From positions 1 to 44,511 of the forward strand of contig CADCHI010000016.1 in assembly GCA_902801165.1 (NCBI GenBank): a stretch of DNA of 44,511 nt, written 5' to 3'. Numbering within the stretch: the first letter of the stretch is position 1; the number at the start of each line of letters is the position of its first letter. The notes under the pieces were generated by a model that saw nothing but the letters and a program-made list of their open reading frames with translations, was not told where the DNA came from and searched no databases. Both the position numbers and the translations under genes were made by a program. Of this stretch, positions 1 through 44,511 are shown in pieces. This stretch comes from an uncultured Eubacteriales bacterium. GTDB lineage: Bacteria; Bacillota; Clostridia; Christensenellales; Aristaeellaceae.

Positions 1-135
1 TGGGTCTCGCTGCCCTGCTGGGTCTCGCTGCCCTGCTGGGTTTCGCCGCCCTGCTGGGTTTCGCCGCCCTGCTGGGTTTCGCCGCCCTGCTGGGTTTCGC
101 CGCCCTGCTGGGTTTCGCCGCCCTGCTGGGTTTCG
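1..135 (-). repeat. 18-bp in-frame tandem repeat coding for GETQQG units
   Basis: About seven and a half copies of an 18-bp unit (plus strand TGGGTTTCGCCGCCCTGC). On the minus strand each copy encodes Gly-Gly-Glu-Thr-Gln-Gln. The two leftmost copies differ by synonymous and Gly-to-Ser changes, while the inner copies are identical. Identical inner units suggest recent slippage or unequal recombination, so copy number may vary between strains. The array continues beyond the window. Confidence 0.9.
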
Positions 136-368
136 TTCCCGGACTGCCCCGCGTCGTTTGACTGCCCCGCGTCATTCGACTGCGGCGCGTTCGAGGCAGG
201 CGCGTCCTGGGTTTTATCATCCTGCTGCGCGTCGTTCGACGCCTCGGGCTGCTGCTCCACCGTCTCGACAGCCGGGGTCCCCCCCTCTCCGGCGGGAGCG
301 TTCTCCTCGGCCACGACCGCGCCGTTCAGGCACAGGCACAGGCACAGCAAAAAAACCAGCTTCTTCAT
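1..368 (-). CDS. Secreted protein with hexapeptide tandem repeat, C-terminus off the left edge
   Basis: An open frame runs from an ATG at 368 leftwards to the window edge with no stop (122 whole codons). It opens with a signal peptide (MKK, then a Leu/Cys/Val-rich core, then a small-residue cleavage region ending ...VVAEE). An Asn/Gln/Asp/Ala-rich spacer follows, containing two SNDAGQ-like units, and then a tandem hexapeptide Gly-Gly/Ser-Glu-Thr-Gln-Gln. AAAGGA lies about 11 bases before the ATG, and a good promoter sits at 478-506. The low-complexity hydrophilic repeat suggests an extended extracellular or wall-spanning stalk; the functional domain, if any, lies outside the window. I do not recognise a family. 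Confidence 0.8.
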   Translation of the reverse strand, partial: MKKLVFLLCLCLCLNGAVVAEENAPAGEGGTPAVETVEQQPEASNDAQQDDKTQDAPASNAPQSNDAGQSNDAGQSGNETQQGGETQQGGETQQGGETQQGGETQQGGETQQGSETQQGSET

Positions 369-477
369 ATCCGTTGCTTCCTTTCAATATCTCCACGCGG
401 GGCCAGCCTGCCGCCCCGACAGTCACCGTCTATTAGACGAATCCTATTTCCAATATGATTCGGGTTTTCCGAAATTA

Positions 478-506
478 ATGATAACATTACAGTAGTGGAC
501 TGTCAA
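478..506 (-). promoter_or_regulatory. Sigma-A type promoter for the repeat protein
   Basis: On the minus strand, TTGACA (501-506) and TATCAT (478-483) are separated by exactly 17 bases. The start codon is about 110 bases downstream, which leaves a moderately long leader. The leader contains a GC-rich patch at 395-420 but no structure I can name. Confidence 0.75.
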
Positions 507-645
507 CGCCGTTCCCGCGTTGAATTGCGTTCTTTTTTTCAACATTTGTCTTATGATCGTTGAAATCGCGGCGCGCGCTGCTGTCGCCGGCGCGGATCGC
601 CGCTCTTTCCCCGCGCGTGGAATAACGGGAATGCTCGACGATTTG

Positions 646-805
646 AAAAGGACCGTCTCAAAACAACGCATTGGGAAGAGATCATCGGTGATGATCCGGA
701 ACCCCACCGTAGGGGCGCCATAATTGGCGCCCGCAGGCGGCATTTCTGCCGTCCCTACGATGGATCTTGCAATGCTGTTATTTTGAAACAGTCCCTCGTT
801 TTTTT
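646..805. repeat. MITE-like dispersed repeat, copy 1 (inverted relative to copies 2 and 3)
   Basis: The ends form imperfect inverted repeats: AAGGACCGTCTCAAAAC at the left, and TTTTGAAACAGTCCCT at the right. The interior contains the 30-bp core shared by all three copies (705-734, reverse orientation), whose centre is the palindrome GGGCGCC-AATTAT-GGCGCCC. It has no coding capacity. It begins about 30 bp downstream of the YbjN-like stop codon. The terminal sequence matches copy 2 at 2612-2805, which supports a non-autonomous element. The boundaries are approximate. Confidence 0.7.
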
Positions 806-834
806 GTCCTTATAAGCGTTCCTTCCCCGCCCGG

Positions 835-1254
835 CTATGCCCACAGAATGTGCATCAGCTTGGGGAAGGCCTCGTCCACGATCTTCATCGTGCGCAGCAG
901 CAGCTCCACGCAGATGGGGCCGCTGGTGTCCTCGTTGATGATGGCGTCGCACTGGACGTTGATCTTGTCGTCCTTGGTGAAGAACTTCAACCAGCGATAG
1001 GTGCCGTTCAGCTCGTTCGCCGCGTCCATCATCTGGGCCCACTTCTCGTCCGGGAAGACGGCCAGCCCGAATATGCGCAGCGAGACGGCGTGCCCGTCCT
1101 TGTCAAACACGAAGATCGCGTCGTAGCGGGCATTGCTCTTGCTGTTCACGGAGCAGACCACGAGGCTTTCGCCTCCGTCCAGGTCCCGGCTGTCCCGGTA
1201 CTTCAAACCCACCCGGTCGCACTCGCTCATAAACCGCATGGCTGTATTCAGCAT
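835..1254 (-). CDS. YbjN-like domain protein
   Basis: About 139 residues with the look of the YbjN family, a small alpha/beta fold related to type III secretion chaperones. Features are an N-terminal helix, a strand-rich middle (SLVVCSV, AIFVFDKDG, VSLRIFG) and a C-terminal helix pair that includes a typical LLLRTMKIVDEAFP-type helix. The ATG at 1254 was preferred to the one at 1260 because GGAGG ends 6 bases before the former and directly abuts the latter. It lies 52 bp downstream of alanine dehydrogenase on the same strand with no terminator between, so it is probably co-transcribed. YbjN proteins are linked to stress or motility regulation in enterobacteria; the role here is unknown. Confidence 0.65.
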   Translation of the reverse strand: MLNTAMRFMSECDRVGLKYRDSRDLDGGESLVVCSVNSKSNARYDAIFVFDKDGHAVSLRIFGLAVFPDEKWAQMMDAANELNGTYRWLKFFTKDDKINVQCDAIINEDTSGPICVELLLRTMKIVDEAFPKLMHILWA

Positions 1255-1306
1255 GTTCATCCTCCTCCCGGTCTGTGTTTGGGAAGGGCCCGTCCGGCGC
1301 GCGCCG

Positions 1307-2419
1307 TCAGATCAGGCTCTCCAGGTCGGTGTATTCGTAACCGTGGGCGATGGCCACGTTTCTGCAGGTCAGCTTGCCATCGTAGGTGTTCACGGCGGAG
1401 CGCAGGGCCGCGCTCTCGCGGCACGCCGCCTCCAGGCCGCCCTTGGCGATCTGCAGGCCGTAGCGCAGGGTGGCGTTGGTCAGGGCGATGGTGCTGGTGC
1501 GCGGCACCGCGCCGGGCATGTTGCCCACGCAGTAGTGCACCACGCCGTCCTTCACGTACACGGGATCGTCATGGGTGGTCATGTGGGAGGTCTCGCCACA
1601 GCCGCCCTGGTCGATGGCCACGTCCACGAACACCGCGCCGGGCTTCATCTCCGGCAGGTACTTCGCCTTGAACAGCTTGGGCGTGGTCGCGCCGGGGATC
1701 AGCACCGAGCCGATCACCAGGTCCGCGTCCTTCACCGCCCGCTCCACGTTGCTGTCGTTGGAAACCAGCGTCTGGATGCGGCCGCCGTACAGGTTGTCCA
1801 GCTCCTCCAGCCGCTTCAGGTTCACGTCCAGTATGGTCACGTTCGCGCCCATGCCCACGGCGATCTTGCAGGCGTTCGCGCCCACCGTGCCGCCGCCGAG
1901 GATGACCACGTTGGCCTTCGGGGTGCCCGGCACGCCCGCCAGCAGCACGCCCTCGCCGCCGAAGCGCTTCTCCAGGTACTTCGCGCCCTCCTGGATGGAC
2001 AGGCGGCCGGCGATCTGGCTCATGGGAATCAGCAGCGGCAGGGAGCGGTCCGCCTCCTGCAGCGTCTCATAGGCTACGCCCTTCACCTTGCCGGCGAGCA
2101 GCGCGTCCGTCTGCGCCTTGTCCGCCGCCAGGTGCAGGTAGGTGTACAGGATCAGCCCTTCGTGGAACAGCGGATACTCCGCCTCCAGGGGCTCCTTTAC
2201 CTTCACCATCATCTCCGAGATCCGCCAGACCTCCGCGGCCCCGTCCAGAAGCGTCGCGCCTGCCCGGATGTACTCGTCGTCGCCGAAGCCCGAGCCTGCG
2301 CCCGCGCCCTTCTCCACGTAGACCTCGTGGCCCGCGGCCACATAGGCGCGAACGTTGTCCGGCGTCAGTCCCACGCGGAACTCGTTGTTCTTGATCTCCT
2401 TGACGCATCCGATCCTCAC
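1307..2419 (-). CDS. ald: Alanine dehydrogenase
   Basis: 370 residues, the usual length for Ald, which interconverts L-alanine and pyruvate plus ammonia with NAD(H). The N-terminal catalytic domain starts MRIGCVKEIKNNEFRVGLTP and contains VKVKEP, with the substrate-binding Lys, and a FHEGLILYTYLHLA segment. The central Rossmann domain has the dinucleotide loop VVILGGGTVGANA near residues 175-185, followed by VTILDVN, whose Asp favours NAD. The C-terminal part retains GGCGETSHMTTHDDPVY. The GTG start at 2419 is preceded by AAAGGAGG with 9-base spacing. A strong promoter sits at 2476-2504. In an anaerobe it would either use alanine as carbon and nitrogen source or regenerate NAD by forming alanine. 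Confidence 0.95.
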   Translation of the reverse strand: MRIGCVKEIKNNEFRVGLTPDNVRAYVAAGHEVYVEKGAGAGSGFGDDEYIRAGATLLDGAAEVWRISEMMVKVKEPLEAEYPLFHEGLILYTYLHLAADKAQTDALLAGKVKGVAYETLQEADRSLPLLIPMSQIAGRLSIQEGAKYLEKRFGGEGVLLAGVPGTPKANVVILGGGTVGANACKIAVGMGANVTILDVNLKRLEELDNLYGGRIQTLVSNDSNVERAVKDADLVIGSVLIPGATTPKLFKAKYLPEMKPGAVFVDVAIDQGGCGETSHMTTHDDPVYVKDGVVHYCVGNMPGAVPRTSTIALTNATLRYGLQIAKGGLEAACRESAALRSAVNTYDGKLTCRNVAIAHGYEYTDLESLI

Positions 2420-2475
2420 TTGCTCATTCCTCCTTTTCAGCGTAGTCCTGGTATTATGTTAACTTGGGATGTTTC

Positions 2476-2504
2476 ATTATAGCACGCCAAAACGGGTTTT
2501 GCAA
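2476..2504 (-). promoter_or_regulatory. Promoter of ald
   Basis: Minus-strand TTGCAA (2499-2504) and a consensus TATAAT (2476-2481) with a 17-base spacer. The start codon of ald lies about 57 bases downstream. Confidence 0.75.
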
Positions 2505-2611
2505 GAATCGGGTTTTACGCGAAGGGAGTGCGTGTAGGCTGAGCCGGCGCCGCGACAGCCCCTCCCCTTTGCGCGGTCAGCTGCCCTGTGCAGACCGGGC
2601 AGGCGCAGCAG

Positions 2612-2805
2612 ACAAAGGGACTGTCTCAAAATAAACAGCATTGCGGAATCCATTCGTAGGAACGGCAGAAATGCCGCTGGGAGCGGACCTTCCGCTGGGA
2701 GCAGACCTTCCGCCGCGGGCGCCAATTATGGCGCCCCTACGGTGCATTTTGAATCATCGCCCGATGATTCCTTCGCAATTCGCTATTTTGAGACAGTCCC
2801 TTTGT
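2612..2805. repeat. MITE-like dispersed repeat, copy 2 (complete)
   Basis: A 194-bp element bounded by 22-bp perfect inverted repeats (2612-2633 and 2784-2805; outer sequence ACAAAGGGACTGTCTC). The interior carries a short internal duplication (two CGCTGGGAGC(G/A)GACCTTC units, about 2680-2713) and the 30-bp core at 2715-2744 shared with the other copies. No open frame of meaning is present. Transcribed RNA would fold into one long hairpin from end to end. The short length, perfect terminal inverted repeats and multiple copies fit a non-autonomous transposable element or a REP-like palindromic unit; no transposase is in the window. Confidence 0.75.
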
Positions 2806-2836
2806 GTTCGCAGACTTTGCCATTGGCCTGATGTCG

Positions 2837-4351
2837 TTACTCCAGCACGACCTCGCCGCCCAGGATCGAGCGCTGGGTCGCCTCGTCGGCCTCGCCGGTG
2901 GCCTCCAGGCCGTGGTCCCGCTGCCAGGCGGAGACGGCCTTGGCGGTCTGCGGGCCGTAGTAGCCGGTGGAGGGGCCGGTCATCTGCAAATAGCCCTGGG
3001 ACCGCAGCACCTCCTGCATCATCAGCGTGACCCAGGTGTACTCCTCCCGCTTGATGGTGCGGTAATCGTAGGTGAAGGGGCGCGGCGCGGGCATCGCGGC
3101 GTCGGTCAGCGGCGCGGTGGCGTTCTCCGGCAGGCCGAACAGCTCGTTCAACGTCACCAGCTTGTAGCCCTTGGAGACCGCGTAGGGGATGAACTCCTTC
3201 AGCTTCTTCGTGTCCGGGTCGGTGGTGTGGAACAGGTAGACCTGCCCGGGACCGAGGCTGCTCTTGATGTGGGGCATGTCCGAATCCGAGCCGGAGACGC
3301 TCCACTTGGCGATGGCCAGGTAGCCCAGCTGGGACATGTAGTTGTGGATTCGCTGGTCGGTGTCGCCGTCGCCGCCCATCAGCCGCAGGAAGTGCTCCTG
3401 GTAGTTCACGCCCAGGGCGTGGCTGACCGCGGCGCTCTGCTTCCAGATCTCCTCCGCCATCTCGGCCTGGGGCAGGCGGAAGATGCGGGCGTGGCTCCAA
3501 GTGTGGTTCTCGATCTCAAAATTCAGATCAAACACCGCGCGCTGCAGGATGTCCGACATGCCCGACCGCACGACGTTCTCCCCCACCGGGAACAGCGTCA
3601 GCTTTGCCCCGTTGTCCTTCGCCAGCTTGATGATGGTCTTCAGGTTGTCCATCTGGTAGCAGTCGTCCACCGTCACGGCGATCTTCTTCGCCTCGGTGTC
3701 CGCATTGAGGATCACCGGCAGGTAGGTGAAGGGCTCGGGCGTCTGCGTGGGCTCCGGGGTGGGCACGGGCGTCGGGGTCGGGGTCGGCGCGGCCGTGGGC
3801 GTCGGCGTCGGAACCGCCGTGGGCACTGCCGTCGGCGCGGCCGTGGGCGCTTCCGCCTGCTCCGAAGCCTGCCCCTGCTGGGACTGGGGCTCCAGCGTCA
3901 TGGCCGGGAGCGGCGCGCCATTCTGGCCCGCTTCGCCATTGACCGCGTAGGCGGCCTCGTACTCCCGCACGGCGTCGGCGTTCTGCCGCACCGCGGAGGC
4001 CAGCTTCCACAGGCCGAACGCCGCCAGCGCGCACAGCAGGGCCAGTACCACCGCCGGCATCGCCCTCCCCCGCCTGCGCTTCCCGGCGGCGTGGGCCGCG
4101 TGGAGAGTGTGCGCGGTGTGCGTCGCATGGTGGGTTTGCGCGGTGTGGTTCGCGGCGTGCGTGGTGTGTGTGCCCTGTGCGGCGTGCTTTGCGGTATGCG
4201 CGCCCTGCGCTGCGTGGTGGGTCGAGTGTGCGGTATGCGTTCCCTGTGCGGCGCGGGAGGTCTTTCTCCCGCCCGTCGCCGTCCGCGTCGTCGAGGTCCG
4301 CGTTCCCGAAGTCGTCCTGCGTGCCTTGTCCCTATCGTTCTCGTGTGCCAT
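2837..4351 (-). CDS. Membrane-anchored polysaccharide deacetylase-like protein with peptidoglycan-binding domain
   Basis: 504 residues. Residues about 1-95 form a His/Thr/Ala-rich cytoplasmic tail (15 His within about 55 residues) ending in KRRRGR. One transmembrane helix follows (AVVLALLCALAAFGLW), then a Pro/Thr linker (about 165-205). A NodB-type deacetylase domain comes next: TVDD supplies the metal/catalytic Asp pair, ENHTWSH supplies the His motif, and GQVYLFHTT with KGYKLVTLNELF are the late motifs. A C-terminal PG_binding_1 domain ends in YYGPQTAKAVSAWQRDHGL. The usual RxPxG motif is replaced by LRLMGGDGD, so activity may be altered. It probably modifies wall glycans. The start has only a weak GAGAAGAG ribosome site. 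Transcription may continue from the gene at 5059. Confidence 0.85.
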   Translation of the reverse strand: MAHENDRDKARRTTSGTRTSTTRTATGGRKTSRAAQGTHTAHSTHHAAQGAHTAKHAAQGTHTTHAANHTAQTHHATHTAHTLHAAHAAGKRRRGRAMPAVVLALLCALAAFGLWKLASAVRQNADAVREYEAAYAVNGEAGQNGAPLPAMTLEPQSQQGQASEQAEAPTAAPTAVPTAVPTPTPTAAPTPTPTPVPTPEPTQTPEPFTYLPVILNADTEAKKIAVTVDDCYQMDNLKTIIKLAKDNGAKLTLFPVGENVVRSGMSDILQRAVFDLNFEIENHTWSHARIFRLPQAEMAEEIWKQSAAVSHALGVNYQEHFLRLMGGDGDTDQRIHNYMSQLGYLAIAKWSVSGSDSDMPHIKSSLGPGQVYLFHTTDPDTKKLKEFIPYAVSKGYKLVTLNELFGLPENATAPLTDAAMPAPRPFTYDYRTIKREEYTWVTLMMQEVLRSQGYLQMTGPSTGYYGPQTAKAVSAWQRDHGLEATGEADEATQRSILGGEVVLE

Positions 4352-4429
4352 CGTCTGTGCTCTCTTCTCAGCGCTCTCCGCGCCGTCGATGTAATTTCAT
4401 GGGGTTCCCCGCCGCCGGGACCGCCGACC

Positions 4430-5059
4430 TCAGTGGCTGAAGTCCTTGGCGATCACCATTTCGATCCTGTCGCCCTTGACGCCGACGACCACGTCGTCCG
4501 CCAGGCTCGCCACGATGGACTTCTCCAGCTCATCCCAGGCCTCCTCGGCCTCCAGGCTCTTCGCGCGGGCACGGTCCAGCTCCTCGCGATAGGTCTCCAG
4601 GGTCCAGATCGGCACCAGGCCGTCCGTGCTGAACCCCGCGCCGGTGTCGGTGTGGACGATGCCATAGCGGGAGGTCTCCCGGCCATAGGCGTCGATCACT
4701 TGGCCAAAGCCGTGCAGCGCGCCGGAGATGACCTCGCCCAGCATGCGCATGAAGCCCTTCGCGGCGGCGTTTTTGCCGGTGCTGGAGACGGAGAGCAGCT
4801 CGCTCTTCTTGTCCGCGTCCATGTCCGCAGTCGCCTGCAGGTGCAGCTCAAAGCGCTGACCCTCGGCAACAAACCAGAGCTGACCGTAGAAGTCCTCCAG
4901 CAGCGTACTCACCATGCCCAGCGTCTCCTCCGCCAGCAGCGTGAGCCGCAGGGTGTTCCTGCCGCTCAGCGCCATCTCCCGTCCAAACGCCTCCGCGGCG
5001 CGCTTCGCCGCGTCCAGACGCGCCTCGTCGCTGTTGATCATCAGTTTTTCAGATACCAT
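4430..5059 (-). CDS. Degenerate GHKL ATPase-like (anti-sigma-factor type) protein
   Basis: 209 residues. The segment LRLTLLAEETLGMVSTLL resembles the N-box helix of RsbW/SpoIIAB-type histidine-kinase-like ATPases, but the metal-binding Asn is replaced. STGKNAAAKGFM resembles a later glycine-rich lid. No transmembrane or signal sequence. An ATG at 5059 follows GGAGG with 6-base spacing. A TATAAT on the minus strand (5113-5118) could be its -10 element, but no good -35 is present. The gene ends 78 bp before the deacetylase gene, so the two may share a transcript. It could be an anti-sigma or partner-switching factor that no longer phosphorylates. The assignment rests on motif resemblance only. 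Confidence 0.5.
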   Translation of the reverse strand: MVSEKLMINSDEARLDAAKRAAEAFGREMALSGRNTLRLTLLAEETLGMVSTLLEDFYGQLWFVAEGQRFELHLQATADMDADKKSELLSVSSTGKNAAAKGFMRMLGEVISGALHGFGQVIDAYGRETSRYGIVHTDTGAGFSTDGLVPIWTLETYREELDRARAKSLEAEEAWDELEKSIVASLADDVVVGVKGDRIEMVIAKDFSH

Positions 5060-5230
5060 AAAGCACCTCCATATGCGGCTCGGTCGCCGCGTGCCACTTG
5101 CTCTCTGCGTCCATTATACAACGGGCGTAATAACCCCGTGTTACCCCTCCGGTCACAATTCGGACAATATCCCGAAAAAAACGCGATACTCTCTGTGTTT
5201 AATCGACATTTAACAATCCGTCTCTTCCAT

Positions 5231-6676
5231 TCAGCCCAATGCCATGGACAGCAGCCCGAAGAAGCCGGCCATGGCGGCCAGCAGCACGATCTCCTGCCGG
5301 ATCCGATTGCGCAGCAGGCCCGCGCACTCCCGCATGAAGGCGTTGGGCCAGAACCACCATTTCGTGTCGCTGCCCATGCCCTCCGCGGGCAGCCCCGCCA
5401 GCGCGGCCCAGACGCCGCTGCGGAACACGTGGTAGTTCGTGGTGGCGTAGGCCACCTTCGCGCCGGGCTTTTCGCCGTCGATCAGCTTCTTCGAGAACTC
5501 CATGTTCTGATAGGTGTTCCGGGACTGGTCCTCCACCCGGATCGACGCCTCCGGCACGCCCTGTCCCACCAGGTAGCGGCGCATGGCCTCGGCCTCCGCC
5601 ATGGACTCGTCGGGCCCCTGGCCGCCGGAGGGCACCAGCACGGCCTCACGGCCCGTGGCGCGGCGCTGCTCCCGCCAGAAGTCGATGGCCCGGTCCACCC
5701 GCCCCCGCAACAGCGGCGGCAGGCTGCCGTCCTTGCGGAACCGGCACCCGAGGATCAGTATGTAGTCCACGTCCTGGGCGGGCACGTGCTTCGCCGCCTT
5801 CAAGCCGCAGACGATGGCGCCGATCAGCATGCACTCAAAGTAGGCGAAGCCCGCGGCATAGACGTTTTGCAGCGTGCTGCGCACCCGCCACTGCACCTCC
5901 GAGCCGGAGAAATCGCGGGTATACAGGTAGAGGCCCAGCGCCTCCCCCGCCACCAGCAGCACGCTGACGACGATGCCCAGCACGTTCTGGACCCGGAAGC
6001 GCTCGTGCCTGAGCAGCGCCACGTTGCTCACGGCCATGGCCACGGCAAAGGTCAGCAGCAGCGGCAGGGTGACCAGCATGAACTGGAAGCTGGCCGAGGC
6101 CAGCACCGAGTAGGCGGACCGCATGGCAAAGCCCGAGAGGTCGGCAAAGTGGCGCACGGTGACCACCAGCATCGTCAGCCCCGTGACCAGCGAGAACAGC
6201 GAAAAGCCCACGGCATAGATCGTCGAATAGGCGTAGAAGGCCGGGCCCCTGGACTGGCGGTAGACCCGGAACATGATCGCCGCCACCGCCAGGAAGAACA
6301 CCGTCAGGGACACCAGCACGATGGAATCGCCGGTGAAGCCGCCGGTCCGGCTGTCATACACGGTGTTGAACCGCCCGACGTGGAAGTCGCCCAACACCGA
6401 GTCCTCCACCCCGTCAAAGCCGATGTCCACAAAGGCCTGGCCGGGACCCTGGGGGTGGATCGGCACGCGCAGGTAGCCGCCCACCTGGGTCGGCTCGCCG
6501 GGGTTGACGACGCCGGGCGTCTCCGCCTCGACGCGCACGTGCGCCTCCCCCCTCGCCGCGCCCTGGGGCACGGGGTAGTACGCCATATAGGCGTCCCTCG
6601 TCGTCAGCCTGTAGCCGACGCAAATGAGCAGCAGGATCCCCGCCAGCGCGGCGATCTGCAACGCAGCCTTCTTCAT
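5231..6676 (-). CDS. YdcF/DUF218 family membrane protein
   Basis: 481 residues. An N-terminal membrane helix (ALQIAALAGILLLICVGY) is followed by an extracytoplasmic stretch (about 25-115), then about five further transmembrane helices (about 118-300). The C-terminal DUF218 domain is marked by DYILILGCRFRKDGSLPP, LVPSGGQGPDE, SMAEAEAMRRYL and a SRNTYQNMEFSK segment. One more C-terminal hydrophobic helix is present. DUF218 proteins such as YdcF, SanA and ElyC are tied to envelope integrity or lipid-carrier metabolism; the biochemical role here is not known. The ATG at 6676 has GAGGAG 5 bases upstream. A terminator at 6755-6798 separates it from the large operon, so it is probably its own unit. 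Confidence 0.8.
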   Translation of the reverse strand: MKKAALQIAALAGILLLICVGYRLTTRDAYMAYYPVPQGAARGEAHVRVEAETPGVVNPGEPTQVGGYLRVPIHPQGPGQAFVDIGFDGVEDSVLGDFHVGRFNTVYDSRTGGFTGDSIVLVSLTVFFLAVAAIMFRVYRQSRGPAFYAYSTIYAVGFSLFSLVTGLTMLVVTVRHFADLSGFAMRSAYSVLASASFQFMLVTLPLLLTFAVAMAVSNVALLRHERFRVQNVLGIVVSVLLVAGEALGLYLYTRDFSGSEVQWRVRSTLQNVYAAGFAYFECMLIGAIVCGLKAAKHVPAQDVDYILILGCRFRKDGSLPPLLRGRVDRAIDFWREQRRATGREAVLVPSGGQGPDESMAEAEAMRRYLVGQGVPEASIRVEDQSRNTYQNMEFSKKLIDGEKPGAKVAYATTNYHVFRSGVWAALAGLPAEGMGSDTKWWFWPNAFMRECAGLLRNRIRQEIVLLAAMAGFFGLLSMALG

Positions 6677-6754
6677 AGCTTCTCCTCTGTAAGCGCGGCG
6701 TCCAGCCCGGCCCTTCGCCGCTGGATAGGATACTCCGGTCGTTTCAGACAGCGG

Positions 6755-6798
6755 AAAACGGAGCCTCCCCGCGCCTGTGGGCGCGGCGGGCTCCGTTT
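6755..6798 (-). terminator. Rho-independent terminator ending the GTPase/tubulin operon
   Basis: A long GC-rich hairpin with arms 6756-6775 and 6780-6798 and a 4-base loop (TGTG on the plus strand, CACA in the minus-strand RNA), followed on the minus strand by a TTTT run. It lies 41 bp beyond the stop codon of the last gene of the seven-gene run and is oriented to stop its transcripts. Confidence 0.8.
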
Positions 6799-6838
6799 GC
6801 GGTCGGCGGCGGCTCGTTCGAGCGTCGCCGGTTCTTCG

Positions 6839-7381
6839 TCAATACTGGTTGTAGGACTTCGGCGCGCCACCGTTGGAGGCCTTCTTGCTGCCGCCGCCCG
6901 CGGAGAAGCCGATGTTCAGCACGGTGCCGATGCCGCTGAGCACCGTGCCGCCGACGAACAGCAGGAAGCCCAGGCCCACGTGCATGAAGGGCGCGAGGGC
7001 CGTGGCCGCGGTCTGGAAATCACCGGCGTTGATGCCGGTATCCACAAAGTTGGAGATTAGCGTGTTGGCGGTGACGATGTAGCCGATGGCCTCGCCGTTC
7101 AGCGGGTTGCGGTAGGTCACCAGATACCACACGATCACCACCAGGCCCAGCACGGTCACGCCCAGCTGGATCGGCCTGCTGTCGATCAGCCCGCTGACCA
7201 GCATCAGCACGCCCACCACGGGCACGCCGTAGAGCACGTTGTTCAGGTAGCGCGCGCAGGTCGCCCAGCCGATGGGGAACCCCACCAGGCCGAGGATGCG
7301 GATGCTCAGATAGCTGAAGATCATCGAGACCAGGCAGAGCACGCTGCCCACCAGCACCACAGGATTCAACTTCGTCTTCAT
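6839..7381 (-). CDS. Small multi-pass membrane protein, last gene of the GTPase/tubulin operon
   Basis: 180 residues. Four hydrophobic segments are visible: about 8-30 (VVLVGSVLCLVSMIFSYL), 48-66 (LYGVPVVGVLMLVSGLI), 72-89 (LGVTVLGLVVIVWYLV) and 134-158 (HVGLGFLLFVGGTVLSGIGTVL). The tail is Gly/Ser/Asn-rich and probably cytoplasmic. I recognise no family. It starts with ATG after GAGG at 7-base spacing. It is separated from the upstream surface-protein gene by a 92-bp gap with a strong hairpin and is closed by its own terminator. Its place in the operon suggests it is a membrane platform for the complex, but that is inference. Confidence 0.7.
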   Translation of the reverse strand: MKTKLNPVVLVGSVLCLVSMIFSYLSIRILGLVGFPIGWATCARYLNNVLYGVPVVGVLMLVSGLIDSRPIQLGVTVLGLVVIVWYLVTYRNPLNGEAIGYIVTANTLISNFVDTGINAGDFQTAATALAPFMHVGLGFLLFVGGTVLSGIGTVLNIGFSAGGGSKKASNGGAPKSYNQY

Positions 7382-7440
7382 GATTAAACCTCACTCTCTT
7401 CGCCGCGCACTGTCGCGCGCGGATATGCCATGATCACCGT

Positions 7441-7466
7441 CCCGCCCGGCGATGACGCCGGACGGG
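7441..7466 (-). other. Intercistronic hairpin
   Basis: Arms 7441-7451 and 7456-7466 pair with one mismatch around a 4-base loop, 8 bp after the stop codon of the 7474-9918 gene. No T-run follows on the minus strand, so it is more likely an mRNA-stabilising or partial-attenuation structure than a full terminator. Confidence 0.55.
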
Positions 7467-7473
7467 CGATGCA

Positions 7474-9918
7474 TCAGCGCTTGTAGACCAGCTCGATCCC
7501 GGTCTCCTTGATGGTGTAGACGGCCGGACTGCCCTCTTCCACGACCTGCTTCTCGGGGCCGCGGAGCGCGTGGGCCTTGTTGACCACCAGCACGCCGTCC
7601 TTCGCGGGCTTGAACACGAGCTTCTCCGCCAGCTCGCCGGAGGTCAGCAGGCTCATGGGCGGCAGGCCGCTCTGGCCGATCAGCGTGCCGAAGGCCACGG
7701 CCTTCTTGCCCCACTCCGTCAGGTCGATGGGCTTGCTGTTGTAGGTGCCATCCTTCGTGGTCACGTTCACCCGCAGCATGCCGCTGAACCTCGGCGCGGC
7801 GCTCTTGCGGATGAGCAGCACCAGCGCCAGAATCAACGCCACGATGCCCGCGCCGATGCCGGCGAGGCCACCGATGCCCAGCTTGTCCGTGAGCTGCTCC
7901 ATAACGGTCGGCTCCGGCGTGGGCTCCGGTGAGGGCGTGGGCGTGTCCGTCGGCTCAGGAGACGGCGTGACCAGTTCCACGACCTCAAAGGTCACTGTGG
8001 CGGAGGGTTCCGCCTGCGGGTCGGGTTCCTCGGTATCCGCGATCACCCAGGCGTTCAGCGTATAGCTGCCCACCCCGGGCTGCGCGCTGTAGCGCCAACC
8101 GTCGATGTTGCCCTCGGCGGCCACGGGCTCCGCGTCGTTCTCGGAGACGTACACGGCGATGTGGTCCAGCCAGCTGTCGTCCATGCCCGCGGTGGTAAGC
8201 TCGCGCACCGTGGTGTTGCTCAGGCTGAACTCCACATCGACGGAATCGCCCTCGGTGTACTGCTCCTGGGCCCCGGAAACCTCCAGCTTCGCGCCGGCGA
8301 TGATGGCCGGCACGCTGGTCAGCGTCACCTTCAGCGTTCCCTCAGCGGTCAGGCCCGCCTTGTTCGTGGCGGTCAGCTTCACCTCCACGGCGTGCTCGAC
8401 GCCCTCGAAGCCGCCCTCCAGCGTCAGGCCCTTCTCGCTGGTGTTGGCCAGGCCGTCGTCCGACAGCGCGACCTCCACCTTCTCGATGCCGTCACCGTTG
8501 GGGTCCTCGAACAGCGCGAACCGATCCTCGAGGACCTCATAGGTCCGCGGGCCGTCCACGGTGTCCTTCGCCGCGTACTCGGTCTGCTCCGCCGTGAACA
8601 CCGGCGTGCCCAGCACGCGGAAGCTCTGGCTCTCGGTCAGGTCAATATTGTAGTCCGATTTGGTGGCCGTCGCGGTCACCGTGCATTCGCCCGCCTCGGT
8701 GAGCGCCGCGCCGGGAATCACGCCGTCCTCCAGGGCCTCGCCGTTCAGCTCGAACGCCACCGGCACCCGGTCGGTTTCGGCTTCCCCGGCCAGCACCCGG
8801 GCGGTCAGCGGGATGTCCTCTCCGGCGCCCGCCACCACGTCCTCGATGGGGTCCAGCTCCAGGCGCACCTCGAGCATGCCGTTGGACAGCGCCTCGACGC
8901 TGTCGGCGGTCTCGGGCACGGCGCTGCTCAACAGGTAGCCGCCAAAGGCCGCCTCGAAGGGCTCCCCGGCGGATTCGGCGGATTCTTCTTCCCCGGAGGC
9001 CTCCGCAGCCGCGTCGCCGTCCTCTTCTGTCCTGCCGTCGTCCGGCCGCAGCGCGGGCTCCGCCGGCATTTCGCCGTCGACCGCCGACCGCTCGACGTCT
9101 TCCGCTGCCCGGGTCAGGGCCTCGGGGTCGGCGTACAGGAACAGGGGGCGCTCCAGCAGCGCCGCCGCGTCCAGCATGTCGTCCCGGCGCGTCAGCTTGC
9201 GGCTGGCGTAGGGGGCTTCGCCCAGCTTCTCCAGCACCAGGTTCACCAGGTCCATGGCCTTGGCCGTGGGCGTGTCGCCGGTCAGAAGGTGGTAATCCTT
9301 ATCGGTATACAGATCATTGGTCAGCTGGCCGATGATCTTTTGGTCTTTCTTGACGGCGTTCTCGCTGTCGTCCAGGCCGATGAACAGCATCTCGAGGCTT
9401 TCGCTTCTGGTCTTGTCCCGGTTTTCCATGCTGTCAAAGGCGCTGTCCTTGTCGCCGCACACGCCGTCCAGCAGCACCACCACCAGCCGGGATGCGCCCG
9501 CCTGGCCCGCGATCTGATCCACCCGCTGCCGCAGGTAGGTGGTCTCGCGGTTGCCCGTGCCCACGGGCATGCCCTCCATCGCCGTCACCGCCTGCGCCAG
9601 GCCGTCCGCCGCCGCGGGGTCCGCCGTGGCGGGCACGTCCGGCTCCTGGGGCACCGTGCCGACGAAGGACAGCTTCACGTCCGTGTCCGCAAGGGCGTTG
9701 GCGATCAGCGCCACGGAAAGCGTCAGCCCGGGGCGATTGGCCTCGGTGAGCACCTTGTTGGGCTTCTCGTTGGGGATCAGCAGCACCACTTCCCGGAAGG
9801 AAGCGGCCTGCGCCGCAGCATCGCTCTGAACCGCGTCCGCCGCGGGCTCCGCCAGGGCGCCCGCGCACAGCGCGAGCGCCAGCAGCAGGGCCAGCAACAA
9901 CCTGTAGAATGCTCTCAA
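7474..9918 (-). CDS. Surface protein with MIDAS-less vWA-like domain, cadherin/Ig-like repeats, one TM helix and cytoplasmic domain
   Basis: About 814 residues. The TTG at 9918 was chosen because AAAGGAGG precedes it at 7 bases and it opens directly on a 23-residue signal peptide (MRAFYRLLLALLLALALCAG). Residues about 40-225 look like a vWA fold (REVVLLIPN, ASRLVVVLLDG, LEMLFIGLDD), but the DxSxS metal motif is missing. An acidic linker and several beta-sandwich repeats follow; one has the cadherin-like RFALFEDPNGDG. Then come a Pro/Thr linker, a transmembrane helix (about 680-703) and a 111-residue cytoplasmic beta-rich domain ending IELVYKR. The architecture parallels the 23454-26567 protein, which keeps its MIDAS. 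It is probably a sensor or adhesion subunit of the complex. Confidence 0.8.
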   Translation of the reverse strand: MRAFYRLLLALLLALALCAGALAEPAADAVQSDAAAQAASFREVVLLIPNEKPNKVLTEANRPGLTLSVALIANALADTDVKLSFVGTVPQEPDVPATADPAAADGLAQAVTAMEGMPVGTGNRETTYLRQRVDQIAGQAGASRLVVVLLDGVCGDKDSAFDSMENRDKTRSESLEMLFIGLDDSENAVKKDQKIIGQLTNDLYTDKDYHLLTGDTPTAKAMDLVNLVLEKLGEAPYASRKLTRRDDMLDAAALLERPLFLYADPEALTRAAEDVERSAVDGEMPAEPALRPDDGRTEEDGDAAAEASGEEESAESAGEPFEAAFGGYLLSSAVPETADSVEALSNGMLEVRLELDPIEDVVAGAGEDIPLTARVLAGEAETDRVPVAFELNGEALEDGVIPGAALTEAGECTVTATATKSDYNIDLTESQSFRVLGTPVFTAEQTEYAAKDTVDGPRTYEVLEDRFALFEDPNGDGIEKVEVALSDDGLANTSEKGLTLEGGFEGVEHAVEVKLTATNKAGLTAEGTLKVTLTSVPAIIAGAKLEVSGAQEQYTEGDSVDVEFSLSNTTVRELTTAGMDDSWLDHIAVYVSENDAEPVAAEGNIDGWRYSAQPGVGSYTLNAWVIADTEEPDPQAEPSATVTFEVVELVTPSPEPTDTPTPSPEPTPEPTVMEQLTDKLGIGGLAGIGAGIVALILALVLLIRKSAAPRFSGMLRVNVTTKDGTYNSKPIDLTEWGKKAVAFGTLIGQSGLPPMSLLTSGELAEKLVFKPAKDGVLVVNKAHALRGPEKQVVEEGSPAVYTIKETGIELVYKR

Positions 9919-9958
9919 AGCGTCGTCCTCCTTTGAACTGTCATCGCGCAAGCGTCCG

Positions 9959-12900
9959 TCAACGCCTCAGGAAGCCAAACAGGCCGCCCTTGTGCCCACC
10001 CGTGTACAGGGTGGATTTTTGCAGGATCGCCTTGAGCGCCGCGTTCTTTTGTCTCTTTTGCAGGTCGCTGAATCCCTCGTCCTTGGCGCAGAAATCCGCC
10101 AGGGTCATCTGGGAAACCGCTTCGTCGTCGCCGTAGCCGGCGAGAACGTCATAGGTGAACACCACGATGGTGGAGATGTCCGTGTCGCGGCCATCCTTCC
10201 AGATGGAGCCGTCGTCCCCCAGCTTCATGGCCAGGAGCAGGTAGCGGTTCCACACATCGTTGTAATCCCGGGCCTTTGCCGCGCACAGCAGCAGCAGCAC
10301 GTCGATCTCCGAGCGGATCTCGCTGTGGGCCAGGCTGATCTGGTACACCCGGCCACAGAACACCCGCAGGTTGCCCATGTCCCGGCGATCCCGGTGCAGG
10401 CCGCGGAGCAGCTCCTCCGCCTTGCGGCGGTCCAGCGTCCCGCGCCCCAGCACCGCCGCGGCGTACTCGCCGCACCATACGGCGGTACTGACGGACAGGG
10501 GCTTGGAATCGTCCGCCTTCACCCGCTCCAGCAGCGCCTTCAGCTGGGCAAAGCCCTCGCAGGCCGCCCTGGACTGGCCGTCATAGGCCTGGCAGCACTC
10601 CTGGAAGGCCTCCAGGCACTTCTCCTGGATCAGCCTGTCCACGTGGGGCTCCAGTATCTCTGTGTACAGCCCGAACCGCTCGCCGCCCAGCAGCGCGGCG
10701 ACCTTCGTCAGTCCGCTGGTGACGGGCAGCTTTTCGCCCGAGACGCGCAGCTCCTCCACGCGCTTGCCAAAGTCCATATCCACGAGCGCGGCGAGCTGAC
10801 GCTGGCCGTCAGCGGCGGAAGCCGCGCGGGCCAGGCTTTCCCGGTTGACCCAGGGCAGTCCGCCGCCCTGCTCGACCATGTCGTCCAGCGTGGAGACGTC
10901 CTGGAGGAGCTGCAAAAAGCCGCTCAGCTCCATGGCGTCGCGCGCCGCCGCGACCCGGCCGTACTTCGCGTCGATCCGGACCGCGCCCCGGCGCATGCGG
11001 CTGTCCAGCTCCTCATGCATCTTTCCGGAGAGGGCCTCGATGCCGTCCAGCAGCGGCATGGCCACCGCGTCGTAATCCTCCCGGCCGCGCCACAGGGCCG
11101 CCAGCCGATCGTAGGTCTCCTCGGTCACGCCCGAGCAGTCGTTGCCATGTTCTATGTATCCCTTCACGCCCTCAAACAGCCGGTCGCTCAGCGGGCTCTG
11201 GGGCGCAAGTCCGGCGTCGTTCGCGTACTCCGCCACCGCGTTCAGCGTTTCCGGCGGCTGTTCCACCGCCGTGGAGGACCATTCCGCCAGCGCCTCGAGC
11301 AGCGCCTGCCGCGCCGGTTCGCCAGCGTCTTTGGCATAGCGGCCCAGCGCGTCGACGCGCACCTGGCCCTTCGCCTTCCTCAGCGCCTCGGCGATCAGCA
11401 CGAGGCCCTGGGCCCTGGGCAGTCCCGCCGCGTCGAAGGCCTCGGCCACCCGGGGCAGCATCGCGCCGTCGATCTCGCCGGCCTCGACGCACTCCCGGAC
11501 CTTTCCCTCGACCAGCGCCGCCATGTCCCGATCGTTTTCCATGGACGGGCAATAGCGGACAAAGCCGCCGATGTCGCCGCCGGCGAGGGCCGACCTGGCG
11601 AACTCCTCGGCCGCACGGGCATTCAGCTCCGGCATCCGCTTTTCCAGCAGCGGGTAGAGCGCCTTCACGTCCTCCAGGCCGCAGCTGGCGTTCAGGCTCT
11701 CGCGGATCACGCGGCCCAGCCCGGCCTGGTCGCCCTTGAGGACCGCCTTCATGGCAGGGTCCCCGGCCATCTGGCGCAGGGACGCGAGGGTCTCCGGCCT
11801 GATGGTTCGGGCGGAAGCCGCCAGCGCGCGGAAGATCTCCGTCACCGCAGGGGTGTTGTCGCCGTTGACCTGGCCCAGCCGCGCCTTCAGGCAGCGGACG
11901 AACCGGTCGAAGGCGTCGCCGTTCTCGCTCTTGGAGGGGTCTGTCAGCAGTTCAATGTAATCCCGCGCATAGCCCGTTCCGCCCAGCAGGCGGTCCAGGC
12001 GCTCGCCGTATTCCTCGTCCGAATAGGCGCTGGAGGCGGTCTTCTCCCGCTGGAGCAGGCGGCTCTCCAGGTCCTCCGCGTGCTTCAAGGCCATGCCCAG
12101 CACGTATTTGCCCTCGACCACCGGCAACTCGCACAGCTTCTGGGCCACCTCGTCGGCGATGCTCTCCTGGCCCTGACGCTTCAGGTCCGCGTAGTGCTGC
12201 AGCCAGCGCTCACAGGTCGCGAGGTCGCCGATGGAGCGGCCGTCCAGGAAGTTCGCCTTCTCGGCACGGATCAGCTCCAGCTGCAGGTCGCCGACCTCCT
12301 CCTCGTTGGCCAGGTCCAGCATGAACCGACCGTCCACCACGGGGCGCTTGCCCAGGCGTTCCGCCACCGCGGCGGCCCGCTCGTCGCGCCCCTGGCGCTT
12401 GAGGAACTTGTAGTGCCGCAGCCAGCGCCGCGCGCCCTCCACGTCTGCGGGGGCGGCGTTCTCCAGGGAGCGGCTGTATTCCACGTTGATCAGCGCGACC
12501 AGCATGTCCGCGTCCGCGCCGGCCTTCCTGGCCTCGTCGAAGGCGTACACCGGCTCCTCGTCGGTGCGCAGGCGATACTGCTCCATCAGCATCGCGCGAA
12601 TGTCCTCCGCGATGGGCTTGCTCTCCCGCGCGGCTTCGGTCATGCGCTCCATCCACAGGCCGAACACCTGGGCGCGCATGCCGGCGGCGCTGGCCTTCTG
12701 GCGCTCCAGCAGGTTTTGCATGGCGGACCAGTACAGCTCGCCGCGCACGTTCTGCTCCCGGAGCATGGCCAGGGTCTCGTCGGTGATCTTCCTGTTCAGC
12801 AGGTCCCGGATGGCCTCGACGGCCTCCGGCGCCACGCCAAAGTCGTTCTGCTCAAGATCCTTGTAGTAACCGATCCAGTCGCGGTACTTCTCCGCGGTCA

Positions 12901-15256
12901 GGTTGGTGACCTTCGGCGCGCTCTCCAGCGCCAGGTCTCCCAGCAGGCGCCAGTGCTGCGCCTGCTGCGCGATGCGCTTGCTGTCGGCATCGTCCCGGAG
13001 GTTGATCCGGGTCAGCATGGCGTAGATCTCGTCCGCGAAGGGCTTGCCCTCGTCCTGGGCGTCCTGCTGGCGGCCGATCCACCACTGGTAGTCCTCGGCG
13101 GAGACGGACTGGCGGGCGTTCACGTCCTCCAGCATGCTCCGCACCAAGGCGCACTCCAGCGCGCCCAGCTGGCGCGCGGCGGCGGTCTCCACGTACTGCC
13201 TCTGGTTCTCCTTCGGCGCGCGGTCCACGATCATGTCCACGATGCTGCCGGCGCACTCCGCGCCGATCATATCGTTCTCCAGGCGGCCCACCCAGACGTC
13301 GAAACGGTCGCTGTCCAGCGGCTGGGGGCTCGCGGCGAGCTGCCGGGCCTCCGACTCGGTCAGGCGGTTCCACAAATCCGGCAGCGCCCGCTGCGCGAGC
13401 AGGTCCGCCGCGGCGACCGTGGAATCCTCAAACTCGAACTGGCCGCACAGCAGCTCCCGGGCGGGCTGGGCCGCGTCCTCCAGGCGGGCGCCGTAGTCCC
13501 GCTTGGTGTCGGCGTAGAATTCCAGCACCTGCCGGTACTCCTGCTCGCTGAGCCTGCCGGGTTTGCGGGCATACAGGTCGTGTATGGTGCCCCGGACGAT
13601 GCGGATCGCCACGCCGTCCAGGCCGTGGGCCTCGGCGACGCTCAGCGGCGACGGCACCTCGGGATCGTCGAAGCGGAGCTGCTTGGACAGCTCCCGCTCC
13701 AAACGCAGGCACAGCGCGTCCTCGCCGCCCCGGCTGAGGGTGTTGTAGCGCTTGCACCAGTTCTCGAAATCCGCCGGGGAAAGCCCGCCGGTGCGCTCCA
13801 GCATCTGCAGCTCGCCCTCCACCAGCCTCAGGGACAGGGGGTCCAGCTCCAGCGCGGCGCGCCCGTTCTTTTCGTTCCAGAAATCAATGGCCGAGCCCTC
13901 GTAGTCCGGCACGCGGATCTGCCGGCCCAGCTGCCCCATCAGGCGGTCGGCCACAGCTACGGCCCGTTCGCTGCCGGTGCTCTCCCGCAGCGCCCTGTAG
14001 GCCGTCGCGAGGATGTCATACTCCGCCAGGCGCAGCTCCGGCATCCGCTCGGCCATTCCGGCCAGCTCGTCGAAGGCGTCCACCAGCGCCAGACACGCCT
14101 CGGCGCGGCCGACGTGATGCGCCTCCAGCAGCACGCACACGTTGTCCAGGGACTTGGCGGCGTACTGTATGGCCTTGTAGCGCTCGGCCACGCCGGCCTG
14201 GGCGAAGAAATCGATGTACAGCTCGGACATCGTGCACCAGCGGAGCAGCTCAAAGTCCGCCAGCACGTCCACGGCGTTGAAGCGGCGGCTGATCGCCTCG
14301 TAGAACCGGGGATAGCGGCCCTCGCACAGGTAGCCGATCAGCCGGTTCTCCCACGCGGCGTTGGGGTTGGACGCGCCGGGGTACACCTGGGGCGTCCTGC
14401 GCTTGTCCTCCTGCCAGCCGCGGAAGTCGAACATGTTCGCGGCGTCCCGGCTCGTGAAGCGCCCGCCGTCCAGATAGACGCGGCAGGCGGCGTCCGGCCA
14501 GTTTTCATCCCGGTTGTTCGGGGAGCAGCCGATGGCGATGCTCAGCATGGACATCACCTGCGGCGGCAGGGCCGGGGCCAGCTCCTCCCGGAAGAAGCGG
14601 ACGCACTCCGAAAGGGCTTTGGTCTGGTCGGGCAGGTCGGCGGCGTTGACCGCCAGCACCTCCACGTGGGGCGCGGTCCTGGGAGCGGTGGCATTCCAGG
14701 CCACGCGCTTTTCCATCATCCAGCGCATGCGCATCCAGCAGACCTGCCACACGCGCATCACCAGCTCCGCCAGCTCCCGGCTGAGAGGCTTGAACTCGGC
14801 GGGCTCGTCCGGCAGGTACAGGGACATGTCTCCGCCCCGCAGCGTCTCGCCGTTTTCAGCGATGTTCACGTACTGATCGGCGCGAATGAAATAGGACTCG
14901 TTGTCCAGCACCTGGCCGATGGCGCGGCGCAGCCGGTTGCGGTGCGCCTCGTCCCCCTCCACCAGGGTGCCGTCCAGCGCCATGGCGTGGGTGTAGTTGA
15001 TATCGCGCTTGTGGAAGATATAGTGGCTGTTTTCCACCGTCCACCGGTCAAAGGCATAGCTTTCGATTTCATAGACCGGCAGATAGACGACGCCGCTCGG
15101 CCCTGCGACCCCATACACGTTGTCGCGCCGCTTGAAGTTCGGGCTGACCAGGAACAGGTCCTGGAAATACTGGGGCTCGGAGCGGCGCTCGAAGCCATAG
15201 TTTTCCCGCAGCGAGGATCCCCGCAGCAGCGATGAATACGGAATATTGATTTGCAC
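9959..15256 (-). CDS. Giant repeat-rich protein resembling GTPase-associated (GAP1-type) proteins
   Basis: 1765 residues with no signal peptide or transmembrane helix, so cytoplasmic. The N-terminal about 280 residues (MQINIPYSSLLRGSS..., VYLPVYEIESYAFDRWTV, and a MSMLSIAIGCSP segment) resemble the N-terminal region of proteins catalogued as GTPase-associated protein 1; this is recognition from memory and untested. The remainder is almost entirely helical, with a recurring motif W-(I/L/V)-x-x-(Y/R)-x-x-(L/D), for example CERWLQHYADLKRQGQ and ARRWLRHYKFLKRQGR, at roughly 85-120 residue spacing. The GTG start at 15256 follows AAGGA at 9 bases. It lies 40 bp downstream of the GTPase gene, consistent with a GTPase partner or scaffold. 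Confidence 0.75.
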   Translation of the reverse strand: MQINIPYSSLLRGSSLRENYGFERRSEPQYFQDLFLVSPNFKRRDNVYGVAGPSGVVYLPVYEIESYAFDRWTVENSHYIFHKRDINYTHAMALDGTLVEGDEAHRNRLRRAIGQVLDNESYFIRADQYVNIAENGETLRGGDMSLYLPDEPAEFKPLSRELAELVMRVWQVCWMRMRWMMEKRVAWNATAPRTAPHVEVLAVNAADLPDQTKALSECVRFFREELAPALPPQVMSMLSIAIGCSPNNRDENWPDAACRVYLDGGRFTSRDAANMFDFRGWQEDKRRTPQVYPGASNPNAAWENRLIGYLCEGRYPRFYEAISRRFNAVDVLADFELLRWCTMSELYIDFFAQAGVAERYKAIQYAAKSLDNVCVLLEAHHVGRAEACLALVDAFDELAGMAERMPELRLAEYDILATAYRALRESTGSERAVAVADRLMGQLGRQIRVPDYEGSAIDFWNEKNGRAALELDPLSLRLVEGELQMLERTGGLSPADFENWCKRYNTLSRGGEDALCLRLERELSKQLRFDDPEVPSPLSVAEAHGLDGVAIRIVRGTIHDLYARKPGRLSEQEYRQVLEFYADTKRDYGARLEDAAQPARELLCGQFEFEDSTVAAADLLAQRALPDLWNRLTESEARQLAASPQPLDSDRFDVWVGRLENDMIGAECAGSIVDMIVDRAPKENQRQYVETAAARQLGALECALVRSMLEDVNARQSVSAEDYQWWIGRQQDAQDEGKPFADEIYAMLTRINLRDDADSKRIAQQAQHWRLLGDLALESAPKVTNLTAEKYRDWIGYYKDLEQNDFGVAPEAVEAIRDLLNRKITDETLAMLREQNVRGELYWSAMQNLLERQKASAAGMRAQVFGLWMERMTEAARESKPIAEDIRAMLMEQYRLRTDEEPVYAFDEARKAGADADMLVALINVEYSRSLENAAPADVEGARRWLRHYKFLKRQGRDERAAAVAERLGKRPVVDGRFMLDLANEEEVGDLQLELIRAEKANFLDGRSIGDLATCERWLQHYADLKRQGQESIADEVAQKLCELPVVEGKYVLGMALKHAEDLESRLLQREKTASSAYSDEEYGERLDRLLGGTGYARDYIELLTDPSKSENGDAFDRFVRCLKARLGQVNGDNTPAVTEIFRALAASARTIRPETLASLRQMAGDPAMKAVLKGDQAGLGRVIRESLNASCGLEDVKALYPLLEKRMPELNARAAEEFARSALAGGDIGGFVRYCPSMENDRDMAALVEGKVRECVEAGEIDGAMLPRVAEAFDAAGLPRAQGLVLIAEALRKAKGQVRVDALGRYAKDAGEPARQALLEALAEWSSTAVEQPPETLNAVAEYANDAGLAPQSPLSDRLFEGVKGYIEHGNDCSGVTEETYDRLAALWRGREDYDAVAMPLLDGIEALSGKMHEELDSRMRRGAVRIDAKYGRVAAARDAMELSGFLQLLQDVSTLDDMVEQGGGLPWVNRESLARAASAADGQRQLAALVDMDFGKRVEELRVSGEKLPVTSGLTKVAALLGGERFGLYTEILEPHVDRLIQEKCLEAFQECCQAYDGQSRAACEGFAQLKALLERVKADDSKPLSVSTAVWCGEYAAAVLGRGTLDRRKAEELLRGLHRDRRDMGNLRVFCGRVYQISLAHSEIRSEIDVLLLLCAAKARDYNDVWNRYLLLAMKLGDDGSIWKDGRDTDISTIVVFTYDVLAGYGDDEAVSQMTLADFCAKDEGFSDLQKRQKNAALKAILQKSTLYTGGHKGGLFGFLRR

Positions 15257-15296
15257 TGCACTTCATCCTTTACCTACGATATGAAGCCCCCGGAAA

Positions 15297-16946
15297 TCAG
15301 CCGTTTCCTCCGAACAGCCGCCTGAACCAGCCGCCGCGCTTCCTGTCGTCGTCCCCGTTCCCGTCGTCCCCGTTCCTGGCAGTCTCTACGGGGGTTACAG
15401 GCCTTTGGGAGGGGGTGCCGCCGATCGGGTTGCGGGTGCCGGGGCCCCAGTTGTTGTTCTCGGACTCGACGACGCCCCACCGGGCCAGCAGGTACAGCAG
15501 CGGCTCGAGAATGCGGTGCCGGGGCAGGTGCGCCTGGTTGGACATCACGAACTGGGTGTCGTCCGGGTTGTCCGCGGAGACGCGGCGCAGCGTGGACACG
15601 ACAAAGGCCCGGATATTCTCCGGCTTCAGGGTGTCGCCCGCCACCTTGCTGCAGATCTTTTCCTTCACGTCCTGCCAGTCATAGGCGGGGATGGCGTCGA
15701 TCACGCGCATGACCTCGTTGTCCACCGCGTTGATGATCTGGGGCTTCACCTTCCCGAAGTGGCCCTGATGGCTGCCGGGATCGGAGCTGGACTTCCAATC
15801 GTCGTACTCCTTGGAGTGGCACATCTTCAGCTGGCGCAGGTAGGCGCCCTTGAAGTAGTCGCCGCACTCGCCGGAGAACATCAGGTCCGCCTTGGTGAGC
15901 ACCAGCGCCATGTACTTCATCTGCTTGCCGATCTGGAACTCCTCCATGTTGGTCAGCGGCGCGGTGATGTCGGTATCCGGGGCCACGTACTGGATCTCCA
16001 CCTCGTTGCCGTTCTTGTCCAGCACGCTGCGCTCGTTCAGGTCGGCGTAGAGCTGGACCGGGTCCACCAACAGCATGGCGCCGTCGGAATTGAACAGGTC
16101 GTAATTGCCCGCCAGCTTGGCCACGAACTTGGTGTCCTCGCGGTAGACCTCGCCGGGCAGGTCGTAGACGCTGATCAGGTAGGACTGGCCGCCGCGCTTG
16201 ATGGCAAACACCAGCGGGCACACCGTGGCGCCCGCCACGGTGGCCTCGATCTTGCCCTCCTCGTTCGCCTCGCCCTCGGTCAGCTCCTTGGCGTCCACGA
16301 ACACCGACACGCTGTCCACCAGGTTGTAGACGTTCACCAGGCGCTTGATCTCCTGGTTCAGCACGAACTTGTAGACGGTCTTGCCGCTGGAGGGATAGCC
16401 GATCAGCGCGATGGAGTGGCAGTTTTCATCCGGGATCTCCAGCAGCACCTTCGGGATCTCGAAGTGGCAGTGGGGGCAGATCATGTTGGTCAGCAGGTCG
16501 GTGGAGCCCGCCGAGGCTTGGTCCGCCTCGCACAGCTGCACGGTCAGCGGGAAGTCCTTCGCGGCCTCGTCGTGCCACAGCACCACCTTGGCCACGCCGG
16601 GGCTGGCGTTCTCAGCGTCCCAATGGACGATGAAGCGCTCCTCGTTGCTGCCCCCGCCGGTGGAGAACCGGGCGCGGTTTTCATAGTACACGTTGTCCGG
16701 CGCCCACACGCCGATCTTCTCCGGGTTCTCCTCCTGCTTGGGCTCGCCGTCCGCCATGGCAGGCGCGTCGCCGAAGTCCATTGAGGGATTCATGTCCAGG
16801 GACATGTCGAAGATGCTCCCGCCGGCGCCGTCAAAGCGCTGTGCGCCCATGGTACTGCCCTGCGCGCCCGCGGTCATCTCGCGGGTCAGGTAGAACAGTA
16901 TATCCTTGTATTCAAAGTTCGCCTTGCAAAAGGGGCAGCTATGCAT
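15297..16946 (-). CDS. Zinc-ribbon P-loop GTPase (double-GTPase/TRAFAC-like)
   Basis: 549 residues. Paired cysteines at 4 and 7 (CPFC) and at 157 and 160 (CPHC) form a zinc ribbon split by a long insert that begins with a Gly/Met/Asp-rich stretch and includes a strand-rich part. The GTPase core follows: the P-loop GYPSSGKT at 183-190, a switch/G3 region with DLPG at 262-265 (VYDLPGEVY), and G4 TKAD at 351-354. The C-terminal tail is Pro/Arg/Asp-rich and ends GGWFRRLFGGNG. The layout resembles the DO-GTPase2-type proteins found beside GAP1-like proteins in predicted conflict systems. It starts with ATG after GGAG at about 9 bases. With the 1765-aa neighbour it likely forms the nucleotide-controlled core of the system. 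Confidence 0.85.
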   Translation of the reverse strand: MHSCPFCKANFEYKDILFYLTREMTAGAQGSTMGAQRFDGAGGSIFDMSLDMNPSMDFGDAPAMADGEPKQEENPEKIGVWAPDNVYYENRARFSTGGGSNEERFIVHWDAENASPGVAKVVLWHDEAAKDFPLTVQLCEADQASAGSTDLLTNMICPHCHFEIPKVLLEIPDENCHSIALIGYPSSGKTVYKFVLNQEIKRLVNVYNLVDSVSVFVDAKELTEGEANEEGKIEATVAGATVCPLVFAIKRGGQSYLISVYDLPGEVYREDTKFVAKLAGNYDLFNSDGAMLLVDPVQLYADLNERSVLDKNGNEVEIQYVAPDTDITAPLTNMEEFQIGKQMKYMALVLTKADLMFSGECGDYFKGAYLRQLKMCHSKEYDDWKSSSDPGSHQGHFGKVKPQIINAVDNEVMRVIDAIPAYDWQDVKEKICSKVAGDTLKPENIRAFVVSTLRRVSADNPDDTQFVMSNQAHLPRHRILEPLLYLLARWGVVESENNNWGPGTRNPIGGTPSQRPVTPVETARNGDDGNGDDDRKRGGWFRRLFGGNG

Positions 16947-16989
16947 ACTCTTTCACTCCATCCTGTTTGTTGCGCGTCGTGGGGCGGGC

Positions 16990-19503
16990 TCAGTCCTTTT
17001 CCTGCATGGTATAGAGCCTCGCCTCGCCGCCGTCGGCCAGGTAGAACTCGCCGGACAGGCTGTCCCGCGTCCAGATATCCCACTTGCCGGCCTCGCCGAC
17101 GGGATAGTACAGCGGCACGCTGGCCTTCGACTGCAGCGTCACCATCGCGTTGATGGAACGCACGTCCCTGTCCTCCAGCTTGCACACCCAGTGCTCGAAA
17201 ACCTGCCTGTCGTCATCCAGGTTCACGTTCTTCTGGCGGCCGAGCAGCGGCCGCTTCTTGCTGTAGATGATCGCGTCCGGGGACTTGCGGCTCTCGAACT
17301 CGATCACCTCGCGGTAATTCAGCGCCTTGCAGTTCAGCTCGATCTTGCTGTAGCCGTAGATCTGCTCCAGGGGGACGATCACCATCTCGCCGCTGATGTC
17401 CTTCTGGTGATCCTTCGGAGGCACGCGGATGCCGTCCCGGCTGTAGCCGGAGAGCGTGTAGCGCAGGATCGGCTTGTTCACTTCCTGCTTCAGCAGCTCC
17501 TTCGGCAGCGTGATGAGCAGGTTGTCGCCCTGAACGACGAGGGTGGCGTTCATCATCGCCGGGGCCGGTCCCTCGACCGCCTCCCGGGCCTCTTCGACGT
17601 CATACGCCCCGTATTCCTCGTCCACGGCGCCGCCCATGTTGACGATGCGGTTGGTGTCCGGCAGCATGGTCAGTAATTCCTTGACGCCGATCTGCTCGTT
17701 GTCCGAGCGGCCCAGGCTGCACACGGAGAACTCCACCAGGTTGTCGAAGCGGTGCACCTCCACCACCCGGGTATGGGGCCCCCGCTTGGGCAGCGGATGG
17801 TTGGCGTCCCCGGCGTGGAGCAGGTCGGAGCACATGTAGATCACCTGGCGCTCCTGGGCGTAGATCCGGTTGGTGTCGAACTGCAAGCGCTCCCGCAGGT
17901 CCTGGAGCTGCTCGTTCACGGTGGCCGTGAACTGCGCGGCCTCCACGTTCTTCGCCAGGTGGGTGACCATGCTCTGCTCGTTGTCGTCGATCAGGCTGTG
18001 CTGCAGCCGGTCGATCAGCTTCATCCAGTTCTCCTCGACGAAGGTATCGTCCCCGAAGTAGTCGGTGGCGGGCTTCAGGCTCAGCTCCGGGGAGATCAGG
18101 CGGCGGCTGTTGCTGCTGATCTTGTTGATGATCGGCTCGGCGAACTGGATGTCCTCGCGCAGCTCGCCCTCGCTCAGCAGCCACTTGTTCTGCGCGATGA
18201 TCTCGTCCCGGCGGTGGATGGCCGCCTGGATGGCCTCGATCTTGCCCTCCAGCAGGCGGGCCACGCCGGCCAGCAGCGCCCCGGCCACGTGGTCGTAGTA
18301 GGGCTCCAGCATGCGCTCGGTCTTGACGATGGCATAGGTGATGGGGTCCTTCTCCTCGCAGCTGGCGCTGCCGGACTTGACCGCCCTCAGCCGCTTGCTG
18401 CGGTCCTCCAGCCAGGGGATCAGCCCCCGGCGCAGGTACTCCGTCACCTCGCGGCAGTAGTACTCCGGGTGGTCCTCCATCACCTGGTCGAAGTAGGCGC
18501 TCCAGTTCCCCAGGATCGCCGCCGGGCTGTCCATCTGGCGCGTGCTCACGGGCTCGTCATTGAAGCGGGCCAGCAGCGCGCGCATCCAGCCGCCCTTGAA
18601 GTTGACCTCGATGAAGCGCTCGATGTTCTCGTCGGTGGTGCGGAAGATGGGGTTGGCCATGATCGAGGCGTCCACCCGGTTGGGGAACAGCGGCTCGACC
18701 ATGCGCTTGAGCTCCCGGCCCAGCGCGGCGGCGTCGCTCTTGCGGTTGACATCGCTGTTGGGGTCCTTGCTGCGAGGCCAGCCGCCGAAAAAGGCGGTGA
18801 ACAGCGCGTCCTCGTTCAGGCTCTGGTCCCCGCGGGCGCGGGTGGTCAGCGCCTTCACCGCGTAGTGGACGCGGATGCGCCGGAAGTCCTCCTTCATCAG
18901 GCTCAGCTTGTTGAACGTGCCGGTGTACAGCCCGTAGGTGTCCGGCAGCATGCCGCAGGCGGCCAGTATGGCGTAGTTGGACAGCAGCTTGCGCTCCTCG
19001 TTGGCGCTGGCCAGCACCCAGCCGGCCCGGGTGCTCTGGGAAAACAGGTACACCGCCGCGTTGACGGTCTCCAACGCCTCCACCAGCTCCGGATCGTTGA
19101 TCCGAAGGCCGTCCTTCTGCACGATGGCGATGTGGCTGATCTGGGTGAAGGCCAGGTTCCGGACGCTGTCGGCGGTTTCGCGGATGCAGCGGGCCCACTC
19201 CTGCTCGCTTCGCGCGCTGTTGATCAGGTAGATCGCGTACAGCTGCGTCGCCTGCACCCCGGCGGTGATGGCCCTGGGGTTGGCGCGCACGCCGCCGATG
19301 GCCGCGTCCAGGCCGGGCCTGAACTGGCCGTCGAACACGGTGAAGCAAGCGGCCTCCTCGCTGCCCAGCTCGCACAGCTGGCCCACGCCGTCCTTGATGT
19401 CCTTCATCAATTCGGCGGCGGAATAGCGGACCCGTTTTCCCTCGTCCGCGAACTCCCCGCCGCTGTTTCCAAGGACAAACAGGCTAATCCGGCTGATCTT
19501 CAT
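16990..19503 (-). CDS. Uncharacterised 837-residue protein between the tubulin-like and GTPase genes
   Basis: I do not recognise a family. The ATG at 19503 is preferred to the GTG at 19515 because AAGGTGGG lies about 5-8 bases before it. The N-terminus is alpha/beta (ISRISLFVLGNSGGEF, EAACFTVFDGQFRP) with helices that include QLYAIYLINSARSEQEWARC. The middle is helical, with many acidic and aromatic residues and possible coiled coil around 420-560. The C-terminal about 200 residues are beta-rich (VVQGDNLLITLPKEL, EMVIVPLEQIYGYSKIEL). No membrane segment is seen. A 43-bp gap to the GTPase gene and an 88-bp gap to the tubulin-like gene place it in the same transcript. It may be an adaptor between the two GTPases; that is inference. 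Confidence 0.7.
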   Translation of the reverse strand: MKISRISLFVLGNSGGEFADEGKRVRYSAAELMKDIKDGVGQLCELGSEEAACFTVFDGQFRPGLDAAIGGVRANPRAITAGVQATQLYAIYLINSARSEQEWARCIRETADSVRNLAFTQISHIAIVQKDGLRINDPELVEALETVNAAVYLFSQSTRAGWVLASANEERKLLSNYAILAACGMLPDTYGLYTGTFNKLSLMKEDFRRIRVHYAVKALTTRARGDQSLNEDALFTAFFGGWPRSKDPNSDVNRKSDAAALGRELKRMVEPLFPNRVDASIMANPIFRTTDENIERFIEVNFKGGWMRALLARFNDEPVSTRQMDSPAAILGNWSAYFDQVMEDHPEYYCREVTEYLRRGLIPWLEDRSKRLRAVKSGSASCEEKDPITYAIVKTERMLEPYYDHVAGALLAGVARLLEGKIEAIQAAIHRRDEIIAQNKWLLSEGELREDIQFAEPIINKISSNSRRLISPELSLKPATDYFGDDTFVEENWMKLIDRLQHSLIDDNEQSMVTHLAKNVEAAQFTATVNEQLQDLRERLQFDTNRIYAQERQVIYMCSDLLHAGDANHPLPKRGPHTRVVEVHRFDNLVEFSVCSLGRSDNEQIGVKELLTMLPDTNRIVNMGGAVDEEYGAYDVEEAREAVEGPAPAMMNATLVVQGDNLLITLPKELLKQEVNKPILRYTLSGYSRDGIRVPPKDHQKDISGEMVIVPLEQIYGYSKIELNCKALNYREVIEFESRKSPDAIIYSKKRPLLGRQKNVNLDDDRQVFEHWVCKLEDRDVRSINAMVTLQSKASVPLYYPVGEAGKWDIWTRDSLSGEFYLADGGEARLYTMQEKD

Positions 19504-19539
19504 GGTCTTTCCCACCTTCGCGTCTATTTGGCAAATCCG

Positions 19540-19573
19540 CCCGGGGCCGCGGCGAAATGCCGCGGGCCCCGGG
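19540..19573 (-). other. Strong intercistronic GC hairpin
   Basis: Arms 19540-19553 and 19559-19573 pair along almost their whole length, with one bulged base and a 5-base loop, in the 88-bp gap after the tubulin-like gene. Only TTT follows on the minus strand, so partial termination or 3'-end protection of the upstream message is more likely than full termination. Confidence 0.6.
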
Positions 19574-19591
19574 GCTTGTACTCATGGGTTG

Positions 19592-22500
19592 TTACCAGGT
19601 GCGGATGAAATGGCCGAGGGGCTGGCTCAGCATCTCCAGCAGCCTGTTGCAGGTGTTGTAGGCATCGCGGTCCAGCGCGTGGTCGGCGTAGGCCATCATC
19701 ACGTTCTGCTTCAGGCCTTCCAGCTTGGTGCGCCACTCGGTGGCCCTGGCCTTGATCTCATCGGTCTGCGCGTCTCTGTCCTCCTTCTCGGACACCTCGC
19801 GCTGAATCCTCTCGGCCTTCTCCATCGCCAGGGCGATGGCGCCGGGCTCGTTCTTGCCGCCCGCGCTGTACCAGGCCGCAAACTGCAGCAGGATCGGGAA
19901 CTCTCTGAAGCACCCGTACATGCGCTCCAGCGCCACGTGCGGGTCCTCGGTGTTGTACACCTCGGCGCTGGCGCCCTCGATCACCGTGGTGGTGATCTTC
20001 ACGCGCAGGACCTTCAGCAGGTCGTACATCAGCATGCGGGCCACCGCGGCGCAGTCCGCGGTCAGGACGCTCTCGTCGGCCTGCTCGGGGATCTCGGCGA
20101 TGCGGGCCTTGGCCATGGCCACCAGGGCCTCCGCCTCCGCCAGGCGGGCCTTCACCAGGCCGCCCAGCTTCACGTGCTCGTCCATCTCCGCCACGACGTC
20201 GAGCCGGCGGCTCAGCGCCTCGCGGATCGCGCGGCCATAGGCGCTGGTCCACGCGTCCTTGATCTCCTCGGTCATGGTCGGATTGTAGCTGGGCTTCAAC
20301 TCGCGCAGCATGTTGGAGACGCCCAGCTTGTTGCCCCAGTCGGTGGCGGCGTCGTACAGGTGGCTGAAGGTCAGCGGCTCGCGGGTGCGGTTGTCGTCCA
20401 GCGCCACGATGGCATCGCGATAATCCTCAGCCAGCTTCTGCGCCTGCTGCAGCTGGGCCTTGTTGGCCTGGTTGGGCTCCAGCCTCAACAGGTCGTCCAA
20501 CGCGGCGCGGTCGAAGGGGATGGCGTCCAGCGCGTTCTGGATGGTGGTCTCGGAGGGCGTCACGCCGTCGATCTTCTTGAACACGCACTTGTAGGCGTTC
20601 ACGGCGGGCAGCTCGTTGTAGTTGAACTTGTAGTCCAGCTTCAGCACGCCCTGCTTCTCGGCTTCCTTCAGCTGCTCGGCGGCCTCGCCGGTCTCGCGGA
20701 CCTCGCGCTGGATGAAGGGATCGGGGATGCGGGCGGTGTCGCCCCAGGGCTGCTTCATCTGGTCGAGCAGGCCCGCGTCGTTGATGGCGCCGGGGTTCTC
20801 GTTCATGTACAGGTGATAGGCCTTGTGGGAGCGCTTGCTCTCGATGTAGACCCTGCGCAGCACGTCGATGTAGCCGTAGAAGTACATCGGCAGGCCGCCC
20901 TTGTCGTTGACCCAGAAGATGCGGTCGCTGCTCTGGGTGTGCTTGATGATGGCCAGCAGGTTGTTGTTCTTGCAGTAGGCCCGGATGCCCTGCTCGATGT
21001 CCGTGGCGCCCTGGGGCAGCGTGATCATGCTGACGTGCACGGCGATGTTGTTGGGCAGGTCCATGGACTCGGGGGACGGATAGAACATGACCTCCGCGCC
21101 GGTGCGCAGCTTGGCGCACAGCTGGTTGGACACGTAGTTCTGCAGCGCGGCGCCGTCGCCCACGTGCTGGTAGGTCTGGATCTTCTGGGTCAGGGACAGG
21201 CCGCCCACGGCGACGAACATGTTCTCGCGCATGGCGTCCACGGTCTGGTTCACCAGCGCGGGCAGCTCGCTGGGCGCGAGCTTGGCGTCCATCATCCGCT
21301 CGGTCACGGCGATGGCGCTGTTGTAGATACCCTGCACCAGGGTGTCCCGCTTGTCCTGATCGGCGAACTTCTGGGTCAGGTCGTTGGCCATGGCGCCGGT
21401 GTCGAACAGCGTGGCGGTGGTATTGGCACGCGCCTTGCGCAGGTCCTCCTCGTAGGCGTTCTTCTGGGTGCGGATGGCGGTGACGATGTCGCCCAGCACC
21501 GCGGTGTACAGGGACAGCCGCTTCTGGAAGTCGTTCAGCGCCTCCTTCAGCGCGGCGTAGTAGGCGTCGGCCTGGGTCGCGTTGTAGAGGGTCTGGACCT
21601 TGGCCATGTAGTCCTCGTAGTTCTGGCGATTGCGCAGGATGCCGCCCAGCACGCCCGGGTGAAGGAACTTCTCGAAGCTGCTCTTGCAGTGGTCCTTGTA
21701 GCTCTGCATGTCGCTGGCGGCGGTCGACTTCTTGCCGTCCAGCACCGCGCCGTAGTCCGCAACCTTCTTGCCCAGGCAGTTTTCACCCTCGCTGAGCATC
21801 GCGTACAGGTACTCGGGGCCGCGCTTGATGTCCTGGCCGATCAGGCGGGCCTGGGTCAGGAACACGCTCCAGATGTCCTCGGCCAGCTGGATCTCCTCGT
21901 TGCCCTTGCTGTGGCGCAGCGCGTCCGCGAAGTTGGCATAGGCGGTGCCGTGGGGCGCGGAGCTGCCGTCCTGGGAGCGCAGGGTGTCCACGTCGAAGCC
22001 GTCAAAGCTGGGGATGGTGTGGCGCTGGTTGAAGCCCTGGCGCACCACCGCCGAGGCAGTGCCGGCCTGCATGGTGTCCAGGGACATCACGTTCTTCTTG
22101 AACTCCTCGATGTCCAGGCCGTCCATGATGGCCTTGTGGGTGTCGAAGCGGGAGATCGCCTCGTCGTAGATCATCGACCACTCCTGCAGCTCCATCAGCC
22201 GATCCTCGCCGGCGTTGCTGTAGGCGCCGAGGGAGTGATAGCGGGTGGGCATCGGATAGGGATGATGCATCATGCTGATGATGGCGGACTGGTTGGAGTG
22301 GGCGCTCTGGAAGCCGTAGGCGTTGGCGTCGTTGGTCGCGCCGCCGTCGCCCTTGCCCTCCTCGTCCACGACCTCGAAGGACTCGTTGCCGGCGGCGTCG
22401 CTGCTCTCGTAGCAGTGCACCAGGTACTCGGCGACGGCGTCGGTGTTGTGCTCGTAGGCGTTCTCGATGTTCACGCCGTGGTCGTTCTGGGAGCACAGCA

Positions 22501-23299
22501 GGTATACGTCGTCAAAGGGCGCGCCGGTCCAGGTCAGCGTGTCGGTATTGGTGTACTGCTGCTGCAGGGTGACGCCGGTGGTTTCCGCGTCCATCCAGAA
22601 GTCCAGTTCCTTCAGGAAGGCGTAGCTGTTGCTGCTGTACAGCTTGGTGTTGGCGTCCGAGCCGCCTGCGTTGTGGGCGATGGTCACATCGGGCATCATC
22701 AGGTAGGCCTCGATGTTGATCCTGTAGCCGCCCCGGCGGGCGATGTCCCGCAGGATGTAGGCGATGTCCAGGATGGTGCCGGAGCCCGTGCCGCCGGAGA
22801 TGCCGGCCATCAGCTTGACGGAGATGCGGCTGTTCCTGGCCGCGTTCGCCGCGTTCACGGCGCCCAGGGAATTCAGCTTGCCGGACAGGGCCATGCGGAT
22901 GTTGTTGAACTTGTCGAACAGCATCAGGCGGGAGACCTGGCGATAGCAGCCCGCGCCGTCGCGGGTGACGTCGATGCCCTCCAGGCGGGGGTCCAGCCAC
23001 TCGGTGACGTAATTCTTCCTGCCGAGGGCGCCCTTGATCGTCTCGAAGTCGCCGCCGATGTCCACGAACTCGCCGTTCTCCAGCTTCATGCCGTAGAGGC
23101 GCTTGTCGCCGATGCCGCTCTCGGTATCGATCTCCAGGTACTCGGTGCGCGGCGGCCGATTGGCCTCGGTGCCGTCCGGGAACCGCTGGCCCTCAAAGCG
23201 CCTGTTGAATTCAGACTTGGTCCGCATCAGCATGCTGAAACCGGTTCCGCCCAGTCCCAGGATCAGTACCGGCGCGTCGATCTTCTTAACCTTAGGCAT
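19592..23299 (-). CDS. Tubulin-like GTPase with long C-terminal helical region
   Basis: 1235 residues. The N-terminal domain is a tubulin/FtsZ-type GTPase of the Tubulin_2-like group. It has an opening strand and glycine loop APVLILGLGGTG (residues 9-20), the signature loop GISGGTGSGT (166-175) that binds the nucleotide phosphates, and a following strand IEAYLMMPDV that is typical of the next loop. Normal FtsZ and TubZ are 350-480 residues, so the long rest is extra. It appears helical with coiled-coil stretches (for example EEAEKLKEAEKQ-like and LRRLDVVAEMDEHVKLGG regions). No signal peptide. The ATG has AAGGGGG 8 bases upstream. It could polymerise beneath the membrane and organise the surface proteins encoded beside it; polymerisation is not shown by sequence alone. 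Confidence 0.85.
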   Translation of the reverse strand: MPKVKKIDAPVLILGLGGTGFSMLMRTKSEFNRRFEGQRFPDGTEANRPPRTEYLEIDTESGIGDKRLYGMKLENGEFVDIGGDFETIKGALGRKNYVTEWLDPRLEGIDVTRDGAGCYRQVSRLMLFDKFNNIRMALSGKLNSLGAVNAANAARNSRISVKLMAGISGGTGSGTILDIAYILRDIARRGGYRINIEAYLMMPDVTIAHNAGGSDANTKLYSSNSYAFLKELDFWMDAETTGVTLQQQYTNTDTLTWTGAPFDDVYLLCSQNDHGVNIENAYEHNTDAVAEYLVHCYESSDAAGNESFEVVDEEGKGDGGATNDANAYGFQSAHSNQSAIISMMHHPYPMPTRYHSLGAYSNAGEDRLMELQEWSMIYDEAISRFDTHKAIMDGLDIEEFKKNVMSLDTMQAGTASAVVRQGFNQRHTIPSFDGFDVDTLRSQDGSSAPHGTAYANFADALRHSKGNEEIQLAEDIWSVFLTQARLIGQDIKRGPEYLYAMLSEGENCLGKKVADYGAVLDGKKSTAASDMQSYKDHCKSSFEKFLHPGVLGGILRNRQNYEDYMAKVQTLYNATQADAYYAALKEALNDFQKRLSLYTAVLGDIVTAIRTQKNAYEEDLRKARANTTATLFDTGAMANDLTQKFADQDKRDTLVQGIYNSAIAVTERMMDAKLAPSELPALVNQTVDAMRENMFVAVGGLSLTQKIQTYQHVGDGAALQNYVSNQLCAKLRTGAEVMFYPSPESMDLPNNIAVHVSMITLPQGATDIEQGIRAYCKNNNLLAIIKHTQSSDRIFWVNDKGGLPMYFYGYIDVLRRVYIESKRSHKAYHLYMNENPGAINDAGLLDQMKQPWGDTARIPDPFIQREVRETGEAAEQLKEAEKQGVLKLDYKFNYNELPAVNAYKCVFKKIDGVTPSETTIQNALDAIPFDRAALDDLLRLEPNQANKAQLQQAQKLAEDYRDAIVALDDNRTREPLTFSHLYDAATDWGNKLGVSNMLRELKPSYNPTMTEEIKDAWTSAYGRAIREALSRRLDVVAEMDEHVKLGGLVKARLAEAEALVAMAKARIAEIPEQADESVLTADCAAVARMLMYDLLKVLRVKITTTVIEGASAEVYNTEDPHVALERMYGCFREFPILLQFAAWYSAGGKNEPGAIALAMEKAERIQREVSEKEDRDAQTDEIKARATEWRTKLEGLKQNVMMAYADHALDRDAYNTCNRLLEMLSQPLGHFIRTW

Positions 23300-23352
23300 T
23301 GATGTATCCCCCTTACTTGATCATTAGGTGATTGGGTTGCTTTGCTCATCAA

Positions 23353-23439
23353 CTGAAGCCCGGCCCTCCGGGTTTCAGGAAAATGCGTTTCAGGCTCGTC
23401 CGGGCGGGCGGATCGAAGGCCGCGACCTCGGCGGCCTTC
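23353..23439 (-). other. Two intercistronic hairpins between the first two operon genes
   Basis: Hairpin A: arms 23353-23363 and 23368-23378, 11 bp with one mismatch. Hairpin B: arms 23415-23423 and 23431-23439, 9 bp perfect. Both lie in the 154-bp gap between the vWA gene and the tubulin-like gene and lack a T-run. They probably modulate read-through or message stability. Confidence 0.55.
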
Positions 23440-23453
23440 AATCCCCGTCGCCG

Positions 23454-26400
23454 TCAGTCCCTCTTGAACACGACGGTGTTCTCGTTGCCGGCGGTGTCGC
23501 GGAAGGTCACGGTGATGCGGCCGTTGCGGCACCACTTGGCCTTGCGTCCGCGGCTGATATCCGTGCCGTCCACCTTCACGCTGGCGCCGGCGGGCAGCCG
23601 CATCTTGTTCTTCAGCTCCACCACCAGGCGGTTGCCGGTGGTCGGCCACAGCTGGACCTTGCTGAACGCCTCGGAGCCGCTGCCGTCGTCCATGATGGAG
23701 AAGTGGTCCGCCAGCACCTTCAGCGTGCAGGGCTTGCGGTGGGTGCGGCCGAACCGGCGGCTCTCCTTGCCCTCGTCGGAGAGCACGGCGAAGTCGTTCT
23801 GGGTCACGCGGTACTCGTCGTTGTGCCTCGGCCACGGGCGGTGCACCACGTACTTGTTGATCAGCACCGCGGCGATTGCGGCCAGGATCAGCAGGATCAC
23901 CGCGTAGGTGATGATGCACATCAGCCGGTCGCGGGAGGAGGTGATGTTGTAGTCGATGGCGTAGGACACGGAAGCGCCGTCCTCGTCGGTGGCGGTCACC
24001 GTCAGGTGGGCTTTGCCGAAGCGGGCGGCCGTCACGTTCAGGGTGTCGCCCTCCAGCGCATTTTCAGCGTCGGCGTTGGTCTCCACCACGGGGCCCTCCT
24101 TGGCGATCAGGCCAAAGGTGCGCAGGATGGCGCGGGCGGGGGTGAAGAGGTCCTTCGCCTCCTCCTGATTCTCCGCGGAGGCGGTAAAGCTCAGGCTGTC
24201 GAAAGCGCCGTCGGCATCGGTGAACCAGTCACTCAGCGTGTGGCTCGACTTGGCCATCTCCGGGTTGTCCTTGTCTGCGGTGAACACCACGCCGGATTCG
24301 CCGGGCTCGCCGCCCTTTTCGGTCAGCAGCTTGTCCAGATCCTCGACGACCACGGGGGGCACGTTGACCACCTCGAAGGTGTTGCTGCTCAGCTCACGGG
24401 GCTCGCCGCCGTTGATGCTGTAGGTGGAATCCACCTGCACCCTGCCGGTGTTGCGCTTGGCCGCGACGGTGTACTCCAGACCCTCCTCGGGTTTAACCTC
24501 GGTGTCCTTGGGCTTCTCCACCGTCTCGTGCTTCACGGCCAGCACGCTGTCCTCGCCCAGCTTGTCGTACAGTCCCAGCTCGTCCAGCTCGGTATAGGGG
24601 AATTCGCCTGTCTTGTCTTCCGGCGGCGCCACTTTGTAGTTCACCTGCACCGTGGCGCTGCCGCCCTTGCCCAGCTGGCCCGGCTGCAGCCGGGTTCCCA
24701 GCTCGTTAATCTCAGGCTGGACGGGATCTGCGCTGATGGTCAGGCAGTCGTTCAGCAGATCGCCGACGGAGATCACGTTGGCGGTGAAGCGCACGGGTCC
24801 GGACTCGTTGCCCGCGCCGTCCTGGGCTTTGACCTCCACATAGCCGTCCTTCAGGTTGTCGTCGCTCACCCGGCGGACGACCAGCTTCTCGTTGTCAACG
24901 ATCTTGCCCTCCAGTCCGTTCTGGGAGGCGATCACATAGGTCAGCGGGTCGTCGTCTTCGTCCTTGAAGTAGTCGGACAGCGGCTCGGACTCCAGTTCGT
25001 CCGGGGCATTTTCGTCGAAGATGTCGTTGATGCGGATCGTGCCCAGGAACTGGGGCCCATCCACCGTTGCCACGGGCTTGTCGCCGAACACCACGAACAC
25101 GTTGTTCTCGTTGTTCTCCGTCTCCCGGAACAGGTGGTCGCCGCTGGCGCTCACCGCGTAGTGGAAGGTCTGCTGGTCGGGGGCGTTCTTGTTTACAAAG
25201 CTGGCGGTGTTCAGGTCGATGTCATAGACAAAGCGGTGATTGTCGTAGTCGGCGGTCATCGGCGTCTCCAGCACGGGGGTGTTGTTGGCGTCGTAGATCG
25301 TCAGCACAGCCTCGATGCCGGTGCCATCCGCCTGGCGGCCGCCGTACAGGCTGTCGTCGCTGCTGGGGTTGCCCGCCGCGTCCACAAACCAGGACTCGAA
25401 GGTCACGTGCTCGTTCTTCCTGAACGCGTTGTCGTCCGCGCCGGTCAGGCCCGCCATCAGTTCGATCTGGTAGTTGTACAGCAGGTCGATGGTCATCTGC
25501 TCGTCCGCGGAGACGTCGGCGGCCCGGCGCGCGCTCACCTTCCAGGTGCCCGGGTCCGGATCGATGATCTTCAGGCTGACGAAGTCGTAGCGCTGATATT
25601 CTCCCTTCACACCAGCACCTGTATTAATATGATCGTTGGTATACATGATCAGGTTCGGCCCGTCACCGATCGGCTGGCCGTTGTTGTCCAGCACGGAGAC
25701 GCCGCCCTCGATCTTGTTTCTGTCCACTACCACGTTGACCTCGGTGATGGCCTTGTGGGGAACGCGGATGTCGAACACGATGTCGTCGCCGTCCCCAGCC
25801 TGGGCGGTGATCGTCTCCTGCTCGGTGCCGATCAGCTCGGCGAAGACGCCGCTGAAGCGGTCCTTCAGCTCGGAGGGCTGCACGCCGGACCAGTAGGTCT
25901 CGCTGGAGGTGGCGATGCTGCGCAGCAGGTTCTGGCCGTTGGGATCGTTGCCGAACTGCATGCAGTAGATGCGGCCGCCGAAGGCTTCGATCTGCCGCGC
26001 GCAATTCACCGCCAGCTGCTCGTTCTCGGCGGAAGCCGGCTCGGATTTGCCGTCACCCAGCACCAGCACCAGCTTCTGGTTGTCGGTCTTGTCGCTGCTG
26101 TTCATCAGGTCCAGCGCCTGCTGCATCCCCACGGCGTAGTTGGTATGACCAGAGTGGAGGTACGCGGTGCTGGCGTAGTCCACATCGTTCGCGTACAGCG
26201 AATCGCACAGCGCCCTGCGCCGGACCGGATCGGAGACGTCGATCCAGTTCTTCCACAGATTGCCGTGCTCAGCATTGTATTTGTCAATGTTGCGAGTATC
26301 TTCGCTCGTAAACGGCACGATGGCAGCCTTGGAGAACTTCGCGTCGCACATGTTGATCAGCATGGTCGCCGCGTCCAGGCACATCGTCTCCGGATCAGCG

Positions 26401-26567
26401 TGAGGGATCTCGGTGCCCGGAAAGGTCGAGAAGGAAAAGTCGATCACGATCACCACGTCCAGCCCCGGGTTCTTGACCTCGGCCAGCGCGCCCGTCAGGC
26501 CGCCGAACACGCCCAGCGCGAACACTGCGGCCATCATCAGCGCAAGCAGTTTCCTCATTTGCTTCAC
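23454..26567 (-). CDS. Surface vWA protein with MIDAS, cadherin/Ig-like repeats, one TM helix and cytoplasmic domain
   Basis: About 1037 residues, first gene of the seven-gene run. The GTG at 26567 (MKQMRKLLALMMAAVFALG) gives a clean signal peptide and has GGAG 8 bases upstream; ATG 26558 is the alternative. A vWA domain starts near residue 33 with an intact metal motif DFSFS (VVIVIDFSFSTF), and contains KLVLVLGDGKSEP and RIYCMQFGND. Repeats with cadherin-like LSDYFKDEDDDPLTY and LSDWFTDADG motifs follow. A transmembrane helix lies at about 883-906 (YAVILLILAAIAAVLI). The 131-residue cytoplasmic domain is beta-rich with basic patches (ESRRFGRTHRKP) and ends TVVFKRD. The protein probably binds a ligand outside and signals to, or anchors, the tubulin/GTPase machinery inside. 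Confidence 0.85.
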   Translation of the reverse strand: MKQMRKLLALMMAAVFALGVFGGLTGALAEVKNPGLDVVIVIDFSFSTFPGTEIPHADPETMCLDAATMLINMCDAKFSKAAIVPFTSEDTRNIDKYNAEHGNLWKNWIDVSDPVRRRALCDSLYANDVDYASTAYLHSGHTNYAVGMQQALDLMNSSDKTDNQKLVLVLGDGKSEPASAENEQLAVNCARQIEAFGGRIYCMQFGNDPNGQNLLRSIATSSETYWSGVQPSELKDRFSGVFAELIGTEQETITAQAGDGDDIVFDIRVPHKAITEVNVVVDRNKIEGGVSVLDNNGQPIGDGPNLIMYTNDHINTGAGVKGEYQRYDFVSLKIIDPDPGTWKVSARRAADVSADEQMTIDLLYNYQIELMAGLTGADDNAFRKNEHVTFESWFVDAAGNPSSDDSLYGGRQADGTGIEAVLTIYDANNTPVLETPMTADYDNHRFVYDIDLNTASFVNKNAPDQQTFHYAVSASGDHLFRETENNENNVFVVFGDKPVATVDGPQFLGTIRINDIFDENAPDELESEPLSDYFKDEDDDPLTYVIASQNGLEGKIVDNEKLVVRRVSDDNLKDGYVEVKAQDGAGNESGPVRFTANVISVGDLLNDCLTISADPVQPEINELGTRLQPGQLGKGGSATVQVNYKVAPPEDKTGEFPYTELDELGLYDKLGEDSVLAVKHETVEKPKDTEVKPEEGLEYTVAAKRNTGRVQVDSTYSINGGEPRELSSNTFEVVNVPPVVVEDLDKLLTEKGGEPGESGVVFTADKDNPEMAKSSHTLSDWFTDADGAFDSLSFTASAENQEEAKDLFTPARAILRTFGLIAKEGPVVETNADAENALEGDTLNVTAARFGKAHLTVTATDEDGASVSYAIDYNITSSRDRLMCIITYAVILLILAAIAAVLINKYVVHRPWPRHNDEYRVTQNDFAVLSDEGKESRRFGRTHRKPCTLKVLADHFSIMDDGSGSEAFSKVQLWPTTGNRLVVELKNKMRLPAGASVKVDGTDISRGRKAKWCRNGRITVTFRDTAGNENTVVFKRD

Positions 26568-26586
26568 AATCTCCACTCCAATCTCA

Positions 26587-26617
26587 TATGACGACAAATT
26601 GTCTATTTTCCGTCATA
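26587..26617 (-). promoter_or_regulatory. Nested palindrome in the leader of the vWA/tubulin operon
   Basis: Outer arms TATGACG (26587-26593) and CGTCATA (26611-26617) enclose the perfect palindrome GACAAATTGTC (26593-26603). It lies between the -10 element and the start codon. It could be a repressor operator or an RNA hairpin in the leader. Confidence 0.5.
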
Positions 26618-26700
26618 ATGCATCATCATCCTCATAAGATTCTACATTAGCTTCCTGTTATTGTCAAGCAAATATGGGAATTTCTGTGACGAAAAATAGA
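26602..26700. promoter_or_regulatory. Inverted 14-mer pair flanking the operon promoter
   Basis: TGACGGAAAATAGA on the minus strand (26602-26615) and TGACGAAAAATAGA on the plus strand (26687-26700) match at 13 of 14 positions in inverted orientation. Their centres are about 85 bp apart, close to eight helical turns, and the promoter at 26639-26667 sits between them. This arrangement suggests a paired operator for one regulator. Confidence 0.5.
26639..26667 (-). promoter_or_regulatory. Promoter of the vWA/tubulin/GTPase operon
   Basis: Minus-strand TTGACA (26662-26667) and TAGAAT (26639-26644) with a 17-base spacer, about 70 bases before the chosen start codon. No other comparably good promoter was found between this point and 6839, which supports a single long transcript. 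Confidence 0.8.
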
Positions 26701-26824
26701 GCACTTTGTTTCCTTTGCTCCGTCAAAAACCCATGCTTCATTATAACTCCCGCCCTCCGTTCGCCGTAAAATCAGTTTTGCCACATTTCATCACGTAAAC
26801 TTATTGTACAAAAAATAATTATTA

Positions 26825-26839
26825 TAGTCAAATTGACAA
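26825..26839. promoter_or_regulatory. Candidate operator for the NAD operon
   Basis: The perfect 11-bp palindrome GTCAAATTGAC (26827-26837), with near-symmetric flanks, lies 9 bases upstream of the -35 element of the nrtR promoter. Half-site TTGAC recurs in that -35 element. NrtR genes usually regulate their own neighbourhood, so this is the best operator candidate here, though lineage-specific NrtR sites vary. Confidence 0.45.
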
Positions 26840-26846
26840 TAAATAC

Positions 26847-26875
26847 TTGACAACCGCCGGGAAGGCGTGTATTAT
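26847..26875 (+). promoter_or_regulatory. Promoter of the NAD salvage operon
   Basis: Consensus TTGACA (26847-26852) and TATTAT (26870-26875) with a 17-base spacer, about 90 bases upstream of the nrtR start codon. Confidence 0.8.
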
Positions 26876-26966
26876 TTAATTACGGTCAGGGTGACCACAA
26901 AACATCCGCGACATCCGGCCCTGACGACTGCCGGAGCGCGCTCCGAAGAATATGGAGGTGAGACCC

Positions 26967-27686
26967 TTGCATGATTTCCTGGCGCAGGATCAGATCTTCG
27001 TCACCGTGGACATACTGATCATGACGGTGCGCGAAGGCCGGCTGAACCTGCTGCTCTCCCGACGGGCGAATCCCCCCTACCCGGGCCGCTGGGCGCTGCC
27101 GGGGCGGCTGGTGGCCACGGACGAAGCCGCCGAGGCCGCGGTGGACCGGCTGCTGGAGGAGATGCTTCCGGTGCGCGGCGCGTTCTGCGAGCAGCTCTAC
27201 ACCTTCACCGATGTGGACCGGGACCCCCGGGGCCGGGTCGTCTCCATCGCCTACCTGGTCATCGTGCCCTGGGCAAGGCTGGCGGCCATCCCCGAAGGCC
27301 AATTCGGCGGGCTGCGGCGCTTCGGCGTCGCCCTGGACGCGGTGGGCCTGCGGCTGACCGGCGAGGACGGCGCGGCGCTCACGGGCGGCGAGCTGGCCTT
27401 CGACCACGGACGCATCATCGCCACCGGCGTCCAGCGGCTGCGGGGAAAGATCGAATACACCGACATCGCCTTCCGCTTCCTGAACGACCCCTCGGCCTTC
27501 TACCTCAGCGAGCTGCAATCGGTGTTCGAGGCGGTGCTGGACAAGCCCGTGGACGGCAGCAACTTCCGCCGGGCCATCCAGAGCCGCTACGAGGACACCG
27601 GCCTCATCGCCCAGCGGGCTCCCTCCGAGCAGGCCCCGAAGCGCCGGGGACGCCCCGCCGCCCTCTATCGCCTGAACCAACCTTGA
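26967..27686 (+). CDS. nrtR: NrtR-type Nudix-domain transcriptional regulator of NAD metabolism
   Basis: About 239 residues. The TTG at 26967 was chosen because GGAGG sits 8 bases upstream; an in-frame ATG at 26952 would overlap that ribosome site. The N-terminal Nudix-like fold (FVTVDILIMTV, PGRWALPGRLV) has a degenerate Nudix box: the REUxEE core reads DRLLEE, consistent with the non-catalytic ADP-ribose-sensing domain of NrtR. The C-terminal winged helix is marked by NFRRAIQSRYEDTG and the family-typical RRGRPAALYRL. NrtR proteins repress NAD synthesis genes and are relieved by ADP-ribose-type metabolites. It is the first gene of an operon with four NAD salvage enzymes, which strongly supports the assignment. 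Confidence 0.88.
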   Translation: MHDFLAQDQIFVTVDILIMTVREGRLNLLLSRRANPPYPGRWALPGRLVATDEAAEAAVDRLLEEMLPVRGAFCEQLYTFTDVDRDPRGRVVSIAYLVIVPWARLAAIPEGQFGGLRRFGVALDAVGLRLTGEDGAALTGGELAFDHGRIIATGVQRLRGKIEYTDIAFRFLNDPSAFYLSELQSVFEAVLDKPVDGSNFRRAIQSRYEDTGLIAQRAPSEQAPKRRGRPAALYRLNQP

Positions 27687-27701
27687 ATGGAGGTCAGAAC
27701 C

Positions 27702-28238
27702 ATGCGTGAAAAGAAACTGTTGATCGTGGTGGACATGCAGAACGACTTCATCGACGGCAGCCTCGGCACCGCCGAAGCCCAGGCCATCGTGCCCGCGGCG
27801 GCCGCCCGGATCCGCGCCGCCAAGGCGGCCGGCGAGACCATCATCGCCACGCTGGACACCCACGGCGAGGACTACCTGGAGACCTCCGAGGGCAGGAAGC
27901 TGCCCGTGCGCCACTGCATCCGGGGCACCGAGGGCTGGCGCCTCAACCCCGAGATCCAAGAGGCGCTGGGCGACAGCCTGGTCCTCGAAAAGCCCACCTT
28001 CGGCAGCCTGCGCCTGCCCGGCGCGGTCGCCGAGGCCGCGAAGGACGCCGACAAGATCACCATCGAGCTGCTGGGCCTGTGCACCGACATCTGCGTGGTG
28101 TCCAACGCCCTGCTGCTGAAGGCCAACTTCCCGGAGGCAGCCATCTCCGTCAACCGGGCCTGCTGCGCCGGGGTGACCCCCGAAAAGCACGAGGCCGCCC
28201 TGGAGACCATGGCCAGCTGCCAGATCGACATCATCTGA
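27702..28238 (+). CDS. pncA: Isochorismatase-family cysteine hydrolase, probable nicotinamidase
   Basis: 178 residues. The ATG at 27702 follows GGAGG at 8 bases. The catalytic triad is visible: Asp in LLIVVDMQNDF, Lys in LEKPTFGS, and Cys in ELLGLCTDICVVSNA, preceded by the usual hydrophobic strand. The metal-site region reads TLDTHGEDY, a plausible DxH pair. Nicotinamidase converts nicotinamide to nicotinate and ammonia. Placement between nrtR and nadE, in an operon ending with nicotinate phosphoribosyltransferase, makes that substrate far more likely than isochorismate. It starts 15 bp after the nrtR stop. Confidence 0.85.
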   Translation: MREKKLLIVVDMQNDFIDGSLGTAEAQAIVPAAAARIRAAKAAGETIIATLDTHGEDYLETSEGRKLPVRHCIRGTEGWRLNPEIQEALGDSLVLEKPTFGSLRLPGAVAEAAKDADKITIELLGLCTDICVVSNALLLKANFPEAAISVNRACCAGVTPEKHEAALETMASCQIDII

Positions 28239-28288
28239 CCGGCATCCCCGTTTCCTATCATATTATTAAAGGCATCAAGGAGGCTACC

Positions 28289-29080
28289 ATGCGCGAATAT
28301 GAATTCAACGCCGAAGCGGCCCGGGACGGTCTCGTGCGCGCCATCCGGGAGCTGGCCGAGCGCCAGGGCTTCAACAAGGTGGTGCTGGGCATCTCCGGCG
28401 GCAAGGACTCCACCGTCTGCGCGGCGCTGTGCGCCCGGGCGCTGGGCCCGGAGAACGTCTACGGCGTCATGCTGCCCGACGGCGAGCAGAAGGACATCTC
28501 CGACAGCGTCCGCGTCTGCAATGCCCTGGGCATCCGGCGGCGCACCATCAACATCGGCGGCATCCACGCGGCCCTGAAGGCCGTCACCGACCAGCTGGCG
28601 CCCGCCGCCCCCGAGGGCGAGTTCGCCGTCCCCTACAGCCGGGAGAGCGACATCAACGTGGGCCCGCGGCTGCGGATGACCACCCTGCGCTACATCGGCC
28701 AGAGCCTCGGCGCGCGTCTGGTGGGCACCGGCAACCTGTCCGAGGCCACCGTGGGCTACTGCACCAAGGACGGCGACACCTCCTGCGACTTCTCCCTGCT
28801 GGGAGCGGTCACCAGCGTGGAGGTGGTCCAGATCGGCCTGACCATGCCCGAGCTGCCCCGGGACCTGGTGGAAAAGCCCCCGGCCGACGGCCTGTCCGGC
28901 CAGTGCGACGAGGACCGGCTGGGCGTCACCTACCGGGACATCCACCGCTACATCCGCCTGGGCACCTGCGGCGACCCGGAGACCGACGCGCTGATCCGCA
29001 AAAAGGAGCGGGCCAACCTGCACAAGCGCAGCATGCCCGTGGTGCTCCAGCCCTTCCCGAAGGCAGGCGAGGCCCAGTGA
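28289..29080 (+). CDS. nadE: NAD synthetase, ammonia-dependent
   Basis: 263 residues, the usual length for the stand-alone, ammonia-using NadE; there is no glutaminase domain. The ATP pyrophosphatase P-loop is VLGISGGKDSTV near residue 31. The deamido-NAD/ATP site motifs GTGNLSEATVGYCTKDGD and the later PTxxLW-equivalent region KPPADGLSGQCDEDRLG are present. It catalyses the last step: deamido-NAD plus ATP and ammonia to NAD. The ATG at 28289 is preceded by AAGGAGG at 7 bases. Its TGA overlaps the GTG of nadD (GTGA), indicating translational coupling. Confidence 0.95.
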   Translation: MREYEFNAEAARDGLVRAIRELAERQGFNKVVLGISGGKDSTVCAALCARALGPENVYGVMLPDGEQKDISDSVRVCNALGIRRRTINIGGIHAALKAVTDQLAPAAPEGEFAVPYSRESDINVGPRLRMTTLRYIGQSLGARLVGTGNLSEATVGYCTKDGDTSCDFSLLGAVTSVEVVQIGLTMPELPRDLVEKPPADGLSGQCDEDRLGVTYRDIHRYIRLGTCGDPETDALIRKKERANLHKRSMPVVLQPFPKAGEAQ

Positions 29081-29688
29081 GCGGCGCGCTGGCATTCTTC
29101 GGGGCCTTCAACCCGCCCACCGTCGCCCACCTGGAGCTGGCCCGCTTCGCCCTGGAGCAGACGGGCCGGGAGAGGGCGATCTTCGTGCCCTCGAAGTCCG
29201 TCTACATCCGCGGGGAGCAGGGCAAGGACTTCGCCTATCCCGATGCCCGACGCCTGGAAATGCTCCGGGCCGCGGCGGCGAGCCGCCCCTGGATGGCGGT
29301 GACGGACTGGGAGATGCGGCAAAAGGCCCAGCCCCGCACCTATGAAACGCTGTGCCACCTGAGAAGCCTGGGCGACGCCCCGGCGCTGCTGATGGGCTCC
29401 GACAAGCTGCCGGAGCTGGAGCACGGCTGGCGGCACGTGGACGAGATCGCACAGGAATTCGGCATCCTCTGCATGACCCGTGGCGGCGACGACTGCGCCC
29501 GCATGCTGGCGGAGGACCCCTACCTGCGCGCCCTGTCCCCCTGGATCACCCTGCTGGAGACCCCCGCCGCGCTGCGCGGCATCTCCTCCACCCAGGTGCG
29601 CCGACGGGTGGCGGCGGGCGAGCCCGCCGAGGGCCTCGTGCCCGAGGAGATCCTCCCCCTGCTCCCCATCGACCTGCCCGGGGCATAG
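29077..29688 (+). CDS. nadD: Nicotinate-nucleotide adenylyltransferase
   Basis: 203 residues. The GTG start overlaps the nadE stop. The nucleotidyltransferase motif is FFGAFNPPTVAHLELA; Thr replaces the first His of the usual (H/T)xGH, and the second His is kept. The C-terminal ISSTQVRRRV motif that contacts ATP is also clear, as is FVPSKSVY. It joins nicotinate mononucleotide to AMP to form deamido-NAD, the substrate of the preceding NadE. Family length and operon context agree. Confidence 0.88.
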   Translation: MSGALAFFGAFNPPTVAHLELARFALEQTGRERAIFVPSKSVYIRGEQGKDFAYPDARRLEMLRAAAASRPWMAVTDWEMRQKAQPRTYETLCHLRSLGDAPALLMGSDKLPELEHGWRHVDEIAQEFGILCMTRGGDDCARMLAEDPYLRALSPWITLLETPAALRGISSTQVRRRVAAGEPAEGLVPEEILPLLPIDLPGA

Positions 29689-29793
29689 GCGGCGCCGATC
29701 CCATCCAAACTGCAAACATCAGGAAGCCCTCATTCGATTCGCCCACTTGCGATACCGCCGGACCACATGTCCCGGCGATCCTACAATCCATCC

Positions 29794-29810
29794 CGGCCCG
29801 AACCGGGCCG
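29794..29810 (+). other. Small hairpin upstream of pncB
   Basis: A perfect 7-bp stem (CGGCCCG/CGGGCCG) with a 3-base loop in the 146-bp gap between nadD and pncB, about 25 bp before the pncB start. No T-run follows. It may modulate translation or stability. Confidence 0.35.
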
Positions 29811-29834
29811 AACCCGCACAGGAGGCTGACAACG

Positions 29835-31034
29835 ATGAAGCTCGAACCCATTGTCCTTTCCCTGCTGGATACCGACCTGTACAAGTTCAACATGGACCAG
29901 GTCATCTTTCACAAGCACACCGACCTGAGCGGCGAATACTACTTCCGCTGCCGCAACGCGGGCGTCACCTTTACCCGGGAGATGTTCGAAGAGATCAACG
30001 CCCAAATCGACCACCTGTGCACGCTGCGCTTCACCCATGAGGAGCTGGACTACCTGCGCTCCATCCGCTTCATCAAGAGCGACTACGTGGAGTTCCTCCG
30101 GCTGTGGCACCCCATCCGGGACTACGTGGAGACCACCCTGTCCGAGAACGGCGAACTGGGCATCGTGGTGCGGGGCCCGCTGTTCTCCGCCATGCAGTTT
30201 GAGATCTACCTGCTGGAGATCGTCAACGAGGTCTACTTCCGCATGAAGTACGACTACGCCGAGCTGCTGGCCGCCGCCGAAAAGCGGCTGGACGCCAAGA
30301 TCGCCGACTTCCGCTCCGGCAAGTACACCTTCCGCTTCGCCGAGTTCGGCTGCCGCCGCAGGCTCTCCCGCGAATGGGAGGAGGTCGTGGTGCGCCGCCT
30401 GGCCACCGAGACGCAGAACTGCGCCGGCACCTCCAACGTGTGGCTGGCCTGGAAGTACAACCTGACGCCCATCGGCACCTACGCCCACGAGTTCGTGCAG
30501 ATGTACCAGGGCATCGACTCCATCCCCCTGGCCTACACCAACCACTACGCCCTGGAGGACTGGTACGACGAGTACCGGGGCGACAACGGTACCGCGCTGA
30601 CCGACACCGTCACCACCGACCTGTTCCTGCTGGACTTCAACCGGGCCATGGTGAACAACTTCAGCGGCGTGCGCCACGACAGCGGAGACCCCTACGAGTG
30701 GGGCGAGAAGCTGATCGCCCACTACCAGAGCTACGGCGTGGACCCGATGAGCAAGCAGCTGCTGTTCAGCGACAGCCTGGACTTCGACCGCGCCCAGGCC
30801 CTCTACGACCACTTCAAGGACCGCGTGAAGGTCTCCTTCGGCATCGGCACCTTCTGCTCCAACGACACCGACCAGACGCCGCTGAACATCGTCATCAAGC
30901 TGCAGACCGTGAACGGGCACGCGGTGGCCAAGCTGTCCGACACCCCCGGCAAGGCCATGTGCCGCGACATGGAATACCTGGAGTACCTGAAGCGCTCCGT
31001 GGCCTTCCGCATCAAGCGGGCCCATGAGCAGTAA
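29835..31034 (+). CDS. pncB: Nicotinate phosphoribosyltransferase
   Basis: 399 residues. It opens LLDTDLYKFNMDQVIFHKH, the family's N-terminal signature (LLTDLYxxTM-like). Other conserved stretches are EFGCRRRLS, the substrate segment GTSNVW with TYAHEFVQMY (phosphorylatable His), GVRHDSGDPYEWG for phosphoribosyl diphosphate binding, and FGIGTFCSND near the C-terminus. It makes nicotinate mononucleotide from nicotinate and PRPP, feeding NadD. The ATG at 29835 has AGGAGG at 8 bases. It is probably the last gene of the NAD operon, since a 607-bp gap follows. Confidence 0.95.
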   Translation: MKLEPIVLSLLDTDLYKFNMDQVIFHKHTDLSGEYYFRCRNAGVTFTREMFEEINAQIDHLCTLRFTHEELDYLRSIRFIKSDYVEFLRLWHPIRDYVETTLSENGELGIVVRGPLFSAMQFEIYLLEIVNEVYFRMKYDYAELLAAAEKRLDAKIADFRSGKYTFRFAEFGCRRRLSREWEEVVVRRLATETQNCAGTSNVWLAWKYNLTPIGTYAHEFVQMYQGIDSIPLAYTNHYALEDWYDEYRGDNGTALTDTVTTDLFLLDFNRAMVNNFSGVRHDSGDPYEWGEKLIAHYQSYGVDPMSKQLLFSDSLDFDRAQALYDHFKDRVKVSFGIGTFCSNDTDQTPLNIVIKLQTVNGHAVAKLSDTPGKAMCRDMEYLEYLKRSVAFRIKRAHEQ

Positions 31035-31641
31035 AGCCTGATGGTGCCATCTTAGATAGATTTTATCTAAACCCATCCCATCCGATTGGAAGAGGGCTCT
31101 TTGCCTTCGCCCGCGGCCCCGCTTCGCCCGGTATGACCCGCAATGCCTCTCATCCTGGGCGAGGCGCCGGCGCGGCCGTGAGCCCAGCGAAGCGTTGAGG
31201 CCGGCCCGCGCCGTTCATGCATGGTAGGCCCTCGTCCAATCGGGAGCGCTTGAATCGTTGAAACCGCCCTGCCATGGGCTCCCTTCCCGTTCGATCTCTT
31301 TTCTTTCCTTTCCCATTGCACTGCTGAAAACGCCATACCAAAGCCGATGATCGCCGCGCTGCGGGCCCTGCTCGCCGCAGGGCCTGGTGAAGTGCGCCTC
31401 GCTTCACCCGTGCCGGACCCCACGTACTTCACAAAGCTGTCCGCCGGACGCCGACAGTTCCTCCTCAAGTACGCCCAGGTCGGGGACAAGTACCACCGCC
31501 CGGGCCGCCTTCCTCCCTCTCACCCCTATCCCCACGGCTGCCCACGCGGCAATCGGAGCCTCGGAAAGGACATACGCGCGCGCCTTTCGGAAGCTCCCGA
31601 GGCGCGATAACCTTCCAATGCCATCACAAGGAGGGATTCGC
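31035..31641. other. 607-bp non-coding region with several inverted repeats
   Basis: Immediately after pncB is a 7-bp palindrome TTAGATA-GATTT-TATCTAA (31052-31070) that may end or process the NAD transcript. Further on, two adjacent perfect hairpins occur: 31364-31371/31377-31384 (8 bp) and 31386-31392/31402-31408 (7 bp). Open frames in the region lack ribosome sites and recognisable domains. The region acts as the leader of the following three genes and could contain a structured RNA, but I cannot name one, and no clear promoter was found. Confidence 0.45.
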
Positions 31642-32220
31642 ATGGCAAACTGGTTTGAGGGAATGTGCGGCAGGGTGGCCCCGGGGCTGTGCCGGCTGTC
31701 CGTGAACGGCGCCATCGCCGTCAGGACCCGCGCCGGCTACCGCGCCTACGACGTGGACACCGGCAGGCTGACCAACTGCGACAGCTTCGTGCTGGACGTG
31801 GGCGACGACTACTTCTTCGTCGTGCCCACCAGCAAGGTCAGGAAGGGCGACATCATACTCTCCGGCGGCCTGCCGAAGTGCGTCGTCGCCGCGGACGGGG
31901 ACACCATCACCGCCATCAACTTCGAGGACGCCACCGTGGAGACGCTCCTGCCGGAGCACCACCTGTTCATGGGCGGCACCTGCCTCTGCGGCAGGATCGT
32001 CTCCCTGTTCGGGCGCAGCGGCGTAAAGGGCAAAAAGGGCGTCAACGGCATGATGAAGTACATGATCTTCTCCAGCCTGCTCAAGGGCAGGGAGGGCGGC
32101 CTGAGCGGCCTGGCCCCGCTGATGCTGATGGGCGGCAAATCGGATTTTCTGGAGGGGCTCTTCGACGAGGGCGACGAGGACGACGACCACAACGACCGCG
32201 ACGACCGAAAGGAGGCCTGA
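31642..32220 (+). CDS. Uncharacterised small protein paired with a vWA gene
   Basis: 192 residues. The ATG at 31642 has AAGGAGG at about 8 bases. The first about 125 residues are strand-rich and built like a small beta-barrel or SH3/AbrB-like fold (VNGAIAVRT, DYFFVVPTSKVRKGDIIL, KCVVAADGDTITAINFEDAT). A helical Gly/Met/Leu-rich segment follows, then a very acidic tail with Asp/Glu runs (EGLFDEGDEDDD). No signal peptide. I recall similar proteins beside vWA genes in other Clostridia but know no function. It is separated from the following vWA gene by only 2 bp, so the two are almost certainly functional partners. Confidence 0.7.
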   Translation: MANWFEGMCGRVAPGLCRLSVNGAIAVRTRAGYRAYDVDTGRLTNCDSFVLDVGDDYFFVVPTSKVRKGDIILSGGLPKCVVAADGDTITAINFEDATVETLLPEHHLFMGGTCLCGRIVSLFGRSGVKGKKGVNGMMKYMIFSSLLKGREGGLSGLAPLMLMGGKSDFLEGLFDEGDEDDDHNDRDDRKEA

Positions 32221-32222
32221 AC

Positions 32223-33134
32223 ATGGGATACGGCTATTGGACGAAGGACAGCTTTGCCACCTACAGCGCCGGCAAGGGACGGACCGTGGACGCCTCCGGG
32301 CGGCTGGACAGCCGGCTGACCGACCAGCAGATCTTCACCCAGCGCGCCATGAGCCCCCGGCTGGACCCGAAGAACGTGATTCGGGAGTGCCGCGACAGCG
32401 ACGACCACCCGAACACCCTGCCCGTGATCCTGGCCCTGGACGTCACCGGCAGCATGGGCCCCGCCTCCGCCGAGGTGGCCAAGAAGATGAACGAGGTGAT
32501 GACCCGCCTGTACGGCGAGATCCCGGACGTGGAGTTCATGGTCATGGGCATCGGCGACCTGGCCTACGACCGCGCGCCGATCCAGATCTCCCAGTTCGAG
32601 GCGGACATCCGCATCGCCGAGCAGCTGGACCTGGTCTACATGGAGCACGGCGGCGGCGGCAACAACTATGAATCCTACACCGCGGCCTGGTACATGGGCC
32701 TCTATCACACCCGGCTGGACTGCTGGAAGCGGGGCGGCCGCGGCCTGATCATCACCATGGGCGACGAGACCCTGAACCCCTACCTGCCCCGCGAGCCCCT
32801 GGCCCGCGCCACCGGCGACACCCTGCAGGCCGACGTGGACACCGCCGCCCTGTACCGGGACGCCTCCCGGAAGTTCGACCTCTACCACATGCACGTCCGG
32901 CACGGCCAGACGGACCGCTACCTCGACGACGTGAGGGCCTCCTTCGGCCGGCAGCTGGAGAAGGGGCACCTGGAGATCGTGGACGTCGGCGGCATCGCCG
33001 AGGCCATCGTCCGGGTGGTCAGGCGCCACGCCCGGCAAAGCGCCGACCCCGTGCTGCCCTTCGCCGCGCCGGAGGCTCCCGCCCCGGAACCCGCCGGGGA
33101 GCGCCGCGGCCTGCTGCGCCTCATCCGCTGGTGA
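32223..33134 (+). CDS. Cytoplasmic vWA-domain protein with MIDAS
   Basis: 303 residues. The N-terminus is polar and aromatic-rich (MGYGYWTKDSFATYSAG). The vWA fold has the metal motif DVTGSMG near residue 76 (VILALDVTGSMGPAS) and later FMVMGIGDLAYD, GGGGNNYESY (which may supply the threonine-equivalent loop), and GRGLIITMGDE. No signal peptide or membrane helix. The C-terminus is Pro/Ala-rich and ends in a basic LLRLIRW. A ribosome site (GGAGG) lies inside the end of the upstream gene, giving tight coupling to it. Unlike the surface vWA proteins of the large operon, this one looks intracellular and self-contained, like those in stress or conflict clusters; its ligand is unknown. Confidence 0.8.
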   Translation: MGYGYWTKDSFATYSAGKGRTVDASGRLDSRLTDQQIFTQRAMSPRLDPKNVIRECRDSDDHPNTLPVILALDVTGSMGPASAEVAKKMNEVMTRLYGEIPDVEFMVMGIGDLAYDRAPIQISQFEADIRIAEQLDLVYMEHGGGGNNYESYTAAWYMGLYHTRLDCWKRGGRGLIITMGDETLNPYLPREPLARATGDTLQADVDTAALYRDASRKFDLYHMHVRHGQTDRYLDDVRASFGRQLEKGHLEIVDVGGIAEAIVRVVRRHARQSADPVLPFAAPEAPAPEPAGERRGLLRLIRW

Positions 33135-33201
33135 TTCCCTGTCCCCTATTACCCCCATTTAACCCCGACAGACACCCCGACCCATGAAGGGAGGCTCCGC
33201 C

Positions 33202-34386
33202 ATGCGCAGGGCGATCATTATCATCGGCGCGAACTACGGGGACGAGGGCAAGGGCCTCGCCGCCATGCTGGCGGCCCGCCGGCTGGGCAGACCCTGCCTG
33301 AACGTGCTGATCAACGGCGGCGCGCAGCGCGGCCACACCGTGGAGTACCCCGACGGCCGCCGCCACGTGTTCCACCACTTCGGCTCCGCGTCGTTTGAAG
33401 GCGCGGTCTCCTGCGCGGACGCGGACTTCATCGTCAACCCCATGCTGTTCATGCAGGAGCGGGAGGAGCTGGCCACATTCGGCCTCTCCCCCCGGCTGCT
33501 GGTGTCGGCCCGGTGCCGCGTCACCACCCCCTGGGACATGATGCTGGGCCAGATCATCGAGGAGAACCGAGGCGCGGCCCGCCACGGCTCCTGCGGCTGC
33601 GGCATCTTCGAGACCCGGCTCCGGTTTGAGCGCTCGGGCTTCGCCCTGGACTATGGCCGGCTGGCGCAGCTGTCCTTCGACGGCTACCGGCGGTACTGCC
33701 GCCGCATCCTGAGCGAATACCTGCCCGGGCGGCTCGCCGCCCTGGGCATGCGGGCCGGCGCGGACTGGCTGCCGCTGCTGGCGGACGAGGGCATCCTCGC
33801 CCACAGCTGGGAGGACCTGCGGGCCATGCTGGCCGCGACGGAGATCTACGAGCGCTGGGAGGACGCCGCCGCGCCCTGGGACGCGCTGCTGTTCGAGGCG
33901 GGCCAGGGGCTGGCGCTGGACGAGTTCAACGCCGCGGACGCCCCCCACCTGACCCCCAGCCGCACCACCTCCCGGGTCAGCGCCGAGCGCGTCGCCGCGC
34001 TGCCCGGCAGGACCGACGCCCGGGTGGTCTACGTCACCCGCGCCTACCTGACCCGCCACGGCGCGGGGCCCCTGCCCGGGGAATGCCCCCGGGAGGCGAT
34101 CGACCCGGCCATCGTGGACCGCACCAACGTGCCCAATCCCCATCAGCAGACCCTGCGCTACGGCCGCTTCGACGCCAGGGCCGTGCTGGCGCGGGCGGAC
34201 GCCGACCTGAAAAGCTCCCGCAAGGTGCTGCCGGACCTGCGCAGCGCCGCGCTGATCACCCACCTGAACGAGACCGGCGGGAGGCTCTTCGGCGGCGGGG
34301 AGCTCGCCGCCTTCGCCGGGCGCTTCGACCGCGCCTTCGTCTCCGATTGCAGGTGGGACGCCGCCCCCTTTTCCGCCTCCCGGTGA
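33202..34386 (+). CDS. Divergent adenylosuccinate synthetase homologue
   Basis: 394 residues. The ATG at 33202 follows GGGAGG at 7 bases. The N-terminus matches the PurA fold: GANYGDEGKG with catalytic Asp14, and GGAQRGHTV with His45. YVTRAYLTRHGAGPLPGE matches the conserved AYxTRVGxGP(F)PTE segment, and RYGRFDARAVL parallels the CGWFDA segment. However, the IMP-loop TTGRGIGP-type motif is absent, replaced by HGSCGCGIFETR, and the guanine-recognition TKxD-like motif reads THLN. It is also shorter than PurA (about 430). Substrate or nucleotide may therefore differ, as in phage PurZ, so I give no gene symbol. It follows the vWA gene by 67 bp and ends the unit. Confidence 0.75.
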   Translation: MRRAIIIIGANYGDEGKGLAAMLAARRLGRPCLNVLINGGAQRGHTVEYPDGRRHVFHHFGSASFEGAVSCADADFIVNPMLFMQEREELATFGLSPRLLVSARCRVTTPWDMMLGQIIEENRGAARHGSCGCGIFETRLRFERSGFALDYGRLAQLSFDGYRRYCRRILSEYLPGRLAALGMRAGADWLPLLADEGILAHSWEDLRAMLAATEIYERWEDAAAPWDALLFEAGQGLALDEFNAADAPHLTPSRTTSRVSAERVAALPGRTDARVVYVTRAYLTRHGAGPLPGECPREAIDPAIVDRTNVPNPHQQTLRYGRFDARAVLARADADLKSSRKVLPDLRSAALITHLNETGGRLFGGGELAAFAGRFDRAFVSDCRWDAAPFSASR

Positions 34387-34431
34387 TGAGGGTCCTCCAT
34401 TTCCCCGCAATTTGTTGTCCTTCCAACAGAC

Positions 34432-34481
34432 ACGGCCCCCGGCATCTGCTATAATGGCGGTGTCGGGGGCCGTCTTTTTTT
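34432..34481 (+). terminator. Rho-independent terminator after the PurA-like gene
   Basis: A perfect 10-bp stem ACGGCCCCCG (34432-34441) / CGGGGGCCGT (34464-34473) with a 22-base loop, then C and a run of seven T (34475-34481). It isolates the preceding unit from the Rnf operon. Confidence 0.85.
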
Positions 34482-34512
34482 GCCTTTCCCGCTTTTTTCG
34501 GCAAAGTTCGCG

Positions 34513-34541
34513 TTTACAACTCCTACAATATATGATAGAAT
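34513..34541 (+). promoter_or_regulatory. Promoter of the Rnf-Nrf operon
   Basis: TTTACA (34513-34518) and TAGAAT (34536-34541) with a 17-base spacer, about 70 bases before the rnfC start codon. The spacer is AT-rich (ACAATATATGA). Confidence 0.8.
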
Positions 34542-34609
34542 GTTTTTAACCACCGCGCAACACGCGCGACAGTCAAGCATAAAACCAATTGAAGGGAGAG
34601 TTGAGGCCG

Positions 34610-35953
34610 GTGAAAACAACGTTTCGCGGCGGAGTTCATCCGAACGACCACAAGGATTTGAGTCGTGAAATGCCGCTGCGCGATTTCCTGCCCCAGGGCG
34701 AAATGGTCTTCCCGCTGTCCCAGCACATCGGAAAGCCAGCCAAGCCCATCGTAAAGAAGAATGACCCCGTGCTGGTGGGCCAGCGCATCGCGGAGGCCGA
34801 CGGATTCGTCTCCGCCCACGTCATCTGCTCCTGCTCGGGCACCGTAAAGGCCATCGAAAAGCGCCGGGTGCTCACCGGGGCCATGATGGACTGCATCGTC
34901 GTGGACAACGACGGTGCCTTCACCCCGGCGGAGGGCTTCGGCCAGCGGGAGGACGCCTCCAAGCTGACCAACGACGACATCCTCGCCAGGGTCCAGGAGG
35001 CCGCCATCGTCGGCCTGGGCGGCGCGGGCTTCCCCACTCACGTGAAGCTGCGCCCGAAGGACCCCGCCGCCATCCGCTACATCATCGCCAACGGCGCGGA
35101 GTGCGAGCCCTACCTGACCTGCAACGACCAGCTGATGCGCACCCGCGCGGCGGAGATCGTCGAGGGCCTGGAGCTGATGCTGCGCCTGTTCCCCAACGCG
35201 GAGGGCGTCATCGGCATCGAGCGCAACAAGCCCGAGGCCATCTCCGCCATGGAGGCGGCCGTCTCCGGCAAGAACCGCATGCGCGTGCTGCCGCTGAAGA
35301 CCAAGTACCCCCAGGGCGGCGAGCGCAGCCTGATCCAGGTGGTGGCCGGGGCCAACTTCCCCATCACCAAGCTGCCGGCGGACGTGGGCTGCATCGTGGA
35401 AAACGTGGGCACCATCTACGCCATCCAGCGGGCGGTGCTCTACCATGAGCCCCTGTTCAGCCACTGCCTGACCCTCACCGGCGAGGCGGTCAAGAACCCC
35501 GGCAACTACATCATCCGGGACGGCACCAGCTTCAGCGAGCTGCTGGAGGCCTCCGGCGGCCTGAAGGAGGGCGTGACCCTCAAGAAGGCGCTGTGCGGCG
35601 GCCCGATGATGGGCATTCCCCTCGGCTCCCTGGACGTGCCCATCCAGAAGCAGAACAACGGACTGACCCTGCTGCCGGAGGATCCCTGCGAGATCGCCGA
35701 GGCCCAAATGACGGCCTGCCTGCACTGCGGGCGCTGCACCACCGTCTGTCCCATGGGCCTGCTGCCCCAGCTGATGGCGGAGGCCGCCGACGACGGCGAC
35801 CTGGACCGCTACGAAAAGAAGCTCTACGGCCTTGAGTGCATCCAGTGCGGCTCCTGCACCTACATCTGCCCGGCCAAGCGGCCGCTGATGCAGACCTTCA
35901 AGCAGGCCAAGGCGGAAATCATGGCGCGCAAGCGCGCGGCGGGAGGTAAGTAA
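34610..35953 (+). CDS. rnfC: Rnf complex subunit C
   Basis: About 447 residues. The cytoplasmic NADH-dehydrogenase-like subunit of the Rnf complex, which couples ferredoxin oxidation with NAD reduction to ion movement. It has the N-terminal FRGGVHPNDHK motif, a glycine-rich NADH/FMN region (AIVGLGGAGFPTHVKL, ANGAECEPYLTCND), the SLBB-like part and two [4Fe-4S] motifs (CLHCGRCTTVCP and CIQCGSCTYICP). It lacks the long Ala-rich C-terminal extension of proteobacterial RnfC, as is normal in Clostridia. The GTG at 34610 gives the canonical N-terminus; an in-frame TTG at 34589 is the alternative. It is followed after 3 bp by rnfD. Confidence 0.95.
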   Translation: MKTTFRGGVHPNDHKDLSREMPLRDFLPQGEMVFPLSQHIGKPAKPIVKKNDPVLVGQRIAEADGFVSAHVICSCSGTVKAIEKRRVLTGAMMDCIVVDNDGAFTPAEGFGQREDASKLTNDDILARVQEAAIVGLGGAGFPTHVKLRPKDPAAIRYIIANGAECEPYLTCNDQLMRTRAAEIVEGLELMLRLFPNAEGVIGIERNKPEAISAMEAAVSGKNRMRVLPLKTKYPQGGERSLIQVVAGANFPITKLPADVGCIVENVGTIYAIQRAVLYHEPLFSHCLTLTGEAVKNPGNYIIRDGTSFSELLEASGGLKEGVTLKKALCGGPMMGIPLGSLDVPIQKQNNGLTLLPEDPCEIAEAQMTACLHCGRCTTVCPMGLLPQLMAEAADDGDLDRYEKKLYGLECIQCGSCTYICPAKRPLMQTFKQAKAEIMARKRAAGGK

Positions 35954-35956
35954 GGC

Positions 35957-37531
35957 ATGAATACGGCATTGAATATTTCCTCCAGCCCCCACACGAGGGA
36001 CAAATGGTCCACGGCGTTCATCATGCGCGTGGTCACGCTTTCACTGCTCCCGGCGTCCCTGGTGGGCGTCATCGTCTACGGCTGGAACGCGCTGCTGGTG
36101 CTGGCGCTCAGCGTCGCCTCCGCCGTGGCCTCGGAATTCCTGTTTGACAAGCTCACCCACAAGGGCGACACCTGGAAGGACGGCAGCGCCGTGGTCACCG
36201 GCCTGATGCTGGGCCTGTGCCTGTCCCCGTCGGCGCCGTGGTACATCCCGGTGCTGGGCAGCATGTTCGCCATACTGGTGGTCAAGTGCTGCTTCGGCGG
36301 CCTGGGCAAGAACTTCGTCAACCCGGCACTGGCCGGCCGCTGCTTCCTGCTGATCTCCTTCGGCAAGGTCATGTCCGCCTACCAGATCGTCGACGGCGTG
36401 TCCATGGCGACGCCCATCGCGGCCCTGAAGGGCGGCAGCGCGGTGAACATCACCCAGATGTTCCTGGGCACGGCCAACGGCGTCATCGGCAGCTCCATAC
36501 TGGCGCTGCTGGTGGGCGGCCTGGCGCTGTGGGCGCTGGACATCATCCACGGCCAGATCTGCTTCTCCGTGCTGATCAGCTTCACCGCGGCGATGGGTCT
36601 GTTCGGCGGCCAGGGCTTCGACGTGAAGTTCCTGCTGGCCCACCTGTGCGGTGGCGGCGTGGTCATGGGCGCGTTCTTCATGGCCACCGACTACGTCACC
36701 TCCCCCGTCAGCCGGCTGGGTCAGACGGTGTACGGCGTGCTGATCGGCCTGCTGGGCGCGGTGTTCCGCATCAAGGGCGGCGCGCCGGACTCCTTCAGCT
36801 ATTCCGTCATCATCGCCAACCTGTTCGTGCCGATGATCGACACCTACATCCTCTCCAAGCCCTTCGCCTACAGGCGCCTGGCCCGCGGCAAGTGGGACGG
36901 CTCCGGCCCGCTCCTCAAGCGCGTGCCCCGTCCGGTGATCGTGCTCACCTCCATCGCCCTGATCGCGGGCGTGGCCCTCAGCGGCGTCTACGCGCTGACC
37001 AAGGGCACCATCGAGGAGCAGCACCGCGCCGCGCAGGCGGCCTCCTACAAGGTGGTCCTGCCCTCCGCCGAGTCCTTTGAGGTCGACGCCGCGCTGGACC
37101 AGGCCGTGGCCGACCTGAACGGCCAGGTCTACGGCTCCGACTTCGGTCGCAGCTACATCAATGAGGTCTTCATCGGCCGCGATGCGGCGGGCGAGATCGC
37201 CGGCTATGCCATCAGCGCCACCAGCGCCGACGGCTTCGACGGCAACATCACCCTGGCAGTGGGCGTGAGCCCCGACGGCACCCTGAACGGCATCTCCTTC
37301 ACCGAGCTCAACGAGACGCCCGGCATGGGCATGCGCGCGGACGAGCCGGAGTTCAAGGAGCAGTTCAACGGGCGCACCGCCACCCGCTTCAAGCTGATCA
37401 AGGCGGGCAGCGCCATCGCGGAGGACGAGATCGACTCCGTCTCCGGCGCCTCCATCACCTCCAGCGCGGTGGTCAACGCCGTCAACGCCGCCCTCGACTT
37501 CTTCCACACCACGGTGAAGGGGGGAAACTGA
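35957..37531 (+). CDS. rnfD-rnfG: Fused Rnf subunits D and G
   Basis: 524 residues in one frame. Residues about 1-312 are RnfD, a multi-helix membrane subunit with the FMN attachment region DGVSMATPIA (149-152 SMAT; Thr152 expected to carry FMN, with Met where Gly is usual). Residues about 320-524 are RnfG. They start with its membrane anchor (PVIVLTSIALIAGVALSGVY) and contain FTELNETPGMGMRADEPEF and the flavin motif SGASIT at 496-501 (Thr501). The two are joined by a short linker (RLARGKWDGSGPLLKR). They are normally separate genes. RnfG's soluble domain faces outside. If not an assembly artefact, the fusion fixes D:G stoichiometry at 1:1. Confidence 0.92.
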   Translation: MNTALNISSSPHTRDKWSTAFIMRVVTLSLLPASLVGVIVYGWNALLVLALSVASAVASEFLFDKLTHKGDTWKDGSAVVTGLMLGLCLSPSAPWYIPVLGSMFAILVVKCCFGGLGKNFVNPALAGRCFLLISFGKVMSAYQIVDGVSMATPIAALKGGSAVNITQMFLGTANGVIGSSILALLVGGLALWALDIIHGQICFSVLISFTAAMGLFGGQGFDVKFLLAHLCGGGVVMGAFFMATDYVTSPVSRLGQTVYGVLIGLLGAVFRIKGGAPDSFSYSVIIANLFVPMIDTYILSKPFAYRRLARGKWDGSGPLLKRVPRPVIVLTSIALIAGVALSGVYALTKGTIEEQHRAAQAASYKVVLPSAESFEVDAALDQAVADLNGQVYGSDFGRSYINEVFIGRDAAGEIAGYAISATSADGFDGNITLAVGVSPDGTLNGISFTELNETPGMGMRADEPEFKEQFNGRTATRFKLIKAGSAIAEDEIDSVSGASITSSAVVNAVNAALDFFHTTVKGGN

Positions 37532-37532
37532 G

Positions 37533-38216
37533 ATGAATAAGTACTTTGAACGCATCTACAACGGCATCATCAAGGAGAACCCCACGATGATCCTGATGCT
37601 GGGCATGTGCCCCACGCTGGCCGTGTCCACCCGGGCCATGAACGGCATCGGCATGGGCCTGTCCACCACGGCGGTGCTGATCCTCTCCAACCTGGTGATC
37701 AGCCTGCTGCGCAAGACCATCCCCGACGAGGTGCGCCTGCCCTCCTACATCGTGGTGGTCGCCTCCCTGGTCACGGTGACGGAGCTGCTGATCGAGGCCT
37801 ACCTGCCCTCGCTGTACGAGGCGCTGGGCATCTACATCCCGCTGATCGTGGTCAACTGCATCATCCTCGGCCGCGCCGAGGCCTACGCCAACAAGCACAC
37901 CCCGATGCTGTCCGTGATGGACGGCCTGGGCATGGGCCTGGGCTTCACCCTGGCCCTGACGCTGGCCGGCCTGCTGCGCGAGGTGCTGGGCAACGGCACC
38001 GCCTTCGGCGCCCAGGTGATGCCCGCGGGCATGGAGCCCATGGCCATCTTCGTGCAGCCTCCGGGAGCGTTCCTGATCCTCGCGCTGATCATCGCCGTGA
38101 TGAACGCCATCGGCATCAAGACCCGCCAGCGCAAGCTGGTGGATGGCGGCTGTGACGGCGCGTGCGCCGGGTGCACCGCCGAATGCCCCACCAATAAGGA
38201 GGTGGATGCCAAGTGA
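37533..38216 (+). CDS. rnfE: Rnf complex subunit E with Cys-rich tail
   Basis: 227 residues. A six-helix integral membrane subunit with the family segments ENPTMILMLGMCPTLAVST and LGIYIPLIVVNCIILGRAEA. The Cys in each half are the expected ligands of the membrane-embedded iron-sulphur site shared with RnfA. After the last helix a short tail adds four Cys in the pattern C-x3-C-x2-C-x3-C (CDGACAGCTAEC), which I do not know from standard RnfE and which could bind metal. It starts 1 bp after the rnfDG stop, and its TGA overlaps the rnfA GTG. Confidence 0.93.
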   Translation: MNKYFERIYNGIIKENPTMILMLGMCPTLAVSTRAMNGIGMGLSTTAVLILSNLVISLLRKTIPDEVRLPSYIVVVASLVTVTELLIEAYLPSLYEALGIYIPLIVVNCIILGRAEAYANKHTPMLSVMDGLGMGLGFTLALTLAGLLREVLGNGTAFGAQVMPAGMEPMAIFVQPPGAFLILALIIAVMNAIGIKTRQRKLVDGGCDGACAGCTAECPTNKEVDAK

Positions 38217-38791
38217 AGAGCCTGATCCTGATCATCATCACCAGCGCCCTGATCAACAACGTGGTGCTGAACCAGTTCCTGGGCATTTGCTCCTTCCTGG
38301 GCGTCTCCAAGCAGCTGAAGGCCTCCGCCAGCCTGGGCGTGGCGGTCATCTTCGTCATCACCATCGCCTCCGCGGTGGCCAGCCTGCTGTACGACTTCGT
38401 CCTCGCGCCGCTGGGCATGGACTTCATGAAGACCATCGTCTTCATACTGGTCATCGCCGCCCTGGTGCAGATCGTCGAGATGTTCCTCAAGAAGACCGCT
38501 CCCGCGATCTACAGGGCACTGGGCATCTACCTGCCCCTGATCACCACCAATTGCGCGGTGCTGGGCGTGGCCCTGACCAACGTGCAGGACGGCTTCAACT
38601 TCATCGAGAGCGTGCTCTCCGGCTTTGGCACCGCGGTGGGCTACACCATCGCCATCGTGCTGCTGGCCACCATCCGCAGCCGCATCCATGAAGAGGACAT
38701 CCCGGCTCCCCTGCGGGGCGCGCCGATCGTGCTGATCAGCGCCGCGCTGATGTCCATCGCCTTCATGGGCTTCTCGGGACTGTCGTTCTAA
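38213..38791 (+). CDS. rnfA: Rnf complex subunit A
   Basis: 192 residues, the usual length. A six-helix membrane protein homologous to RnfE, with the conserved NNVVLNQFLGICSFLGVSK and LGIYLPLITTNCAVLGVAL segments, whose Cys are ligands of the membrane iron-sulphur cluster with RnfE. The GTG start overlaps the rnfE stop codon (GTGA), giving coupled translation. Confidence 0.95.
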   Translation: MKSLILIIITSALINNVVLNQFLGICSFLGVSKQLKASASLGVAVIFVITIASAVASLLYDFVLAPLGMDFMKTIVFILVIAALVQIVEMFLKKTAPAIYRALGIYLPLITTNCAVLGVALTNVQDGFNFIESVLSGFGTAVGYTIAIVLLATIRSRIHEEDIPAPLRGAPIVLISAALMSIAFMGFSGLSF

Positions 38792-38801
38792 GGAGGCCAA
38801 A

Positions 38802-39617
38802 ATGCTGATCATCATCATCACGACTGTCGTCATTGGCATCATCGGCATCGCGGTGGGCCTCGGCCTGGTGGCCACCGGCAGGAAGTTCCACGTCGAGGTG
38901 GACGAGCGGGAGAGCGCCGTGCGCGAATGCCTGCCCGGCAACAACTGCGGCGCCTGCGGCTATGCCGGCTGCGACGCGATGGCCGCGGCCATCGCCGCCG
39001 GCGAAGCCCCGGCGAACGGCTGCCCGGTGGGCGGCTCGCCCGTGGCCAAGCAGATCGGCGCCATCATGGGCGTCGACGCCGGCGCAGTCGAGCGCAAGGT
39101 CGCCTTCGTGCGCTGCAAGGGCACCTGCGACGTGACCCGGAACCAGGGCAACTACGTCGGCATCCAGGACTGCCGCAGCGCCGTGCTCTCCGGCATCAAC
39201 GTGATGGACTGCGCCTACGGCTGCCTGGGCCTGGGCTCATGCGCGGCGGTGTGCCCGCAGAACGCCATCGTCCTGCGCGACGGCGTGGCCATGGTCAATC
39301 GCTCCCGCTGCGTCGGCTGCGGCCTGTGCGTCAAGGCCTGCCCCAAGGGCCTGATCGAGCTGGTCCCCGCCGCCGCGCGCGTGGCCGTGCAGTGCTCGAA
39401 CAGGGACAGGGGCCCCGCCGTGAAGAAGGTCTGCTCCGCGGGCTGCATCGGCTGCGGCATCTGCCAGCGCCAGTGCGAGCACGACGCCATCCACGTGGAG
39501 GGCAACCTGGCCCACGTCACCTACAGTGCCTGCGTGCAGTGCGGCAAGTGCGTGGAGAAGTGCCCCGCGAAGGTCATCACGCCGCCCGTCGCAACCAAGA
39601 AGGACCAATCGGCATAA
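38802..39617 (+). CDS. rnfB: Rnf complex subunit B, ferredoxin-like
   Basis: 271 residues. One N-terminal membrane helix (IIITTVVIGIIGIAVGLGL) is followed by the Fe4S4 domain CLPGNNCGACGYAGC. A cysteine-rich region then carries several ferredoxin-type motifs (CLGLGSCAAVCP, CVGCGLCVKACP, CIGCGICQRQCE, CVQCGKCVEKCP). It is the likely entry or exit point for ferredoxin electrons. Start after AAGGAGG at 7 bases. Its stop is 18 bp before nrfA, which has its own AAAGGGG site. Confidence 0.95.
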   Translation: MLIIIITTVVIGIIGIAVGLGLVATGRKFHVEVDERESAVRECLPGNNCGACGYAGCDAMAAAIAAGEAPANGCPVGGSPVAKQIGAIMGVDAGAVERKVAFVRCKGTCDVTRNQGNYVGIQDCRSAVLSGINVMDCAYGCLGLGSCAAVCPQNAIVLRDGVAMVNRSRCVGCGLCVKACPKGLIELVPAAARVAVQCSNRDRGPAVKKVCSAGCIGCGICQRQCEHDAIHVEGNLAHVTYSACVQCGKCVEKCPAKVITPPVATKKDQSA

Positions 39618-39635
39618 CACAAAGGGGTTGAAGAA

Positions 39636-40970
39636 ATGGACAAGATCAGACTCTTCAAGCTGGTCTGCGGGGGCTTGATCGTGGTGGTCGCCACGGTCTT
39701 CCTCAGCGGCATGGCCGGCGGCAGAGATATGACCTATCACCTGCGCGACCGGGGCGACCTGGGCCCGCTGACCCGCGCGGACATCGAGTACCTGGACGTT
39801 GAAGCGCCCGCGGCCACCAGCAATGACGGCACGGTGAGCGCCTCCGACTGGGCCTCCGTGTATCCCGACATCGTCGCCACGATGGGTGACAACGCCAGCA
39901 ACAGCTATGTCACCAGCTACCTGGAGCAGGATCCCTACCTGACCAACATCTACGAGGGCTACGGCTTTGCCATCGACTACGGCAGCGCCCGCGGCCATGA
40001 GTACACCCTGGAGGACGTGGCCAAGACCCAGCGCCCCCATCCCAAGGCCAACTGCCTGACCTGCAAGACCCCCAACTTCGCCAAGCTGGTCAACGACCAG
40101 GGCGTGGGCGTCTACTCCATGCCCTTTGACGAGGTCATGGCCCTGATGGAGGAGAACATCAGCTGCTACACCTGCCACGGCAACGACGCCGGCAACGGCG
40201 GCGCGCTGGTGGTCACACACTCCTACGTCAACAAGGCCCTGGGCGAGAACGTCTCCGCCATCAAGCCGGCCACGCTGTCCTGCGGCCAGTGCCACATCGA
40301 GTACTACTTCACCGAGGCCGACAGCGAGACCATGATGCCCTACGACAGCGTCCAGGCCATGACCCCCGAGGCCATACTGGCCTACTACGACGCCATGGAC
40401 TACAAGGGCGGCACCGGCTTCTACGACTGGATTCAGGAATCCACCGGCACCCACCTGATCAAGGCCCAGCACCCGGAGATGGAGACCTTCCTGTCCGGCA
40501 AGCACGCCTCGTTCCTGAGCTGCGCGGACTGCCACATGCCCCTTGACATGGGCGGCGACGGCCGCGTGTTCCACAGCCACAAGCTGGTCAGCCCGCTGGA
40601 GGACGAGACCCTGCTGCAGAGCTGCGCCACCTGCCACGGCGAAACCGACATGGTCAGCCTGGTGCGCGGCATCCAGGAGCGGACCACCCAGCGCGAAACC
40701 GAGGTCGGCAACAAGCTGTCCACCCTTAAGAGCACCCTGGCCGCGGCGGTCGCCGGCGGCACGATGAGCGAGGACGCGCTGGACGCCGTCCGCAAGCTGC
40801 ACCGTGAGGGCCAGTGGTTCTTCGACTTCTGCTACGTCGAGAACGCCGAGGGCGCCCACAACTCCAGCCTGGCGACCCGCTGCCTGGACACCTCCGAGGC
40901 GAAGATCGACGAGGCCATGGCCCTGCTGGCGGCCGCCGGCATCGAGCCCGTGGAAGCGACCGGCATCTGA
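39636..40970 (+). CDS. nrfA: Pentahaem ammonia-forming nitrite reductase
   Basis: 444 residues. An N-terminal hydrophobic segment (residues 6-27) acts as export signal or membrane anchor. Five haem c sites are present: CLTCK at 140-144 (the Lys-ligated catalytic haem diagnostic of NrfA), CYTCH 177-181, CGQCH 216-220, CADCH 296-300 and CATCH 330-334. The active-site Tyr-containing CHIEYYF and the AQHPEMETFLSGKH segment are intact. It reduces nitrite to ammonium with six electrons outside the membrane. No nrfH quinol dehydrogenase is adjacent. Instead the Rnf genes precede it by 18 bp and cytochrome c assembly genes follow. Lack of a clear cleavage site suggests it stays membrane-tethered. Confidence 0.95.
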   Translation: MDKIRLFKLVCGGLIVVVATVFLSGMAGGRDMTYHLRDRGDLGPLTRADIEYLDVEAPAATSNDGTVSASDWASVYPDIVATMGDNASNSYVTSYLEQDPYLTNIYEGYGFAIDYGSARGHEYTLEDVAKTQRPHPKANCLTCKTPNFAKLVNDQGVGVYSMPFDEVMALMEENISCYTCHGNDAGNGGALVVTHSYVNKALGENVSAIKPATLSCGQCHIEYYFTEADSETMMPYDSVQAMTPEAILAYYDAMDYKGGTGFYDWIQESTGTHLIKAQHPEMETFLSGKHASFLSCADCHMPLDMGGDGRVFHSHKLVSPLEDETLLQSCATCHGETDMVSLVRGIQERTTQRETEVGNKLSTLKSTLAAAVAGGTMSEDALDAVRKLHREGQWFFDFCYVENAEGAHNSSLATRCLDTSEAKIDEAMALLAAAGIEPVEATGI

Positions 40971-41027
40971 CAGGCAGACCAGGGTGTGTTTCTGAATGCT
41001 GAAACGCACTCCAACACCAATACCCCG

Positions 41028-41063
41028 CGCGGCAGAGGGCGTCAGTCATCGCCCCCTGCCGCG
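41028..41063 (+). other. Intercistronic hairpin between nrfA and resB
   Basis: A 13-bp GC-rich stem with one mismatch (arms 41028-41041 and 41050-41063) and an 8-base loop in the 113-bp gap. Only TT follows, so it probably protects the Rnf-nrfA message 3' end or lowers resB expression rather than terminating. Confidence 0.55.
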
Positions 41064-41083
41064 TTCCATGAAGCGGACAAGCC

Positions 41084-42385
41084 ATGAACACGATCAAGAA
41101 AATCTGGAGATTCATCTCCTCCATGGGCTTCGCCATCGCGCTGCTGGTGGTGCTGGCCGCCGCCTGCTCGGTGGGCAGCCTGGTCACCCAAGGCCAGAGC
41201 TACGCCTGGTACGCCCAGCGCTATTCCGAGCGCACCGCGGCGCTGATCCTGGCGCTGGGCCTGGACGACGCCTTTCACAGCGGGTGGTTCATCGCCATCA
41301 CGGCCTTCCTGTGCCTCAACCTGCTGCTGTGCAACGTGGTGCGGCTGCCCCAGCTGATCCGCCGCACCCGGGCCGCCGGCAGACCGGAGGGCGCGCTGCG
41401 GCTCTCCGGCGACGTCCGCGCGGAGGGCATCGCCAATCCACAGGCCCTGTTTGAGCGCCTGCGGATGCCCAAGCCCGCCGCCTGCGCGGCGGAGGACGGC
41501 AGCGCCGCGCTGTTCGCCTCCCGGAACCGGGCGGGCCTCTGGGGCGCCTGGGTGTGCCACCTGGGCATCCTGCTGCTGATCCTGGGCTTCGGCCTCGGCC
41601 AGATGACCCAGCGGCAGTACACCGCCTACGGCGTGCCCGGCGATCTGCGCCCCATCGGCGACACCGGCTACGTGGTTTCCATCGACGACTTCAACGTCGG
41701 CCTGCGGGAGGACGACACCGTGGAGCAGTACACGGCGGACATCACCGTGTACGACATGAACGCGGACGGCGCTCCCAGCCAGAGCGCGACCATCAGCGTC
41801 AACAACCCCGCCACGCTGTTCGGCATGAAGTTCTACCAGAACTCCACCGGCTGGGCCGCGAAGGTGACCGTCCTCAAGGACGGCGAGCCCCTCCAGGAGG
41901 CGGTCGTCTGCGCCGGGGACTACTTGGCGGTGGCCGACAAGCCGGAGCTGGTGGTCTACCTCAACGCCTTCTACCCGGACTACGTGCTGGTCCCCGGCGT
42001 GGGCCCCTCCACCGCCACCGGCCAGCTGAACAACCCGGCCTACCTCTACTCGGTCTACTTCCAGGGCCAGCTGCTGGGCATGAACGCCCTGATGCAGGAC
42101 GAGGAGCTGACCATCGACGAGTACACCGTCACCTTCTCCGAGCCCCAGAGCTACACGCTGATCCAGATCAAGGCGGACCGCTTCACCTGGCTGGCCCTGA
42201 TCGGCGGCCTGGTGACGCTGCTGGGCCTCGTCCTGGCGTTCTACGTGCAGCCCGAGCGGGCCTGGGCGATCCAGGGCCCGGACGGCCTTTGGACCGTCTG
42301 CGCCCAGAGCCGCAAGGGCGGCCCGATCTTCAAGGACCGCTTCGATAGGGCTGTCTCCGCCCTGAACGACCGACCCAATCCCTGA
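41084..42385 (+). CDS. resB: Cytochrome c biogenesis protein ResB/CcsB
   Basis: 433 residues. ResB-type layout: FISSMGFAIALLVVLAAACSVGSL in the first helix, a second helix near LCLNLLLCNVV, a third with conserved His (WVCHLGILLLILGFGLG), a large extracytoplasmic domain (about 190-355; contains FGMKFYQNSTGWAAKV) and a last helix (WLALIGGLVTLLGLVLAFYV). With CcsA it forms the System II haem exporter and ligase that attaches haem to CXXCH proteins, here most obviously NrfA. The start codon has only a weak ribosome site (AGCGGA), perhaps keeping levels low. Confidence 0.92.
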   Translation: MNTIKKIWRFISSMGFAIALLVVLAAACSVGSLVTQGQSYAWYAQRYSERTAALILALGLDDAFHSGWFIAITAFLCLNLLLCNVVRLPQLIRRTRAAGRPEGALRLSGDVRAEGIANPQALFERLRMPKPAACAAEDGSAALFASRNRAGLWGAWVCHLGILLLILGFGLGQMTQRQYTAYGVPGDLRPIGDTGYVVSIDDFNVGLREDDTVEQYTADITVYDMNADGAPSQSATISVNNPATLFGMKFYQNSTGWAAKVTVLKDGEPLQEAVVCAGDYLAVADKPELVVYLNAFYPDYVLVPGVGPSTATGQLNNPAYLYSVYFQGQLLGMNALMQDEELTIDEYTVTFSEPQSYTLIQIKADRFTWLALIGGLVTLLGLVLAFYVQPERAWAIQGPDGLWTVCAQSRKGGPIFKDRFDRAVSALNDRPNP

Positions 42386-42425
42386 TCCATCCCATTCCCC
42401 GGCACGCCCCAAAGGAGGCTTCCCC

Positions 42426-43241
42426 ATGCTTCAAGTCGAGAACACGCTGTTTACCATCGTCATGCTGATCTACTTCGCCGCGATGATCCTGTACTTCACC
42501 TTCATCGCCGTCAAGCGGGACGCCATCGCGAAGATCGCCGTCTGCCTGCAGGGCGCGGGCCTCGCGCTGCACACCGCCGCCCTCGTCTGCCGGGGCATCG
42601 GCGCGGGCCGCCTGCCGCTGACCAACCAATATGAGTTCGCCACCGCCTTCGCCTGGGGGCTGTGCCTGGTCAGCCTGATCTTCGTGGTGCGGTTCAAGTT
42701 TCCCGTGCTGGGGGCCTTCTCCGCGCCAGTCACCTTCCTGGTCATCGGCTACGCGGCCATGCAGAGCAAGGAGGTGCGGGAGCTGATGCCCGCCCTGCGC
42801 AGCGGCTGGCTGGGCTTCCATGTCTCCACGGCCATCATCGCCTACGGTGCCTTCGGCGTGTCCTTCGTGCTGTCCATCATCTTCCTGCTGCGCGACCGGA
42901 TGAAGGCCCAGGGCTTTCTGGACCAGCACATCCCCAACCGGGAGAAGCTGGACGTGATCAGCTACCGCAGCGTGTCGCTGGGCCTGCTGTTCCTGACCTT
43001 CACCATCATCACCGGCGCCATCTGGGCCGAGCGCGCCTGGGGCAGCTACTGGTCCTGGGACCCCAAGGAGACCTGGTCGCTGGTCACCTGGATCGTCTAC
43101 GCCATCTACCTGCACCTGCGCATCCGCCGCGGCTGGCAGGGCCGCGCGGCGGCGATCTTCGCCGTGGCCGGATTCGTCTGCGTCATGTTCACCTACATCG
43201 GCGTGAACACCTTCCTGCCCGGCGTCCACAGCTACGCCTGA
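42426..43241 (+). CDS. ccsA: Cytochrome c biogenesis protein CcsA/ResC
   Basis: 271 residues with about eight membrane helices. The haem-handling WWD motif is clear: WGSYWSWDPKETWSL, flanked by conserved His residues (LGFHVSTAIIAYGAFG, LHTAALVCRG). A late YIGVNTFLPGVHSYA end is typical of the family. It is the partner of ResB in System II haem attachment. The ATG is preceded by AAAGGAGG at about 7 bases, and it starts 40 bp after resB. It is the last gene of the Rnf-Nrf unit; the repeat copy 3 follows within about 15 bp. Confidence 0.93.
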   Translation: MLQVENTLFTIVMLIYFAAMILYFTFIAVKRDAIAKIAVCLQGAGLALHTAALVCRGIGAGRLPLTNQYEFATAFAWGLCLVSLIFVVRFKFPVLGAFSAPVTFLVIGYAAMQSKEVRELMPALRSGWLGFHVSTAIIAYGAFGVSFVLSIIFLLRDRMKAQGFLDQHIPNREKLDVISYRSVSLGLLFLTFTIITGAIWAERAWGSYWSWDPKETWSLVTWIVYAIYLHLRIRRGWQGRAAAIFAVAGFVCVMFTYIGVNTFLPGVHSYA

Positions 43242-43255
43242 CGGCGCGCTGAAGG

Positions 43256-43370
43256 GGTCCAATCATCCATTCGCAGGGATGGCGGAAGCGCGGCCTGCGG
43301 GCGCCAATTATGGCGCCCCTACGGTGCATCCTGAATCATCGGCCGATGGTTCCTCGCAGTACGCCCGTTT
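43256..43370. repeat. MITE-like dispersed repeat, copy 3 (ends lost)
   Basis: It shares with copy 2, in the same orientation, the 30-bp core (43297-43326), the preceding GGAAGCGCGGCCT-like stretch, and a following TGAATCATCGGCCGATG segment that mirrors copy 2's TGAATCATCGCCCGATG. The terminal inverted repeats are missing or eroded. It sits just downstream of ccsA. Its boundaries are approximate. Confidence 0.7.
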
Positions 43371-43392
43371 ATGTCAACCTTTGTCATGCTAA

Positions 43393-43429
43393 AATTGCCG
43401 GGAAGCGCATCGCACGCTTCCCGGCAATT
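43393..43429 (-). terminator. Terminator of the secreted-protein gene (possibly bidirectional)
   Basis: A perfect 15-bp stem AATTGCCGGGAAGCG (43393-43407) / CGCTTCCCGGCAATT (43415-43429) with a 7-base loop. On the minus strand the stem ends in AATTTTAGC, giving a short T-run, so it suits the gene ending at 43455. It could also stop plus-strand transcription from ccsA. Confidence 0.75.
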
Positions 43430-43454
43430 CCATTTATATTCAGCTTTGTTTCGA

Positions 43455-44225
43455 TCAGGCCTCTTCCGCGCGAACGAACAGCACGGCTTCCTCGGCTCGG
43501 TCGGTATCGTACCACTCCAGCGTCAGGTTATCCTCGTCGCCCGCGACGGCGAAGCTGCCGATCGTGCCGGCCATGGCGGCCTCGCCCAGCTCAGCGCCTT
43601 CCTCGTAGTCGCCGGAGATGTCCCAGAACTTGCCCTTGTTGTACACGAGGCTGTTCAGCTCGCAGTCGAACAGGACGCTGGCCGTGAACACATAGGCGCC
43701 GTGGCTCACGGGAGAGACGACCGTCAGGTCCCAGCCGCGGGTGGGGTTCTTCTCGATGGTCATGGTCGCGAACTGGGTCTCCTGCTCCACCCAGCTGCCG
43801 ATCAGGTAGGGATCGATCTCCTCGTCAGCGGGAGCCTTCGCGTGGGAGCCTCCCAGGACCTCCTGGACCGCGCCGCCTTCCACGTGCAGGTCCCAGGTCA
43901 TGTACTGGTCGCAGGCGGGGCCGGCCATGTGCCGGATGCCCACGGTCACGTCGCCGTCGCCCACGGGGCTGTAGCGCGCCACGAAGGTGTCCTCCAGGAC
44001 GTCCGCATAGGCCAGCTGCACAACGGAATCGTCCTGCTCCATGTCATAGGCTTCCCACATCAGGTCGCCGTCGGAAACGTCCAGCTGGATGATGAATTCG
44101 CCCTCTTCGATCAGCGTGTTGACCTGAATGCCGTCGGCCTCCATGGTCGAGGCTTCCTCGGCGAAGGCCGCCGCGCCGCACACCAGCAGTGCCAGGGTCA
44201 TGATAACCGCGATAATCTTCTTCAT
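43455..44225 (-). CDS. Secreted protein of unknown function
   Basis: 256 residues. The ATG at 44225 follows CGGAGG at 8 bases and begins a signal peptide (MKKIIAVIMTLALLVCGAAAFAEEA). The mature protein is acidic and strand-rich, with two similar-looking halves: an N-terminal part (FIIQLDVSDGDLMWEAYDME, VGIRHMAGPACDQYMTWDLHV) and a C-terminal part (GSWVEQETQFATMTIEKN, NLTLEWYDTDRAEEAVLF). The latter resembles small lipocalin-like lipoprotein domains with a GxW start. I recognise no enzyme motif. It lies alone between a promoter at 44277-44306 and a terminator at 43393-43429. Confidence 0.75.
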   Translation of the reverse strand: MKKIIAVIMTLALLVCGAAAFAEEASTMEADGIQVNTLIEEGEFIIQLDVSDGDLMWEAYDMEQDDSVVQLAYADVLEDTFVARYSPVGDGDVTVGIRHMAGPACDQYMTWDLHVEGGAVQEVLGGSHAKAPADEEIDPYLIGSWVEQETQFATMTIEKNPTRGWDLTVVSPVSHGAYVFTASVLFDCELNSLVYNKGKFWDISGDYEEGAELGEAAMAGTIGSFAVAGDEDNLTLEWYDTDRAEEAVLFVRAEEA

Positions 44226-44276
44226 TATTATTGCCTCCGTTCTGTTGATCATTGCTCGTTTGCTTGTGAGACCATG

Positions 44277-44306
44277 ATAACACCCGGGCCATCACAGAAG
44301 TGTCAC
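44277..44306 (-). promoter_or_regulatory. Probable promoter of the secreted-protein gene
   Basis: Minus-strand GTGACA (44301-44306) and TGTTAT (44277-44282) with an 18-base spacer, about 50 bases before the start codon. It matches consensus at five and four of six positions, so it is weaker than the others in the window. Confidence 0.45.
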
Positions 44307-44338
44307 ACCGTCGGGGTGCCTTCATGGCCCACAGTTGC

Positions 44339-44379
44339 GGGAAGGCGCGGCAGCCCATCGAGGGCCGCCGCGCCTTCCC
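44339..44379. terminator. Hairpin downstream of the edge gene, probable terminator
   Basis: A perfect 13-bp stem GGGAAGGCGCGGC (44339-44351) / GCCGCGCCTTCCC (44367-44379) with a 15-base loop, 34 bp beyond the stop codon of the gene at 44414. No T-run follows on the minus strand; TTTCATTTT follows on the plus strand. Probably a terminator or 3'-end structure for the minus-strand gene. Confidence 0.5.
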
Positions 44380-44413
44380 GTTTCATTTTCTGTTATAATC
44401 CTGCCGAACCCGC

Positions 44414-44511
44414 TTACGGCACGTACACGCGGTTGATCTCGACGACCTTGCCGCCCTCGACGCGCACCGTGGTGTTGTAGGGCACGAAGTAGTTGTTGCC
44501 GGAGCCCTGGA
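44414..44511 (-). CDS. C-terminal 31 residues of a gene entering from the right edge
   Basis: Reading the minus strand from the edge, one frame is open to a TAA at 44414-44416. It encodes a tail beginning QGSGNNYFVPYNTTV and ending EINRVYVP. Codon use (GC-rich third positions) and the hairpin downstream support it as a real gene end. The strand-rich tail is too short to assign. Confidence 0.65.
   Translation of the reverse strand, partial: QGSGNNYFVPYNTTVRVEGGKVVEINRVYVP

Follow-up and report, generated by a model that had tools for sequence, protein, structure and literature searches.

Operons that combine tubulin, vWA and GTPase genes were described by Makarova & Koonin (2010; PMC2875224), and GAP1-N2/DO-GTPase systems, about half of them tubulin-centred, by Kaur et al. 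(2020; PMC7159879); what we say of either paper refers to the parts of it drawn on here. Predictions of FtsZl1/DO-GTPase/GAP1 systems date back to 2010 and 2020, and among the matches listed from the open-licence PMC literature we recognised no experimental study of such systems. We analysed a 44,511-nucleotide stretch of DNA from an uncultured Eubacteriales bacterium (the window), for which the first-pass annotation knew of no characterised system with the full gene set of its seven-gene operon. That set is already in print as a predicted system in these two papers. We consider it fairly likely, judging from the sequence, that the operon is a divergent Clostridia variant of the tubulin-theme GAP1-N2/DO-GTPase systems and not a new kind. 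New are an 841-aa protein (P5) at the place of a second tubulin lacking the GTP loops, the weak match of a giant protein to the GAP1-N2/M profile, the divergent middle of this giant, and a second receptor without a MIDAS. The variant offers testable handles on these systems.

In the tubulin theme as presented in the available part of Kaur et al., and in the window alike, a zinc-ribbon GTPase with a G3 glutamate is followed directly downstream by a large protein, and a tubulin-like protein, a vWA receptor and transmembrane (TM) proteins are present; the FNIII-type domain of that theme has a possible counterpart in the window, and a tubulin-domain gene lies in the neighbourhood of the GTPase, as expected of that theme. 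Where Kaur et al. have two tubulins, however, the window has one that is intact and a probable pseudotubulin; the FNIII-like domain is fused to P5, the second receptor has no MIDAS, the middle of the giant is large and hypervariable, and Pfam detects no GAP1 in this protein. The second tubulin and second vWA of the Firmicutes sub-version (two of each, in the same part of that paper) were not recognisable in the window, and because only one intact tubulin and one MIDAS-bearing vWA are present, we did not place the operon there. The FtsZl1/vWA/GTPase operons in the excerpted text of Makarova & Koonin share with the window a Tubulin_2/FtsZl1 protein, a vWA with intact MIDAS, a P-loop GTPase with a cysteine-rich region and lineage-specific TM proteins. 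Unlike those operons, the window gave no match to a protein kinase or to OmpA among the seven proteins, and it adds P5 and the GAP1-like giant.

Operon layout and conserved gene order

The seven co-directional open reading frames run on the minus strand from 26567 to 6839, as the first-pass annotation had described, with the sizes given there save for P5 (841 aa for 837). The strong promoter it had proposed is a sigma-70-like TTGACA-17-TAGAAT on the minus strand at 26639..26667, which agrees with consensus at 11 of 12 positions; over both strands of the scanned stretch, six promoter-like sites were observed against 0.8 expected. The proposed terminator was seen by eye as a GC-rich hairpin (about 6758-6796) with a short run of four T (6755..6796, minus strand), and is likely to act as one, but the terminator scanner found none.

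A core order of vWA receptor, tubulin, 841-aa protein, GTPase and giant is present in the window, in the near relative JAUMVG and in six genomes of the same family and, with variations, in G526, G623, G446 and G498. This order is kept beyond chance, since it persists in the six same-family genomes despite far-diverged tubulins. Six further phylum-level loci, chosen by their P5, carry vWA, tubulin, pseudotubulin, vWA, GTPase and GAP1-N2 in that order. The same arrangement in G526 and six f135-family operons agrees with the window in core gene order; in these operons, P5 is recognisably tubulin-derived and the GAP1 protein matches the GAP1-N2 reference profile, whereas the window copies do neither. 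G526 was the only class genome with Tubulin_2 that also matched GAP1-N2 in Pfam, and no GAP1 was identified in the G623 operon. The first-pass annotation had held that rare co-occurrence of the genes, or a failure of the profiles to match tubulin or GTPase folds, would speak against its reading. Neither was the case: the operon genes occur together in 12 of the 21 tubulin neighbourhoods examined (a set without four weak Tubulin_2 genomes, G501, G551, G506 and G449), Tubulin_2 is matched in the window itself, and DO-GTPase2 is matched above cut-off in relatives.

The tubulin-like protein and P5

The 1235-aa protein encoded at 19592..23299 (minus strand) is the tubulin-like GTPase of the first-pass annotation, and it matched Pfam Tubulin_2 with E=1.4e-42. 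Its N-terminal FtsZ-like domain, characteristic of FtsZl1, keeps both GTP loops intact (T1 GLGGTG, T4 SGGTGSG). Full-length identity to two G221 copies was 22-23%, and a PDB search with the tubulin profile returned nothing below E=0.078.

P5 is encoded directly downstream at 16990..19515 (minus strand), with 841 aa counted from a GTG and 837 aa from the next ATG, the latter being the length under which it had been listed as an unknown. The reading frame stands, but the protein probably belongs to the tubulin family, as its position and family-level profiles suggest. A protein of 588-856 aa directly follows the tubulin in all 12 loci that have the GTPase, and in related operons (8/8) this position is held by a second tubulin with neither GTP loop. 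The G526-type P5 is tubulin-derived (P=4.6e-9). Iterated profiles had absorbed the P5 sequences of G526 and G623, so that their E-values and the tubulin-profile E-values of the f135 loci are not independent. As an independent test, a tubulin profile built without P5 was searched against 20 sequences, two of them duplicates; it found all eight G526-type P5 homologous (E from 1.2e-12 to 0.0071), while among the remaining P5 the window copy gave E=0.37 and the others reached 0.097 at best.

The latter values leave room for P5 being an unrelated helical adaptor that merely occupies the second tubulin's position, a reading that we regard as unlikely but with an appreciable chance of being right. 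Consistent with it, the P5 of the window and JAUMVG alone scored no better than shuffles with either tubulin or G526-type P5, those of G446 and G498 did not exceed shuffle level with tubulin or the P5 groups, hmmscan of the window P5 against Pfam gave no match at E<=1, and AF2 modelling over the full length gave no usable structure (pLDDT 32). Against it stand the invariable place of P5 behind the tubulin and the family-level P5 profiles, which scored 30.9-34.1 against the pseudotubulin profile where shuffle maxima were 17.0-20.1 (10 shuffles each), with the match falling at the corresponding FDxVYLLSDxNExG region. An eight-row P5 profile including the window matched the tubulin family weakly, above shuffles, and P5 groups A and B compared with P=0.09 over full length and P=0.001 over their 450-residue N-terminal parts, the latter a value without shuffle control. 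The C-terminus (about residues 655-745) is FNIII/Ig-like; its profile gave P values of 0.06-0.09 with free-standing small ORFs in G446 and G526. We conclude that the window P5 is probably a pseudotubulin with a fused FNIII-like domain, a reading drawn from the family since no direct signal comes from the window copy by itself. Such a partner raises the question of whether the polymer is heteromeric.

Receptors, GTPase and giant protein

Two vWA surface receptors with cadherin-like repeats had been proposed. The products concerned, vWA1 (23454..26567) and Rec2 (7474..9951), both on the minus strand, carry a signal-like segment at the N-terminus and a single TM helix each. In vWA1 a vWA domain with an intact MIDAS (DFSFS at residue 53 of the ORF opening at 26597) precedes the TM helix and a cytoplasmic tail, the match to Pfam VWA being below cut-off (E=0.004). 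Rec2, in contrast, gave no Pfam vWA at E<=1 and has no DxSxS within its first 330 residues, so that the metal-ion motif is kept in one member of the pair alone; its TM helix and tail (residues 697-805) match the vWA1 profile in its C-terminal part. The repeats were not confirmed, as only Big_6 appeared, in vWA1 and below cut-off (E=0.11). Identity in Rec2 was 96-98% for the tail versus 78-93% for the ectodomain, whereas the vWA1 tail (88%) was no more conserved than its ectodomain (77-92%). The small membrane protein placed last is indeed there (6839..7381, minus strand), with 180 aa and about four TM helices.

The 549-aa P-loop GTPase with a split zinc ribbon (15297..16946, minus strand) was likewise recovered, with the motifs G1 GYPSSGKT, G3 DLPGE and G4 TKAD and the cysteine pairs CPFC(4-7) and CPHC(157-160). 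It is DO-GTPase-like, a TRAFAC GTPase with a glutamate in the Walker B region and an N-terminal zinc ribbon; the G3 glutamate and zinc Cys pairs are named as DO-GTPase features in the part of PMC7159879 consulted. The match to DO-GTPase2 (E=8.8e-5, 22.7 bits) was below the Pfam cut-off of 27, as it was for the G221 copies; the relatives in the corresponding operons of G446, G526 and G498 exceeded it, and the iterated GTPase family takes in proteins over the cut-off. A search of solved structures gave no match at E<=0.1.

The 1765-aa giant (9959..15256, minus strand) adjoins the GTPase directly downstream, as GAP1 proteins do, and had been called GAP1-like. Its hmmscan against Pfam gave no match at E<=1. 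Its N-terminal profile scored 29.7 against GAP1-N2/M, where the maximum of 40 column shuffles was 20.8, and the same profile without the window and JAUMVG rows scored 34.2 over 197 collinear columns (P=0.0006, against 0.003 when the window rows are included; hhalign P-values here are for single comparisons, without secondary structure). On the same terms, a comparison with G446_4 gave P=0.0065, and one with a smaller GAP1 set of six members P=0.62; hhalign with fewer relatives gave nothing, and the unforced match to a 15-member GAP1 set, when the window rows were included, was short (34 columns). Gene position and the profile-profile match, in register, weakly suggest a GAP1-like protein.

Possible working, divergence and distribution

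Between the window and JAUMVG, the ends of the giant are 89–98% identical and residues 751–1500 just 44–67%; this hypervariable part lies within the middle segment (residues 601-1500; 10757..13456, minus strand). The gene set, gene order, motifs and this divergence pattern are observed; filaments, interactions and defence are predictions beyond them. The first proposal, that surface receptors, GTPase and tubulin-like protein form a machine linked to the membrane, is supported, and most likely the operon would encode an assembly that is anchored in the membrane, gated by the GTPase and used in conflict or envelope stress. In such an assembly, vWA1 with its MIDAS and Rec2 without one would sample the cell envelope and signal via their cytoplasmic tails, the zinc-ribbon DO-GTPase would be the switch and the GAP1-like giant next to it the hub. 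Because of the divergence pattern, we suggest that the conserved ends of the giant bind constant partners and its middle a changing target. The output may be assembly of the tubulin-like GTPase near the membrane, with P5, lacking a GTP site, probably as partner or cap, and the small multi-helix protein may be an anchor or membrane effector. The hypervariable segment could be the recognition part of the machine, and whether it, if swapped, sets specificity is a question that the variant poses. A far more specific version is improbable: a cytoskeleton-based immune or stress receptor in which envelope receptors switch co-assembly of the tubulin and the GTP-binding-dead FNIII pseudotubulin via the DO-GTPase and GAP1-like hub, the hypervariable middle recognising an intruder. 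The broader assembly proposed above, if real, would tie a bacterial tubulin to sensing and not to division or plasmid segregation.

The same proteins could instead form a cytoskeleton that organises the envelope, the tubulin polymerising at the membrane under GTPase control and shaping membrane or vesicles with no role in defence; we put the chance of this at roughly one in four. Three of the seven products are membrane proteins, and the operon is flanked by housekeeping genes (NAD-salvage, Rnf and cell-wall genes). That these flanks form no defence island also weighs against our main reading, as does PADLOC 2.0.0, which gave no credible defence match for the seven proteins at E<=0.1, the sole hit (HEC-01B, E=0.008, on Rec2) being taken as chance. 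Membrane remodelling is also what Makarova & Koonin (2010) argue for FtsZl1/vWA/GTPase operons in the part of PMC2875224 used here, and DO-GTPases are mentioned alongside membrane-related stresses in the excerpt of PMC11237479. The same part of PMC2875224, however, reports the known T6-H7 filament elements as not identifiable in the FtsZl1 family, and patchy presence and a hypervariable giant fit poorly with a housekeeping shape factor.

We doubt that the drop in identity within the giant reflects errors of assembly or alignment in two draft genomes, since both ORFs are open through the whole gene, the only tandem array found has 17 bases, self-BLAST showed no internal repeat, and the length varies elsewhere in the family too (1060-1391 aa in five members), although JAUMVG is titled a MAG, the genome of the window is a 98-contig draft and the alignment has large gaps. 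dS is also raised in the middle, and some of the divergence there may therefore stem from misalignment or recombination; w values are noisy at the window/JAUMVG divergence, the flanking NAD synthase gene reaching 0.90.

The operon is patchily distributed, being present in 10 of 150 family genomes including its own and in none of the six congeners listed. Carriage by phages or plasmids was unsupported: a phage search with the tubulin gave no match, the viral-contig scan one weak locus, and the plasmid search two Meiothermus-group records (27% identity over 22% of the tubulin) but nothing with the GTPase. For the right neighbour, four of the six congeners gave no match and two gave partial matches of 32-37%. 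In the five congener stretches with the left neighbour, DUF218, none of eleven other flanking genes tested was found save one small gene in G672; DUF218 itself is present in five of the six congeners at 58-63%.

Composition of the operon

We established the parts, gene order, motifs and divergence pattern of the operon. Seven ORFs lie on the minus strand (26567 to 6839) of the window, in a 3.5-Mb genome of 98 contigs. In transcription order they encode the first receptor, vWA1 (1037 aa with the GTG at 26567 as start codon, 1047 aa with the first start), a tubulin-like protein (1235 aa), the probable pseudotubulin P5 (841 aa, or 837 aa from the next ATG), a GTPase (549 aa), a GAP1-like giant (1765 aa), the second receptor, Rec2 (825 aa), and a small membrane protein (180 aa). 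A promoter box motif, TTGACA-17-TAGAAT, was present at 26667-26639 on the same strand. Of the terminator proposed in the first-pass annotation, a GC hairpin followed by a short run of T was visible by eye 3' of the last gene, but the scanner found none.

In Pfam, the 1235-aa protein matched Tubulin_2 (E=1.4e-42), and matches of the GTPase to DO-GTPase2 (E=8.8e-5) and of vWA1 to VWA (E=0.004) fell below cut-off. P5, the giant and the small membrane protein had no Pfam match at E<=1, Rec2 matched only a DUF at chance level, and PADLOC gave one chance-level match across the seven proteins. Motif scans identified G1 (GYPSSGKT), G3 (DLPGE) and G4 (TKAD) in the GTPase, with cysteine pairs at 4-7 near the N-terminus and 157-160 directly before the P-loop, a split layout that recurs in the GTPase of each of the 12 tubulin-linked loci tabulated. 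Two vWA receptors had been claimed; vWA1 has an intact metal-ion motif (MIDAS, DFSFS), but DxSxS was absent from the first 330 residues of all five receptors analysed at the Rec2 position (window, G221, G726, G718, G670). Besides an N-terminal segment, hydropathy indicated a single TM in vWA1 and in Rec2; it showed 4-5 overlapping hydrophobic segments in the small membrane protein, and no TM segment in the other four proteins.

Divergence and ancestry of the giant

The near relative JAUMVG010000020.1 (L005, a MAG) encodes a tubulin 95% identical to the window copy. In 150-residue bins, the giant was 90-98% identical to its JAUMVG counterpart over residues 1-600, 76% over 601-750, 57, 44, 67, 59 and 60% across 751-1500, and 89 and 97% in the last two bins, from 1500 to the end. 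The middle (10757-13456, minus strand) is a localised hypervariable segment, residues 751-1500 being 44-67% identical against 89-98% at the ends. Indels there accompany different ORF lengths (1765 versus 1633 aa), and no tandem array longer than 17 bases was found in the giant's DNA. Since dS was also raised in the middle, recombination or misalignment may contribute. Identity ranged from 81% (Rec2) to 95% among the remaining operon proteins and was 92-96% for five genes in the neighbourhood. Rec2 showed a milder pattern (ectodomain 78-93%, tail 96-98%), which vWA1 lacked (tail 88%, other bins 77-92%); w reached 1.12 in vWA1 bin 601-750, although w is noisy at this divergence and a flanking gene reaches 0.90.

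With few sequences, neither HMMER nor hhalign related the giant to anything. An eight-member giant profile (N-terminal 300 residues, G221 numbering) scored 29.7 (P=0.003) against a 15-member GAP1-N2/M profile; 40 column shuffles reached at most 20.8 and the reversed profile 16.4. The unforced local match spanned only 34 columns (270-303 to 257-290), and the forced alignment was collinear across 264. Without the window and JAUMVG rows, the score was 34.2 (P=0.0006; the shuffle control applies to the profile with window rows only), with 197 collinear columns (64-291 to 72-290). When longer parts (750 aa) were compared, the 15-member set yielded P=0.0046 across 33 columns, and a six-member GAP1 set yielded no signal (P=0.62). 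These profile comparisons suggest that the giant is likely, though not proven, to be homologous to GAP1.

Distribution and related systems

At order level a single tubulin sequence retrieved 2 of 248 genomes, a family-level tubulin profile 10 of 150, and Tubulin_2 14 of 391 at class level (11 over cut-off), own genome included in each; none of the six congeners listed in the family search had the tubulin. The GTPase shared the tubulin neighbourhood in 12 of the 21 genomes compared, a count leaving out four weak class-level matches: the window, JAUMVG, six same-family genomes (G629, G221, G718, G693, G726, G670), G623, G526, G446 and G498. Of the remaining nine, G743, G654, G371 and G316 are on contigs <8 kb; G721, G311, G556, G281 and G331 had no such GTPase by profile within 30-35 kb around the tubulin, indicating that Tubulin_2 also occurs in other settings. 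A viral-collection contig (L094 10001-10501) held a weak Tubulin_2-like match (24%).

The order vWA1, tubulin, P5, GTPase, giant was common to the window, JAUMVG and the six same-family genomes, although the G629 sequence stops inside the giant. G718 has an additional vWA gene behind vWA1, and G221 has two tubulins at the tubulin position, in tandem (L006 3685-10998), the T4 of the first copy reading CGSTGSG versus SGGTGSG. The small membrane gene was present in the window, JAUMVG, G221, G718, G693 and G670, and was not found in the tubulin neighbourhood of G726.

GAP1-N2 occurred in 19 (18 over cut-off) and DO-GTPase2 in 28 (11 over cut-off) of 391 class genomes, in draws whose handles agree with those of the Tubulin_2 draw and which presumably hold the same genomes. 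These genomes mostly had no Tubulin_2 match and, among Tubulin_2 genomes, only G526 matched GAP1-N2; Pfam alone would therefore miss the link. In G064, of the same order as the window genome, three DO-GTPase2-type genes surround a GAP1-N2 gene (whole locus L048 5025-17677). A match to the vWA1 profile lies close by, and a tubulin was not found there.

The gene set had been called unknown, which was too strong. Makarova & Koonin (2010; PMC2875224) give as operon partners of FtsZl1 vWA proteins, lineage-specific membrane proteins and a P-loop GTPase that in some cases carries a fused DnaJ-like cysteine-rich domain. FtsZl1 is the Tubulin_2 family, which PMC9871819 equates with the 2010 proteins and separates from FtsZ/tubulin proper. 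Kaur et al. (2020; PMC7159879) describe DO-GTPase/GAP1 conflict systems; ~52% of GAP1-N2 neighbourhoods are tubulin-centred, with two tubulins and two vWA proteins in the Firmicutes versions, and GAP1-N2 systems include an FNIII component. The window operon is therefore a divergent variant. No later or experimental test of such a system was recognised among the open-licence PMC matches listed.

We propose that envelope input would arrive via the receptor tails, the GTPase may act as a switch, the giant could be a hub bearing a variable recognition segment, and the output might be an assembly of tubulin and pseudotubulin at the membrane. That P5 is an unrelated adaptor is rather unlikely. Still less probable is a membrane-remodelling cytoskeleton without a defence role, which fits the remodelling proposed in PMC2875224 (transport or signalling being a reviewer's suggestion) and flanks in which Pfam recognised no defence gene, and fits poorly with the hypervariable segment.

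Surroundings of the operon

DUF218, polysaccharide deacetylase and alanine dehydrogenase genes lie to the left. To the right, a NAD-salvage cluster (26952-31034; NrtR-like Nudix regulator, isochorismatase, NAD synthase, NAPRTase) is divergent from the operon and also occurs in JAUMVG. It is followed at 34589-43241 by Rnf complex genes, then cytochrome c552 (NrfA-like), ResB and a cytochrome c assembly protein, possibly for nitrite ammonification linked to Rnf.
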